Positions 1 to 64,000 of a stretch of DNA of 64,000 bases are shown here, one piece after another. The notes under the pieces are model-generated. The model saw nothing but the letters and a program-made list of their open reading frames with translations, was not told the DNA's origin and did not search any database. The stretch comes from Janibacter sp. DB-40 (GTDB taxonomy: Bacteria > Actinomycetota > Actinomycetes > Actinomycetales > Dermatophilaceae), in contig NZ_CP120360.1 of NCBI RefSeq assembly GCF_029510815.1, positions 1,860,001 to 1,924,000 on the forward strand, given 5' to 3'. The position numbers and the translations under genes were made by a program. Each line of letters opens with the position of its first letter. Position 1 is the stretch's first letter.

Positions 1-212
1 ACCCCACCGTGCTCGGCCGACTCGAGCAGGAAGGTCCCCGGCGCGCCGCCACCGAGCTTGCGGTAGACGCCGACCGGTGTCTCGCCGTCGGCGATGAGGC
101 GGCGCACGACCGGCACCACCCGTCGGTCACGGGCGAGGACGGTGAAGGCGTCGAGGTCGGGCCAGGTCCGGCCCGGGGCGAGGTCGGGGATCTCGGTGCG
201 GGGCGCGCTCAC
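1..212 (-). CDS. trpE: anthranilate synthase component I, N-terminal part only (runs off the window)
   Basis: Anthranilate synthase component I converts chorismate to anthranilate, the first step of tryptophan synthesis. Only about 70 N-terminal residues lie in the window. The reading frame from a GTG at 212 contains [15 protein letters not shown] and FLLESAE, which match the start of actinobacterial TrpE. The catalytic chorismate-binding part is outside. The GTG overlaps the hisI stop codon (GTGA), so the two are probably translated from one mRNA. The call rests on this N-terminal similarity and on the his-trp neighbourhood common in actinobacteria. Confidence 0.8.
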
Positions 213-589
213 GGCTGCTCCCCCGGGACCGCCCCGAGGTCGCCGGCGTCGAAGCAGGTGCGCCGGCCCGTGTGACAGGCAGCGCCGACCTGGTCGACGC
301 GGACGAGGAGAGCGTCACCGTCGCAGTCGAGGGCGACCGACCGGACGTGCTGGGTGTGGCCCGAGGTGTCGCCCTTGCGCCAGTACTCCCGGCGGCTGCG
401 GGACCAGAAGGTCACCCGGCCGGACGTCAGGGTGCGGTGCAGCGCCTCGTCGTCCATCCATCCGAGCATCAGCACCTCTCCGGTGTCGTGCTGCTGGATG
501 ATGGCCGCGACGAGTCCGGCGGGGTCACGGGCCAGGCGCGCCGCGACCTCTGCGGGCAGGGGCGAGGGAGGGGTGGACACGCCTGCCAT
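209..589 (-). CDS. hisI: phosphoribosyl-AMP cyclohydrolase
   Basis: Cytoplasmic enzyme that opens the adenine ring of phosphoribosyl-AMP, the third step of histidine synthesis. The 126-residue protein has the family's metal-binding pattern: an Asp-Cys-Asp-Gly-Asp stretch around residue 89 and the downstream ACHTGRRTC segment with the zinc cysteines. WMDDEAL and [10 protein letters not shown] are typical of the family. The length is that of a stand-alone HisI, without a HisE domain; hisE is a separate gene at 4115-4378. The ATG at 589 has a GGAGTG a few bases upstream. The gene ends in a 4-bp overlap with trpE and is divergent from the gene at 740. Confidence 0.95.
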
Positions 590-739
590 TCTGCACTCCG
601 GCGCCGGCCGCCGCCGAGCCGCCCACGCGATGCTCGCCGGGTCTCGAATCGGCCACGGGCGCCGTGCCGGCGCCGGCCGCCCAGACGGCGGGGCTACCCT
701 TCGACGTCATACGACCCGTCTCCCGACCCCGGAGTACCG

Positions 740-1378
740 ATGATCCGCCATGCCAGCATCGAGCGAGCCGCCCTGTGCGACACCTTCCTCGAGGTCGGGC
801 CCGATGCGCCCACACTCTGCGGTGACTGGACCAGCGGAGACCTGCTCGCCCACCTCCTCGTGCGTGAGGGCCGCCCCGACGCCTCCGCGGGCATCTACGT
901 CCCCGCCCTGGCGGGGCGGGCCGAGAAGGCGATGGCCGGCCTGCGGACCCGGCACGACCACCGGACTCTCGTCGAGCGACTGCGCCAGGGCCCGCCGGCC
1001 TGGCACCCGACGCGGATCGGCGCGGTGGACGAGAAGGTCAACCTCGTGGAGTTCTTCGTCCACCACGAGGACGTCCTGCGGGCGGGCCTGGGCGCCCCCC
1101 GGCGCTCGTTGACCGCGGAGCACGTCGCGGCCCTCGGCCACCAGCTCGCGGTCATCGGCACGATGCTCTTCCGCCGCACGCCCGGGGTCCGGGTCGAGCT
1201 CGTCACCGCCAGGCGCCGCACGCGGATCGGCTCCGGTGACGGGCCGGTGGTCCAGATCCACGGGCGTCCGGGCGAGATCCTGCTGTTCGGCTTCGGCCGG
1301 CGCGACGTCGCCGAGGTCGAGCTGATCGGCCCGCCGGAGGCCGTCGAGACGGTCCGGACGACCGACTACGGCCTCTAG
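740..1378 (+). CDS. TIGR03085 family protein, DinB/maleylpyruvate isomerase-like fold
   Basis: A 212-residue protein starting at an ATG that reads [12 protein letters not shown]. It resembles the actinobacterial TIGR03085 family, related to the metal-binding DinB-like domain of mycothiol-dependent isomerases. Likely metal ligands are the His in [16 protein letters not shown] and the His pair in [13 protein letters not shown] around residues 100-110. The C-terminal third, with [16 protein letters not shown], is typical of this family. The substrate is unknown. It is divergent from hisI across about 150 bp, which must hold both promoters, and its stop overlaps the convergent hisF stop by a few bases. 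Confidence 0.8.
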
Positions 1379-2181
1379 GAGCCGCCCTCGCCGTCACCGG
1401 CGGCACCGCGCCGCACGGGGTGGCCGGCGGCGGCCAGGGCGTCCTTGACGGCCCCGATCGTCACCTCGCCGAAGTGGAAGATGCTCGCCGCGAGCACGGC
1501 ATCGGCTCCGGCGTCCACCGCCGGCGGGAAGTGCTCCGCGGCCCCGGCTCCCCCACTGGCGACCACCGGGACGCTCACTTCGGGTCGGACCGCGGCGATC
1601 AGCTCGAGGTCGAAGCCGGCCTTCGTGCCGTCCGCGTCCATCGAGTTCAGGAGGATCTCGCCGGCCCCGAGCCCGGCGGCCCGGGCACACCACTCGACCG
1701 CATCGATCCCCGTGCCGCGGCGACCACCGTGGGTCGTCACCTCGAACCCCTCCCCGAGGGAGCCGTCCGCGACACGGCGGCGACGCACGTCGGCGGAGAG
1801 GACCAGCACCTGGGCGCCGAACCGGTCGGCGACCTCGCTGATCAGCTCGGGGCGGGCGATCGCAGCGGTGTTGACGCCCACCTTGTCCGCGCCGCAGCGC
1901 AGGAGGCGGTCCACGTCCTCGACGGTGCGCACACCGCCGCCGACGGTCAACGGGATGAAGACCTCCTCGGCGGTGCGGGTGACGACGTCATAGGTGGTCG
2001 ACCGGTCGCCGCTGCTGGCGGTGACGTCGAGGAAGGTCAGCTCGTCCGCACCCTCCCGTCCGTACCGACGGGCGAGCTCGACCGGGTCACCGGCGTCGCG
2101 GAGGTTCTCGAAGTTGACGCCCTTGACGACCCGTCCGGCGTCGACGTCGAGGCAGGGGATGACACGTACGGCGAGGGACAC
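1375..2181 (-). CDS. hisF: imidazole glycerol phosphate synthase subunit HisF
   Basis: Cyclase subunit of the HisH-HisF complex. It uses ammonia from HisH to close the imidazole ring, giving imidazole glycerol phosphate and AICAR. The 268-residue beta/alpha barrel shows the N-terminal catalytic Asp in [13 protein letters not shown], the phosphate-binding [12 protein letters not shown], the second acidic position in VLSADVRRR, and [11 protein letters not shown]. It starts at a GTG (residues [10 protein letters not shown] follow). A C-terminal tail of about 12 residues is longer than usual. hisH is not in the window. It is convergent with the gene at 740-1378. Confidence 0.95.
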
Positions 2182-2225
2182 GCTGGCAGCCTACCCAGCG
2201 TCGGCGCGGGCTACGCTTCGCCCCG

Positions 2226-2768
2226 ATGCAGCCCGTGACCCAGATCCTCGCCCACGCCTCCGACGCGCCCCCGTCCTGCGGGGCCGTGCGCGTCATCGGC
2301 ATCGACGGGCGCAGCGGATCGGGCAAGACCTCGCTCGGCCGGCAGGTCGCCGCGCGGTGGGCGGCCCCGTTGGTCTCGATGGACGAGATCTACCCGGGCT
2401 GGCACGGCCTGGCCGACGCGGTGGGCATCCTCGTGGAGCACGTCCTCGCCCCGGTGTCCGAGGGACGGGGTGCGGTCGTGCCCACGTGGGACTGGGCCGC
2501 CCACGCGCCCGGCCCCCGTCGGGAGCTGGCCGTGGGTGGACGCCTGGTGGTCGAGGGCTGCGGCAGCACCGTGGGCGCGGCCTCGCCACTGGTCGGCACC
2601 CGCGTCTGGCTCGACGGTCCGGCGCCCGTGCGGCGGGCGCGCGCGATCGAGCGCGACGGCGAGGTCTTCGAGCGGCACTGGGACATGTGGGCGCGGCAGG
2701 AGGCGGCACTCTTCGGGCGGGACCGCACCCGCGAGCGCGCCCATCTCCTCTTCGACACGGCTTCGTAG
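2226..2768 (+). CDS. P-loop nucleoside/uridine kinase-like protein
   Basis: A 180-residue protein with a clear Walker A loop, GIDGRSGSGKTSLG, at residues 25-38, followed by a SMDEIYPGW segment like the substrate-binding Asp region of uridine kinase-type P-loop proteins. The LVVEGCGSTV strand and the R-R-A-R-A-I-E-R-D helix resemble the core and lid of small nucleoside or nucleotide kinases. Many actinobacteria carry such a gene annotated as an ATP-binding protein. The real substrate is unknown. It starts 44 bp from the divergent hisF start. Confidence 0.7.
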   Translation: MQPVTQILAHASDAPPSCGAVRVIGIDGRSGSGKTSLGRQVAARWAAPLVSMDEIYPGWHGLADAVGILVEHVLAPVSEGRGAVVPTWDWAAHAPGPRRELAVGGRLVVEGCGSTVGAASPLVGTRVWLDGPAPVRRARAIERDGEVFERHWDMWARQEAALFGRDRTRERAHLLFDTAS

Positions 2769-2774
2769 CCGGGC

Positions 2775-2835
2775 GAAGGCGTCGTCCTGAGGTGCGACGA
2801 AGCGGGTCCCACGTTCCGCGTGGGCGCCTCGAAGG
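2775..2835. repeat. intergenic palindromic element with hairpin, between convergent genes
   Basis: This gap between two convergent genes holds a perfect hairpin, CCCACG (2808-2813), TTCCG loop, CGTGGG (2819-2824), next to a second imperfect stem CGTCG...CGACG (2780-2797). There is no T-run on either side, so it is at best a weak bidirectional terminator. Read on the minus strand the sequence runs CTTCGAGGCGCC ... CGCACCTCAGGACGACG. From memory this resembles intergenic palindromic repeats scattered in several Micrococcales and Nocardioidaceae genomes. Dispersal cannot be shown from one copy. Confidence 0.45.
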
Positions 2836-2842
2836 GGGGTGC

Positions 2843-3268
2843 TCAGCGCCCCACGAGGTCGGCCAGCTGCTGCGCGGCCTCGAGCGAGCGCGGACCGTCG
2901 GCCCGCTGGATGGCCATGACGGCCAGGTCCGTGCCGTCGGCGAGGTCGAGCCGCACCCACGGCATGCCCTGCGAGAAGCGCACCGCGACGATGTCCTCCC
3001 ACGGCACGTGCTCCCCGGGCCCGAGGTTGCGCACCCACAGCCCGTCCGCGTCCGGTCGAGCGTGGATCGTCGCGTAGCGGTGCATGAAGGCAGCGGTCGC
3101 CACACCGATCCCCGCACAGGTGACTCGGTCCATCACTCCGAAGCGCTCGGGCAGGACGACGGCGAAGACGACGGCCCCGACGAGGATCGCGACCCCGATG
3201 ACGATGGGCACGATCCGTCCCCGGACGGGGCGGAACGTGGGCGCGGACGAACGGTCCATCTCCGTCAC
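2843..3268 (-). CDS. membrane protein with bacterial PH domain
   Basis: A 141-residue protein with two predicted membrane helices (around residues 16-35 and 43-58), followed by a C-terminal segment with DGLWVRNLGPGEHVPWEDI, typical of small actinobacterial PH-domain proteins next to hisG. The function is unknown. The chosen GTG start (residues VTEMDRSS) overlaps the hisG stop as GTGA, the same coupling used throughout this cluster; an ATG three codons further in is the alternative. It is the last gene of the minus-strand block that begins at pyrR. Confidence 0.75.
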   Translation of the reverse strand: MTEMDRSSAPTFRPVRGRIVPIVIGVAILVGAVVFAVVLPERFGVMDRVTCAGIGVATAAFMHRYATIHARPDADGLWVRNLGPGEHVPWEDIVAVRFSQGMPWVRLDLADGTDLAVMAIQRADGPRSLEAAQQLADLVGR

Positions 3269-4104
3269 AGGCGGCACGCGGAGATCTCCGTGACGAGGAT
3301 CGCCCGTGCCCCGAGGTCGTACAGCTCGTCCATGATCCGGTTGGTCTGACCGCGCGGGACCATCGAGCGCACGGCGCACCACGTCTCGTCGTGCAGGGTG
3401 CTGACCGTCGGCGACTCCAGCCCGGGAGTGAGCTCCACCGCCCGGGAGACGAGGTCGGCCGGGCAGTCGTAGTCGAGCAGCACGTACTCCCGTGCCGTGA
3501 CGACGCCCTTGATGCGCCGGTGCAGGACGTCGATCCCGGCCTCGCTGGCGTCGGACCGCCGGATGAGCACGGCCTCGCTGCGCAGGATCGGCTCGCCGAA
3601 GACCTCCAGTCCCTGCTGCCGCAGGGTGGTGCCGGTCTCGACGACGTCGGCGATGGCGTCGGCGACGCCGAGGGTGATCGCGGTCTCGACCGCTCCGTCG
3701 AGGCGGACGACCTCGGTGGAGACCCCCTTCGCCGCGAGGTGGTCGCGCACGAGGCCTGCGTAGGAGGTGGCCACCCGGCGACCGTCGAGGTCGGCCGCGG
3801 TGCTGGCCTCACCGGGACGGCCGGCGAAACGGAAGGTCGACCCGGCGAACCCCAGGCCCATGACCTCGGTCGCCGCGGAGCCGGAGTCGAGGAGCAGATC
3901 CCGTCCGGTGATCCCGGCATCGACCTGCCCCTTGCCGACGTAGAGGGCGACGTCACGGGGACGCAGGTAGAAGAACTCGACGTCGTTGTCGGGGTCGGCG
4001 ACGACCAGCTCCTTGCTGTCGCGACGGACCCGGTAGCCCGCCTCGCGGAGCATCTCCACGGCGGGTTCGGACAGGGAGCCCTTGTTGGGCACGGCGATGC
4101 GCAC
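3265..4104 (-). CDS. hisG: ATP phosphoribosyltransferase, long form
   Basis: Catalyses the first and committed step of histidine synthesis, joining ATP and PRPP. The 279-residue length and the C-terminal ACT-like domain (residues about 205-279) mark the long form, which is directly feedback-inhibited by histidine and needs no HisZ. Visible features are MRIAVPNKGSLS at the start, the GQVDAGITGRDLL segment, and the PRPP-binding region around DVVETGTTLRQQGL. Downstream it overlaps the PH-domain gene by 4 bp; hisE lies 10 bp upstream, so hisE and hisG form a tight pair. Confidence 0.96.
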   Translation of the reverse strand: MRIAVPNKGSLSEPAVEMLREAGYRVRRDSKELVVADPDNDVEFFYLRPRDVALYVGKGQVDAGITGRDLLLDSGSAATEVMGLGFAGSTFRFAGRPGEASTAADLDGRRVATSYAGLVRDHLAAKGVSTEVVRLDGAVETAITLGVADAIADVVETGTTLRQQGLEVFGEPILRSEAVLIRRSDASEAGIDVLHRRIKGVVTAREYVLLDYDCPADLVSRAVELTPGLESPTVSTLHDETWCAVRSMVPRGQTNRIMDELYDLGARAILVTEISACRL

Positions 4105-4114
4105 GTCGGTCCTC

Positions 4115-4378
4115 TCAGAGGTGGGTGTAGACGTCGTCGGGGGTCAGGCCACCGTCGATCATCAGCACCTGCAGGTGGTAGAGGAGCTGGCTGATCTCCT
4201 CGGCCAGCTCCTCCTTGCTCTCGTACTCCGCGGCCATCCACACCTCGGCGGCCTCCTCGACGATCTTCTTGCCGATCGCGTGGGTGCCGGCGTCGAGCTG
4301 GGCGACGGTGCCCGAGCCCTCGGGCCGCTCGGCGGCCTTCCGGGTGAGCTCGGCGAAGAGGGTCTCGAAGGTCTTCAC
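4115..4378 (-). CDS. hisE: phosphoribosyl-ATP pyrophosphatase
   Basis: Hydrolyses phosphoribosyl-ATP to phosphoribosyl-AMP, step two of histidine synthesis. The 87-residue all-helical MazG-like protein carries the metal-binding acidic motif [13 protein letters not shown] and the downstream [13 protein letters not shown] helix. This is the stand-alone form; hisI is encoded separately. hisE and hisG are adjacent here, as in most actinobacteria. Confidence 0.95.
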
Positions 4379-4389
4379 AACGGGCCAGC

Positions 4390-5103
4390 CTAGTTGGCGC
4401 CGGCCGGTGCCGACTCCACGGGTTCACCGTCCGGACGCTCGATGCGGCTCGCGCGCAGCCAGACGACGAAGCCGTAGACGACGAAGACCGCGTAGACGGC
4501 GTAGAGCACGGCCGTCGGCAGGTACCCGCTGTGCCACAGCAGGGGCACGCCCACGAGGTCGACACCGATCCAGACCAGCCAGAACTCGTTCCAGCCACGC
4601 GCCATCGCGTACGTCGCGAGCAGCGAACCCATGAAGATCCAGGCGTCGGCCCAGTAGTACCAGCGCGGCGCGGGCCAGCCCGCTCCGAGCGCCGCGAGGA
4701 CCTGCTGCACGACGACGACCCCGAGGGCCGCGGTGACGAGCAGACCGAGGCGCTCGGCCCCCTTCGCCCACCGCGGGGTGATCGCGTGCGCGTCGCGAGT
4801 GCGGCGCGAGCGTCTGGCCCGGCGCCAGCGCCACCAGCCGTAGAGCGAGGTGGCGATGAAGAAGACCTGGCGGGCCGACTGCCCGAAGAGGGGCGCCTTG
4901 TCGTCGACACCCACGGTCACCCCGATGTAGACGAGGAAGAGGATCGCGTTGCCGACGATCCCGACCGGCCAGGCCCACACCTTGCGCAGCATGCCACCGA
5001 CCGCGGAGGCGAGCCCGAAGCCGATCCCGATGACCTCCATGAGGGAGAGCCGGTGGCCGGCGATGTCGACGCCCGCGGAGTAGATCCAGTCGAGGACGGA
5101 CAT
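4390..5103 (-). CDS. pnuC: nicotinamide mononucleotide/riboside transporter PnuC
   Basis: Membrane facilitator of the PnuC family, importing nicotinamide riboside or a related vitamin for NAD synthesis. The 237-residue protein has about seven hydrophobic helices. Family hallmarks are the tryptophan-rich [13 protein letters not shown] segment and the later [18 protein letters not shown] helix, plus [15 protein letters not shown]. There is a basic loop at residues 93-110. It sits between rpe and hisE in the same direction with about 10 bp gaps, so it is probably co-transcribed. PnuC paralogues can carry riboflavin or thiamin, so the substrate is inferred. Confidence 0.88.
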
Positions 5104-5112
5104 GCCGTGGCG

Positions 5113-5769
5113 TCAGTGGGCGTGGCGCTGCGCGAGCTCCCGCAGCTCCTCGACCGCGGCGGCGGCGTCGTCCGCCCCGTAGACGGCCGACCCGGCGACG
5201 AAGACGTCGGCCCCGGCCTCGGCGCACTGCTCGATCGTCCGTGCCGAGACCCCGCCGTCGACCTGCACCCAGATGTCGCCGCCGTGCTTGCGCACGGCCC
5301 GACGCACCTGCTCCACCTTGGGCATCTGGTCGGACATGAACGACTGCCCGCCGAAGCCGGGCTCGACCGTCATGACGAGCACCATGTCCAGCTCGGGGAG
5401 CAGCTCCTCGTAGGCGGCGAAGGGGGTGTCCGGCTTGAGCGCCATGGACGCCCGGGCGCCCTGCGCGCGGATGTCGCGGGCCAGGGTCACCGGGTCCGCC
5501 GCGGCCTCGATGTGGAAGGTGACCGACTTCGCCCCGGCCTCGGCGTAGGGCGGGGCCCACCGGTCGGGGTCGTCGATCATCAGGTGGCAGTCGATGGGGA
5601 TCGGGCTGACCCGCAGCAGCGACTCGACGATCGGCAGGCCGAGGGTGAGGTTGGGCACGAAGTGGGCGTCCATGACGTCCACGTGCGCCCAGTCGGCGTT
5701 GCTGATCGCCGCCAGCTCGGACTCGAGGTTGGCGAAGTCGGCGGACAGGATGCTCGGGGAGATCTGCAC
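5113..5769 (-). CDS. rpe: ribulose-phosphate 3-epimerase
   Basis: Interconverts ribulose 5-phosphate and xylulose 5-phosphate in the pentose phosphate pathway. The 218-residue barrel shows all family motifs: [10 protein letters not shown], the metal/acid [31 protein letters not shown] and the phosphate-binding [10 protein letters not shown]. Starts at the ATG before QISPSIL. It follows rsmB by 30 bp. Confidence 0.97.
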
Positions 5770-5799
5770 GGGGGTGTCCTTGGTCGAGGGTGGCCGGGG

Positions 5800-7280
5800 T
5801 CAGGGCTTCTTGCGCAGCAGGGCGAGGAACATCCCGTCCGTGCCGTGGATGTGGGGCCACATCTGGGCGTGAGGGCCGTCCCCGAGGTCGGTGAGGTCGC
5901 CGGTCGCGACCTGGTCGAGCAGCTCGCGGGCATCGATCTGCTCCACGTCGTCGCGCTTCTTGAGCACGTCGCGCACGACGAAGGTGGTCTCGGACAGGTG
6001 CGGGCTGCACGTCGCGTAGGCGATGACACCGCCAGGTCGGGTGGCCTCGATCGCGGAGACGAGCAGCTCGCGCTGCAGCGGACCGAGGCCGACGAGATCG
6101 CTCGGCTTGCGCCGCCAGCGCGCCTCCGGACGACGACGCAGGGCCCCCAGGCCGGTGCACGGTGCGTCGACGAGCACGCGGTCGTACCGCTCCGGCTCGT
6201 CGGCACCGAGCTCACGACCGTCGCCGGTGCGGACCTCGAGTCGGCGACCGGCGGCCTCGGCCGCCTCCAGTGCCGGGCGCAGGGTCTGGCGCACCAGCTC
6301 GGTGCGGTGGTCACTGATCTCGTTGGCCACGAGGTCGGCCCCCTGCTCGAGCGCCCTGGCCGCGAGCAGCCCGGCCTTGCCGCCGGGACCGGCGCACAGG
6401 TCCAGCCACTGCTCGGGCGCGTCCCCGTCGCGATCGGCGAGCGGGACGGCCGCGAGCGCGAGGGCGAGCAGCTGGCTCCCTTCGTCCTGCACCGCGGCAC
6501 GTCCGTCGCGGACCGCCTCGATGGAGCCGGGGTCTCCCCCGTCGAGCTCGGCGGCGAAGGGGGACCACCGCCCGGGGTGGGCCCCCGCGGCGAGGAGGTC
6601 GTCGACCTCGGCGAGACCCGGGCGGGCGACGAGCGAGACGGGCGCGGGGACGTTGTGCGCGGCCAGCAGCTCCGCGACGGCCTCGTCAGCCGTCTGCGGG
6701 GTGGCCGCACCGTGGCCGATGAGCGCCTGGCGCAGGGCCTTGACGATCCACACCGGGTGCGAGTGCTCGATCGCCAGGCGCTCGGCGAGCGGCTCGGCGG
6801 GCACGACCCGCTGACGCCACTCCTCCGCAGTGCTCTCGGAGACGCGGCGCATGACCGCGTTGACCAGACCCGCTGCCCCCGGGCCGGCGACGGAGCGGGC
6901 GAGCCCGACGGCCTGGTCCGCGGCGGCGTGGTCCGGCACCCGCATGGCAAGCACCTGGTGGACCCCCATCCGGAGCACGTCGAGGACCCCTCCGTCGAGC
7001 CGGCTCGTCGGGCGTCCGGTGGCCTCGACGATGATCGCGTCGTAGAAGCCCTGCATCCGCAGGGTCCCGTACGTCAGCTCGGTGGCGAAGGCGGCGTCCC
7101 GGTCGTCCAGCCGCGCGCGCCGCAGCGCCCTCGGCAGCTCGAGGTTGGCGTAGGCACCGTCGCCGACGGCGCGGAGGACGGCGTGGGCGGTGCTGCGGGC
7201 CGGGCTCCCCGACGCGAGCGCTGCGCGGGCGCGGTCCGCGACTTCTGGCGGGGGCCCTTCCGCTGTCCGTCGGTGCTCAT
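5800..7280 (-). CDS. rsmB: 16S rRNA (cytosine-967-C5)-methyltransferase RsmB, apparent N-terminal frameshift
   Basis: SAM-dependent methyltransferase of the Sun/Fmu family acting on 16S rRNA. The catalytic part is intact: SAM site [14 protein letters not shown], catalytic [18 protein letters not shown], and [11 protein letters not shown] with the second cysteine. The natural start is the ATG at 7280, overlapping the fmt stop (ATGA), and reads [15 protein letters not shown]. That frame, however, hits a stop near 7074, while the conserved NusB-like domain ([40 protein letters not shown]) lies in another frame without a good start. Adding one base to the C4 run at 7207-7210 joins them into a 493-residue protein, normal for the family. 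Without it, translation could begin only at 7056. Confidence 0.88.
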
Positions 7281-8209
7281 GCCTGCTCCTCGCCCAGTCG
7301 TTCGTCGGTGGCCACCCGCACGCCCCGTGCCCAGTCCGCAGCGGGCATCGGCTTCTTGCCCAGGGGGACGACCTCGCCCAGCCGGACGGCGCGGTCGGCC
7401 GTCCCGACGAGCACCTCGCGCTTGCGCGCCTCGATCCGGCCCGCCGGCAGACTCTCGTCGGTGATCGTCACCGGGCCGAGCTTGAGCCGCTCGCCACGGA
7501 AGGTCGTCCACGCGCCGGGTGCGGGCGTGCACCCACGGATGTGCCGGTCCACAGCCATCGCGGGGTGGGCCAGGTCGACCCGCGCGTCCTCGACGGTCAG
7601 CTTCGCGGCGTGGCTGACACCCTCCGTCGGCTGGGCCCGCGGCTCGAGGTCGCCCGTGGCCACGCCGTCCATCGTCGCCAGCAGGAGTGGGGCGCCGGCG
7701 TCGGCGAGCCGGTCGAGGAGCGACCCGGCGGTGTCGTCGGGACGGATCCGCTCGGTCATCGTCCCGAGGACCGGACCGGTGTCCAGACCCGCCTCGATCA
7801 GGAAGGTGCTCGCGCCCGTGATCTCGTCGCCGGCGATGATCGCCCGTTGGACCGGGGCGGCGCCGCGCCAGGCCGGGAGCAGCGAGAAGTGGAGGTTGAC
7901 CCACCCGTGCGTCGGGATGTCCAGGACCTCCCGGGGAAGGAGTGCGCCGTAGGCGACGACCGGGCAGCAGTCCGGCGCCAGGGCGGTCAGCTCGGCCACG
8001 AAGTCCGGGTCCCGGGGGCTGGAGGGCGTCAGGACGGGCAGGCCCAGCTCCTGCGCCACGGTCTTCACGGGCGAGGGCTCGAGGCGACGCCCGCGACCCA
8101 CCCGGGCGTCGGGTCGGGTGACCACGGCGACCACCTCGTGGTCGGAGTCGGACAGGGCCCGGAGGGAGGGGACGGCGACCTGCGGGGTCCCGGCAAAGAT
8201 CAGTCGCAC
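7277..8209 (-). CDS. fmt: methionyl-tRNA formyltransferase
   Basis: Transfers a formyl group from 10-formyltetrahydrofolate to initiator Met-tRNA. About 310 residues: the N-terminal Rossmann domain opens with [15 protein letters not shown], the folate/catalytic region has [17 protein letters not shown] with its Asn-His pair, and the C-terminal OB domain follows. The GTG at 8209 was chosen because family proteins begin right at this RLIFAGTP; an earlier GTG at 8233 would add eight residues. The stop overlaps the rsmB ATG. Confidence 0.95.
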
Positions 8210-8277
8210 GGGGGCGATTCTAGGGCGCCGCACGGCCGGGCACGGCCGCGGCCCACGCCGTCACGCGGCCCGGGGCG

Positions 8278-10255
8278 TCACAACGCCCCGAGGTGACCGA
8301 CCTTCACCGACGTGAGCGTCTCCGCCTTGTGGGCGCTCTCCCCCGCCCGGAGGTCCTTCAGCGCGGCGGCGACGAGGGGGCCGTCGCCGAAGGGTGCCTT
8401 GATGACCAGCCGTCGTCGGTCCTCGGCGCCGGCGACCGGCAGGGGCCCGAGGACCTGCGCCTCGTGCGCCACCGCCCGCACCGCGTGCTCCACGGGCTCG
8501 ACCCGCTTGCGGTGCGCGACGACCTCGGCGGTCCAGGTGGTCGGTGGCAGCGAGAGCTCCGTGCGCTCGGCCAGCTCGCGGGCCGCGAACCACTGCGGGT
8601 CCCACCGCACGAGCGCCTCGACCGGGGGATGGTCACGTGGCTCGGGGCGCCGCACAGCACGACCACTCCCCCGTCGGCCCACGACCGGCACAACCCGGCA
8701 GCGGCGAACCACCGGCGCACCGCCTCCTCGGCCGCCCGGAGGTCCGGCCGGTCCAGGCTCGCCCAGGCATCGAGCAGGAGGACCGCCGCGTAGCCCCTTC
8801 GGCCACCGGCTCGGCCCCGGGTGTGGCGACGACGATCGCCGCCTCGGCCCCGACGCCGGCGTGCACCTCGCCCCCACCGGAGGTGATGACCCTGGTCCCC
8901 GGGAAGGACCGGCCGATCTCCTCGGCGGTGCGACGGGCCCCGATGACGCCGGCACGCAACCGGTCGCCGTCGCAGTGGGGGCAGACGAAGCCGCGGGGCG
9001 CGCGACCGCACCAGCCGCACTCCGGTGGTCGGTCCGGCGACGGCAGCGCCAGCGGACCACGACACTCGGGGCACCGGGCCGGCGCACGGCACGAGGCGCA
9101 CGCCATCGCCGGGAGGTAGCCCCGGCGAGGCACCTGGAGGAGCACCGGCCCCTGCGAGAGGGCCGCCGAGGCGGCGCGGTGGGCCGATGACGGGATGTGC
9201 GCCCGCGCTCCCGGGCCGTCCCGCTCCTCGTCCAGGCCCTCCCCGGCGACGAGCACCCGCGGGGCGTCACGACGCGAGGTGGAGCCCCCGACGAGGTGGA
9301 CCCGGCCGGTGTCGACGAGGGCGGCCACGTCGGTCGACATCGTCAGGCCGGCGACGAGTACGGCCGCGTCCTCGACGTCCGCACGCGTGAGGAGCACCTG
9401 GCGCACGTGGGCGTACGGGGCGCGCGGCTCGACGTGGAGGTCGTCCCCGTCGTCCCACCACGCGACGAGCCCGAGATCGCGCACCGGTGCGTAGGCGGCG
9501 GCCCGGGTGCCGACGACGACGCGCACGTGCCCGCGCAGGACCTTCAGCCACGCGGTGTAGCGCGCCTGCGGGCCCTGGTCTGCGGTCAGCCGCACGTGCC
9601 GGTCCGGTCCGAGTGCCTCGGTCAGCGCCTCGTCCACACGGACCACGTCCCGCTGGTCGGGGACGACGATGACCGCGCCCCTGCCCGAGGCCAGTGCCGC
9701 ACGCGCGGCCTGGGCAAGGGCCACCGGCCAGTCCGACGGGGCCGGCCGGGAGGGCGCGGCCACCCACGCGGCCCCGGGCGACTCCCCCGCGGCCACCCGT
9801 GACCACCAGGCGGCGCCGGCCCGGTAGTCCGCCCACACCTGCGGCGTCGTGGTCTCCGGCACCGGCCGTGGCTCCTCCCCGGCCGCAGGATCCTCCCGGG
9901 GCAGTGCCTTCTCGGCGCGGGCGTGGCGGGGCGGGATCGCCAGGCGCAGGACGTCCCCGGTCGTGCCCGCCTGGTGGGCCGCCAGGCGTCGGGCCAGCTC
10001 CAGGACCGGGGGCGTGAGCACCGGCTCGTCGGAGACGACCGTGCGGATGGGGGCCAGACGGCCGGTGTGCTCGGCGGCGTCGGACCGCTCGACGACGTAA
10101 CCGGGACGGTCGCGACCGGCGAAGCGCACCTTGACCCGCACGCCCGGTTGGGCGGCCTCGGCGAGCTCCTCGGGCACCAGGTACTCGAAGGGCCGGTCGA
10201 GATGGACCAGCCCCGTGTCGACGAGGACCCGGGCGACGGGGGTGGACAGGAGCAC
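8278..10255 (-). pseudogene. priA: primosomal protein N' PriA, actinobacterial type, two apparent frameshifts
   Basis: Replication-restart protein. The first frame (10255 to about 8797) encodes the N-terminal DNA-binding domain (ARVLVDTGLVHLDRPFEYLV), the degenerate helicase core and the cysteine zinc cluster (CASC, CPEC, CGWCGR, CPHC). As in other actinobacteria, the Walker A position reads SGRGAVIVVPDQRD, so helicase activity is unlikely. The frame breaks twice: at the C4 run 8794-8797 the protein continues in a second frame (YAAVLLLDAWASLDRPDL), and at the G5 run 8624-8628 in a third (VEALVRWDPQWFAARELA to the stop at 8278). One extra base at each run gives a 659-residue protein of normal size. 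Sequence error is more likely than decay. Confidence 0.85.
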
Positions 10256-10312
10256 GGGGACAACGTAACCGGGTGGGGTGTCAGCCGATGGCTCGCTCCG
10301 CCCGGCGGTGGG

Positions 10313-11542
10313 TCAGCCGCGGACGGCTGCCTGCAGGGCCTCGACCTTCGTCGTCTGCTCCCACGGGAAGGCGTTGTCGTAGCCGGCGGCCGAGGTGCGC
10401 CCGAAGTGGCCGTAGGCGGCCGTCGGCGCGTAGATCGGACGCAGCAGGTCCAGCTCCTCGACGATCGCCAGCGGTCGCAGGTCGAAGACGGACGTGACGG
10501 CCCGCTGGATCGAGTCGACCGGGACGGTCTCGGTGCCGAAGGTCTCGATGTAGAGGCCCACCGGCTGGGCGGCGCCGATGGCATAGGCGACCTGGACCTC
10601 GCACCGGTCGGCGAGCCCGGCGGCGACGATGTTCTTGGCGACCCACCGGGTGGCGTACGCGGCGGAGCGGTCGACCTTCGAGGGGTCCTTGCCGGAGAAG
10701 GCGCCACCACCGTGGCGGGCCATGCCGCCGTAGGTGTCGACGATGATCTTGCGTCCCGTCAGTCCCGCGTCCCCCATGGGGCCACCGATGACGAACTTGC
10801 CGGTGGGGTTGATCAGGGTGCGGTAGTCGGAGGTGTCCAACCGCACGCCCGAGTCCTTCAGCTCGGCCATCACGGGGTCGAAGACCGTCGCCATGATGTC
10901 CGCCGGAAGCTGGCGCTCGTGGTCGACCTCCGCGGAGTGCTGGGTCGAGAGCACGACGGTGTCCAGCCGCACGGGGCTGTCCCCGTCGTAGTCGATGGTG
11001 ACCTGGGTCTTGCCGTCGGGACGCAGGTAGTCCAGCACCCCGTCCTTGCGGACCTCGGTGAGTCGCTGCGAGAGGCGGTGCGCGAGGTAGATCGGCAGCG
11101 GCATGAGGTCGGGGGTGTCCCGGCAGGCGTACCCGAACATCAGGCCCTGGTCGCCGGCGCCCTGCTTGTCCTTGGGGTCGATGCCCCCGGTGCGGCTCTC
11201 GTACGCGGTGTCCACGCCCTGGGCGATGTCGGGGCTCTGCGCCCCGATGGAGACCGAGACCCCGCACGTGCGGCCGTCGAAGCCCTTCTCCGAGGAGTCG
11301 TAGCCGACGTGGTCGGCGATGACCGAGCGCACCAGGTGCGGGATCTCGACGTAGGCCTCGGTGGTGACCTCACCGGCGATGTGGACCAGCCCGGTCGTCA
11401 CCATGGTCTCGACGGCGACGCGGCTGTGCGGGTCGGCGTCGAGCATGGCGTCGAGGATCGAGTCCGAGATCTGGTCGCAGATCTTGTCGGGGTGACCTTC
11501 GGTCACCGACTCGGAGGTGAAGAGACGTCCGGACACGCGCAA
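10313..11542 (-). CDS. metK: S-adenosylmethionine synthetase
   Basis: Makes SAM from methionine and ATP. The 409-residue protein has the standard motifs: [14 protein letters not shown] near the start, the substrate loop [20 protein letters not shown], and the glycine-rich [19 protein letters not shown]. Starts at the GTG that puts [12 protein letters not shown] at the N-terminus. It lies between coaBC and priA in the minus-strand block. The divergent metNIQ importer at 24.4 kb supplies its substrate, though the two are 13 kb apart. Confidence 0.97.
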
Positions 11543-11591
11543 CTCCCGGGTTCGACTGACCGGGCGGGGACAACCGACCGGTAGGGCGTCG

Positions 11592-12854
11592 TCAGTCTAG
11601 GACCCGCTGCCGTCGGGGACGGAGGGAGCCCGCGACGACGTCCCAGATGCCGTCGGAGACGAGGCGCTTGCTCGCGGGGCCGATGTCGACCGTCTCGTCG
11701 CTGCCCCGGGTGAGGACGTGGACCGTGGTGTCGTCGGCGCCGAAGGTCACGCCCTCGCCCACCTCGTTGACGACGAGCAGGTCGCAGCCCTTGCGGGCGA
11801 GCTTGTCCCTGCCGTGCGCGAGCACCGAGCCGGTCGCGTCGCCCGTCTCCGCGGCGAAGCCCACGAGCAGGGGTGTGGTCGCGTCGCCGCGCCCCGAGAC
11901 CAGGCCCGCGAGGATGTCCGGGTTGCGCACGAGCTCGATGGTGGGCGCGGCATCCGGGTCGGCGGGGTCGTGGGACTTCTTGATCTTGGCCCGGGCGTAG
12001 TCGGCCGGGCGGAAGTCGGCGACGGCGGCGACCATGACGACGACGTCGTGGTCGGCGGCCCGCGCAGCCATCTCCGCCTGCAGCTCCAACGCGGTCTGCA
12101 CGGGGACGACGTCGATGCCCGGCGCCACCGGCAGCTCGAGGTTGGCCGCCACGAGCGTCACCCGGGCGCCGCGTGCGGCCGCGGCCTCGGCCACGGCAAG
12201 GCCCTGCTTGCCGGAGGAGCGGTTGCCCAGGTACCGCACGGGATCGAGCGGCTCGCGGGTCCCGCCGGTGCTCACGAGCACCGAGCGGCCGACGAGGTCG
12301 CCCTCCTGCGCGTGTGCGCGGCTGGGCGCACCCGCAACCGCGGCCATCGCCGCGGCACGGATGTCCTCGGGCTCGGGGAGGCGTCCGGGGCCGGTGTCGG
12401 CACCGGTCAACCGTCCCGAGTCCGGATCGATCACGGTGACCCCGCGCTGGCGCAGGGTCGCGACGTTGGCGCGCGTGGCGGCGTGCTCCCACATCTCGGT
12501 GTGCATGGCGGGAGCCAGGACGACGGGGCAGCGAGCGGTGAGCAGGACGTTGGTCAGGAGGTCACCGGCCAGGCCGTGGGTCGCCTTGGCCAGCAGGTCC
12601 GCGGTCGTCGGCGCGACGACGACGAGATCGGCCTCCTGCCCGATGCGCACGTGGGGCACGTCGGTGATGTTGCTCCAGACGTCGGTCTGGACCGACCGGC
12701 CCGAGAGCGCCTCCCAGGTCGGCGCGCCGACGAAGCGCAGCGCCGCCTCGGTGGGCACGACGGTCACCTCGTGGCCGTCCTCGCTGAAGAGGCGCAGCAG
12801 GAGTGCCGCCTTGTAGGCCGCGATGCCGCCACCCACGCCGAGGACGATGCGCAC
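11592..12854 (-). CDS. coaBC: bifunctional phosphopantothenoylcysteine decarboxylase/synthetase
   Basis: Two-domain coenzyme A biosynthesis enzyme. The N-terminal FMN-dependent CoaC domain (residues 1-about 180) begins [19 protein letters not shown] and has the decarboxylase [10 protein letters not shown] motif. The C-terminal CoaB domain has [17 protein letters not shown] followed by RSSGKQG, a family signature, and the later DLLVVNEVG. At 420 residues it is full length. It follows rpoZ by about 10 bp, the usual gmk-rpoZ-coaBC order. Confidence 0.96.
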
Positions 12855-12864
12855 GAAGGTGGCC

Positions 12865-13179
12865 TCAGGCCTCGTCGGTGGCCGGGATGTCCACGATCGA
12901 CTCGACCGACGCCTCGGCGGGCTTGCTCGCCTCCTTGGTCAGCAGCCCCTCGTCGATCTCGCGCAGCGCGATCGACAGCGGCTTCTCGTGGACCTGAGCG
13001 TCCACCAGCGGCCCAATGTACTCGAGCAGGCCCTCCTGCAGCTGCGAGTAGTAGGCGTTGATCTGGCGGGCCCGCTTGGCCCCGTAGATCACGAGGGCGT
13101 ACTTGCTGTCCGCCCGCTCGAGGAGGTCGTCGATCGGCGGGTTGGTGATGCCGATGGGGTTTGCCTTGGTACCGGACAC
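12865..13179 (-). CDS. rpoZ: DNA-directed RNA polymerase omega subunit
   Basis: Small RNA polymerase subunit that helps fold beta prime and stabilise the enzyme. About 104 residues from the GTG at 13179, which has an AAGGA about 10 bases upstream. Signature features are [20 protein letters not shown] and [16 protein letters not shown], then an acidic/alanine-rich tail. The frame stays open upstream into gmk, but homology begins only at the chosen start. Confidence 0.94.
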
Positions 13180-13205
13180 GTCGAGGTGGTCCTTCGTCGT
13201 CGGGG

Positions 13206-13760
13206 TCAGGGGGATCTCATCAATGATACGAGTTCCTCGGCGGCACGACGAATGTCGTCGTTGACGACCACGTGGTCGAACTCGTGCTGGGCCGCCATCT
13301 CGACCTTCGCGGTGTCGAGTCGGACGGCCCTCTCCTCGGCCGTCTCGGTGCCGCGGCCCTCGAGCCGGCCGACGAGCTCCTCCCACGACGGGGGCGCGAG
13401 GAAGACGAACCGGGCCTGCGGCATCGAGGCACGCACCTGCCGGGCTCCCTGGAGGTCGATCTCGAGCAGCGGGAGCTTGCCCTCGGCCAGCGCCTGCTCC
13501 ACGGGACCCCGCGGCGTGCCGTAGGAGGCCCGCCCGTGGACGACGGCCCACTCGAGCATGTCGCCCTCGCCGACCTTGGTGGCGAAGTCCTCACCGGAGA
13601 TGAAGTGGTAGTGCACCCCGTCGACCTCGCCGGGGCGCGGCGGTCGCGTGGTCGCCGAGACCGAGAGCCACACCTCGGGGTGGTGCTCCCGGATCCAGGC
13701 GGCTACGGTGCCCTTGCCCACGGCGGTCGGGCCCGCGAGGACGGTCAGACGCGCGGTCAC
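13206..13760 (-). CDS. gmk: guanylate kinase
   Basis: Phosphorylates GMP to GDP. The 184-residue protein has the P-loop [16 protein letters not shown], the GMP-binding [17 protein letters not shown] and FISGEDF, and the lid sequence around R. Start at GTG 13760, overlapping the mihF stop as GTGA; an in-frame GTG five codons upstream is possible but lies inside mihF. The mihF-gmk-rpoZ order is diagnostic of actinobacteria. Confidence 0.96.
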
Positions 13761-14113
13761 GAGCGCTCGAACCACTCGACGAGGGCCCGCGCCTGGTGCG
13801 GACCGAGGCCGCGGACCCGCCGCGACCGGGCGATGCGGAGCTGATCCATGATCCGGCCCGCCCTGGCGTCCCCGATGCCCGGCATCGACTCGAGGAGCTC
13901 GAGGACCCTGAGCTTGGCGATCGCCGGGTCGTGCGCACGACGGGCGAGGACGTCACCGATGGTCACGCTCCCCTGCTTGAGCCGACGCTTGACGACGGCT
14001 CGCTCCTGACGTGCGCTCGTCGCCCTGGCCAGGGCGTGGGCGCGCTGCTGCGGGCTCAACGTGGGGACGGGCACGGGAACTCCGGGGTCGACCGACAGGG
14101 GTGCGGTCACCAT
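13757..14113 (-). CDS. mihF: integration host factor, actinobacterial type (mIHF)
   Basis: Nucleoid-associated DNA-binding protein found only in actinobacteria and unrelated to HU-like IHF. The 118-residue protein has a long helix rich in Arg/Lys ([19 protein letters not shown]) and the helix-two-turn-helix core [19 protein letters not shown], ending with [10 protein letters not shown]. In related bacteria it bends DNA and is essential. It sits 2 bp after pyrF and overlaps gmk by 4 bp. A start about six codons later is possible. Confidence 0.93.
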
Positions 14114-14115
14114 AC

Positions 14116-14982
14116 TCAGACCCCGGTGATGCGGGCGACCTCGCCGGCAACGGCGCGGGCACGCCCGCGCAGGGAGGCCACGTCGGGTCCCGCCCGCAGG
14201 ACGTCCCTGCTGCTGCTCGCGAGCACCTGGGGCAGCGCCCCGGCGAAGACCGAGCGCACGTCCTCGGCGGTCGCCCCCTGGGCGCCGAGCCCGGGGGCGA
14301 GGACCGGTCCGGCCATGGCCGGCAGGTCGACCTGCAGGTCGGCCACGGCGGAGCCGACGGTGGCCCCGACGACGAGACCGATGCTCCCGAGCCGGCCCGC
14401 GGCGCGGTCGTCGGCGTTGTCGCGTGCCGCGCCCTCGGCGACGGCTCCCGCGACCGATCGTCCGTCGGGGAGGCGGGCGTGCTGGACGTCGGCACCCTCG
14501 GGGTTGGACGTCAGGGCGAGGACGAAGGCCCCGCGGCCCGTGGCGTGCGCGCGGTCGATCGCGGGGCGCAGGGAGCCGTAGCCGAGGTACGGGCTCAGGG
14601 TGATCGCGTCCGCAGCGGCCGGCGCGTCCGTGCCGAGGAAGGCCTCGCCGTAGGCGTCGACGGTGGTGCCGATGTCGCCGCGCTTGACGTCGAGGACGGT
14701 GAGGGTACCGGCCGAGCGCAGCTCGGCGAGCGCGCGCTCGAGGACCGCGACCCCCTTCGCCCCGAAGACCTCGAAGAAGGCCGACTGGGGCTTGACGGCG
14801 GCGACCGCGCCGCCGAAGGCCTCCACGCAGGTCATCGTGAACCGCTCCAGGCCGGCGAGGTCGTAGGTCAGCCCCCAGGACTCGAGGAGTCCGCGGTGCG
14901 GGTCGATCCCCGCACAGAGCGGACCGTGCTCGGCCATCGCGGCCTGCAGGCGGACGCCGAAGGGGGTGGTGTCGGTGGTCAT
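14116..14982 (-). CDS. pyrF: orotidine-5'-phosphate decarboxylase, subfamily 2
   Basis: Final step of UMP synthesis. The 288-residue length and MTTDTTPFGVRLQAAM start fit the longer subfamily 2 found in mycobacteria and relatives. The catalytic Asp-Lys-Asp array is in TVLDVKRGDIGTT (around residue 95), and LAPGLGAQGATAEDV binds phosphate. ATG at 14982 chosen; an upstream GTG would add three residues. Confidence 0.96.
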   Translation of the reverse strand: MTTDTTPFGVRLQAAMAEHGPLCAGIDPHRGLLESWGLTYDLAGLERFTMTCVEAFGGAVAAVKPQSAFFEVFGAKGVAVLERALAELRSAGTLTVLDVKRGDIGTTVDAYGEAFLGTDAPAAADAITLSPYLGYGSLRPAIDRAHATGRGAFVLALTSNPEGADVQHARLPDGRSVAGAVAEGAARDNADDRAAGRLGSIGLVVGATVGSAVADLQVDLPAMAGPVLAPGLGAQGATAEDVRSVFAGALPQVLASSSRDVLRAGPDVASLRGRARAVAGEVARITGV

Positions 14983-14992
14983 GCCGTGCACC

Positions 14993-15973
14993 TCACGCGG
15001 TGAACCTCTCGTGGGCGATGCCGACGACGTCGGCGAGACGGTCGAAGCCGTGCTCGGCGACGAGCTGCTCCAGCTCGACACCGACGCGGTGGGGTGCGGT
15101 TGGGTCGTTGAAGGCGGCGGTCCCGACCTGGACGGCGCTGGCGCCGGCCGCGACGAGCTCCAGCGCGTCCCTGCCGTGACGCACTCCCCCGGCGCCGACG
15201 ATGGGCGCCGTCCTGATCCGGCCCTCCCGCATGGCACCGGCCACCTGCCAGATGGCCCGCACGGCCGTCGGGCGGATCGCCGGACCGGACAGACCACCGG
15301 TCGCCGCCGCGAGGTGCGGGCGCAGCCGGTCGGTGTCGATGGCCACACCGAGCGTGGTGTTGATCATCGTCAGGCCGTGGGCGCCGGCCCGGAGGACGAC
15401 ATCGGCGATCTCCACGATGTCCGTGACGTCGGGGCTGAGCTTTGCCAGCATCGGCAGACCGCGCGGGACCTCCTCGCGCACGAGCGTGAGCACCTTGTGG
15501 GCACCGCCCGGGTCGCAGGCGAAGACCAGGCCGCGGTTGGCGACGTTGGGGCAGGAGATGTTGACCTCGATCGCCGCGACGGCGCTCGCGTACCGGCTGC
15601 GCACGACCGCCCGGGCGACCCGGGCGAACTCCGAGGCGGTGCCGCCCGCGATGGACACGACGACCCTGGCCCCGATGGAGTGCAACCAGGCGAGGTCCTT
15701 CTCGACGAAGGCGGTCACGCCCGGACCCTGGAGGCCGATCGAGTTGAGCATGCCCGAGGGGGTCTCGGCCATGCGGGGGGTGCCCCGCCCGGAGACGGGG
15801 TCGAGCTTGACCGACTTCGTCACGAAGGCACCCAGCTGGGTGATGTCGATGAAGCGGTGCATCTCGCGACCGTTGGCGGCGCACCCGCTCGCGGTCATCA
15901 TCGGGCCCGGCAGGCGCACGCCCGCGAGGTCGACCGACATGTCGACGGGACCCGTGGTGGTCGGCGCCCCCAT
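14993..15973 (-). CDS. pyrD: dihydroorotate dehydrogenase, class 1B catalytic subunit
   Basis: FMN enzyme oxidising dihydroorotate to orotate. The 326-residue protein has the catalytic cysteine in VNISCPNVANRG, marking class 1, and works with PyrK encoded immediately upstream, which makes it NAD-dependent class 1B. Other features are PMMTASGCAANG, TPRMAETPSGMLNSIGLQG and APIVGAGGVRHGRDALEL. ATG at 15973 overlaps the pyrK stop by one base (TGATG). Confidence 0.95.
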   Translation of the reverse strand: MGAPTTTGPVDMSVDLAGVRLPGPMMTASGCAANGREMHRFIDITQLGAFVTKSVKLDPVSGRGTPRMAETPSGMLNSIGLQGPGVTAFVEKDLAWLHSIGARVVVSIAGGTASEFARVARAVVRSRYASAVAAIEVNISCPNVANRGLVFACDPGGAHKVLTLVREEVPRGLPMLAKLSPDVTDIVEIADVVLRAGAHGLTMINTTLGVAIDTDRLRPHLAAATGGLSGPAIRPTAVRAIWQVAGAMREGRIRTAPIVGAGGVRHGRDALELVAAGASAVQVGTAAFNDPTAPHRVGVELEQLVAEHGFDRLADVVGIAHERFTA

Positions 15974-16865
15974 CAGCGCACCGCCTTCGGGGCGCCGACG
16001 GCGTCCTCGGGGACGCGGCAGTACCCGTCCTCGAAGGCCTCCCACCGCACCCGGTCACCGCGCAGGACGGGGCCGTCGAGGCAGCTGCGCACCATCGTGG
16101 TGGTGCCGTCCTCGCCGCGGACCGGCATCACGCACGTCATGCAGATCCCGACGCCGCAGGCCATGGCCTCCTCGACGGCGACCTGCGCGACGATGCCGTG
16201 CTCGTCGGCTATGGCGCTGAGGGAGCGCAGCATCCCCATCGGCCCGCAGCCGTAGACGACCCCCGCGCCCGTGCGGGTGACCAGGTCCGGCACGACGTCC
16301 GAGACCCATCCCCGGACCCCGGCGGAGCCGTCGTCGGTGGTCACGGTGACCCCGTCAGCGACCCGCCGCGCCCCCACGACACCGAAGAGGCGGTCCGCGG
16401 ACGCGGCGCCGAGGACCATCTCGACCGGGCATCCGCGCTCGCGCAGCTGCTCCGCGAGCCAGAAGAGCGGCGCCGAGCCGTACCCGCCGCCGACGAGGAC
16501 GCAGGGGACGGGCTGCGACGGCAGCGGGAACCCCCGTCCGAGCGGGCCGATGACCCCGACGCTCTCCCCCGGCTCCAGCGCGGTGAGGGCGCGGGTGCCG
16601 GCACCGTGCGCCGCGACGACGATCTCGGTCGTGCCGCCGTAGGTCCCGGCCGGGGAGACCCGGTGGATGGAGAAGCTGCGACGCAGCAGCATCGAGCTCG
16701 TCCCGTCCCCCACGGACAGGGCGACGAACTGCCCCGGGCGGGCCAGCTCGGCCAGGCCGGGGGTGACGAGCGTGAGGTGCCGGTACGCGCCGGCGGCGAC
16801 GTTGCCGAGGACCTCGGCCTCGACCTGGACCACCCCGGCGCCCTCGCGGGCGGCGATGGTGCGCG

Positions 16866-16869
<4 letters not shown>
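15973..16869 (-). CDS. pyrK: dihydroorotate dehydrogenase electron transfer subunit
   Basis: Iron-sulfur flavoprotein that passes electrons from PyrD to NAD. The 298-residue protein has an N-terminal FAD-binding barrel ([12 protein letters not shown]), an NAD-binding domain ([18 protein letters not shown]) and near the C-terminus a [2Fe-2S] cluster site CGVGICMTC plus a further Cys in RSCLDGP. It overlaps carB by 4 bp and pyrD by one base, so subunits are probably made in balance. Confidence 0.94.
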
Positions 16870-20215
<3,346 letters not shown>

Positions 20216-20216
<1 letters not shown>

Positions 20217-21403
20217 CAGGCCTGGTTCTCCTTGGTGGTCGTGGTGCCGGCGGTCTCGAGCAGGTCGACGAACCGGTCGAACAGGTAGGCGGCGTCGTGC
20301 GGGCCCGCCGCCGCCTCCGGGTGGTACTGGACGGAGAAGCCGAGCAGTCGGCCGGCTCCCCCTGCGGGGCCGTCCGGCTCGCGCAGCTCCAGCCCCTCGA
20401 CGACGTCGTCGTTGAGGCAGACGTGGCTCACGCTCGCCGCGCCGAAGGGGGTGGCGGTCACCTCGTCGAGCGGGGCCTCGACGGCGAAGCCGTGGTTGTG
20501 GGCGGTGACCTCGACCTTGCCGGTCGAGCGGTCGAGCACCGGCTGGTTGATACCGCGGTGCCCGTACTTCAACTTGTAGGTGCCGAAGCCCAGTGCCCTG
20601 CCGAAGAGCTGGTTGCCGAAGCAGATGCCGAAGTACGGCAGGCCCTCGCGCAGGGCGTCCCGGAGCAGCTCCACCTGCTGCCCGGCGGTGGCGGGGTCGC
20701 CCGGACCGTTGGAGAAGAACAGTCCGTCCGGAGCGACCGCCTTCACGTCGGCGATCGTCGAGGTGGCCGGCAGGACGTGGACCTCGATCCCGCGCTCGGC
20801 GAGGCGGACCGGGGTCATGGTCTTGATCCCGAGGTCGACGGCGGCGACGGTGAAGCGCTTCGCCCCCTTCGCCTCGACGACGTAGGGCTCGCGCGTGCTC
20901 ACCTCGTCGGCGAGCGCGGACCCTGTCATCTCGGGCGAGGAGCGGACCCGCTCGAGCAGGCTCCCCTCGTCGACGAGGGCCGGGCCGGAGAAGATGCCGA
21001 CGCGCATCGCCCCGCGCTCGCGCAGGTGCCGGGTCAGGGCCCGGGTGTCGATTCCGCCGATGCCGACGACGCCCTGCTCGGCCAGGGCGCTCTCCAGGCT
21101 GCGACGCGAGCGCCAGCTGCTCGGACGGATCGCGGGATCGCGGACGACGTACCCGCTCACCTGGATGCGGCCGGACTCGTCGTCCTCGTCGTTCCAGCCG
21201 GTGTTGCCGACGTGGGGGGAGGTCATGACGACGACCTGGTGGCGGTAGCTGGGGTCGGTGAGGGTCTCCTGGTAACCGGTCATGCCGGTGTTGAAGACGG
21301 CCTCGCCGACCGTCTCGCCGACGGCACCGTAGGCGCTGCCCGAGAAGGTCCGGCCGTCCTCCAGGACGAGGAGAGCGGGCTGGGTGGCTGAGTTCGTGAT
21401 CAT
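20216..21403 (-). CDS. carA: carbamoyl-phosphate synthase small subunit
   Basis: Glutaminase subunit that releases ammonia for CarB. The 395-residue protein has the CPSase small-chain domain ([25 protein letters not shown]) and a C-terminal class I glutamine amidotransferase with nucleophile Cys in [16 protein letters not shown] and catalytic His/Glu in [15 protein letters not shown] at 21403 overlaps the pyrC stop as ATGA. Confidence 0.97.
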
Positions 21404-22694
21404 GGGCGAACCTCTCCGTCGGCTGCCGTGATGCGGCCGTTCAGGATCGTGGTGCGGACGCGACCGGTGAGGGTGCGCCCGGCGAAGGGGGTGTTGCGGG
21501 ACAGGGACAGCGACGCACCGGGGTCGACGGTGACCTCGGCACGGGGATCGACGAGGACGAGGTTGGCGGGCGATCCCGGGCGGATGGCCTGCCCGTGCCC
21601 GCCCAGTCCCGCGATGCGGGCAGGGGTGGTGGACATCCGCTCGGTCAGTGTCGCCCAGTCCATGAGGCCGGACGCGACCATCACGTCGTGGACGACGGAG
21701 AAGGCCGTCTCCAGCCCGAGCATCCCGAAGGCGGCGTCGGGGAAGGCGTGCTCCTTGTCGTGCCGGGCGTGCGGGGCGTGGTCGGTGGCGACCGCATCGA
21801 TGGTCCCGTCGGCGAGCGCCGCACGGAGGGCGTCGACGTCCTCCTGCGGTCGCAGCGGCGGGTTGACCTTGTAGACCGGGTCGTAGGTGCGCAGCAGATC
21901 GGTCGTCAGCAGCAGGTGGTGGGGGGTCACCTCCGCGGTGATGCGGGCCCCGCGCCACTTGGCCCAGCGCACGGCCTCCACCCCCTCGGCGGTCGTGACG
22001 TGCGCAACGTGGACGCGGGAGCCGGTGTGGAGGGCGAGCTCCGCGTCGCGCGCGATGATGCTCGACTCCGCCACCGCGGGCCACCCGGTCAGACCGAGCC
22101 GTCCGCTGATCTCGCCCTCGTGGCAGCAGGCGCTCGGGCCGGCCAGCGACGGGTCCTGGGAGTGCTGGGAGACCACGCCGTCGAAGGCACGCACGTACTC
22201 GAGCGCACGGCGCATCACCCGGGCGTCGTGGACGCACTTGCCGTCGTCGGAGAAGACCCGCACCCGGGCGCGGGAGCGGTGCATCAGGCCCAGCTCGGCG
22301 AGCTCGGCGCCCTCGAGCCCCTTGGTCACCGCCCCGACCGGTTGCACCTCGACGAGACCCGCGGCGACGCCGAGGTCGAGGACGTGCTCGGCGGCCTCAC
22401 CCGTGTCGGTCACCGGCGTGGTGTTGGCCATCGCCAGGATGGCGGTGAAGCCGCCGGCCGCGGCGGCGGCGGACCCGGAGCGCACCGTCTCGGCGTCCTC
22501 GCGGCCGGGCTGGCGCAGGTGCGTGTGCAGGTCGACGAAGCCGGGCAGGAGCACCAGTCCGTCGGCGTCCACGCGCTCCGCGCCGGAGGTGGTCTCGGTG
22601 GCGCTCGTGCCCACGGCGACGACGTGGCCGTCACGGACGAGGACGTCGGCCCGGTCTCCTCCGAGAACGGCCGCGCCGGTGATCAGCAGCTCGC

Positions 22695-22698
<4 letters not shown>
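21400..22698 (-). CDS. pyrC: dihydroorotase
   Basis: Zinc amidohydrolase closing carbamoyl aspartate to dihydroorotate. The 432-residue protein is of the larger dihydroorotase class. The metal-binding [12 protein letters not shown] is at about residue 58. Other markers are [11 protein letters not shown] with a further metal His and [15 protein letters not shown] with the catalytic Asp. Stop overlaps carA and its ATG overlaps the pyrB stop, the compact pyrRBC-carAB arrangement. Confidence 0.96.
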
Positions 22699-25410
<2,712 letters not shown>

Positions 25411-25414
<4 letters not shown>

Positions 25415-26106
25415 TCTCGCTCGCCGGGCTCACCACGGAGTCACGCTGGCTCGACAACCCCGTCCTCCACCAGCAGCTCCCCGAGGCCACGCTCGAGACC
25501 CTCGCCATGACCGGGGTCTCCGGCGTCCTGACCGCGGTCCTCGGGGTGGTTGTCGGCGTGCTCCTCCACGGCACCTCCCCCGGCGGGATCTTCCCCCACC
25601 GGGGGACGAACAACGTCCTGGGTGCGGCCGTCAACCTCGGCCGGTCGATGCCCTTCCTCATCCTGATGATCGCGATCATCCCGTTCACCCGCTGGGTCGT
25701 CGGGACATCCATCGGCTGGCAGGCCGCCTGCGTCCCGCTGACCATCGGAGCCGTGCCCTTCTACGCCCGCCTCGTCGAGACCTCGCTGCGCGAGGTCTCA
25801 CCCGGCACGGTCGAGGCGGCCCTCATGATGGGCGCGACCCGTTGGGAGACCGTGCGCAAGGTCCTCCTGCCCGAGTCGCTGCCGGGCCTCGTGGCCGGTC
25901 TGACGACGACCCTCATCGCCCTCATCGGCTACACCGCGATGGCCGGTGCCGCGGGCGCCGGCGGTCTCGGAGACGTCGCGATCATCTACGGCTACAACCG
26001 CTTCGAGTACGACGTCATGATCGCCTGCGTCGTCCTGCTCGTCGTCATCGTCACCCTCGTCCAAGTCGTCGGCGACCTCGTCGCCCGTCGCCTCGACCAC
26101 CGCTGA
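25411..26106 (+). CDS. metI: methionine ABC transporter permease
   Basis: Membrane subunit of MetNIQ. The 231-residue protein has about five hydrophobic helices and the EAA-like cytoplasmic loop (SPGTVEAALMMGATRWETV) that docks on MetN. NLGRSMPFLILMIAIIPFTR and the C-terminal YGYNRFEYDVMIACVVLLV are typical of MetI. ATG overlaps the metN stop, ensuring co-translation. Confidence 0.95.
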
Positions 26107-26129
26107 CCCGCACCCACCGAGAGGAACAC

Positions 26130-26978
26130 ATGTCCCCCCTTCGCCACACCTCGCGCGCCGCTGCGCTCCTCGCCGTCTCCGCACTGGTCCTGACCGGCTG
26201 CGGCGCCGGTGGCAACGACGACGCCGGGCCCGAGACCGGTGAGGACGGCGTCACCACGATCACGGTCGGCGCCTCCGCGACACCGCACGCCGAGATCCTC
26301 GAGTACGTCGACGCCAACCTGGCCGCCGACCGGAAGATCGACCTCGAGATCCAGACCTTCGACGACTACATCCAGCCCAACGTGCAGCTCTCCGAGGGCA
26401 CCCTCGACGCGAACTACTACCAGCACCTGCCCTACTTCGAGGAGCAGGTCGAGGACCGCGGCTACGACTTCGCCCACTTCTCGGGCGTCCACATCGAGCC
26501 CTTCGCCCTCCACTCCGCCTCGATCGAGGACGTGAAGGACCTGCCGAAGGGCGGTCAGGTCGGCATCAACAACGACCCGTCGAACCAGGGTCGCGCGCTC
26601 GTCCTCCTCGAGGACGCAGGTGTCATCACGCTCGCCGAGGGCACCGACGCGACCACCGCGACCGTCAACGACATCGCAGAGAACCCCAAGGGCCTCGAGT
26701 TCGTCGAGACCGCCGCGGCCCAGCTACCCCGCTCGCTCGAGGACCTCGACGCCGCCGTCATCAACGGCAACTACGCGATCGAGGCCGGCCTGTCCGTCGA
26801 CGACGCGCTCCTCGTCGAGAAGGGCGAGGACAGCCCGTACGCCAACTTCGTCGCGGTCCAGCAGGCCAACAAGGACGACGAGGCCCTCGTGGCCCTCGAC
26901 GAACTGCTGCACTCCCCCGAGGTCGAGGCCTACATCGAGAAGACGTGGCCGAACGGCGAGGTCCTGCCCGCCTTCTGA
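26130..26978 (+). CDS. metQ: methionine ABC transporter substrate-binding lipoprotein
   Basis: NLPA-family lipoprotein that captures methionine outside the membrane for MetNI. The 282-residue protein begins with a lipoprotein signal ending in the lipobox LVLTGCGAG (Cys at about residue 25). Family features are TVGASATPHAEILEYV, NYYQHLPYFEEQV and VGINNDPSNQGRALVLLE. The ATG at 26130 is preceded by GAGAGGAA. It is the last gene of metNIQ and converges on the gene ending at 26984, leaving only 5 bp. Confidence 0.96.
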   Translation: MSPLRHTSRAAALLAVSALVLTGCGAGGNDDAGPETGEDGVTTITVGASATPHAEILEYVDANLAADRKIDLEIQTFDDYIQPNVQLSEGTLDANYYQHLPYFEEQVEDRGYDFAHFSGVHIEPFALHSASIEDVKDLPKGGQVGINNDPSNQGRALVLLEDAGVITLAEGTDATTATVNDIAENPKGLEFVETAAAQLPRSLEDLDAAVINGNYAIEAGLSVDDALLVEKGEDSPYANFVAVQQANKDDEALVALDELLHSPEVEAYIEKTWPNGEVLPAF

Positions 26979-26983
26979 TCGCG

Positions 26984-28156
26984 TCAGGGTCCGGACGGAT
27001 CGCTCGCCCGGGGACGGCCGTCCGGCCGGTCGTCGCGTACCCCAGTGATGACCGGACGGTGGCCGACGACGGTGGCGACCGCACCCAGGGCGACGATCTC
27101 CTCGAGGATGACGCGGGTCGGGGTGAGCATCGTCAGGCGGCCGGCGGAGAGGTCGGCGAGCAGGCGCCCCGCCGGCTCCCAGCCCGACCGGGTCGCCTCG
27201 CTCGTGCGGTGCTGCGGCTGTCCCGGTGCCTCGTGCGGGACGGGGAGGACGTAGAAGGCGACGTCGAAGCGCTTCGGGACGATCGCCGGCGTGATCCAGC
27301 GGTCCCAGGGGTGCAGTGCCGAGGGCGGCGCGACCAGTCCCGTCTCCTCCTCGAGCTCACGCAGGCCCGTCGCCAGCAGCGTCCGGGCGTGCTCCAGGGG
27401 GTCGCTGGGCGTCGGGCTCCAGCGGCCCCAGCGCCGGACGTGCTCGGCCTCGACCTCGGGGCGAAGGGGGATCCCCGCCCCCGCGGCCACGTCACCCGGG
27501 TCGCACCGGCCCCCCGGGAAGACGACGGCGCCGGCCGCGAAGTCCATGGTGCTCTGCCGGTGCTGGACGAAGACCTCCACGCCGTCGGGGCCGTCCCGCA
27601 GCGGGATGACGCTGACCGCCGGCCGCGGCTCGACGGTGCTCGTCGCGAGGTGGACGGACATGATGACCCGGCGCCCTCCCCCGTCGAGTCCGGCCGAGCG
27701 CTCGCGCTCCCGCAGCTCCCGGACGGGCTCGGGTGCGTCGCGCTCGTCGATCTCCCGGAACCCGAGCTGCCGGTAGAAGGGCGCGTTCCAGGGGATGTCG
27801 GCGAAGGTGGACAGCGTCATCGAGGGGTGGCCCCGTCGGGCGGCCTCGGCCTGCGCGGTGGTGACGAGTCCGCGCCCGGTCCCCCGTCGCATGTGGTCCG
27901 GGTGCACCGACAGCTGGTCCAGGTGCGCGTGGCCGCCGAGATCGAGCACGTGGGCGAACCCGACCGGTGGGTCCCCGGCGACGAGGACGAAACCGGGGCG
28001 CTGCAGCCGCTGCTCACCCGAGGGCGCCGGCGACCAGTGCGAGATGTCCATGACCTCGGCGAACATCGGGCCGGCGGCCTCCTCGATCGCGGCGAGGGCG
28101 GCCACCGCCGGGTCGTCCGGCGCGATCGGTCGCACCGGCAGGTGCGGGGGAGTCAT
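26984..28156 (-). CDS. GNAT acetyltransferase-NUDIX hydrolase fusion protein
   Basis: One open frame of 390 residues joins two enzymes. Residues 1-about 165 (MTPPHLPVRPIAPDDPAV...) form a GNAT N-acetyltransferase with the acetyl-CoA motif DHMRRGTGRGLVTTAQAE and WNAPFYRQLGFREID. Residues about 166-390, starting near ATG 27661 (MSVHLATS), form a NUDIX hydrolase of the NUDT19-like type with VVFPGGRCDP and the box residues LRELEEETGL. These are normally separate proteins, and an internal start at 27661 could also give a stand-alone NUDIX. Given several nearby homopolymer errors, a lost stop cannot be excluded. Substrates unknown. Confidence 0.78.
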   Translation of the reverse strand: MTPPHLPVRPIAPDDPAVAALAAIEEAAGPMFAEVMDISHWSPAPSGEQRLQRPGFVLVAGDPPVGFAHVLDLGGHAHLDQLSVHPDHMRRGTGRGLVTTAQAEAARRGHPSMTLSTFADIPWNAPFYRQLGFREIDERDAPEPVRELRERERSAGLDGGGRRVIMSVHLATSTVEPRPAVSVIPLRDGPDGVEVFVQHRQSTMDFAAGAVVFPGGRCDPGDVAAGAGIPLRPEVEAEHVRRWGRWSPTPSDPLEHARTLLATGLRELEEETGLVAPPSALHPWDRWITPAIVPKRFDVAFYVLPVPHEAPGQPQHRTSEATRSGWEPAGRLLADLSAGRLTMLTPTRVILEEIVALGAVATVVGHRPVITGVRDDRPDGRPRASDPSGP

Positions 28157-28170
28157 GCTCCTGGGTCCGG

Positions 28171-29451
28171 TCAGCCGAGGAGGCGGTCGAGGGCCCGGGC
28201 GAGCGGGCCGGGTGGTGGGGCGAACGGGGCGTCGGAGGCCGACCGGGGGCGGCCCTGGTCGTCGACGGCGCTGAGCGCCCGCAGGTAGGAGCGCTCGGCC
28301 CGCTCCGCCGCCCGTCTGCCCTCGTCGGTGTCCGGGCGCACCTCCTGTGCTCGCACCGACCCGGACCGCAGGTTGGCCTGCTCGCTGAGGTAGCGCACGA
28401 CGACGGCGCCGACCGCCGCGACCGGGACCGCGAGGAAAGCCCCGACGATACCGAAAATCGTGCTCCCCACGGTGACCGCGAGCAGGATGATGCCCGCGTG
28501 CAGGTCCATCGAGCGGCCCTGGAGGAAGGGCTGGAGGACATTGCCCTCGATCTGCTGGACGGCGACGACCAGCGCCAGCACGAACAACGCGGTCATCGGC
28601 CCGTTGGCGACGAGCGCGACGAGGACGGCGAGCGCGCCCGCGGCGAAGGCACCGATGATCGGGATGAAGGCTCCGAAGAAGGTCAGCACCGCGAGTGCGA
28701 ACGCCAGCGGGACACCGAGGAGCAGCAGCCCGACCCCGATGAGCACGGCATCGGCGAGTGCCACGATCGCCTGGGTGCGCACGAAGCCCCCGAGGGTGTT
28801 CCACGCCCGGGTGCAGACCTCGGTGAGGTGGTCGCCGGGCCGCTCGCCCGCGGTCCGGCGGACGAAGGGGAGGAAGTCCGGCCCGTCCTTGAGGAAGAAG
28901 AACACCAGGACGAGGACGAGGACGAGCGTGACCAGACCGCTACCCACGGCCGAGGCACCGGCCAGCGCCCCGGAGGCGATCTGTCCACCCTGGTCCTGCA
29001 GCCACTGCGTCGCCCGGGAGACTCCGTCGTCGACCGTGCGGCTGTCGAGGTTGAAGGGGGGCTTCGCCAGCCAGTCCTGCAGGCTCTGCAGACCCTTCGC
29101 GGCGGAGTCGGCCAGTTCACCGGCCTGGCTGACGACGGTCGGGATGATCGCTCCGATCACCCCGAGGAAGACGATGAGCGAGCCGAGGAGGACGAGGACC
29201 GCGGCCAGGGCCGAGGGCACCCGGTGACGTCGCAGCCATGCCGTCACCGGCCACAGGACGGTGGCGACGATGAGGGCGAGGAGGACCGGGAAGATGCCGA
29301 CCCACAGCCTACCGACGAGCCAGCCGACCAGGGCGGCACCGACGGCGATGAGCAGCAGCCGCAGGGACCAGCGGGCGAGCCGGGTGAACCCGTCCCCGAT
29401 GACCGCACCACGATCACGCGGTGGGGGGTGGGTTGTGTCCTGCGTCTGCAC
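28171..29451 (-). CDS. AI-2E family transporter
   Basis: A 426-residue integral membrane protein of the AI-2E (formerly PerM/UPF0118) family, with about eight helices. Family hallmarks are the VFFFLKDGPDFLPFVRR segment after a long helix, GGFVRTQAIVALADAVLIG, and VQQIEGNVLQPFLQGRSMDL near the C-terminus. The hydrophilic tail (RYLSEQANLRSG to the end, about 80 residues) is basic and likely cytoplasmic. Family members export diverse small molecules or Na+; the substrate here is not known. It follows nusB in the same direction. Confidence 0.88.
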   Translation of the reverse strand: MQTQDTTHPPPRDRGAVIGDGFTRLARWSLRLLLIAVGAALVGWLVGRLWVGIFPVLLALIVATVLWPVTAWLRRHRVPSALAAVLVLLGSLIVFLGVIGAIIPTVVSQAGELADSAAKGLQSLQDWLAKPPFNLDSRTVDDGVSRATQWLQDQGGQIASGALAGASAVGSGLVTLVLVLVLVFFFLKDGPDFLPFVRRTAGERPGDHLTEVCTRAWNTLGGFVRTQAIVALADAVLIGVGLLLLGVPLAFALAVLTFFGAFIPIIGAFAAGALAVLVALVANGPMTALFVLALVVAVQQIEGNVLQPFLQGRSMDLHAGIILLAVTVGSTIFGIVGAFLAVPVAAVGAVVVRYLSEQANLRSGSVRAQEVRPDTDEGRRAAERAERSYLRALSAVDDQGRPRSASDAPFAPPPGPLARALDRLLG

Positions 29452-29479
29452 TGCGGCCTCCTGGGCGGATGGGGGTGAT

Positions 29480-29893
29480 TCAGACGAGTGTGGGCTTGAC
29501 CTCGACGATCCGCGCGAGCAGACCGTTGATGAATCGTGGTGACTCGTCGGTGCTCAGCTCCGTGGCCAGCACCACGGCCTCGCTGACGGCGACCTCGTCG
29601 GGCACGTCCTCGCTGTAGAGGATCTCCCAGGCGCCCAGGCGCAGGATCGCCCGGTCCACGTCGGGCATCCGGTCGAGGCCCCAGCCCTGGCTGTAGGTCG
29701 TCAGGGCGTCGTTGATGTCGGTCCAGTGCGCGACCACACCCTGCACCGCGGTGATCGTGTAGGGGTTCAGCGGTGCCGGGGTCACCGGTCGCTCGGCCCG
29801 CTCCCGGGCGAGCTCACCGGCGTTGATCTCCCGTGACTCCGCCTCGAAGAGCAGGTCGACGGCCCGCTTGCGGGCCTTGGTCCGTGCGCTCAC
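29480..29893 (-). CDS. nusB: transcription antitermination factor NusB
   Basis: Helical RNA-binding protein that with NusE binds boxA of rRNA transcripts and aids antitermination. The 137-residue protein opens SARTKARKRAVDLLFEAE and has AILRLGAWEILY and VAVSEAVVLATELSTDES, the family core. GTG start directly follows the efp stop (TGAGTG), as in many actinobacteria. Confidence 0.96.
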   Translation of the reverse strand: MSARTKARKRAVDLLFEAESREINAGELARERAERPVTPAPLNPYTITAVQGVVAHWTDINDALTTYSQGWGLDRMPDVDRAILRLGAWEILYSEDVPDEVAVSEAVVLATELSTDESPRFINGLLARIVEVKPTLV

Positions 29894-30454
29894 TCAGTTC
29901 ACGCGGCCGAGGTAGGAGCCGTCGCGGGTGTCGACCTTGACGCGGGTGCCCTGCTCGAGGAAGAGGGGCACCGAGATCTCGGCACCGGTCTCGAGGGTGG
30001 CCGGCTTGGAGCCGCCGGTGGAGCGATCGCCCTGCAGGCCCGGCTCGGTGTAGGTGATCTCCAGCTCGACCGACGGCGGCAGCTCGACATAGAGGACGTT
30101 GCCCTCGTGCCGGGCCACGACCGCCTCGTTGTTCTCGAGGAGGAACTTGCTCGCGTTGCCCATGACCTCGGGGGTGACGGGGATCTGGTCGAAGGTGCCC
30201 GGGTCCATGAAGATGAAGTCGGTGCCGTCGTTGTACAGGTACTGCATCGTCTGCTTGTCGACGTTCGACGTCTCGACCTTGGTGCCGGCGTTGAAGGTCT
30301 TGTCGATGCTCTTGCCGCTGGTGACGTTCTTCAGCTTCGTGCGCACGAAGGCCGGGCCCTTGCCGGGCTTGACGTGCTGGAACTCCACGACGGTCCACAG
30401 CTGCCCCTCGAGGTTGAGGACCATGCCGTTCTTGAGGTCGTTCGTCGTTGCCAC
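29894..30454 (-). CDS. efp: elongation factor P
   Basis: Rescues ribosomes stalled at polyproline stretches. The 186-residue three-domain protein has the tip loop [16 protein letters not shown] with the conserved Lys, the [15 protein letters not shown] segment and the [16 protein letters not shown] signature. No modification enzyme genes are nearby. It is followed immediately by nusB. Confidence 0.97.
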
Positions 30455-30528
30455 GTGCTGCTCGCCTTCGCGTCGGAGTCGTTGTCATCCCCGCGCGCCC
30501 GTCCGACGCCCGAGGGCCGCCCAGCATC

Positions 30529-31797
30529 CTAACCGTCGAAGGCGCCGGTCACCCACGTGCGCACCGTCGGTGCGGCCTCGTCGAGCACCGAGACGTGGTC
30601 GGCCCCGGGGACCGTCACGTACTCCAGGTCGGCCCCCCGCTCGCGGTACTGCTCGGCGAGGCGGTCGCTGAGCAGCCGCGGCACGGTGGTGTCCCGGGTG
30701 CCCTGGACGAGCACGACCGGGACCTGCGGGTGCAGCTCGGCCGCGTCGTTGGTCCCGACGACCCGGCCCAGCCGCTCCAGGTCGGCCTCCACCGCCAGGA
30801 AGTCCTCGACGTCGACGCCCCCGAAGGAGTCGGGTCGGAACAACTCGGCGACACACCGCTCCTCCAGGTGCGGCAGCAGGTCCCGGCCCTGCGGACTCAC
30901 CACCTGCTCGAGCGGCACGTCGCCGGTACGGGCAGCGGCGACGAGGAGCGGCCCGAGGAAGGTGGCGGTGGACGAGGTGGACGCAGCCCGCTCCTGCGCC
31001 TCCTCCTCGGCCCGCGAGGCGGAGCGCCCTCCGCCCACCATCTCGACGACCGCGCCCAGCTGGCTCGGCGGGGCCAGTGCGACGATGCCCCGCAGGTCGA
31101 GCCCGGAGGTGTAGGCGCCCGTGAAGCGACTGGTGAACAAGGCCGCCTGCCCTCCCTGGGAGTGGCCCATCGCGACCCACTCGTCGGACAGCTCAGGCGT
31201 GAGCTCGTGGGCCGCCAGGACGATGTCGGCCATGGCTGCACCGGCCGACTGGCCCATGAGGTACGGGTGCGGGCCCGGGGTGCCCAGGCCCTCGTAGTCG
31301 GTGCGCACGACGGCGTAGCCGTCCTCGACGAGCCCGGCGGTCATCCGGTCCATCGCCGCGGTGTAGACGCCGGTCTGCTGGTCGGCCGCGGACCGTGAGG
31401 GCGCGCACCGGTCGGCCGTCCCGGTGGTCCCGTGGCCCCACGCGATCACCGGCCAGCCGCCCTCGGGCGGGTCGCCCGCGGGTGTGGAGACCACCCCGGA
31501 GACGGCCACGGTCTCCCCCTTCGCACTCGTCGAGCGGTAGAGGAGCAGGTGCGTGGTCCCTCCGATGGTCGGCCCGGTGACGATCCGGCGCGACCAGATC
31601 AGGCTGCCGTGCTCCCCGGCAGACACCTGCTCGGGACGCGGCTCGTAGAAGCCGGCCCCCTCCGGCGCCCGCTCCTGCGGGACGGCTCCCTCGGGCGGGC
31701 CGGATCGCCAGAGCAGGACGCTCGCGACGAGGGCGAGCACGAGGACGACGGCACCCCTCGTCCACCACGGATGCAGCCGGGGCCGGGAAGCGCTCAC
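30529..31797 (-). CDS. secreted or membrane-anchored alpha/beta hydrolase, secretory lipase-like
   Basis: About 422 residues from GTG 31797. The N-terminus has a basic stretch and a single hydrophobic helix (residues about 14-33), a signal peptide or anchor. The hydrolase core shows IAWGHGTTGTADRCAPS with an oxyanion-hole pattern, the nucleophile elbow MGHSQGGQAALF, a catalytic Asp region VQGTRDTTVP and His in PGADHVSVLDEA. This layout matches the secretory lipase/LIP family. The substrate is probably an ester outside the cell, by inference. It is divergent from the gene at 31844 with a 46-bp gap. Confidence 0.78.
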   Translation of the reverse strand: MSASRPRLHPWWTRGAVVLVLALVASVLLWRSGPPEGAVPQERAPEGAGFYEPRPEQVSAGEHGSLIWSRRIVTGPTIGGTTHLLLYRSTSAKGETVAVSGVVSTPAGDPPEGGWPVIAWGHGTTGTADRCAPSRSAADQQTGVYTAAMDRMTAGLVEDGYAVVRTDYEGLGTPGPHPYLMGQSAGAAMADIVLAAHELTPELSDEWVAMGHSQGGQAALFTSRFTGAYTSGLDLRGIVALAPPSQLGAVVEMVGGGRSASRAEEEAQERAASTSSTATFLGPLLVAAARTGDVPLEQVVSPQGRDLLPHLEERCVAELFRPDSFGGVDVEDFLAVEADLERLGRVVGTNDAAELHPQVPVVLVQGTRDTTVPRLLSDRLAEQYRERGADLEYVTVPGADHVSVLDEAAPTVRTWVTGAFDG

Positions 31798-31843
31798 GCA
31801 CCCATCCTCGCAGGACGTCACGCCAGGGTGCAGGATGGTTGGT

Positions 31844-33433
31844 ATGAAGCCGAAGTCCCTCCTCCTCGCGTTCGCCGCCGGGACCGCCGGGCTCGCCACC
31901 CGGGACCTGCTCCAGAAGACGCACACGCTCAAGCGCAACTTCCCGGTCGTGGCCAACGCGCGGTTCGCGCTGGAGAAGATCGGACCGGAGCTGCGCCAGT
32001 ACATCGTCACGAGCAACGACGAGGAGCGTCCCTTCAGCCGGGACCAACGCTCGTGGGTGTACGCCTCGGCGAAGAGAGAGAACAACTACTTCGGCTTCGG
32101 TACCGACAACGACATCGAACGGGTCGAGGGCTACCCGATCTTCAAGCACCGCACCTTCTCGGACGTGGCCGCGTCCAGCTCGGTCAAGGACTCCGACCGG
32201 GTCGAGCTGCCCTCGGCGAAGATCCTCGGCGGACCCCGCGGACGCCGCCATGCCTTCCGTCCCCGATCGGTGGTCAACATCTCCGCCATGAGCTACGGCT
32301 CCCTCTCCGGGAACGCCATCGAGGCCCTGAACAAGGGCGCCGAGCACGCCGGGATCATGCACAACACCGGCGAGGGCTCCCTCTCGCCCCACCACCGCCA
32401 GGGCGGCGACCTGATCTTCCAGATCGGCACCGCGTACTTCGGTTGTCGCGACGCCCACGGCAGATTCGACCTGAAGCAGCTCAAGGACGTCGTCGAGTCC
32501 GCACCGGTTCGGGCGATCGAGATCAAGCTGAGCCAGGGCGCCAAGCCCGGGCTGGGCGGTCACCTCCCCGCGGAGAAGATCTCCCCGGAGATCGCCAGCA
32601 CCCGTGGCATCCCGCTGGACCAGGACTGCGTCAGTCCGGCGAGGCACACCGAGTTCGACGACGTCGACTCGATGCTCGACTTCGTCGAGCTGATCGCCCA
32701 GGAGACCGGCCTGCCGGTCGGGATCAAGTCCGCGGTCGGTGGCAACGACCTGTGGGAGGGCCTCGTCGAGCACATGGCCGACGGCCAGCGGGGCGTCGAC
32801 TTCATCCAGATCGACGGGGGCGAAGGGGGGACCGGCGCGGCGCCCCTCGTCTTCAGCGACGCCGTCGCGCTGCCCTACCGCCTGGCCTTCACCCGGGTGT
32901 ACTCGCTCTTCGCCGAGGCCGGCCTGACCGACCGCGTCACCTGGATCGGCAGCGGGAAGCTCGGTCTGCCCGAGAACGCCCTCGTCGCCTTCGCGCTCGG
33001 GGCCGACATGGTCAGCGTCGCCCGCGAGGCCATGCTCGCCATCGGGTGCATCCAGGCGCAGAAGTGCCACACCGACAGGTGCCCCGTCGGCGTCGCGACG
33101 CAGAACCCGTGGCTCGAGCGCGGCCTCGACCCGACGCTCAAGGCCAACCGCCTCGACAACTACGTGCGCACCCTGCGGCGTGACCTGCTCAAGGTCTCCG
33201 AGGCGTGCGGGGTCTGGCACCCGGGCCTGCTCACCGTCGACGACGTCGAGATCCTCCATGGTGAGCGCACGGCGGTCCCGCTCGGCGACATCTACGGCTA
33301 CCGGCCCGGGTGGGGGACCCTCGGCGAGGACGACGCCGCGCAGATCGTCGACATCATGTCCCGCTCGGCGACGCACGGTGAGACGCACCGGCTCGCGCAC
33401 CCGCAGCCGGGGGCACGGCACGCAGTGCCGTGA
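31844..33433 (+). CDS. FMN-binding glutamate synthase-like family protein
   Basis: A 529-residue protein with the central FMN/iron-sulfur domain of glutamate synthase but no glutaminase domain. Visible are VVNISAMSYGSLSGNAIEAL, the HHRQGGDLIFQIG region, DFIQIDGGEGGTGAAPLVF and the cysteines in CIQAQKCHTDRCPVGVATQ that bind the iron-sulfur cluster. A hydrophobic N-terminal segment (residues 1-20) suggests membrane association. Such stand-alone proteins are often mislabelled gltB; the donor and acceptor are unknown. ATG 31844 chosen over the in-frame ATG three codons upstream because of spacing to GGATGG. Confidence 0.87.
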   Translation: MKPKSLLLAFAAGTAGLATRDLLQKTHTLKRNFPVVANARFALEKIGPELRQYIVTSNDEERPFSRDQRSWVYASAKRENNYFGFGTDNDIERVEGYPIFKHRTFSDVAASSSVKDSDRVELPSAKILGGPRGRRHAFRPRSVVNISAMSYGSLSGNAIEALNKGAEHAGIMHNTGEGSLSPHHRQGGDLIFQIGTAYFGCRDAHGRFDLKQLKDVVESAPVRAIEIKLSQGAKPGLGGHLPAEKISPEIASTRGIPLDQDCVSPARHTEFDDVDSMLDFVELIAQETGLPVGIKSAVGGNDLWEGLVEHMADGQRGVDFIQIDGGEGGTGAAPLVFSDAVALPYRLAFTRVYSLFAEAGLTDRVTWIGSGKLGLPENALVAFALGADMVSVAREAMLAIGCIQAQKCHTDRCPVGVATQNPWLERGLDPTLKANRLDNYVRTLRRDLLKVSEACGVWHPGLLTVDDVEILHGERTAVPLGDIYGYRPGWGTLGEDDAAQIVDIMSRSATHGETHRLAHPQPGARHAVP

Positions 33434-33440
33434 TCAGGGG

Positions 33441-34510
33441 TCAGGCGAGTGCCGCGTAGGCCTCGCGCAGCAGGTCCTCCGGTGGGCCCTCGAGGCGCGT
33501 CGGCGCGGCGAGCCCGTCGAGCACGACGAGCCGCAGGGTGGCGCCACGGGTCTTCTTGTCCCTGCGGAGCGCGGCGAGCAGGTCGTCGAAGTCGGCCCGC
33601 GCGTACGTCGTGGGCAGCCCGAGGAGGCCGAGCACGTAGCGGTGCCGGTGCAGCAGCGCCGCGTCGATGTGACCGGTCCGGTGCGCCAGCTCGGCCGCGA
33701 AGACCATCCCGATGGCCACGGCCTCCCCGTGCCGCATGCGGTACTGCTCGTGGTGCTCGACGGCGTGACCGAGCGTGTGCCCGTAGTTGAGGATCTCGCG
33801 CAGGCTCGACTCCCGCAGGTCCGCGGCGACGACCGCGGCCTTGACGGCGATCTTGCGCTCGATGACCTCGCGCAGCGCGGGCGAGCCGGGGTCCTGCACA
33901 CCGGCCGCATCGGCCTCGACCAGCTCGAGGATCCGCGGATCGGCGATGAAGCCGCCCTTGACGACCTCGGCCAGGCCCGCGGCCAGGTCGGCGGGAGGGA
34001 GCGTGTGCAGGTGGTCGAGGTCGCACAGGACCGCAGCGGGGGTGTGGAAGGCGCCGACGAGGTTCTTCCCCTCGGCGGTGTTGATGCCGGTCTTGCCGCC
34101 GACGGCGGCGTCGACCATGCCGAGGACGGTGGTGGGGACGTGGACGACGGCGACGCCGCGCAGCCAGGCGGCAGCGGCCCAGCCGCCGAGGTCGGTGACG
34201 CTGCCACCGCCGACGGCCACGACGGCGTCGCTGCGGGTGAAGCCGGCCTGCCCCATGCGTGCCCACAGACCGCTCGCGACCTCCACGGTCTTCGCCGCCT
34301 CGGCGTCGGGGACGGCCGCGACGTGCACGTCGAGCCCGGCCCGGCGGAGGGATGCGACGACCGGGGCGGCAAGGGTGGCCAACGGTGCGCCGTGGACGAC
34401 GAGCACGCGGGCGACGCCGGCGGGCAGCACGTCGGCCACGTGGGAGGAGACCCCGTGCCCGACGAGGACGTCGTAGTCCCCCCGACGGGGATGGTCGTCA
34501 CCTCGCTCAT
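33441..34510 (-). CDS. aroB: 3-dehydroquinate synthase, apparent frameshift near the start
   Basis: NAD- and metal-dependent second step of the shikimate pathway. The body (from 34439 down) is intact: VVAVGGGSVTDLGGWAAA, GIN TAEGKNLVGAFH-type substrate loop, and metal ligands in LNYGHTLGHAVEHH. The expected start is ATG 34510, overlapping the aroK stop (ATGA), reading [11 protein letters not shown], but this frame leaves the conserved YDVLVGHGVSSHVADVL. One extra base in the C6 run at 34478-34483 restores a continuous 356-residue protein, normal for AroB. Confidence 0.9.
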
Positions 34511-35031
34511 GCGCGGCCCTCCAGCAGGGAGAGCGACTCGGTGACGACGGACTCGGCGTCCCGCCCGGCCGTGTCGATCCGCCAGGTCGCCAGAGCCTCG
34601 TACGTGGGACGACGGGCCTCGGTCGTGCGGATCCACGCCTGGCGGGGGTTGACGGCGAGGAGCGGGCGCGAGCGGTCGAAGCCGATGCGCTTGGCCGCGT
34701 CGGCGATCCCGACGTCGAGGAGGAGGACCCGGTGCCCGGCGAGGGCCTCGGCGACCGCGGGGGTCATCGGGGCACCCCCACCGAGCGCGAGGACGATGCC
34801 CTCCTGCGCCAGCGAGTCGATGACGGCGCGCTGCTCGGCCTCGCGGAAGTACTCCTCGCCGTTCTCGATGAAGAGGTCCGGGACCGACCGGCCCTCGCGC
34901 TCCTCGACGAGCCGGTCGGTGTCGACGACCTGACGTCCGGTGCGCTCGGCGATCCCGGCAGCCACGGTGGACTTGCCCACACCGGGCGGACCGATGACGA
35001 CGACCCAGGGGCCGGACAGGGCGGCGCTCAT
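34507..35031 (-). CDS. aroK: shikimate kinase
   Basis: Phosphorylates shikimate. 174 residues with Walker [15 protein letters not shown], the shikimate-binding Asp in [14 protein letters not shown], the [10 protein letters not shown] segment and [12 protein letters not shown] at 35031 overlaps the aroC stop (ATGA) and the end overlaps aroB, giving the conserved coupled order aroE-aroC-aroK-aroB. Confidence 0.96.
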
Positions 35032-36257
35032 GCGTCCCACGACCGCATGAGCTGGGGGATCGACTCGAGGTAGCCACGGTGGTTGCGCGCCGTCTCCGCG
35101 ACGGAGTCCCCGCCGAACTTCTCCACGCAGGCCTCCGCGAGGACGAGGGCGACCATGGCCTGGGCGACCACCCCTGCCGCCGGGACGGCGCAGACGTCGG
35201 AGCGCTGGTGGATCGCCGTCGCCGGGTCGGTCCCCGTGACGTCGACGGTGTCCAGGGCCCGCGGGACGGTGCTGATCGGCTTCATGCCGGCGCGCACGCG
35301 CAGCACGTCCCCGGTGCTCATCCCGCCCTCGGTCCCGCCGGCACGGCTCGTGCGCCGACGGATGGTCCCGTCGGCGTCGCGCTCCATCTCGTCGTGCGCG
35401 GCCGAGCCACGCCGGCGCGCGGTCGTGAACCCGTCGCCGACCTCGACCCCCTTGATCGCCTGGATGCCCATGAGGGCGCCGGCGAGCCGCGAGTCCAGAC
35501 GGCGGTCCCAGTGGACGTGGCTGCCCAGCCCCGGGGGCACGTCGTAGGCCAGCACCTCGACGACACCGCCGAGGGTGTCCCCGTCCTTCTTGGCCGCCTC
35601 GATCTCGGCGACCATCGCCTCGCTGCCCTCGCGGCTCATCGCCCGCACCGGGTCCGCGTCGAGCGCCGCGACGTCGTCGGGGGTCGGCAGCGGACCGTCG
35701 GCCGGCGCCTCCCCCTCGCCGATGGCCACGGTGTGCGCGACGAGGCGGATGCCGTAGGCCTGCTCGAGGAAGCGCTCCGCCACCTCGCCGAGGGCGACCC
35801 GGGCGGCGGTCTCCCGGGCCGAGGCGCGCTCGAGCACCGGACGGGCCTCGTCGAAGCCGTACTTCTGCATGCCGACCAGGTCGGCGTGACCGGGCCGCGG
35901 GCGGGTCAGGGCCTTGTTGCGGGCGAGCTCCTTCTCGGCACCGATGTCGTTCGAGGCACGCAGCGCGGACTCGTCGACCGGGTCGGCGCCCATGACCGCC
36001 TCCCACTTGGGCCACTCGGTGTTGGCGATCATCACGGCGAGGGGGGAGCCGAGGGTGCGCCCGTGGCGCACGCCCCCGAGGAAGGTCACCTCGTCCCGCT
36101 CGAACGTCATCCGGGCCCCGCGCCCGTACCCCAGACGGCGACGGGCCAGGGCGTCGGCGACGTCCGAGGTCGTCACCTCGACGCCCGCGGGCAGTCCCTC
36201 GAGGGTCGCCACGAGGGCCTGTCCGTGCGACTCACCGGCGGTCAACCAACGCAACAT
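35028..36257 (-). CDS. aroC: chorismate synthase
   Basis: FMN-dependent last step of the shikimate pathway, making chorismate. The 409-residue protein has all three family signatures: [36 protein letters not shown], and the C-terminal [17 protein letters not shown], plus [13 protein letters not shown]. The product feeds trpE (partial at the window start). Overlaps aroK by 4 bp. Confidence 0.97.
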
Positions 36258-36292
36258 GGCACAGATCCTCGCATCCCGGCGGAGGGGCCGAG

Positions 36293-37114
36293 TCAGGCGT
36301 CCGGGGAGTGACCCAGCGCGGCGCGACCGGCAGCCTGCATCGCCGCCACGGGGGCGGCCACGCCGGTGAAGAGCTCGAACTGCCGCGCGGCCTGGTGCAC
36401 GAGCATCTCCAGACCGGAGACGACCTGCGCGCCGCAGCCGCTGGCCGCGCGGGCCAGGGGCGTCGGCCAGTCCGCGTAGACGACGTCGAGGAGGGTCGCG
36501 CCCGTGAGGTCCTCGTCGACGTGACCCGCCGCTGCTCCGTTCGCCGTCCCGCCCGGGAGCGTCGACACCACGGCCCGGGCACCGGTGCGCGCCCAGTCAG
36601 CCAGGGGGACGACCTCGAGCGTCACGTCCGCGACGTCGCGCAGTGCCTCGGCCCGCTCGGGCCTGCGGGCCGCGACGGTGATGTGGGTGGCTCCCAGCCC
36701 CACCAGTCCCAGCAGGGCCGAGCGGGCCGTCGCGCCGGAGCCGACGACGGTGGCGCGGTCGAGGCCGTCGACACCGGCCTCGCGCAGGGCGGCCGTGATC
36801 CCGTGGACGTCGGTGTTGTCCGCGGCCCAGCCGGTGCCCGTGCGCACGAGCGTGTTGACCGCTCGCGCGGCCCGGGCGGTGTCGGTGACGGTCTCGGCGA
36901 GATCGCCGGCCACGACCTTCAGCGGCATCGTCAGGCTGAGGCCGCGCCACTCCTGCGTGAGCCCCGCGACGAAGGGGGGCAGCCCCCCTTCGTCCACGTC
37001 GTGCGCCGTGTAGCTCCACTCGGTCAGCCCCGCCGCCACGTACCCGGCCCGGTGCAGGGTCGGGGACAGCGAGTGACCGATCGGGGATCCCAGGACGCCG
37101 GCGCGGACGGTCAT
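36293..37114 (-). CDS. aroE: shikimate dehydrogenase
   Basis: NADP-dependent reduction of dehydroshikimate. The 273-residue protein reads [18 protein letters not shown] at the start, the catalytic Lys in [19 protein letters not shown] at the substrate site and [15 protein letters not shown] for NADP. ATG 37114 has GAGGTG just upstream overlapping the mltG stop region. It contains a perfect 12-bp inverted repeat at 36968-36994. Confidence 0.93.
36968..36994. repeat. perfect 12-bp inverted repeat inside aroE
   Basis: GACGAAGGGGGG (36968-36979) and its exact complement CCCCCCTTCGTC (36983-36994) are separated by three bases. It encodes D-E-G-G-L-P-P-F-V in aroE about 40 codons after the start. 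In RNA this would be a very stable hairpin. It is two opposed copies of the CGAAGGGGG word found across the window. Confidence 0.9.
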
Positions 37115-37118
37115 CACC

Positions 37119-38312
37119 TCACTCGCAGCTACCGGTGTTGCGGCAGAACTCCTGCACGTTCTGCTGGTGCTCGGCCTCGGTCTCGGCGAACTTCGTCTCC
37201 CCCGTGGACGGGTCCACGGTGACGAAGAAGAGCCAGTCGCCCTCGGCCGGGTTGCCCGCGGCGTCGATGGCGGCGGCACCGGGGTTGTTGATCGGCCCGG
37301 GAGGCAGGCCCTGGTTCTTGTACGTGTTGTACGGGCTGTCGGTGTTGCGCTCCTTGTCGGAGGTCGTCACCGTCCCCCGCTTCTGCAGCATGTAGTGGAT
37401 CGTGGAGTCCATCTGGAGCATCCCGCGGGTCGGGCCCGTGGGGTCGGCGAGCCGGTTCTCGACCACGCGGGCGACCTTGTGGCGGTCCGCCTCACCGGCC
37501 TCGCCCTCGACGATGGAGGCGACGGTGAGGGTGCGCTCCCACTCGTCCTTCGGGACCCCGGCCTCCTCCAGCTGAGCGACCGTCTGGCCGATCATCTTGT
37601 TCAGCTGCTGCACGGCGCTCGCGTCGTCGGCGAACTCGTAGGTGGAGGGGAAGAGCCAGCCCTCGATCGCACCCTCCGCCTGCGGGGGCAGCTGGAGCTC
37701 GTCCGACTCCTCGGCCTGCTCGTACTCCTTCACGGGCACACCGGTGCCCTCGGACAGGCGCTCGTAGATCTCCGAGCGCCACAACCCCTCGGGGATGGTC
37801 AGGCCCTTGGCGATGCGGCTCTCCGGCGAGAGCAGCCGGTCGAAGGCGTCGGAGGCCGACATCTTCTGCAGCATCGAGTAGGTTCCGGGCTGGATCTTGG
37901 CGGCCCGCTCCGGCTGTGCCGTGGCCACCGCGGTGAAGCTGCTCGTGGTCTTCACGACGTCGGCCTCCTGGAGGGTCTCGCCGATCATCGCGCCGGACGC
38001 GCCGGAGTCGATGACCACCTCGACCTTCCCGCTGCCGGGACCGGGGTAGTCGTTCGGCTCTCCCCCACCGGGCAGGAGCGAACGCAGGGATCCGAAGGCG
38101 AACCACACCGCCGCGACGACGAGCGCGCCCGCGAGGACCAGCACGACGACCGACACGGCACGGCGCCGGCCGGGGCCCCCGCCGTCATGGCGGGCTCGGC
38201 GCCCGCGCCGGTGGTCCCTGCGGCGTTCCGCGCGGGTCCGGTGCACGACGTCGTGCTCGTCGTGGCCTGCGCCGCGACCGTCGTCGAAGATCCTGTCGTC
38301 GAGCCTGGTCAT
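37119..38312 (-). CDS. mltG: endolytic transglycosylase MltG
   Basis: Membrane-anchored lytic transglycosylase of the YceG family that cuts nascent peptidoglycan and can end glycan strand growth. The 397-residue protein has a charged N-terminal cytoplasmic segment, one membrane helix (residues about 53-75), and the YceG domain with catalytic Glu in ASIVEGEAGEADRHKVA and the QMDSTIHYML and NPGAAAIDAA segments. ATG overlaps the ruvX stop (ATGA). Confidence 0.95.
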   Translation of the reverse strand: MTRLDDRIFDDGRGAGHDEHDVVHRTRAERRRDHRRGRRARHDGGGPGRRRAVSVVVLVLAGALVVAAVWFAFGSLRSLLPGGGEPNDYPGPGSGKVEVVIDSGASGAMIGETLQEADVVKTTSSFTAVATAQPERAAKIQPGTYSMLQKMSASDAFDRLLSPESRIAKGLTIPEGLWRSEIYERLSEGTGVPVKEYEQAEESDELQLPPQAEGAIEGWLFPSTYEFADDASAVQQLNKMIGQTVAQLEEAGVPKDEWERTLTVASIVEGEAGEADRHKVARVVENRLADPTGPTRGMLQMDSTIHYMLQKRGTVTTSDKERNTDSPYNTYKNQGLPPGPINNPGAAAIDAAGNPAEGDWLFFVTVDPSTGETKFAETEAEHQQNVQEFCRNTGSCE

Positions 38313-38821
38313 GCGTCATCGCCCTTCCGCGGTGTGCGTCGGCGCGGCCGACCGACCCGTTCCCCGGGGGGTCCACCGGTTGCGCGCTCCGTGTCCAGTG
38401 CGGTCTGCAGGATCAACACCGCAGCCGCCTGGTCAACCACCTCACGATGGTTGCGCCCGGCCACTCCACTGTCATGCAGACCCCGATGAGCATCCACCGT
38501 CGAGAGGCGTTCGTCCACCAGGCGGACCGGCGTGTTCGCGATCGGTGCCGCCCCGAGGGCCCGGCGCAGTGCCTGCGCCCAGTCCCGCACGCGCCGTGCG
38601 GCGGGCCCCTCCCCGCCATCGAGCGAGCGCGGCAGGCCGACGACCACCTCGATGACCGACAGCTCGCCGGTCAGGGCGACGACCCGGTCGATGTCGCTGT
38701 CGTGCTCGAGGTCGCGGGCGATGGTCTCTACCGGGGTCGCCAGGAGCCCGGCGGGGTCGCTGGTCGCGACCCCGACCCGGGCGTCCCCGACGTCGATCCC
38801 CAGGCGTGCTCCGGTACGCAT
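38309..38821 (-). CDS. ruvX: Holliday junction resolvase-like protein RuvX/YqgF
   Basis: RNase H-fold nuclease of the YqgF family, linked to 16S rRNA 5' processing and Holliday junction work. The 170-residue protein has the catalytic Asp in RLGIDVGDARVGVATSD, the VVGLPRSLDGGEG strand and RLVDERLSTVDAH. A basic C-terminal tail (RPRRRTPRK) is unusual but common in actinobacteria. Lies between alaS and mltG in the usual order. Confidence 0.93.
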   Translation of the reverse strand: MRTGARLGIDVGDARVGVATSDPAGLLATPVETIARDLEHDSDIDRVVALTGELSVIEVVVGLPRSLDGGEGPAARRVRDWAQALRRALGAAPIANTPVRLVDERLSTVDAHRGLHDSGVAGRNHREVVDQAAAVLILQTALDTERATGGPPGERVGRPRRRTPRKGDDA

Positions 38822-38828
38822 GGTCCGG

Positions 38829-41510
38829 TCAGGCCCCGATCTCGCGCTCGAGGGCGGCGAGTGCCTCGGACACCTTGCCGACGTCCTGGCCGCCACCCTG
38901 GGCGAGGTCGTCCTTGCCGCCGCCCCCGCCGCCGAGCGTCTGCGCGGCGACGCGGACGAGCGCGCCGGCCCTGACCCCCTTCGCCCGGGCGGACTCGTTG
39001 GTGGCGACGACGACGACCGGCTTGCCCGAGCCGTCGCCGGTGAGGGCCACGACCGATGGCCGCTCCTCCCCCAGCCGACCACGGGTGTCGGTGACCATGC
39101 GGCGCAGGTCGTCGCCGGACGCTCCCGCGATGTGCTGTCCGACGAAGGTCACGCCCGCGACGTCCTTCGCGCCGTCGGTGAGCGATCCCGCGGAGGCGGC
39201 GACCTGCTCACGACGGACCTTCTCCAGCTCCTTCTCCGTCTCGCGCAGGCGGGCGATCATGTCTGAGACCCGCTCCGGGAGCTCACCTGCGGGCACCTTG
39301 ACGATCTCGGCCAGCTCGGCGACGAGCGCCCGCTCGGTGGCCAGGTGCTGCAGGGCGTTCATCCCGACGAAGGCCTCGAGGCGCCGGACTCCGGAGCCGA
39401 CGGAGGACTCACCCGTGAGGGTGAGCGCACCGATCTGGCTGGAGTGGCGCACGTGCGTGCCACCGCACAGCTCGCGCGACCACGGGCCGCCGATCTCGAC
39501 GACTCGCACCAGCTCGTCGTAGGTCTCGCCGAAGAGCGCGAGGGCTCCCTGCTCCCGGGCCTCGGGCAGGGTCATCCAGTCGGCGGAGACCGGCAGGTCG
39601 TCCCGGACGGCGAGGTTGGCCACGTGCTCGATCTCGGCGCGGGCGTCCGCGGAGAGGGACTGGTTCCACGCGAAGTCCAGGCGCAGGTAGCCGGGCTTGT
39701 TGTAGGAGCCGGACTGCAGCGCCGACGGGCCGAGCACCTGGCGGAGGGCGGCGTGGACGACGTGGGTCCCGGAGTGCGCCTGGCAGGCGTCGACCCGCCA
39801 GCCGGGGTCCACCTGCGCCGACGTCTCCTGCCCGACCCGCACGGGGCCGTCGGCGACCTCGACGGTGTGCGCGACGAGGCCCTTGACCGGGCGCTGCACG
39901 TCCCGGACGAGCAGGCGGGTGCCGTCGGCGACGATGATGCCCGAGTCGGCCACCTGGCCACCGGACTCGGCGTAGAAGCTCGTCCGGTCGAGGACCACCT
40001 GACCGGTCTGGCCCGGCTCGAGCTCCTCGACCGTCGCGCCGTCGCGCACGAGGCCGACCACCGACCCGTGGGTGGTCAGCTCCTCGTAGGCACGCCAGTC
40101 CGTGGCACCGAGCGAGCGCAGCTGCTTCCAGACCTCGGTGTTGGCCTGGCCGCCCTTCTTCGCCCGGGCGTCGGCCTTGGCGCGCTGACGCTGCTCGTCC
40201 ATGAGTCGCACGAAGCCCTCGCGGTCGACCGCCAGGCCCTGCTCGGCCGCCATCTCGAGGGTGAGGTCGATCGGGAAGCCGTACGTGTCGTGGAGGGCGA
40301 AGGCCTTCTCCCCCGACAGGACGTCGCGACCGGACTGCTTGGTCTCCGTGACCGCGGTGTCGAGGATCGTCGTGCCCTGGGCCAGGGTGCGGCGGAAGGC
40401 CTGCTCCTCGGCGTAGGCGATCTGCGCGATCCGGTCGAAGCCGGTGCGCAGCTCGGGGTAGGAGGCGCTCATCCGCTCCATCGAGATCGGCAGCAGGTGC
40501 GGCAGGGCCGGCTCCTCGTACCCGAGCAGGCGCATCGCCCGCACGGCGCGACGCAGCATGCGGCGCAGCACGTAGCCGCGTCCCTCGTTGCCGGGGGTGA
40601 CGCCGTCGCCGATGAGCATGAGCGAGGAGCGGACGTGGTCGGCGACGACCCGCAGGTGGACGTCGTCGGGGTGGGAGTCCCCGGCGGTCTGCCCGGAGGA
40701 GGCGCCGTACTCGCGTCCCGTCATCTCCGCGGCCTTCTCCAGGACCGGGTAGACCTCGTCGATCTCGTACATGTTGTCGACGCCCTGGAGGATGCTCGCG
40801 ATGCGCTCGAGGCCCATGCCGGTGTCCACGCTCTGCGCGGGCAGCGGCCCGGCGACGTCGAAGTCGTCCTTGGCCCGGACGGCGGAGAGCTCGTACTGCA
40901 TGAAGACGAGGTTCCAGATCTCCATGAACCGGTCCTCGTCGACCTCGGGCCCGCCGTCGACGCCGTACTCCTCGCCGCGGTCGTAGAAGATCTCGCTGCA
41001 GGGGCCGCCCGGGCCGGGCACACCCATGCTCCAGTAGTTGTCGAGCTCACCGCGGCGCACGATGCGCTCGGCCGGGATGGCGGTCTCCTCCAGCCAGAGC
41101 CGCTCGGCCTCGTCGTCGTCGATGTAGACCGTGGCCCAGAGGCGGTCGGGTTCGAGCCCGTAGCCGCCGTCGTCCTGGCTGGTCGTGAGCAGCTCCCACG
41201 CGAAGGCGATCGCCTCACGCTTGAAGTAGTCACCGAAGGAGAAGTTGCCGTTCATCTGGAAGAACGTGCCGTGCCGGCTCGTCTTGCCGACCTCGTCGAT
41301 GTCACCGGTGCGCACGCACTTCTGCACGCTCGTCGCGCGGGCCCACGGGGCGCTCTCCTGCCCGGAGAAGTACGGCTTGAAGGGAACCATGCCGGCGTTG
41401 ACGAAGAGGAGGGTCGGGTCCTCGTGGATCAGCGGGGCGGAGGGGACGACCGTGTGTCCCCTCGCCTCGAAGAAGGTCAGCCAGCGGCGCCGGATCTCGG
41501 CAGTTTCCAT
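38829..41510 (-). CDS. alaS: alanine-tRNA ligase
   Basis: Charges tRNA-Ala and edits mischarged Ser/Gly. The 893-residue protein is full length: catalytic domain start (RRWLTFFEARGHTVVPSAPL), editing domain with zinc-site HSGTHVVHAAL and CGGTHVRHSSQIG, and the C-terminal C-Ala domain ending in a glycine-rich GGGGGGKDDLAQGGGQD. It heads alaS-ruvX-mltG-aroE-aroC-aroK-aroB, all closely packed. Confidence 0.98.
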   Translation of the reverse strand: METAEIRRRWLTFFEARGHTVVPSAPLIHEDPTLLFVNAGMVPFKPYFSGQESAPWARATSVQKCVRTGDIDEVGKTSRHGTFFQMNGNFSFGDYFKREAIAFAWELLTTSQDDGGYGLEPDRLWATVYIDDDEAERLWLEETAIPAERIVRRGELDNYWSMGVPGPGGPCSEIFYDRGEEYGVDGGPEVDEDRFMEIWNLVFMQYELSAVRAKDDFDVAGPLPAQSVDTGMGLERIASILQGVDNMYEIDEVYPVLEKAAEMTGREYGASSGQTAGDSHPDDVHLRVVADHVRSSLMLIGDGVTPGNEGRGYVLRRMLRRAVRAMRLLGYEEPALPHLLPISMERMSASYPELRTGFDRIAQIAYAEEQAFRRTLAQGTTILDTAVTETKQSGRDVLSGEKAFALHDTYGFPIDLTLEMAAEQGLAVDREGFVRLMDEQRQRAKADARAKKGGQANTEVWKQLRSLGATDWRAYEELTTHGSVVGLVRDGATVEELEPGQTGQVVLDRTSFYAESGGQVADSGIIVADGTRLLVRDVQRPVKGLVAHTVEVADGPVRVGQETSAQVDPGWRVDACQAHSGTHVVHAALRQVLGPSALQSGSYNKPGYLRLDFAWNQSLSADARAEIEHVANLAVRDDLPVSADWMTLPEAREQGALALFGETYDELVRVVEIGGPWSRELCGGTHVRHSSQIGALTLTGESSVGSGVRRLEAFVGMNALQHLATERALVAELAEIVKVPAGELPERVSDMIARLRETEKELEKVRREQVAASAGSLTDGAKDVAGVTFVGQHIAGASGDDLRRMVTDTRGRLGEERPSVVALTGDGSGKPVVVVATNESARAKGVRAGALVRVAAQTLGGGGGGKDDLAQGGGQDVGKVSEALAALEREIGA

Positions 41511-41740
41511 GGGTGTCTCGTGTCCAATCGGTGCTGTTGCAAGAGCAGGTGCGGATGTCTCGGGCAGGAGCGAAGGGGGCGACCGGCGCCTCAGGCGCGG
41601 GCCGACCCCGGGATAGCTCGCCGCGCGGAGGTCCGTCGTGGTCGTCCGAGAGGCACGGTCATGCCCTCACCCTACCCACCGGGTCGGTGGATCGCTGTCG
41701 GCGCGGGAGCCCGCGAGGGCGCGACGAGGCGCCGACGAGC
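41511..41740. other. rarA-alaS intergenic region, no gene seen
   Basis: A 230-bp gap between two minus-strand genes. It should hold the alaS promoter. It contains a short hairpin (GGCGCC-TCA-GGCGC near 41585-41600) and one CGAAGGGGG word, but no convincing open frame, tRNA, T-box leader or T-rich terminator. Confidence 0.6.
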
Positions 41741-43153
41741 TCACCGGCGGCGCAGGCGTTCCCTGAGCCAGGCCCACCGGTCCTGCAGCCGCGCCTCGAA
41801 GCCACGGTCGGTCGGCCGGTAGTACGACCTGGCGGCGAGCTCGGCGTCCAGGTCGTCGGGGAGGTACTGCTGTGCGGCCACCCCGTCGGGCTGGTCGTGC
41901 GCGTAGACGTACCCCTCGACCTTCGCTCCCCCGCTGGCACCGGCGGCGCGGTCCGAGGCCTGGGTGTAGCCGCTGCCGCGCAGGTGCGGCGGCACTGCCT
42001 GCACCTTGCCCGCCCGCACGTCGGCGACGGCCTCGTTGATGCCGGTGTACGCCGCGTTGGACTTCGGCGCGAGCGCGTTGTGGACGACGGCCTGCGCGAG
42101 GATGATGCGCGCCTCGGGCATCCCGATCTGCGCGACCGCGTGCATCGCGGCCACCGCCGTCTGCAGTGCGGTCGGGTCGCCCAGGCCCACGTCCTCGGAG
42201 GCGGCGATGACGATGCGCCGGGCGATGAATCGCGGGTCCTCCCCCGCCTCGAGCTGGCGCGCCAGGTAGTGCAGTGCCGCGTCGACGTCGGAGCCGCGCA
42301 TGGACTTGATGAAGGCGGAGGCGACGTCGTAGTGCTGGTCGCCGGTGCGGTCGTAGCGCACGGCCGCGCGGGCGACCGCCTGCTCGACGTGGGCGAGGGT
42401 GAGCGGGATCGTCCTCGGGGTGTCGGGGCCGAAGGGGACGTCCCCGTCGGCGACACCCGCGGCCGCCTCGAGCGAGGTCAGCGCACGTCGGGCGTCTCCA
42501 CCGGCGATCGCCACGAGGTGGTCACGGGCCTCGTCGGCGAGGTCGTAGCCACCGGCCAGTCCCCGCTCGTCGGTGAGGGCGGCGTCGATGACCTCACCGA
42601 CCTCCTCGCGGGTCAGCGACTCCAGCGTGACCAGGATCGAGCGGGACAGCAGCGGCGCGATCACCGAGAACGACGGGTTCTCCGTCGTGGCCGCGACGAG
42701 CACGACCTCACGGTTCTCCACCCCGGGGAGCAACGCGTCCTGCTGGGCCTTGGAGAAGCGGTGGATCTCGTCGAGGAAGAGGACCGTCTGCCGGCCGTAC
42801 ATCGAGCGGTTGGTCGCCGCGCGCTCCATGACGGCACGCACGTCCTTGACCCCCGCGGTCACGGCGGACAGCTGCACGAAGTCCCGGTCGGCGGCCGTCG
42901 CCACGAGGTGGGCCAGGGTCGTCTTGCCGGTCCCGGGCGGGCCCCACAGGATCGCCGACATCGGTCCGGTCACGGCACTGACGCTGCCCTCCACGAGCCG
43001 GCGCAGGGGTGAGCCCTGCCGCAGCACCTCCTGCTGACCACGCACCTCGTCGAGATCACGTGGCCGCATGCGCACCGCGAGCGGCGCCTGCAGGTCCGCC
43101 GCCCCACCGTCGGGTTCCCCACCGGCGGAGGCGAAGAGATCGAAGGAGGTCAC
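41741..43153 (-). CDS. rarA: replication-associated recombination protein RarA (MgsA)
   Basis: AAA+ ATPase acting at stalled replication forks. About 470 residues: Walker [19 protein letters not shown], Walker [17 protein letters not shown], sensor [17 protein letters not shown], and the C-terminal tetramerisation region with [17 protein letters not shown] and YKP-like [13 protein letters not shown] 43153 (TSFDLFA follows) is chosen; a GTG three codons upstream also fits. Only about 18 bp separate it from the divergent gene at 43172. Confidence 0.93.
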
Positions 43154-43171
43154 GAGTGGCACGCTATCCCG

Positions 43172-45387
43172 GTGGGCGCTCACCGGGACACCTCCACCCA
43201 CCTGCACCGGCTCGGGGTGCAGGTGGCGAAGCACCCTGTCGCCGTCGTCGTCACCTGGATCGTCCTCGCAGCCTTCTCCCTCGCCCTGGCGCTGGGCACG
43301 GTCACCGGCCACGCCCTCTTCGACGACCTCTCCAGCGGCGAGATCACCGCCCCGGGCGAGGCACAGGAGGCACGTGACCTCCTCGTCGCGGCCGGAGGCG
43401 GCGACTTCGCCTCGGACACCCTGATCGTCGAGGGGTCGCCGGCCACCTCCCCCTTCGTGCGGCGGCAGGTCGCGGCGGCCGTCGAGCGCCTCCACGAGAC
43501 CGAGGGCGTCGCCCGGGTCATCAACCCACTCGTCCTCGAGGAGGGTGTCGAGGACCCCCGCGCCGGTCCCCTCGTGCAGGAGGAGGGGGACGGACGCTAC
43601 GGATTCGTCACGGTCGTCGAGTACGAGGAGGACCTCGAGGGCGAGGCCCTGGCGGAGGCGCAACGGGCCGTCGACGTCCAGCTCGACGAGATCGTCAGCG
43701 GCTCGCGGGCCACCGACAGCACGCGCGGCAGCGTGCAGATGCTCGTCGACGAGATCGTGGAGCAGGTGAGCACCGACCTCAAGGTCGGCGAGGGCATCGC
43801 CCTGCCCATCACGTTCGTCGTCATGGTGCTGATCTTCGGCGGATTCCTGGCCGCCGGCATCCCGCTGTTCGGCGCCCTCGCCTCGATCGCCGGCGCGCTC
43901 GCGACGCTGTGGGGCTTCGCCCACGTCATCGAGCTCGACGCGACGGTCGTCAACATCGTCACCGTGCTCGGTCTGGGCCTGTGCATCGACTACGGGCTGC
44001 TCATCGTCTCCCGGTTCCGCGAGGAGATCTCGCTCGACCTCGACGGGGCCGAGCTGCCCGCACGTGGTCGTGGCGTGATCGAGCAGGCCACCGGCCGCAC
44101 TCTCGACCGGGCGGGTCGCACGGTCGTCTTCTCGGCGGTGACGGTCGCGATCGCGATGTCGGGGCTGTTCTTCTTCCCGGCCACCTTCATGCGCGCCTCC
44201 GGCGCGGCCGGTGTCTCCGTCGTCGTCCTCTGCCTCGCGGTCGCGATGACACTCGTCCCGGCGTTGTGCGCCCTGGGTGCGCGACGCCTGGTCCGCGGTC
44301 GCACCGAGCGGGGGCGTGACGACGGGGTCTTCGCCCGCCTCGCCGGTCGGGTGCAGCGCGCGCCGTGGCTGGTCATCACCCTCGTGCTGGCGGCCCTGGT
44401 CGCCATGGCCCTCCCGACGACCCGGATGGAGGTGACCTCCTCGGGGACCGAGCTCCTGCCCGTCGGCAGCGACCAGCGCACCTTCTTCGCCGAGCTCGCC
44501 GAGGACTACCCCGAGCTGGCCACCCCGGACGTACAGGTCGTCACCACCGCCGACGAGCCTCAGGTGCGCGCCTGGGCACGGGACGACGCGGCGACGCTGC
44601 CGCACGTGGACTCCGTGGAGGTGAGCGAGGTCGGGGCCACCCCCGATGGCGAGAGGGTGCTCACCGTCGACCTGCGCACCGACGACGAGCCGCTCGGCGA
44701 CGACAGCCGCGCGCTGGCGGCCCACCTCAGGTCGGACGGGCCCCCTTCGCGGCCCACATCGGGGGCCAGGCCTCGGGGCTCGACGACTTCGTGGACGCCC
44801 TCGTCGACCGGGCGCCCTGGGCGGCCGCCACGGTCGTGCTGGCGACTTTCGTCCTGCTCTTCCTCATGACCGGCTCCGTCGTCGTCCCGATCAAGGCCCT
44901 GCTCATGAACGTCGTCTCACTCGGCGCCTCGCTCGGCGTGCTCGTGTGGGTCTTCCAGGACGGGCACCTGTCCGGTCTGCTCGACTTCGACCCGGTCGGG
45001 GCGCTCGAGGTCTCCATCCCGGTCCTCGTCCTCGCCTTCGCCTTCGGCCTGTCGATGGACTACGAGGTCTTCCTGCTCTCCCGGATCGTCGAGCTGCACG
45101 AGCAGGGCCGGCCCACCGACGAGGCCGTGCGGCTGGGTCTGCAGCGCTCCGGCCGGATCATCACCAGCGCGGCCCTGCTGATGGTCATCGTCTTCTCCGG
45201 CTTCATCCTCGCCCAGATCCTCGCCGTCAAGCAGACGGGCGTCGCCCTCGTCGTCGCGATCGTCATCGACGCCACGCTCGTGCGGATGCTCCTCGTCCCG
45301 GCGACGATGTCGGTCCTCGGCGAGTGGAACTGGTGGGCGCCCCGTTGGATGAAGCGCGCGCACTCCCGCTTCGGGATCACCGAGTGA
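43172..45387 (+). pseudogene. MMPL family transporter, one apparent frameshift
   Basis: RND-superfamily membrane exporter of the MMPL type. The first frame (to about 44745) has a helix after [18 protein letters not shown], an extracytoplasmic domain, then helices with [20 protein letters not shown]. After the C5 run at 44741-44745 the protein continues in another frame: [17 protein letters not shown], more helices and FAFGLSMDYEVFLLSRIVE. The two halves repeat the same architecture, as expected. One added base yields 738 residues, normal for the family. Start could be the later GTG at 43217. Substrate unknown; overlaps the GNAT gene by 4 bp. Confidence 0.85.
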
Positions 45388-46175
45388 GCACCGAACGCAT
45401 CCCGCTGCCGGACCTGGTCGCGTGGACGGGTGGCGACCGCGTCGTCCTCGCGGAGTCCACGCCCCTGCCCGGGAGCGATGCGCTCGGCGTCCGCCGGGGC
45501 GCGGCCTGGGCGGTGGCCTTCGCACGACCCACGTACACGCACGGCACCAACCTGATGCTCCACGGCGACGACGGCAGCGGCCGGCTCGTCCCACCGGCGG
45601 TTGTCGCCGCGCTCGAGGACCTCGTCTCCTCGGCCCCCTTCGCCGGCTGGGTGGCGGACCTGCGGACGAAGGGGGTGGACTCGGTCTCCCTCCCCCGCAC
45701 CGCGGCGCACGTCGGGGGGCTGCTGCCGCAGGCCCATGGCCTGTGGGAGTGGATGTGGACCACGAGGGCCCCGGCGGCGCCTGCCGGTGACGGGACGGTC
45801 GAGCTGGTCGAGGAGGACCGGGCGGACCTCCAGGCGCTGCTCGACGCCCACAACCCCGGGACCGACGGGCAGCCCTTCGCCCGGCCGGGTCAACGCTGGG
45901 TCGGGATCCGCGACGGCGAAGGGAGCCTGCTCGCCGCGGGCTGCTGCGAGCCGGAGCGATCGGGCACCCCGGTCCTCTCCGGGATCACCGTGGCGCCCAC
46001 GGCCCGTGGCCGGGGTCTGGGGCGGGTGGTCACCGCGGAGCTGACACGGGGCGCCGTCGACTCCCACGGGTGGTGCACTCTGGGCATGTACTCGGTCAAC
46101 GACACCGCGCGGCGTCTCTACCACTCCCTGGGGTACGAGACCGGCGCGGTCTGGAGCAGTGGAGCGCTGGGATGA
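45384..46175 (+). CDS. GNAT family N-acetyltransferase
   Basis: A 263-residue protein from a GTG that overlaps the MMPL stop (GTGA). The C-terminal half (from about residue 140) is a GNAT domain with the acetyl-CoA motif GITVAPTARGRGLGRVVTAE and the motif B stretch MYSVNDTARRLYHSLGYE. The N-terminal half (ERIPLPDLVAWTGGDR...) has no recognisable motif and may be a degenerate second GNAT fold. It overlaps the FUSC gene by 4 bp, so the three are translated together. Substrate unknown. Confidence 0.8.
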   Translation: MSTERIPLPDLVAWTGGDRVVLAESTPLPGSDALGVRRGAAWAVAFARPTYTHGTNLMLHGDDGSGRLVPPAVVAALEDLVSSAPFAGWVADLRTKGVDSVSLPRTAAHVGGLLPQAHGLWEWMWTTRAPAAPAGDGTVELVEEDRADLQALLDAHNPGTDGQPFARPGQRWVGIRDGEGSLLAAGCCEPERSGTPVLSGITVAPTARGRGLGRVVTAELTRGAVDSHGWCTLGMYSVNDTARRLYHSLGYETGAVWSSGALG

Positions 46176-47890
46176 GCAGATCGGCGGCGGTCGACTTCGC
46201 GCGACCGGTCTTCTCCTTCGCCCCGGGCCCGGCGCGGCGGTGGATCGCGCTGCGCGCGGCCCTGGCGATCGGCCTGCCGCTCACCGGGCTCACCCTCGCG
46301 GGGTTCCCCCCGCAGCATGCCTTCCTCGCCGGTCTCGGCGTCTTCGCGGTGCTCTACGGCGCGGGAGCACCCGTGCGCCGGCGCCTGCGCACGATCCCCG
46401 GCGCCGGCGCGGGCCTGCTCGCCTCGCTGGGCCTCGGGATCGCGGCCGCCGACCACCCCTTCCTCGCGGTCGTCCTGATGGCGGTCGTCGCGACCGTCGC
46501 CACCTTCCTGACCTACGCCCTGCAGATCGGCCCCCCGGCCGGCTTCTTCTTCGCCCTCGACGTCGGGATCGGCAACCTCGCCGCCTCCCACGGTGCCGAC
46601 GCGCGGACCATCCTCGGCATCGCCGCGGTCGGCGTCTGCTCGGCGATCCTCGTCGGGACCTCCGACCTGTGGTTCGGCGCCCACGGCGTCGAGGAGGCCG
46701 CGGTCTCCTCCGCCGAGGAGCTGGTCGAGACGTACCTCACCGCGAGCGACCCGTCCGCGATCGCCGGCTCGCGGCGTGCCGCCTCCGCCGCCCTCAACCG
46801 GGCGTGGACGGCCGTCACCGACGGCCGCAGCGAGGACCACTTCGGTGGTCGCCTGCAACGCATGCACTCGCGCTACGCCGGCGCGGTGTCCCGCTCCGTG
46901 GGCGGACCGGACGAGGAGGTCACCGCGGAGCTGGCCCTGCAGGAGGCAGCCAGCGCACGCCAGATCTCACTTGGTCGCCCGCGGGCCCGGTGGTCCCTGC
47001 GCCAGGCGCTGCGCTGGCCCAGCGAGGACCTGCTCGTCGCCGTCCGGGTCCTCACCGCCGGGCTGGTCGCCGGCACCGTCGCCCTCGCGCTCGACAACTC
47101 CCACGCGTACTGGGCGGGGGCCTTCGCCGTCCTCATCGTCCACACGGGAGGCACCCGGCGCGCCCAGCTGCAGCGCTCCTTCCAACGCACGATCGGCACC
47201 GCCGTCGGGCTCGTGGCGTTCGGCCTCGTGCTGCGGCTCGACCCCGGCCACTGGGCGCTGATCGCCCTCGTCGTCGCCCTGCAGTTCGTCGTCGAGATGC
47301 TCATCACGCGCAACTACGCGGCGGCGGTCGTCTTCCTCACCCCGCTGGCGCTGTCGATCTCCGCGGCCGTCACGGACATGGAGCTGTCGACGATCGTCTA
47401 CGACCGCGGGGTCGACACCGTGATCGGTGTGGGAGTGGCTCTGGTCGTGGTCGTGGTCTCCGGCGCGCTCGGTCGCCCCGAGCTGCTCCTGCGGGCCCAC
47501 GCCCGCAGGGTGGTGCTCGCGCTGGACGAGGTCCTCGCGGACCTCGCGGAGCGGCGCACGCGCACGCCCGAGGGCATGGAGGACCACCTCCACCACTGCC
47601 GGCAGCTGTACGTCGAGCTGCTCGCCTCCGACCAGGTCGCCGCGCGCACCCTCCAGGACGCCCCGACCGCGGTGGCCCCCTACCGCGAGATGGAGCAGCT
47701 GCTCGCCCACATCGGCTACCTCGTGCTCGGCGCGACCTGGAACCCGCGGGTGCGCGGCGAGCGCGAGCGCATGGCACTGGCCCGTGAGCGGCTCGGCGGG
47801 ATCCTCGACCACAAGGTGACCCGAACCCGCGCGGCGGCGGACATCACGGCCGAGCTCAGGAGCGTCGAGGAGGCCCTCACCGGGTCGTGA
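46172..47890 (+). CDS. FUSC family membrane protein
   Basis: A 572-residue membrane protein with the fusaric acid resistance-like duplicated layout: a block of helices at residues about 25-165, a soluble region to about 280, a second helix block (residues about 290-430), then a soluble C-terminal domain. The second block has AYWAGAFAVLIVHTGGTRR and MLITRNYAAAVVFLTPLALS, typical of FUSC proteins. Relatives export aromatic acids or are of unknown function. ATG overlaps the GNAT stop (ATGA). Confidence 0.85.
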   Translation: MSRSAAVDFARPVFSFAPGPARRWIALRAALAIGLPLTGLTLAGFPPQHAFLAGLGVFAVLYGAGAPVRRRLRTIPGAGAGLLASLGLGIAAADHPFLAVVLMAVVATVATFLTYALQIGPPAGFFFALDVGIGNLAASHGADARTILGIAAVGVCSAILVGTSDLWFGAHGVEEAAVSSAEELVETYLTASDPSAIAGSRRAASAALNRAWTAVTDGRSEDHFGGRLQRMHSRYAGAVSRSVGGPDEEVTAELALQEAASARQISLGRPRARWSLRQALRWPSEDLLVAVRVLTAGLVAGTVALALDNSHAYWAGAFAVLIVHTGGTRRAQLQRSFQRTIGTAVGLVAFGLVLRLDPGHWALIALVVALQFVVEMLITRNYAAAVVFLTPLALSISAAVTDMELSTIVYDRGVDTVIGVGVALVVVVVSGALGRPELLLRAHARRVVLALDEVLADLAERRTRTPEGMEDHLHHCRQLYVELLASDQVAARTLQDAPTAVAPYREMEQLLAHIGYLVLGATWNPRVRGERERMALARERLGGILDHKVTRTRAAADITAELRSVEEALTGS

Positions 47891-48053
47891 ACCGCGCTCA
47901 CGACGGTGCTCGGTTCGTCCCGATCACTTTGACCCGTCGTGGTCCGCTACACCATCCTTCGCAACGACGAGTGCCTTCGAGGCCGACGACTCCCCACAAG
48001 GTGTGGTTGGCTGCTGAGGGCCACGACATCCACTTCGAGGAGAGCAGGCGAGC

Positions 48054-49886
48054 ATGAGCGAATCGTCGAACGCCACCGACGGTCGAAGAAGCGCGGACCA
48101 CCACGACGACCTCGATCGGCGTACCGCCGACGAGCGCGTCAAGGACCAGCTCCGGGCCCACGGTGTCCGGCTCGGCCCGGGAGGTATCGCCCCGAGGGTG
48201 TTCTGGCCGTCCTTGGTCATCGTCGTTGCGGTCTCGCTGTTCTCCATCTTCTTCAGCAGCACGGCCGGCGAGCTGTGGAACTCGATCCAGAGCAGCATCG
48301 TCAGTGGCTTCGGGTGGTTCTACATCCTGTCCATTGCCTGCTTCGTGGCCTTCGCGATCTTCCTGGCGGTGAGCCGGTTCGGCAACATCACGCTCGGGCG
48401 AGAGGACGAGAAGCCCGACTTCGGCCTGGTCTCCTGGTTTGCCATGCTCTTCGCCGCGGGCATGGGCATCGGCCTGGTCTTCTACGGCGTCGCCGAACCG
48501 TTGACCTTCTACACCACCCCCAAGCCCGGGGTCGAGGGGAGCGAAGCCGAACTGGCCAACCAGGCCATGGCGCAGACCTTCCTCCACTGGGGGCTGCACC
48601 CGTGGGCGGTGTACGTCATCGTCGGCCTCTCCCTGGCCTACGCCATCCACCGCAAGGGGCGCCCCGTCTCCCTGCGCTGGGCCTTGGAGCCGTTGCTGGG
48701 CGACCGCGTCAAGGGCTGGCCCGGTGACATCGTCGACATCCTGGCGATCGTGGGCACGCTCTTCGGTGTCGCCACCTCCCTGGGGTTGGGCGTCACCCAG
48801 GTCGCGACCGGCCTGTCGGAGCTGGGGGTCATCGACGAGGCCTCCAACACCTTCATGGTCATCCTCATCGCGGTGATCACCGCGATCGCCACCATCTCGG
48901 TCGTCAGTGGCGTGGGCAAGGGTATTCGGTGGCTCTCCAACGCCAACCTCGCCCTGGCGGCGGTCTTCCTCACCCTGGTCTTCGCACTCGGCCCGACCCT
49001 GTTCCTCCTGCGGGACTTCGTCCAGTCCATCGGGGCCTACGCGACGAACTTCCTGCCGAACACCTTCGACGCCTTCGCCTACTCCGGTTCCGAGGGCCTG
49101 GCCTGGGCCGGTGGGTGGACCATCTTCTACTGGGGCTGGTGGATCGCCTGGTCCCCCTTCGTCGGCGTGTTCATCGCGCGGATCTCGCGCGGGCGCACGG
49201 TCCGCGAGTTCGTGGCCGGCGCCCTCCTCGTGCCGACCCTCCTCGGCTTCGTGTGGTTCACGGCACTGGGCGGCACGGCCATCCACCGGCAGCGCACGGT
49301 CGGCGACCTCGTGCCGGAGGACGGCCTCGTGGCCGAGGTAGCCCTCTTCGACACCCTGGCCACGTTGCCGATGGGGACCGTCCTGTCGGTCATGGCCCTC
49401 GTCCTCGTCGTGATCTTCTTCGTCACGTCCTCGGACTCCGGCTCCCTGGTCGTGGACATGCTCGCCTCCGGCGGCCACCCCGACCCGCCGACGTGGAGCC
49501 GGGTGCTGTTCGCCGTCCTCGAGGGCCTCGTGGCGAGCGCCCTGCTCCTGGCCGGGGGGACAGAGGGCCTGTCCGCGCTCCAGGCCGGCTCGGTCGCGAC
49601 GGGTGCCCCGTTCGCCGTCGTGATCGTCTTCATCATGATCGCCCTGTACAAGGCCCTGCGGCGCGAGCACGGCGCAATCGTCGCCTCCGAGGTGCGGCTG
49701 CGCCGCCGGGAGATGGCCGGGGAGCTCACGGAGAACTTCGACGACGTCTTCGGCGAGCAGGTCGACGATCGCATCGACTACGCGCTCACGCGGACCAAGG
49801 GCATCTGGGCGCGGAAGCCCTCGTCGGTCGCGACGGTCACCAAGGAGCGTCGGCGCGAGCGCGAGAACGGCGGCGACGACGGCTGA
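48054..49886 (+). CDS. BCCT family betaine/carnitine/choline transporter
   Basis: Sodium-coupled osmolyte importer. The 610-residue protein has a charged N-terminus, 12 predicted helices, the FAAGMGIGLVFYGVAEPLTF motif and the family signature with tryptophans FYWGWWIAWSPFVGVFIARI, followed by SRGRTVREF. The basic, charged C-terminal tail could sense osmolarity as in BetP. A 163-bp upstream gap contains TTGACC at 47929 but no clear -10. Glycine betaine is the usual substrate, by inference. Confidence 0.93.
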   Translation: MSESSNATDGRRSADHHDDLDRRTADERVKDQLRAHGVRLGPGGIAPRVFWPSLVIVVAVSLFSIFFSSTAGELWNSIQSSIVSGFGWFYILSIACFVAFAIFLAVSRFGNITLGREDEKPDFGLVSWFAMLFAAGMGIGLVFYGVAEPLTFYTTPKPGVEGSEAELANQAMAQTFLHWGLHPWAVYVIVGLSLAYAIHRKGRPVSLRWALEPLLGDRVKGWPGDIVDILAIVGTLFGVATSLGLGVTQVATGLSELGVIDEASNTFMVILIAVITAIATISVVSGVGKGIRWLSNANLALAAVFLTLVFALGPTLFLLRDFVQSIGAYATNFLPNTFDAFAYSGSEGLAWAGGWTIFYWGWWIAWSPFVGVFIARISRGRTVREFVAGALLVPTLLGFVWFTALGGTAIHRQRTVGDLVPEDGLVAEVALFDTLATLPMGTVLSVMALVLVVIFFVTSSDSGSLVVDMLASGGHPDPPTWSRVLFAVLEGLVASALLLAGGTEGLSALQAGSVATGAPFAVVIVFIMIALYKALRREHGAIVASEVRLRRREMAGELTENFDDVFGEQVDDRIDYALTRTKGIWARKPSSVATVTKERRRERENGGDDG

Positions 49887-49891
49887 CCGGG

Positions 49892-50353
49892 ATGCCCCGC
49901 ACGAGCGCCGGGCTCCTCCCCTTCACCACGGCGAAGGGGGTCACCCGCGTCTTCCTGGGCCGCATGGGCGGTCCGGCGTGGGCCCGTCGACCCCGCGCCT
50001 GGACGGTGGTCAAGGGTGAGTACGTGGAGGGTGACGACCCGCTGGCCGCGGCGGAGCGGGAGTTCCTCGAGGAGATCGGGGTCCCGGCTCCGCCCGGCCG
50101 CCGTCTCGACCTCGGCGAGGTCCGCCAGTCCGGAGGCAAGCGGGTCCGGGCGTGGGCCGTGGAGGCCGACCCGTCGTTGGCCTTCTTCTCGAGCAACCTC
50201 GTGACGATGGAGTGGCCCCCGCGCTCCGGGCGCCACGTCTCCTTCCCGGAGATCGAGCGTGCCGAGTGGTGCGAGGTGGACCGGGCCCGTGAGCTCGTCG
50301 TGGCGGCCCAGGCGGCCTTCCTCGACCGTCTGGTGGACGCAACCGCGCGCTAG
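49892..50353 (+). CDS. NUDIX hydrolase
   Basis: A 153-residue NUDIX protein starting MPRTSAGLLPF. The box is present as KGEYVEGDDPLAAAEREFLEEIG (G, E, REF, EE, G in register). This subgroup, with an SAGLL start and W-V-V-K-G-E, resembles diadenosine polyphosphate or 8-oxo-nucleotide hydrolases. The substrate is not known. It follows the BCCT gene by 5 bp and overlaps the convergent HAD gene by a few bases. Confidence 0.87.
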   Translation: MPRTSAGLLPFTTAKGVTRVFLGRMGGPAWARRPRAWTVVKGEYVEGDDPLAAAEREFLEEIGVPAPPGRRLDLGEVRQSGGKRVRAWAVEADPSLAFFSSNLVTMEWPPRSGRHVSFPEIERAEWCEVDRARELVVAAQAAFLDRLVDATAR

Positions 50354-51000
50354 GCCCGTGGACCCGTCCGGTGCGGGGCGTCCGCGAGAGCGGGCAGGAG
50401 CGGGTGCAGGGCGCGTCGCAGCCCGGCTGCGCCGTCCGTCGGTCGGTGGTGGACCGCCCGGATACCGAGCGACCGCGCCGACTCGACGTTCGCCGGCAGG
50501 TCGTCGACGAAGCCGACGCGGTCCGCTGCCACACCCAGGTCCTGGAGGATGTGCTCGAAGAAGGCGGGGTCGGGCTTCATCGCCCCGACCTCGCTGGACC
50601 AGTAGGCGCCGTCGACGATGTCGTCGTACCCGTGGACCTCTCGCATGAGGCGCACCCGGTGGTCCTGCTGGTTGGTCGCGAGCAGGCAGCGCACGCCGAG
50701 ACGTCGGACCTCGTCCACGACGGCGATCGCGTCGAGGTCGAGGTCGAACTGCTCCCAGATGCCCAGCAGGTCCTCGATGGTCACCGGCAGCCGCCCCGAC
50801 CGGTTCTCCTGCTCCAGGAGCTCGCCCAGCACCGCTCGGAGGCTGCGCTCACCGCGCAGCGCCGGGAGCTCGGCCTCGAAGACCTTGCGGGCGAATCCCG
50901 GGGCGACCGTCCGGTCCAGCCGTTCGCGCCAGTCGAAGTGCCCGTGCTGGAGGACGCCGTCGCAGTCCCACAGCATCACCTCCACCGGCACGTCGGGCAT
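50350..51000 (-). CDS. HAD superfamily hydrolase (subfamily IA)
   Basis: A 216-residue HAD phosphatase-like protein. Motif I is LWDCDGVLQHG with the two Asp residues, motif II LLATNQQ, and motif III/IV GAMKPDPAFFEHIL with VGFVDDLPANV. The substrate is probably a small phosphorylated metabolite. It lies just after aspS; its ATG overlaps the aspS stop by one base. Confidence 0.85.
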   Translation of the reverse strand: MPDVPVEVMLWDCDGVLQHGHFDWRERLDRTVAPGFARKVFEAELPALRGERSLRAVLGELLEQENRSGRLPVTIEDLLGIWEQFDLDLDAIAVVDEVRRLGVRCLLATNQQDHRVRLMREVHGYDDIVDGAYWSSEVGAMKPDPAFFEHILQDLGVAADRVGFVDDLPANVESARSLGIRAVHHRPTDGAAGLRRALHPLLPALADAPHRTGPRA

Positions 51001-52832
51001 CAGCTCTGCCGGGGGTTGACCTCCGGCGCCCCCTGCGCTGCGGGGTCCTCCCCCTTCGCCGTGGGCCGGGCGTCGATGCCGGCCTCCTTGCGCTGCTCCG
51101 GGGTGATCGGCGCGGGCGCGTCCGTCAGCGGGTCGTAGCCGCCGCCGGACTTGGGGAAGGCGATGACGTCGCGGATGGAGTCCGCCCCCAGCAGGAGCAT
51201 GACGATGCGGTCCCAGCCGAAGGCGATGCCGCCGTGCGGGGGCGCGCCGTACTTGAAGGCCTCGAGGAGGAAGCCGAACTTCTCCTGCGCCGACTCCTCG
51301 TCCAGGCCCATGACCGAGAAGACCCGCTCCTGCACGTCACGCTGGTGGATACGGATGGACCCGCCGCCGATCTCGTTGCCGTTGCACACGAGGTCGTAGG
51401 CGTAGGCCAGCGCCGATCCGGGGTCGGTGTCGAAGGTGTCGAGGAACTCCGGCTTGGGGCTGGTGAAGGCGTGGTGGACCGCGGTCCAGGCACCCGCACC
51501 GACGGCGACGTCACCGGCGGCGACGGCCTCCCCCGTGGGCTCGAAGAGCGGGGCGTCGACGACCCAGACGAAGGACCACGCGGACTCGTCGATCAGGTCG
51601 CAGCGCTGGGCGATCTCCTGCCGGGCCGCCCCGAGTAGTGCCCGCGCGGCCCGGGGCTTGTCCGCGGCGAAGAAGATGCAGTCGCCCGGCTGCGCACCGA
51701 CGTGCGCGGCCAGACCGGACTTCTCCTCCTCGGAGATGTTCTTGGCGACGGGCCCACCCAGCTCACCGTCCTCACCGACGGTGACATAGGCCAGACCCTT
51801 GGCACCGCGCTGCTTCGCCCACTCCTGCCACGCGTCGAACTGCCGGCGCGGCTGGCTGGCCCCACCGGGCATGACGACGGCCCCGACGTAGTCGTTGCGG
51901 AAGACCCGGAAGGGGGTGTCGGCGAAGAACTCGGTGCAGTCCACGAGCTCGACGCCGAAGCGCAGGTCGGGCTTGTCGCTACCGAAGCGCTCCATGGCCT
52001 CGGTGTAGGTCATGCGGGGGAAGGGGGTGGTCAGCTCGACACCGATGGTCCCCCAGACCGCCGTGGCAACGGCCTCGCCGAGCTCGATGACGTCGTCCTG
52101 CTCGACGAAGGACATCTCGATGTCCAGCTGGGTGAACTCCGGCTGGCGGTCGGCCCGGAAGTCCTCGTCGCGGTAGCAGCGCGCGATCTGGTAGTACCTC
52201 TCCATCCCGGCGACCATGAGCAGCTGCTTGAACAGCTGGGGGCTCTGCGGGAGCGCGTACCACTCGCCCGGTGCGAGGCGGGCCGGCACGAGGAAGTCGC
52301 GGGCGCCCTCGGGGGTGGACCGGGTGAGGGTCGGGGTCTCGATCTCGACGAAGTCGCGCTCGGCCAGGACCGAGCGTGCCGCGGCGTTGACCTTGCTGCG
52401 CAGGCGCAAGCCCGCACCGGCGCTGGTCGGACCGGGGCGGCGCAGGTCGAGGTAACGGTGCTTGAGCCGGGCCTCCTCCCCGACGGCGACCCGCTCGTCG
52501 ATCTGGAAGGGCAGCGGGTCCGCCGTGCTGAGGACCTCGATGGAGGAGGCGACCACGTCGACCTCGCCCGTCGGCAGGTTCGGGTTGACGTCCTTCGGGT
52601 CGCGCGGGGCGACTTCGCCGACGACCGTGACGACGTACTCGTTGCGCAGGTCGTGCGCCGCTCCGGTCAGCACCTCGTCGCGAGCGACGACCTGGGCGAC
52701 GCCGGAGGCGTCGCGCAGGTCGAGGAAGGCCACGCCACCGTGATCACGTCGCCGGGCCACCCATCCGCTGAGGGTGACGGTCTGGCCGGAGTGGTCGGCA
52801 CGCAGGGTGCCGGCGTCATGGGTGCGGAGCAC
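51000..52832 (-). CDS. aspS: aspartate-tRNA ligase
   Basis: Class II synthetase for tRNA-Asp. The 610-residue bacterial-type enzyme has an N-terminal OB domain ([19 protein letters not shown]), class II motif 2 [29 protein letters not shown], the GAD insertion and motif 3 [16 protein letters not shown]. His31 in the OB domain is a residue linked with non-discriminating enzymes that also charge tRNA-Asn. Adjacent HAD and NUDIX genes are not known partners. Confidence 0.97.
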
Positions 52833-52898
52833 GGGGAGTTCTTCCTTGTCCTCGTCGGGGCGTCCGGCGGTCGCCGGGCGGGGTCAATCCTACGAAAG

Positions 52899-53543
52899 TC
52901 AGTGTCGGCGGTTGGTGGGATGCTGCGGCCACGGGCTGTCCGCCGGACGAAGGGAGGTCCAGCCGTCCTCGCGCATCCGATGGGCGGCGAGGACGCCGAT
53001 CACGAGTGTCGAGTTGTGCACGTGGCCGGCGAGCACGGCATCCACCACCTCGTCGAGCGGCGCCCGGTGGTGGAGGATGTGGGCCTCCTCGCCCCGGCGC
53101 TCGTGCAGCTCCCCGTCGGGGACGGCGGTGAGACCACGGGCGAGGTAGATCCGCAGCGCCTCGTTCAGGCCCCCGGGGGAGCTGAAGTAGTCCACCAGCA
53201 CCGCCCAGTGCTCCGCGACGACGTCGGCCTCCTCGGCCAGCTCGCGCTGCGCCGCGAGGAGTGGGTCCTCACCGGCGACGTCGAGCAGCCCGGCCGGGAT
53301 CTCCCACTCGTGGGAGGAGATCGGGTGCCGGTACTGGCGGATGAGCAGCGCGCGGTCCTCCTCGTCGAGTGCCAGCACGGCCACGGCACCGGGATGGTCG
53401 ACGACCTCCCGCACGAGACGCTCGCCCTCGAGGTCGAAGGTCTCCCGGCGCACGTCCCACACCGCGCCGTCGAAGACGACCTCGCTCTCGACGACCGGCG
53501 ACGGCACGATCTCGTCGCGCAGGGGCGGGTGCTCGACGGTCAC
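52899..53543 (-). CDS. NUDIX hydrolase, ADP-ribose pyrophosphatase type
   Basis: A 214-residue NUDIX protein, likely hydrolysing ADP-ribose. Box residues appear in PAGLLDVAGEDPLLAAQREL followed by AEEAD, the alanine-for-glycine variant usual in this actinobacterial group. LIRQYRHPISSHEWEIPAG and VDYFSSPGGLNE are typical of ADP-ribose pyrophosphatases. It starts at the GTG/ATG region next to the pyrG end (1 bp apart), the conserved pyrG-NUDIX pair. Confidence 0.92.
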   Translation of the reverse strand: MTVEHPPLRDEIVPSPVVESEVVFDGAVWDVRRETFDLEGERLVREVVDHPGAVAVLALDEEDRALLIRQYRHPISSHEWEIPAGLLDVAGEDPLLAAQRELAEEADVVAEHWAVLVDYFSSPGGLNEALRIYLARGLTAVPDGELHERRGEEAHILHHRAPLDEVVDAVLAGHVHNSTLVIGVLAAHRMREDGWTSLRPADSPWPQHPTNRRH

Positions 53544-53544
53544 C

Positions 53545-55263
<1,719 letters not shown>

Positions 55264-55342
55264 GGGCTTTCACTCTACGTCACCGAAGCGGTTCTTCGTA
55301 CCTCGGGGCGTCGTGGGTCGGGCCAGGATCTGCCGCGGCACC

Positions 55343-57091
55343 TCAGGAGGGCCTGGCGGCCGTCCCGCGGCACTGCTCGAGGAGCTCGCGCGCGTGGGTG
55401 AGGCCGACCTCGGTGTCCCCTCCCCCCATCATCCGGGAGAGCTCACCCAGACGGTCCTCGCCCTCGACGACCCGCACGTCGCTGGAGGTGACCTGCTGGT
55501 CATGGCTCTTGTGCACGACCAGGTGCCGGTCGGCGTGGGCGGCCACCTGGGCCAGGTGGGTGACGACGATGACCTGACTGGTGCGGGCCAGTGCGGCCAG
55601 CCGGGCGCCGACGTCGAGCGCGGCCCGCCCGCCGACGCCCGCGTCGACCTCGTCGAAGACGAAGGTGGGCACCTGCGCCCGCCCCGACCCCGCGGTGGCG
55701 ACCTCGATGGCCAGCATGATCCGGGACAGCTCTCCACCGGAGGCGGCCCTGCTCACCGAGCGGGGCGGGTCGCCGCGGTTGGCGGCGACCCTGATCTCGA
55801 CGGCGTCGGCGCCGTCGGCGGAGACGGCGCGGTCACCGTCGGGACCCGGCAGTCGGGCACCGCCGTCGTCGGTGCGTGGCTCGACGACGACCTCCACGCG
55901 AGCACGGTCCATCCCGAGACGGCCCAGCTCCCCCTCGACGGTCTCGGCCAGGGTCGCGGCGGCGGCGGACCGGGCTGCCGTGAGCCGCCCGAGTGCCGTC
56001 TCGAGCTCCCCGACGAGGTCCTCGACGCGGGCTGTGAGCTCCTCGATGCGCTCGTCGGCGCCCTCGAGGGCCAGCAACCGGTGTCGTGAGGCGTCGCGGT
56101 GTGCAAGCACGGCGGCGACGTCCTCGCCGTACCGGCGGGTCAGGTCGGTCAGCGCGGCCCGGCGCTCCTGCACGACCCCGAGCCGGGCCGGGTCCGCCTC
56201 GATGTCGGCCGCATAGGCCGACAGTTCGCCGGCGACGTCCGCGGCCAGCACGCCGAGCTCACCGAGCCTGCGGTGGGCCTCGGCCAGGCGCGGGTCGTGC
56301 TCGACGAGACGGGAGAGCTCGTCACCGGCACGGGCGATCCGCCCGACGACGTCGTCGCCGCCGAAGCTGTCCGGGTCCGACAGCAGCCGGTGGGCCTGGT
56401 CGGCCCCCACGCGCAGCTCCTCGGCATTGCCGAGGACCTCCGCCTCCCGGGCCAGCTCGACGTCCTCACCGGCCCGCGGGTCCACGGCGTCGATCTGCTC
56501 CAGCTGGTGGGTCAGCAGCTCGACCTCCTGCAGCCGGGTGCGCTCGCCCTCGGTGAGCTCTGTCAGCTCCCCCTTCGCCTCCTGCCAGGCCCCGTACAGG
56601 CGGGCGACCTCTGCCAGCGGGCCGGCCACAGTCTCGCCGCCGAAGGTGTCGAGCAGGGCACGGTGCTGCGCGGGGCGACGCAGACGCCACTGGTCCGCCT
56701 GACCGTGGACGGCCACGAGGTCCTCCGCGAGGTCGTTCAACGTCGCGATCGGCGCCCGTCTGCCGCCGACGTGCGCACGGGAGCGCCCTGTCGCGGAGAC
56801 CGTGCGGGCCAGCAGCAGCTCGTCCTCGTCCGCCGCGGCTCCGGCCTCGGCGGCCCGGGCGCGCGCCGGGTGCTGCCCATCCAGTTCGAGCGCGGCCTCG
56901 ACGACTGCCTCGTCACGCCCCGAGCGGACCAGTGACGCGTCGGCACGGCCACCGAGGACGAGGCCGAGCCCGGTGACGACCATGGTCTTGCCCGCGCCGG
57001 TCTCGCCGGTGACGACGGTCAGGCCCGGATCCAGCGGCAGCGTCGCGTCCTCGATGACGCCGAGGTCGCGGATGTGCAGCTCGCGCAGCAT
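55343..57091 (-). CDS. recN: DNA repair protein RecN
   Basis: SMC-like ATPase in double-strand break repair. The 582-residue protein has Walker A VVTGETGAGKTMVVTGL, a long coiled-coil middle (residues about 160-390), and the C-terminal ABC signature SGGELSRIMLAIEVA with Walker B VPTFVFDEVDAGVGG. ATG overlaps the nadK stop (TGATG), the typical nadK-recN pair. Confidence 0.96.
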   Translation of the reverse strand: MLRELHIRDLGVIEDATLPLDPGLTVVTGETGAGKTMVVTGLGLVLGGRADASLVRSGRDEAVVEAALELDGQHPARARAAEAGAAADEDELLLARTVSATGRSRAHVGGRRAPIATLNDLAEDLVAVHGQADQWRLRRPAQHRALLDTFGGETVAGPLAEVARLYGAWQEAKGELTELTEGERTRLQEVELLTHQLEQIDAVDPRAGEDVELAREAEVLGNAEELRVGADQAHRLLSDPDSFGGDDVVGRIARAGDELSRLVEHDPRLAEAHRRLGELGVLAADVAGELSAYAADIEADPARLGVVQERRAALTDLTRRYGEDVAAVLAHRDASRHRLLALEGADERIEELTARVEDLVGELETALGRLTAARSAAAATLAETVEGELGRLGMDRARVEVVVEPRTDDGGARLPGPDGDRAVSADGADAVEIRVAANRGDPPRSVSRAASGGELSRIMLAIEVATAGSGRAQVPTFVFDEVDAGVGGRAALDVGARLAALARTSQVIVVTHLAQVAAHADRHLVVHKSHDQQVTSSDVRVVEGEDRLGELSRMMGGGDTEVGLTHARELLEQCRGTAARPS

Positions 57092-58008
57092 CAGTCCTCC
57101 TGCTGGCTCTGGCGCCGACCGCGCCAGCCGTGGACGGAGAGGTCGAACTTCGCGACGAGGCGATCGGTGAAGGGCGAGTCGCTCAGCCGCGCGAGCCGGA
57201 CGGGCTCGGCGGACCGGCTGACCTCGACACGGGCCCCCGGCGGCAGGTCCACCGCGCGGCGACCGTCGCACCACAGGACCCCGTGCCCCTCGGTCCCGGG
57301 CACGAGGTCCACCGCCAGGTCCGACGTCGGCGCCACGACGAGCGGGCGGGCGAAGAGTGCGTGCGCGCTGATCGGCACGACGAGCATGGCATCGACCCCG
57401 GGCCACACGACGGGGCCGCCCGCCGAGAAGGCGTAGGCGGTGGAACCGGTGGGCGTGGCCATGACCACCCCGTCGCACCCCCACGTCGACAGGGGGCGCC
57501 CGTCGATCTCCACGGTGAGGACGAGCACGCGTTCGCGGGAGGCCTTCTCGACCGTGGCCTCGTTCAGCGCCCAGGTGCGGGCGACCTCGCGGCCGTCCAG
57601 GGTGGCGACGACGTCGAGGGCCATGCGCTCCTCGACACGGTAGGCACGGTTGACGATGTGCTCGACCGTGGCCTCGACGTCCTCGCGCTCGGCCTCGGCG
57701 AGGAAGCCGACATGACCGAGGTTGACGCCCAGGACCGGCACACCGGCGCCGCGGGCGGTCTCCGCCCCCCGCAGGATCGTCCCGTCGCCACCGAGGACCA
57801 CCACGAGCTCGACCCCGCAGGCCGGGTCGTCGCCCTCGTGGACCACGGAGACCGGGTGCTGTCCCAGGACGCTCTCGGCGATCTCTCCCGCGGGGATGCG
57901 CACCTCGAGGCCTGCCTCGGCCAGCCGCTCGGCGACGCCGACGGCCACCTCGAGGGCCTCGGGGCGACCGGGGTGGGTCATCAGGAGCACCCGTCGCTGG
58001 TCGCTCAC
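57091..58008 (-). CDS. nadK: NAD kinase
   Basis: Phosphorylates NAD to NADP. The 305-residue protein shows the GGDGT motif in VVLGGDGTILRGAE, LGVNLGHVGFLAEAE, the NE pair in TWALNEATVEK and DGVVMATPTGSTAYAFSAGG. GTG 58008 overlaps the tlyA stop (GTGA); an upstream start would extend into tlyA. Order tlyA-nadK-recN is conserved in actinobacteria. Confidence 0.96.
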   Translation of the reverse strand: MSDQRRVLLMTHPGRPEALEVAVGVAERLAEAGLEVRIPAGEIAESVLGQHPVSVVHEGDDPACGVELVVVLGGDGTILRGAETARGAGVPVLGVNLGHVGFLAEAEREDVEATVEHIVNRAYRVEERMALDVVATLDGREVARTWALNEATVEKASRERVLVLTVEIDGRPLSTWGCDGVVMATPTGSTAYAFSAGGPVVWPGVDAMLVVPISAHALFARPLVVAPTSDLAVDLVPGTEGHGVLWCDGRRAVDLPPGARVEVSRSAEPVRLARLSDSPFTDRLVAKFDLSVHGWRGRRQSQQED

Positions 58009-58811
58009 GTGTCCTCCTCCTGCACCAGATCGCTGATCGTCACCTGCTGAGCCTGCCACGTCATGCCGACGTCCGGGCGGCGGGTGAGGTGCACGAGGTA
58101 CTCGTGATTTCCCTCTCCCCCACGCACCGGGCTCACCGTGAGGCCGAGCACCGACAGACCCACCTCTCCCGCCCGGGCCAGCACGGACCCGATGGCGTCG
58201 GCGCGGGCCTCGGCGGACGCGACGACCCCTCGCCGACCGATACGGTCCCGACCGACCTCGAACTGCGGCTTGATGAGCAGCACGGCCTCACCGTCGGCGG
58301 TGAGCAGGCCGCCGACCTCGTCCAGCACCAGGCGAAGGGAGATGAAGCTCAGGTCACCGACGGCCACCTCGACCGGGCCGTCGATGTCCGCGGCGGTCAA
58401 CCCCCGGATGGTCGTGCCGCTGCGATCCTCCACCCGCGGATCGCCCGCCAGCTCGGGCGCAAGCTGACCGTGACCGACGTCGAGTGCGGTGACGTGTGCG
58501 GCACCGTGCTCGAGCAGCACCTGCGTGAAGCCACCGGTCGACGCACCGATGTCGAGGCACCGTCGTCCGGTGACGTCCAGCTCGAAGGCGGCGAAGGCGC
58601 CCACGAGCTTCAGGGCAGCACGCCCGACCCAGCGGTCGGCCTCGCCGACGACGACCATCTCGCACGTGGGCGAGACCCGCGTTGCGGCCTTCGTGGCCGT
58701 GACCCCGTTGACGAGCACGTCACCCGCGGCGATGAGCCCGTGGGCCCGGGTGCGGCTGCGGGCCAGGCCGCGCTCGACGAGGGCGACGTCCAGCCGTGAG
58801 TCCGAACCCAC
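58005..58811 (-). CDS. tlyA: TlyA family rRNA (2'-O-cytidine) methyltransferase
   Basis: In mycobacteria TlyA methylates 16S and 23S rRNA and affects capreomycin sensitivity. The 268-residue protein has an N-terminal S4 RNA-binding domain (LVERGLARSRTRAHGLIAAG, DVLVNG) and an FtsJ-like fold with the SAM motif DIGASTGGFTQVLLEHGA. GTG start follows the neighbouring stop directly (TGAGTG). Confidence 0.95.
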   Translation of the reverse strand: MGSDSRLDVALVERGLARSRTRAHGLIAAGDVLVNGVTATKAATRVSPTCEMVVVGEADRWVGRAALKLVGAFAAFELDVTGRRCLDIGASTGGFTQVLLEHGAAHVTALDVGHGQLAPELAGDPRVEDRSGTTIRGLTAADIDGPVEVAVGDLSFISLRLVLDEVGGLLTADGEAVLLIKPQFEVGRDRIGRRGVVASAEARADAIGSVLARAGEVGLSVLGLTVSPVRGGEGNHEYLVHLTRRPDVGMTWQAQQVTISDLVQEEDT

Positions 58812-59078
58812 TCAGGTGCCGAGGTCGGACAGGCGCGAGGTCAGCGTCCGGTGCACCGACTCCCCGGCGACGAGGGTGGCATCGAGATCCGCGTCGTCGA
58901 CCGCGGCCAGATCGCGCAGGGCGGCATCGACGACGAGATCGCCGGTCTCGGGGGCCGCCGTCCCGCCCTCTCCCGCGGTGGCGCCGGGCAGGTCGGCCGG
59001 CGGCGCGGTCGCCGGCGCCACCGGCTCCGCGGGTCCGGGCCGAGGCATGTTCTCGGAGTGGTCCATCGGCTCAGGCAT
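58812..59078 (-). CDS. small uncharacterised protein between tlyA and a Lys/Ala-repeat protein
   Basis: An 88-residue protein, Pro/Ala-rich at the N-terminus, with a conserved-looking helical C-terminus (LVVDAALRDLAAVDDADLDA, VHRTLTSRLSDL). Actinobacteria often carry a small uncharacterised gene at this place beside tlyA. ATG 59078 overlaps the upstream stop; a second ATG four codons on is possible. No domain recognised. Confidence 0.65.
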   Translation of the reverse strand: MPEPMDHSENMPRPGPAEPVAPATAPPADLPGATAGEGGTAAPETGDLVVDAALRDLAAVDDADLDATLVAGESVHRTLTSRLSDLGT

Positions 59079-59544
59079 CCGGGCTTGATCCGCTGGACGC
59101 GCTCTTCTTCGCCGGGGCCTTCTTGGCCGCGCTCTTCTTCGCCGGGGCCTTCTTGGCCGCGCTCTTCTTCGCCGCGCTCTTCTTCGCCGCGCTCTTCTTC
59201 GCCGGGGCCTTCTTCGCCGACGAGGTCGCCGTGGCGGACGTCGTCCGGGCGGTCTTCTTCGCCGGGGCCTGGCGCGTCGTCGCCTTCCTCGGCGGGGCAT
59301 CCTCCGCCTCGTCCGCCCCCGTCGTCTCCGGCTCCTTGCGGGCGCGCAGGGTGGCGCTCAACGCGTCGAGGTCGGCCTGCTCCTCCTCCGGCCACACGGG
59401 CTCCTGGGACGTGGCCCCACGCTCTGTCGGAACCGCGCTGGCGACGAGCAGGGTGTCTGCGAGACGCACGACGTCCAGGGTCCGGTCCAGGGTCGCCTCC
59501 GTCACCTTCAGGCCGAGATGGATCATTTCGCGTACGGGGTCCAC
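59071..59544 (-). CDS. uncharacterised protein with histone H1-like Lys/Ala repeat tail
   Basis: A 157-residue protein. Residues 1-about 35 (MIHLGLKVTEATLDRTLDVV) form a likely amphipathic helix; a middle acidic part follows; residues about 85-155 are Lys/Ala/Pro-rich repeats (KKSAAKK, KKAPAKK) like the tail of histone H1 or HU/Lsr2-type nucleoid proteins. This suggests nucleic-acid binding, but no globular DNA-binding domain is seen. GTG start has GAGGAG just upstream. Confidence 0.7.
   Translation of the reverse strand: MDPVREMIHLGLKVTEATLDRTLDVVRLADTLLVASAVPTERGATSQEPVWPEEEQADLDALSATLRARKEPETTGADEAEDAPPRKATTRQAPAKKTARTTSATATSSAKKAPAKKSAAKKSAAKKSAAKKAPAKKSAAKKAPAKKSASSGSSPDA
59099..59218. 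repeat. in-frame tandem repeats encoding Lys/Ala motifs
   Basis: The 15-mer GCGCTCTTCTTCGCC occurs five times, at 59099, 59129, 59159, 59174 and 59189, spaced 30, 30, 15 and 15 bp. The first two are part of an exact 30-bp unit that adds GGGGCCTTCTTGGCC. All spacings are multiples of 15, keeping the frame of the coding gene. Such tracts change in copy number easily. Confidence 0.9.
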
Positions 59545-59574
59545 GTCACTCCTCGTGTCGACTACCGCTCCACG

Positions 59575-60552
59575 CTACCGGTTGGCCATCAGCGCCCGAG
59601 CGTCCTCCCGGGTGATCCGTCCCGCGTCCACGGCGGCCCAGAGGGCGTCGAGTGCTGCCCGGACGGCGTCCATCCCCCGACCCTCGACGGTCAGGGGGCC
59701 ATCGCACCGGGCACGCGCGCGTCCCCGGCAGGACCAGTCGCCGTCGCGCGCCCCGCGGGGGTACTCCTGCGTCAACGCGCGCAGGTCCTCCAGCACGTAC
59801 GTCGGCCGGCACGTCGGCAACGCACCTGCGGCATCGACGGCCCCGTGCACGCCCGTGAGGACCAACGCCGTGTGCATGCCTGCCGCCTCGGCTCCCGCGA
59901 TGTCGGTCTCGAGGCGATCACCGATGGCCAGCGTCCGCTGCACCCCTGCACCGACGAGGTCGGCGGCCAGGGCATACATCGGCGGATGGGGCTTCCCGAC
60001 GACCAGGGGGTCCGTGTCCACCGCGGCCCGCACGGCAGCCACGAGGGAGCCGTTGCCGGGCACCGGGCCCCGTTCCGTCGGTAGGGTCAGGTCCTCGTTC
60101 GTGGCGATCCAACGGGCACCCGCCCGGATCGCCACGGCCGCAGCGCCCAGATCCGCGGCCGTGACCCCCGATCCGTACCCCTGCACGACGGCGACGACCT
60201 CCCCCTCGTCCTGCGGCGATCGCGGCTGCAGGCCGACGTCCCGCAAGCACGTCGCCACACCGGGACCACCGACCGTCAGGACAGGTGACCCGGGAGGCAC
60301 GGTCTGTGCGAGCTCACGCGCAGCAGCGAAGGACGACGTGAGCACGCGGTCGTCACTCGTCCGGATGCCGTGACCGCGCAGCATCGCACCGACCTCCGAG
60401 GGGGTGCGGGAGGCGTTGTTCGTGACGAAGACCGCGGGGACCGCGAGGGAGTTCACCGAGTCGACCGCGTGCGCCAGAGCCGTTGCCCCGGCGACGACGA
60501 CACCGTCCAGGTCGCTGACGACGGCCTCGTAACCATCGATGAGTCGCGTCAC
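59575..60552 (-). CDS. HAD-IIA family sugar/nucleotide phosphatase (NagD-like)
   Basis: A 325-residue HAD-IIA phosphatase. Motif I is VVSDLDGVVVAG, the NNAS sequence (VTNNASRTPSEV) marks the NagD/glycerol-phosphatase group, and motif IV is LAIGDRLETDIAGAEAAG. The last ~60 residues (EDLRALTQEYPRG...) are extra. In mycobacteria a relative at the same place is a glycerol 3-phosphate phosphatase. GTG overlaps the TPR gene stop (GTGA). Confidence 0.88.
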   Translation of the reverse strand: MTRLIDGYEAVVSDLDGVVVAGATALAHAVDSVNSLAVPAVFVTNNASRTPSEVGAMLRGHGIRTSDDRVLTSSFAAARELAQTVPPGSPVLTVGGPGVATCLRDVGLQPRSPQDEGEVVAVVQGYGSGVTAADLGAAAVAIRAGARWIATNEDLTLPTERGPVPGNGSLVAAVRAAVDTDPLVVGKPHPPMYALAADLVGAGVQRTLAIGDRLETDIAGAEAAGMHTALVLTGVHGAVDAAGALPTCRPTYVLEDLRALTQEYPRGARDGDWSCRGRARARCDGPLTVEGRGMDAVRAALDALWAAVDAGRITREDARALMANR

Positions 60553-61505
60553 GCCCGCGGGTCCTGCTCCTCGACCTCCTCGACGAGGACGCCGTCGATC
60601 TCGTCGATCCGGTCGACCGCATCGGTCTCGCCGTCCTGGTCGGCCACTGCGGCCTTGCTGAACCAGTCCCGGGCGTCGTCGGTGCGCCCCACCTCGAGCA
60701 GCGCGTCCGCGTAGGCGTACCAGACACGCGCGGCCCACGGCTTCCCGGTGACCTTCTCGACCTGGCCCTGCAGGGCCAGGACTGCCGACTGCGCCTGCCC
60801 CATGTCACGTCGGATGCCGGACCCGACGATGAGCAGCTCGATCTGCTCCTCCTGACCGAGCGAGCGGGCCTCCGGTGACCCGAGGAGCTCCAGCGCCCGC
60901 TCCGGCCGCCCCAGGCCACGCTCGCAGTCGACCATCAACGGGAGCAGGTGCGAGGAACCACTCAGCCGTCGGACGGTGCGGAACTCCGTGAGGGCGCGCG
61001 CGTAGTCGCCCATGCGGTAGGCGACGAATCCGAGGGCCTCGCGGGCAGCCGGCACGCGACCTGCCCGGCGGACCGCGGTCTCGGCGTGCGCCAGAGCACC
61101 GTCCATGTCCTCGGCCTCCAGCAGCAGCGCGACCATCACCAGGTGCTGCGCGACGCCGTCGGCGTTCTCCTTGCTCAGGGTCCGCAGCTGCTGACGCACG
61201 CTGCGGTCGAGCTCGGCCCCGGTGACCTCGGAGGCAATGGCCGGTTCCGGCTTGCGCCCCTCCTTGGGCACCAGCCGCGAGCCGCCCCGGTCGTCCTCCC
61301 CCCGGCCGGCACCGGCGCGCTCGGGTCGGGCGGATCGGTTGTCCCGACGCTCGTCACGTCGTCCACCGTCACGCCCGCCACCGCGGCGGTCGTCCCGACG
61401 AGCGGAGCCGTCCCGTCCACCGGGGCGACCGCCCTGGGCGCCGCCTCGCCCGCGCCCCCCGTCTCCTCGTCGTCCGTCCCCGTGTGCGCCGCGCCTCTCG
61501 TCCAC
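60549..61505 (-). CDS. tetratricopeptide repeat protein with Arg/Gly-rich N-terminus
   Basis: A 318-residue protein. Residues 1-about 75 are strongly Arg/Gly/Asp-rich and probably disordered. The rest is helical with TPR-like helix pairs (VMVALLLEAEDMDGALAHAE, VAYRMGDYARALTEFRTVRR, YAYADALLEVGRTDDARDWF). Such a TPR gene beside the HAD gene is common in actinobacteria; its role is unknown. GTG start at 61505. It lies about 110 bp downstream of the rRNA operon terminator. Confidence 0.85.
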   Translation of the reverse strand: MDERRGAHGDGRRGDGGRGRGGAQGGRPGGRDGSARRDDRRGGGRDGGRRDERRDNRSARPERAGAGRGEDDRGGSRLVPKEGRKPEPAIASEVTGAELDRSVRQQLRTLSKENADGVAQHLVMVALLLEAEDMDGALAHAETAVRRAGRVPAAREALGFVAYRMGDYARALTEFRTVRRLSGSSHLLPLMVDCERGLGRPERALELLGSPEARSLGQEEQIELLIVGSGIRRDMGQAQSAVLALQGQVEKVTGKPWAARVWYAYADALLEVGRTDDARDWFSKAAVADQDGETDAVDRIDEIDGVLVEEVEEQDPRA

Positions 61506-61611
61506 TGTTCAACCCTCTCTCTGCCACCCGGTGGCCATCTCGACCCAGACTTCCCTGCCCCGGCCGTCCATGCAAACGCCTCGGTCGCGACATGAATGCG
61601 CCCAGAACGAA

Positions 61612-61645
61612 CGAAAGCCCCCAACGGTGTGGTTGGGGGCTTTCG
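61612..61645 (-). terminator. intrinsic terminator of the rRNA operon
   Basis: A perfect 14-bp inverted repeat CGAAAGCCCCCAAC / GTTGGGGGCTTTCG with a 6-base loop lies about 10 bp after the 5S rRNA on the minus strand. The stem is G+C-rich and followed by only a weak T-run. Since it is symmetrical, it could also stop transcription from the other side. Confidence 0.9.
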
Positions 61646-61655
61646 TGTGAATGGT

Positions 61656-61775
61656 TGTCCGGCTGCGTCCTACTCTCCCACACCGTCTCCAGTGCAGTAC
61701 CATCGGCGCTGAAAGGCTTAGCTTCCGGGTTCGGAATGGGACCGGGCGTTTCCCTTTCGCTGTGACAGCCGTAAC
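61656..61775 (-). rRNA. rrf: 5S ribosomal RNA
   Basis: On the minus strand the 120-nt sequence begins GTTACGGCTGTCACAGCG and contains the universal AACGCCCGGTCCCATTCCGA and AAGCTAAGCCTTTCAGCGCC segments, ending GACGCAGCCGGACA. The ends pair to form helix I (ACGGCTG with CAGCCG). The exact ends are set by this helix. It follows the 23S gene by about 110 bp and precedes the terminator. Confidence 0.96.
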
Positions 61776-61884
61776 TCTATGGAAATACGATTCGCAGGTT
61801 TCACCCCGGATCGGGGGTGGCTGACCGTATCTCGGGAACTGCACAGTGGACGCGAACGTTTCTTTTTTTACGCAACAAGTGTTG

Positions 61885-64000
<2,116 letters not shown>

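Follow-up and report, generated by a model that had tools for sequence, protein, structure and literature searches.

Five single-base losses in short G/C runs break four genes (rsmB, priA, aroB, and an MMPL family transporter gene) in the assembly of Janibacter sp. DB-40, and sequence comparisons lead us to conclude, with a probability of about 0.9, that these frame changes stem from consensus errors in the assembly. All five lie in the window, by which we mean the whole stretch of 64,000 nucleotides analyzed here (contig NZ_CP120360.1, positions 1,860,001 to 1,924,000). Error is the best explanation because relatives are in frame at every aligned site and because losses at G/C runs recur in all four blocks of the genome that were sampled. 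The original prediction had favored the same explanation, which is further supported by the bias toward loss at coding runs, by the pattern of losses with divergence, and by constraint on the broken genes.

Genomes and comparisons

The assembly is a single contig of 3351260 bases and is rated 99.98% complete. Judged by RsmB, the closest named relatives of the window are Janibacter species. We searched 39 genomes, including fifteen further genomes of the same genus; each species is represented by one genome, and protein clusters at 90% identity merge isolates. The window was aligned to six Janibacter genomes (the sister genome G013, and G005, G012, G014, G008, and G001). For rsmB and priA, the locus test used the eight of nine loci that are named Janibacter, with the most distant one (L011, 65% identical) omitted; these eight loci may partly overlap the six aligned genomes. 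For aroB, fifteen same-genus loci were used. The genome sample comprised four blocks (704 of 3351 kb), of which 641.7 kb aligned to the sister at 93.8-95.6% identity. The sister alignment is interrupted at positions 4457-5110 of the window, over most of the gene at 4390-5103, which suggests local replacement there.

Frame differences were assessed by gene-level comparison, as a codon-frame test around indels was too weak near gene ends. Reference-free frameshift counts were dropped because the frameshift-tolerant gene finder also makes calls where two genes meet (22 such calls in 204 kb of the assembly and 21 in 220 kb of the sister).

Five sites in four genes

The four genes, as they stand in the window, are:

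5800..7056, minus strand: rsmB (16S rRNA m5C967 methyltransferase), surviving open reading frame (ORF) of 418 aa, identified from its translation; the intact sister protein matches RsmB families
8278..10255, minus strand: priA (primosomal protein N'), with two breaks; its longest ORF in a single frame is 8633-10255, 540 aa
33441..34439, minus strand: aroB (3-dehydroquinate synthase), in which an internal GTG opens a surviving ORF of 332 aa
43172..45387, plus strand: MMPL family transporter gene, split between two frames, with ORFs at 43172-44869 and 44365-45387

The runs at which the frame changes are:

7207..7210, minus strand: G/C run of 4 in rsmB, codon 24 of 493; one base shorter than in 6 of 6 genomes and 8 of 8 loci
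8794..8797, minus strand: G/C run of 4 in priA, codon 486 of 659; one base shorter than in 6 of 6 genomes and 8 of 8 loci; preceded by GAA on the G strand
8624..8628, minus strand: G/C run of 5 in priA, codon 544 of 659; one base shorter than in 6 of 6 genomes and 8 of 8 loci
34478..34483, minus strand: G/C run of 6 in aroB, codon 11 of 356; one base shorter than in 6 of 6 genomes and, modulo three, than in the 14 aligned loci of 15
44741..44745, plus strand: G/C run of 5 in the MMPL gene, codon 577 of the sister's 790; lacking one base that the 5 aligned genomes of 6 have; GAA stands before it on the G strand

The runs sit where the original prediction had placed them, and relatives that align across them are one base longer (modulo three at aroB). 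All five breaks fall in G/C runs of at least 4, which make up about 4.8% of window bases. Comparison with close relatives, which had been proposed as a check, gave the same answer at every aligned site, with the longer run carried by the aligned genomes and Janibacter loci. The one genome without an alignment at the MMPL site is G008. At aroB, 11 of the fifteen loci are at +1, three are at +4, +7, and +13, and one does not align across the run; G008 has 6 additional in-frame bases near it. In more distant genomes, the alignment gap falls a few bases off the run.

The lengths predicted for the rejoined proteins agree with those in the intact sister for RsmB (493), PriA (659), and AroB (356); for the MMPL protein 738 residues had been claimed, and the sister's is called at 790 aa, with an earlier start. 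The frameshift-tolerant gene finder, run on the window, recovered priA with 659 codons and the MMPL gene with 738, and fused rsmB and aroB with their neighbors. These joins give partial support, because of the two mergers and because of the calls that the program makes at junctions.

Frame changes in runs are also what is seen at slippery sites, where programmed ribosomal frameshifting or transcriptional slippage could yield full-length proteins from the sequence as given. Predicted recoding is recognized by a position and direction conserved across a cluster (PMC3711429). We looked for a conserved frame change in the relatives aligned at the five sites and found none, every one of them being in frame, and four unrelated genes would each require such a mechanism. 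Programmed frameshifting fails because the frame changes are common to no aligned relative, and we give it a probability close to negligible.

A run in the ribosomal RNA may call for a different reading. The last 2.1 kb of the window (61889-64000, minus strand) is part of a 23S rRNA gene, which a 5S gene adjoins, and the G run near 63081-63085 has 5 bases in each of the two copies here, as it does in the two of G008. It has 6 in the eight other same-genus genomes with a match, and 6 of 16 genomes have no match. As the shorter run is common to both copies here and both in G008, it may be natural.

State of the broken genes

The breaks in rsmB and aroB come early (codons 24 and 11) and thus leave the downstream ORFs of 418 and 332 aa. 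These long ORFs start at GTG or ATG, so shortened products from internal starts are possible, and judging from the reading frames the strain might make shortened RsmB and AroB in this way. By contrast, priA and the MMPL gene are broken inside the protein, and neither can be whole from the sequence as given. In a search with the sister PriA protein, the fragment from this contig (P0045) has 540 aa, whereas the other 119 among the best 120 of 7959 matches have at least 655 aa.

Substitutions relative to the sister point to continued constraint. For PriA, pN is 0.019 and pS 0.128 before the first break, and 0.011 and 0.104 after it. Downstream of the breaks, pN is below pS in RsmB, PriA, AroB, and the MMPL protein, most weakly in the last (0.022 vs. 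0.069). Relaxed selection, sought by pN/pS against the sister in the four broken genes, was thus not found, although a very recent break would look alike. Several other listed broken genes, among them an acetolactate-synthase-like gene and signal peptidase I, show less constraint. The acetolactate-synthase-like gene, like priA, carries two single-base losses (G000:C1:2741252 and 2741450, L182).

Losses across the genome sample

Of 669 sister genes in the 641.7 kb aligned, 22 carry a total of 25 single-base losses in this assembly, in all four blocks (5 losses in the window and 20 outside it). This is a coding loss rate of about 39 per Mb, or approximately one site per 26 kb of sample, which extrapolates to approximately 130 genome-wide. 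By inspection, 23 of the 25 lie next to a G/C run that has 3 or more bases in the assembly, the exceptions being a second MMPL gene and one loss from G3 to G2. The 22 genes are what was kept from 33 with frame differences. Of the 11 discarded, five have indels of 4-46 bases, two have one-base gains close to the end of the gene, and in two the differences form compensated or terminal clusters. The last two do have a single-base loss, in one case at the edge of the alignment and in the other in a short, divergent ORF. Four of the 22 genes counted (TyrS, signal peptidase I, FtsK, and RimM) were considered as examples of broken essential genes and rejected, as their breaks lie outside the conserved domain.

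Starting instead from the assembly's own genes, 23 of 669 are listed with frame differences. On reading, these are 12 losses already counted, three discarded losses, three further single-base losses, one 17-base loss, one mixed cluster, and three single-base differences that are gains only (one at an alignment edge). In FtsK, one of the 12 already counted, a loss is paired with a gain 233 bases away. Gains therefore exist but are few, and the claim that all errors are losses, never gains, holds for the five window sites and not for the rest of the sample.

The window holds 5 losses where 2.2 would be expected from the rest of the sample (p 0.07), so clustering there is not supported, and by this sample the window is not special among the blocks.

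Direction and divergence of run-length changes

We compared G/C runs of at least 4 with matching flanks between the assembly and the sister. At coding runs, 16 are lost and 1 gained (binomial p 0.0003), which argues against plain mutation in both lineages, as that would give about equal counts. Noncoding runs show no loss bias (18 lost and 17 gained). We read this balance, which a pure error model alone does not predict, as natural variation in both lineages swamping the few errors expected there. Hairpin-like CGAAGGGG...CCCCTTCG pairs, which are perhaps terminators, occur 13 times in the 704 kb; in the pair at G000:C1:1703529-1703560 (L155), each arm lacks one base relative to the sister.

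Runs were then classed by divergence (substitutions within 250 bp on either side). Lost coding runs number 3 of 208 with 0-5 substitutions, 6 of 2034 with 6-20, 3 of 1672 with 21-35, and 4 of 317 with 36 or more. The rate does not climb steadily and is highest at both extremes, with small counts throughout, and two of the three losses in the lowest class belong to one gene. Seven tracts of 700 bp or more (6.7 kb together) are free of substitutions; one of them has two losses and six have none. The one with losses, 1221 columns from position 1763204 of G000:C1 (L158), holds a CbiX-domain gene with 0 differences over 213 codons; it is a recently shared tract and serves as an error gauge.

As a control, five other relatives were compared with the sister at 80-87% identity, and 0 of 831 coding runs were shorter or longer. 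Under the same filter, this assembly has 15 of 4228 coding runs lost. The control alone is not significant (Fisher p 0.15), because only approximately 3 losses would be expected there.

These patterns bear on whether the losses could instead be genuine slippage mutations that arose recently in the strain that was sequenced. As NucS-type mismatch repair does not mend such loops, frameshifts could build up in a culture that is relaxed or bottlenecked. In Mycobacterium smegmatis, NucS leaves 1-2 base indels unrepaired (according to passages of PMC11551767), and the nucS gene of this genome has an open frame, so real slippage is possible in principle; it would also accommodate the five window sites all being losses and the variation of noncoding runs in both directions. 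The resemblance to the leftover indels described in those passages extends to homopolymer run-length changes in an actinobacterium. Here, however, many conserved genes are affected at once, the loss bias is confined to coding runs (where two mutating lineages should give equal gains and losses, against the 16:1 seen), and the rate shows no steady rise with divergence. Real slippage would need approximately 130 coding breaks genome-wide, two of them in priA, with no loss of constraint on the four genes of the window. We regard it as decidedly unlikely.

Sequence context of the losses

At runs of at least 4, coding and noncoding together, GRA on the G strand precedes 20 of 34 losses, compared with 464 of the 4757 runs that did not change (odds ratio 13, p 3e-12); among gains the figure is 2 of 18. 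The p value is too good, because the motif was picked from the same losses on which it is tested. For coding runs of 5, 7 of 208 are lost after GRA vs. 3 of 757 elsewhere. The context rule fits base-calling error.

By inspection, GRA precedes only two of the five window sites (the run of 4 in priA and the MMPL run). This would be accommodated by a mixed case, overlapping the main reading, in which most of the changes are errors and at least one of the four genes is truly broken in the strain. MMPL genes are dispensable in many bacteria, which counts on the same side. Against this, the four genes do not stand out among the other broken genes, and the five window losses are within chance of the outside rate; we consider the mixed case unlikely. 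It would be very improbable that the approximately 130 coding frameshifts are all fresh and real, many of them after GRA, as this would imply loss-biased slippage in an actinobacterium with NucS, with proteins such as PriA either made by slippage or dispensable.

Comparison with known errors

Consensus error, the reading that we prefer, has documented counterparts. In a published draft genome of Pseudomonas syringae 508, false deletions made up most of the indel errors and were commonest at or after homopolymers of 4-5 bases, with A/T runs the commoner sites (as reported in passages of PMC12007338). Like the long-read homopolymer deletion errors described there, the losses reported here are of single bases, at runs of approximately 4-5, scattered over the genome, and they fragment genes that are intact in relatives. 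They differ in that nearly all are at G/C runs, A/T runs being few in this genome, and in that they favor GRA. At Dcm sites, nanopore base-callers have been documented to make motif-specific consensus errors (in the passages concerned of PMC6591954); the losses here likewise depend on local context and not on run length alone, although the context is GRA before a G run.

Several traits of homopolymer error are found in this assembly: indels at homopolymer runs, losses in excess of gains at coding runs (although not at noncoding ones), a spread over all four blocks, and a rate without a steady rise over the four divergence classes (with small counts, and highest at both extremes). We infer that the cause lies in sequencing. 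A long-read platform is a fair guess, and uncorrected reads of this kind, suggested in the original prediction, would fit a one-contig assembly. Under such a scheme, the base-caller or consensus step would undercount short G/C runs by one base, more commonly after GRA on the G strand.

Implications

The finding is an ordinary data-quality artefact, with the GRA context as one modestly useful detail; if it holds elsewhere, it could help to flag errors of this kind in further high-GC assemblies. Intact rsmB, priA, aroB, and MMPL genes are most likely present in the living strain. The warning concerns a genome that, despite its rating of 99.98% complete, probably has around 130 false single-base coding losses, and anyone counting pseudogenes or claiming gene loss would be misled by them.
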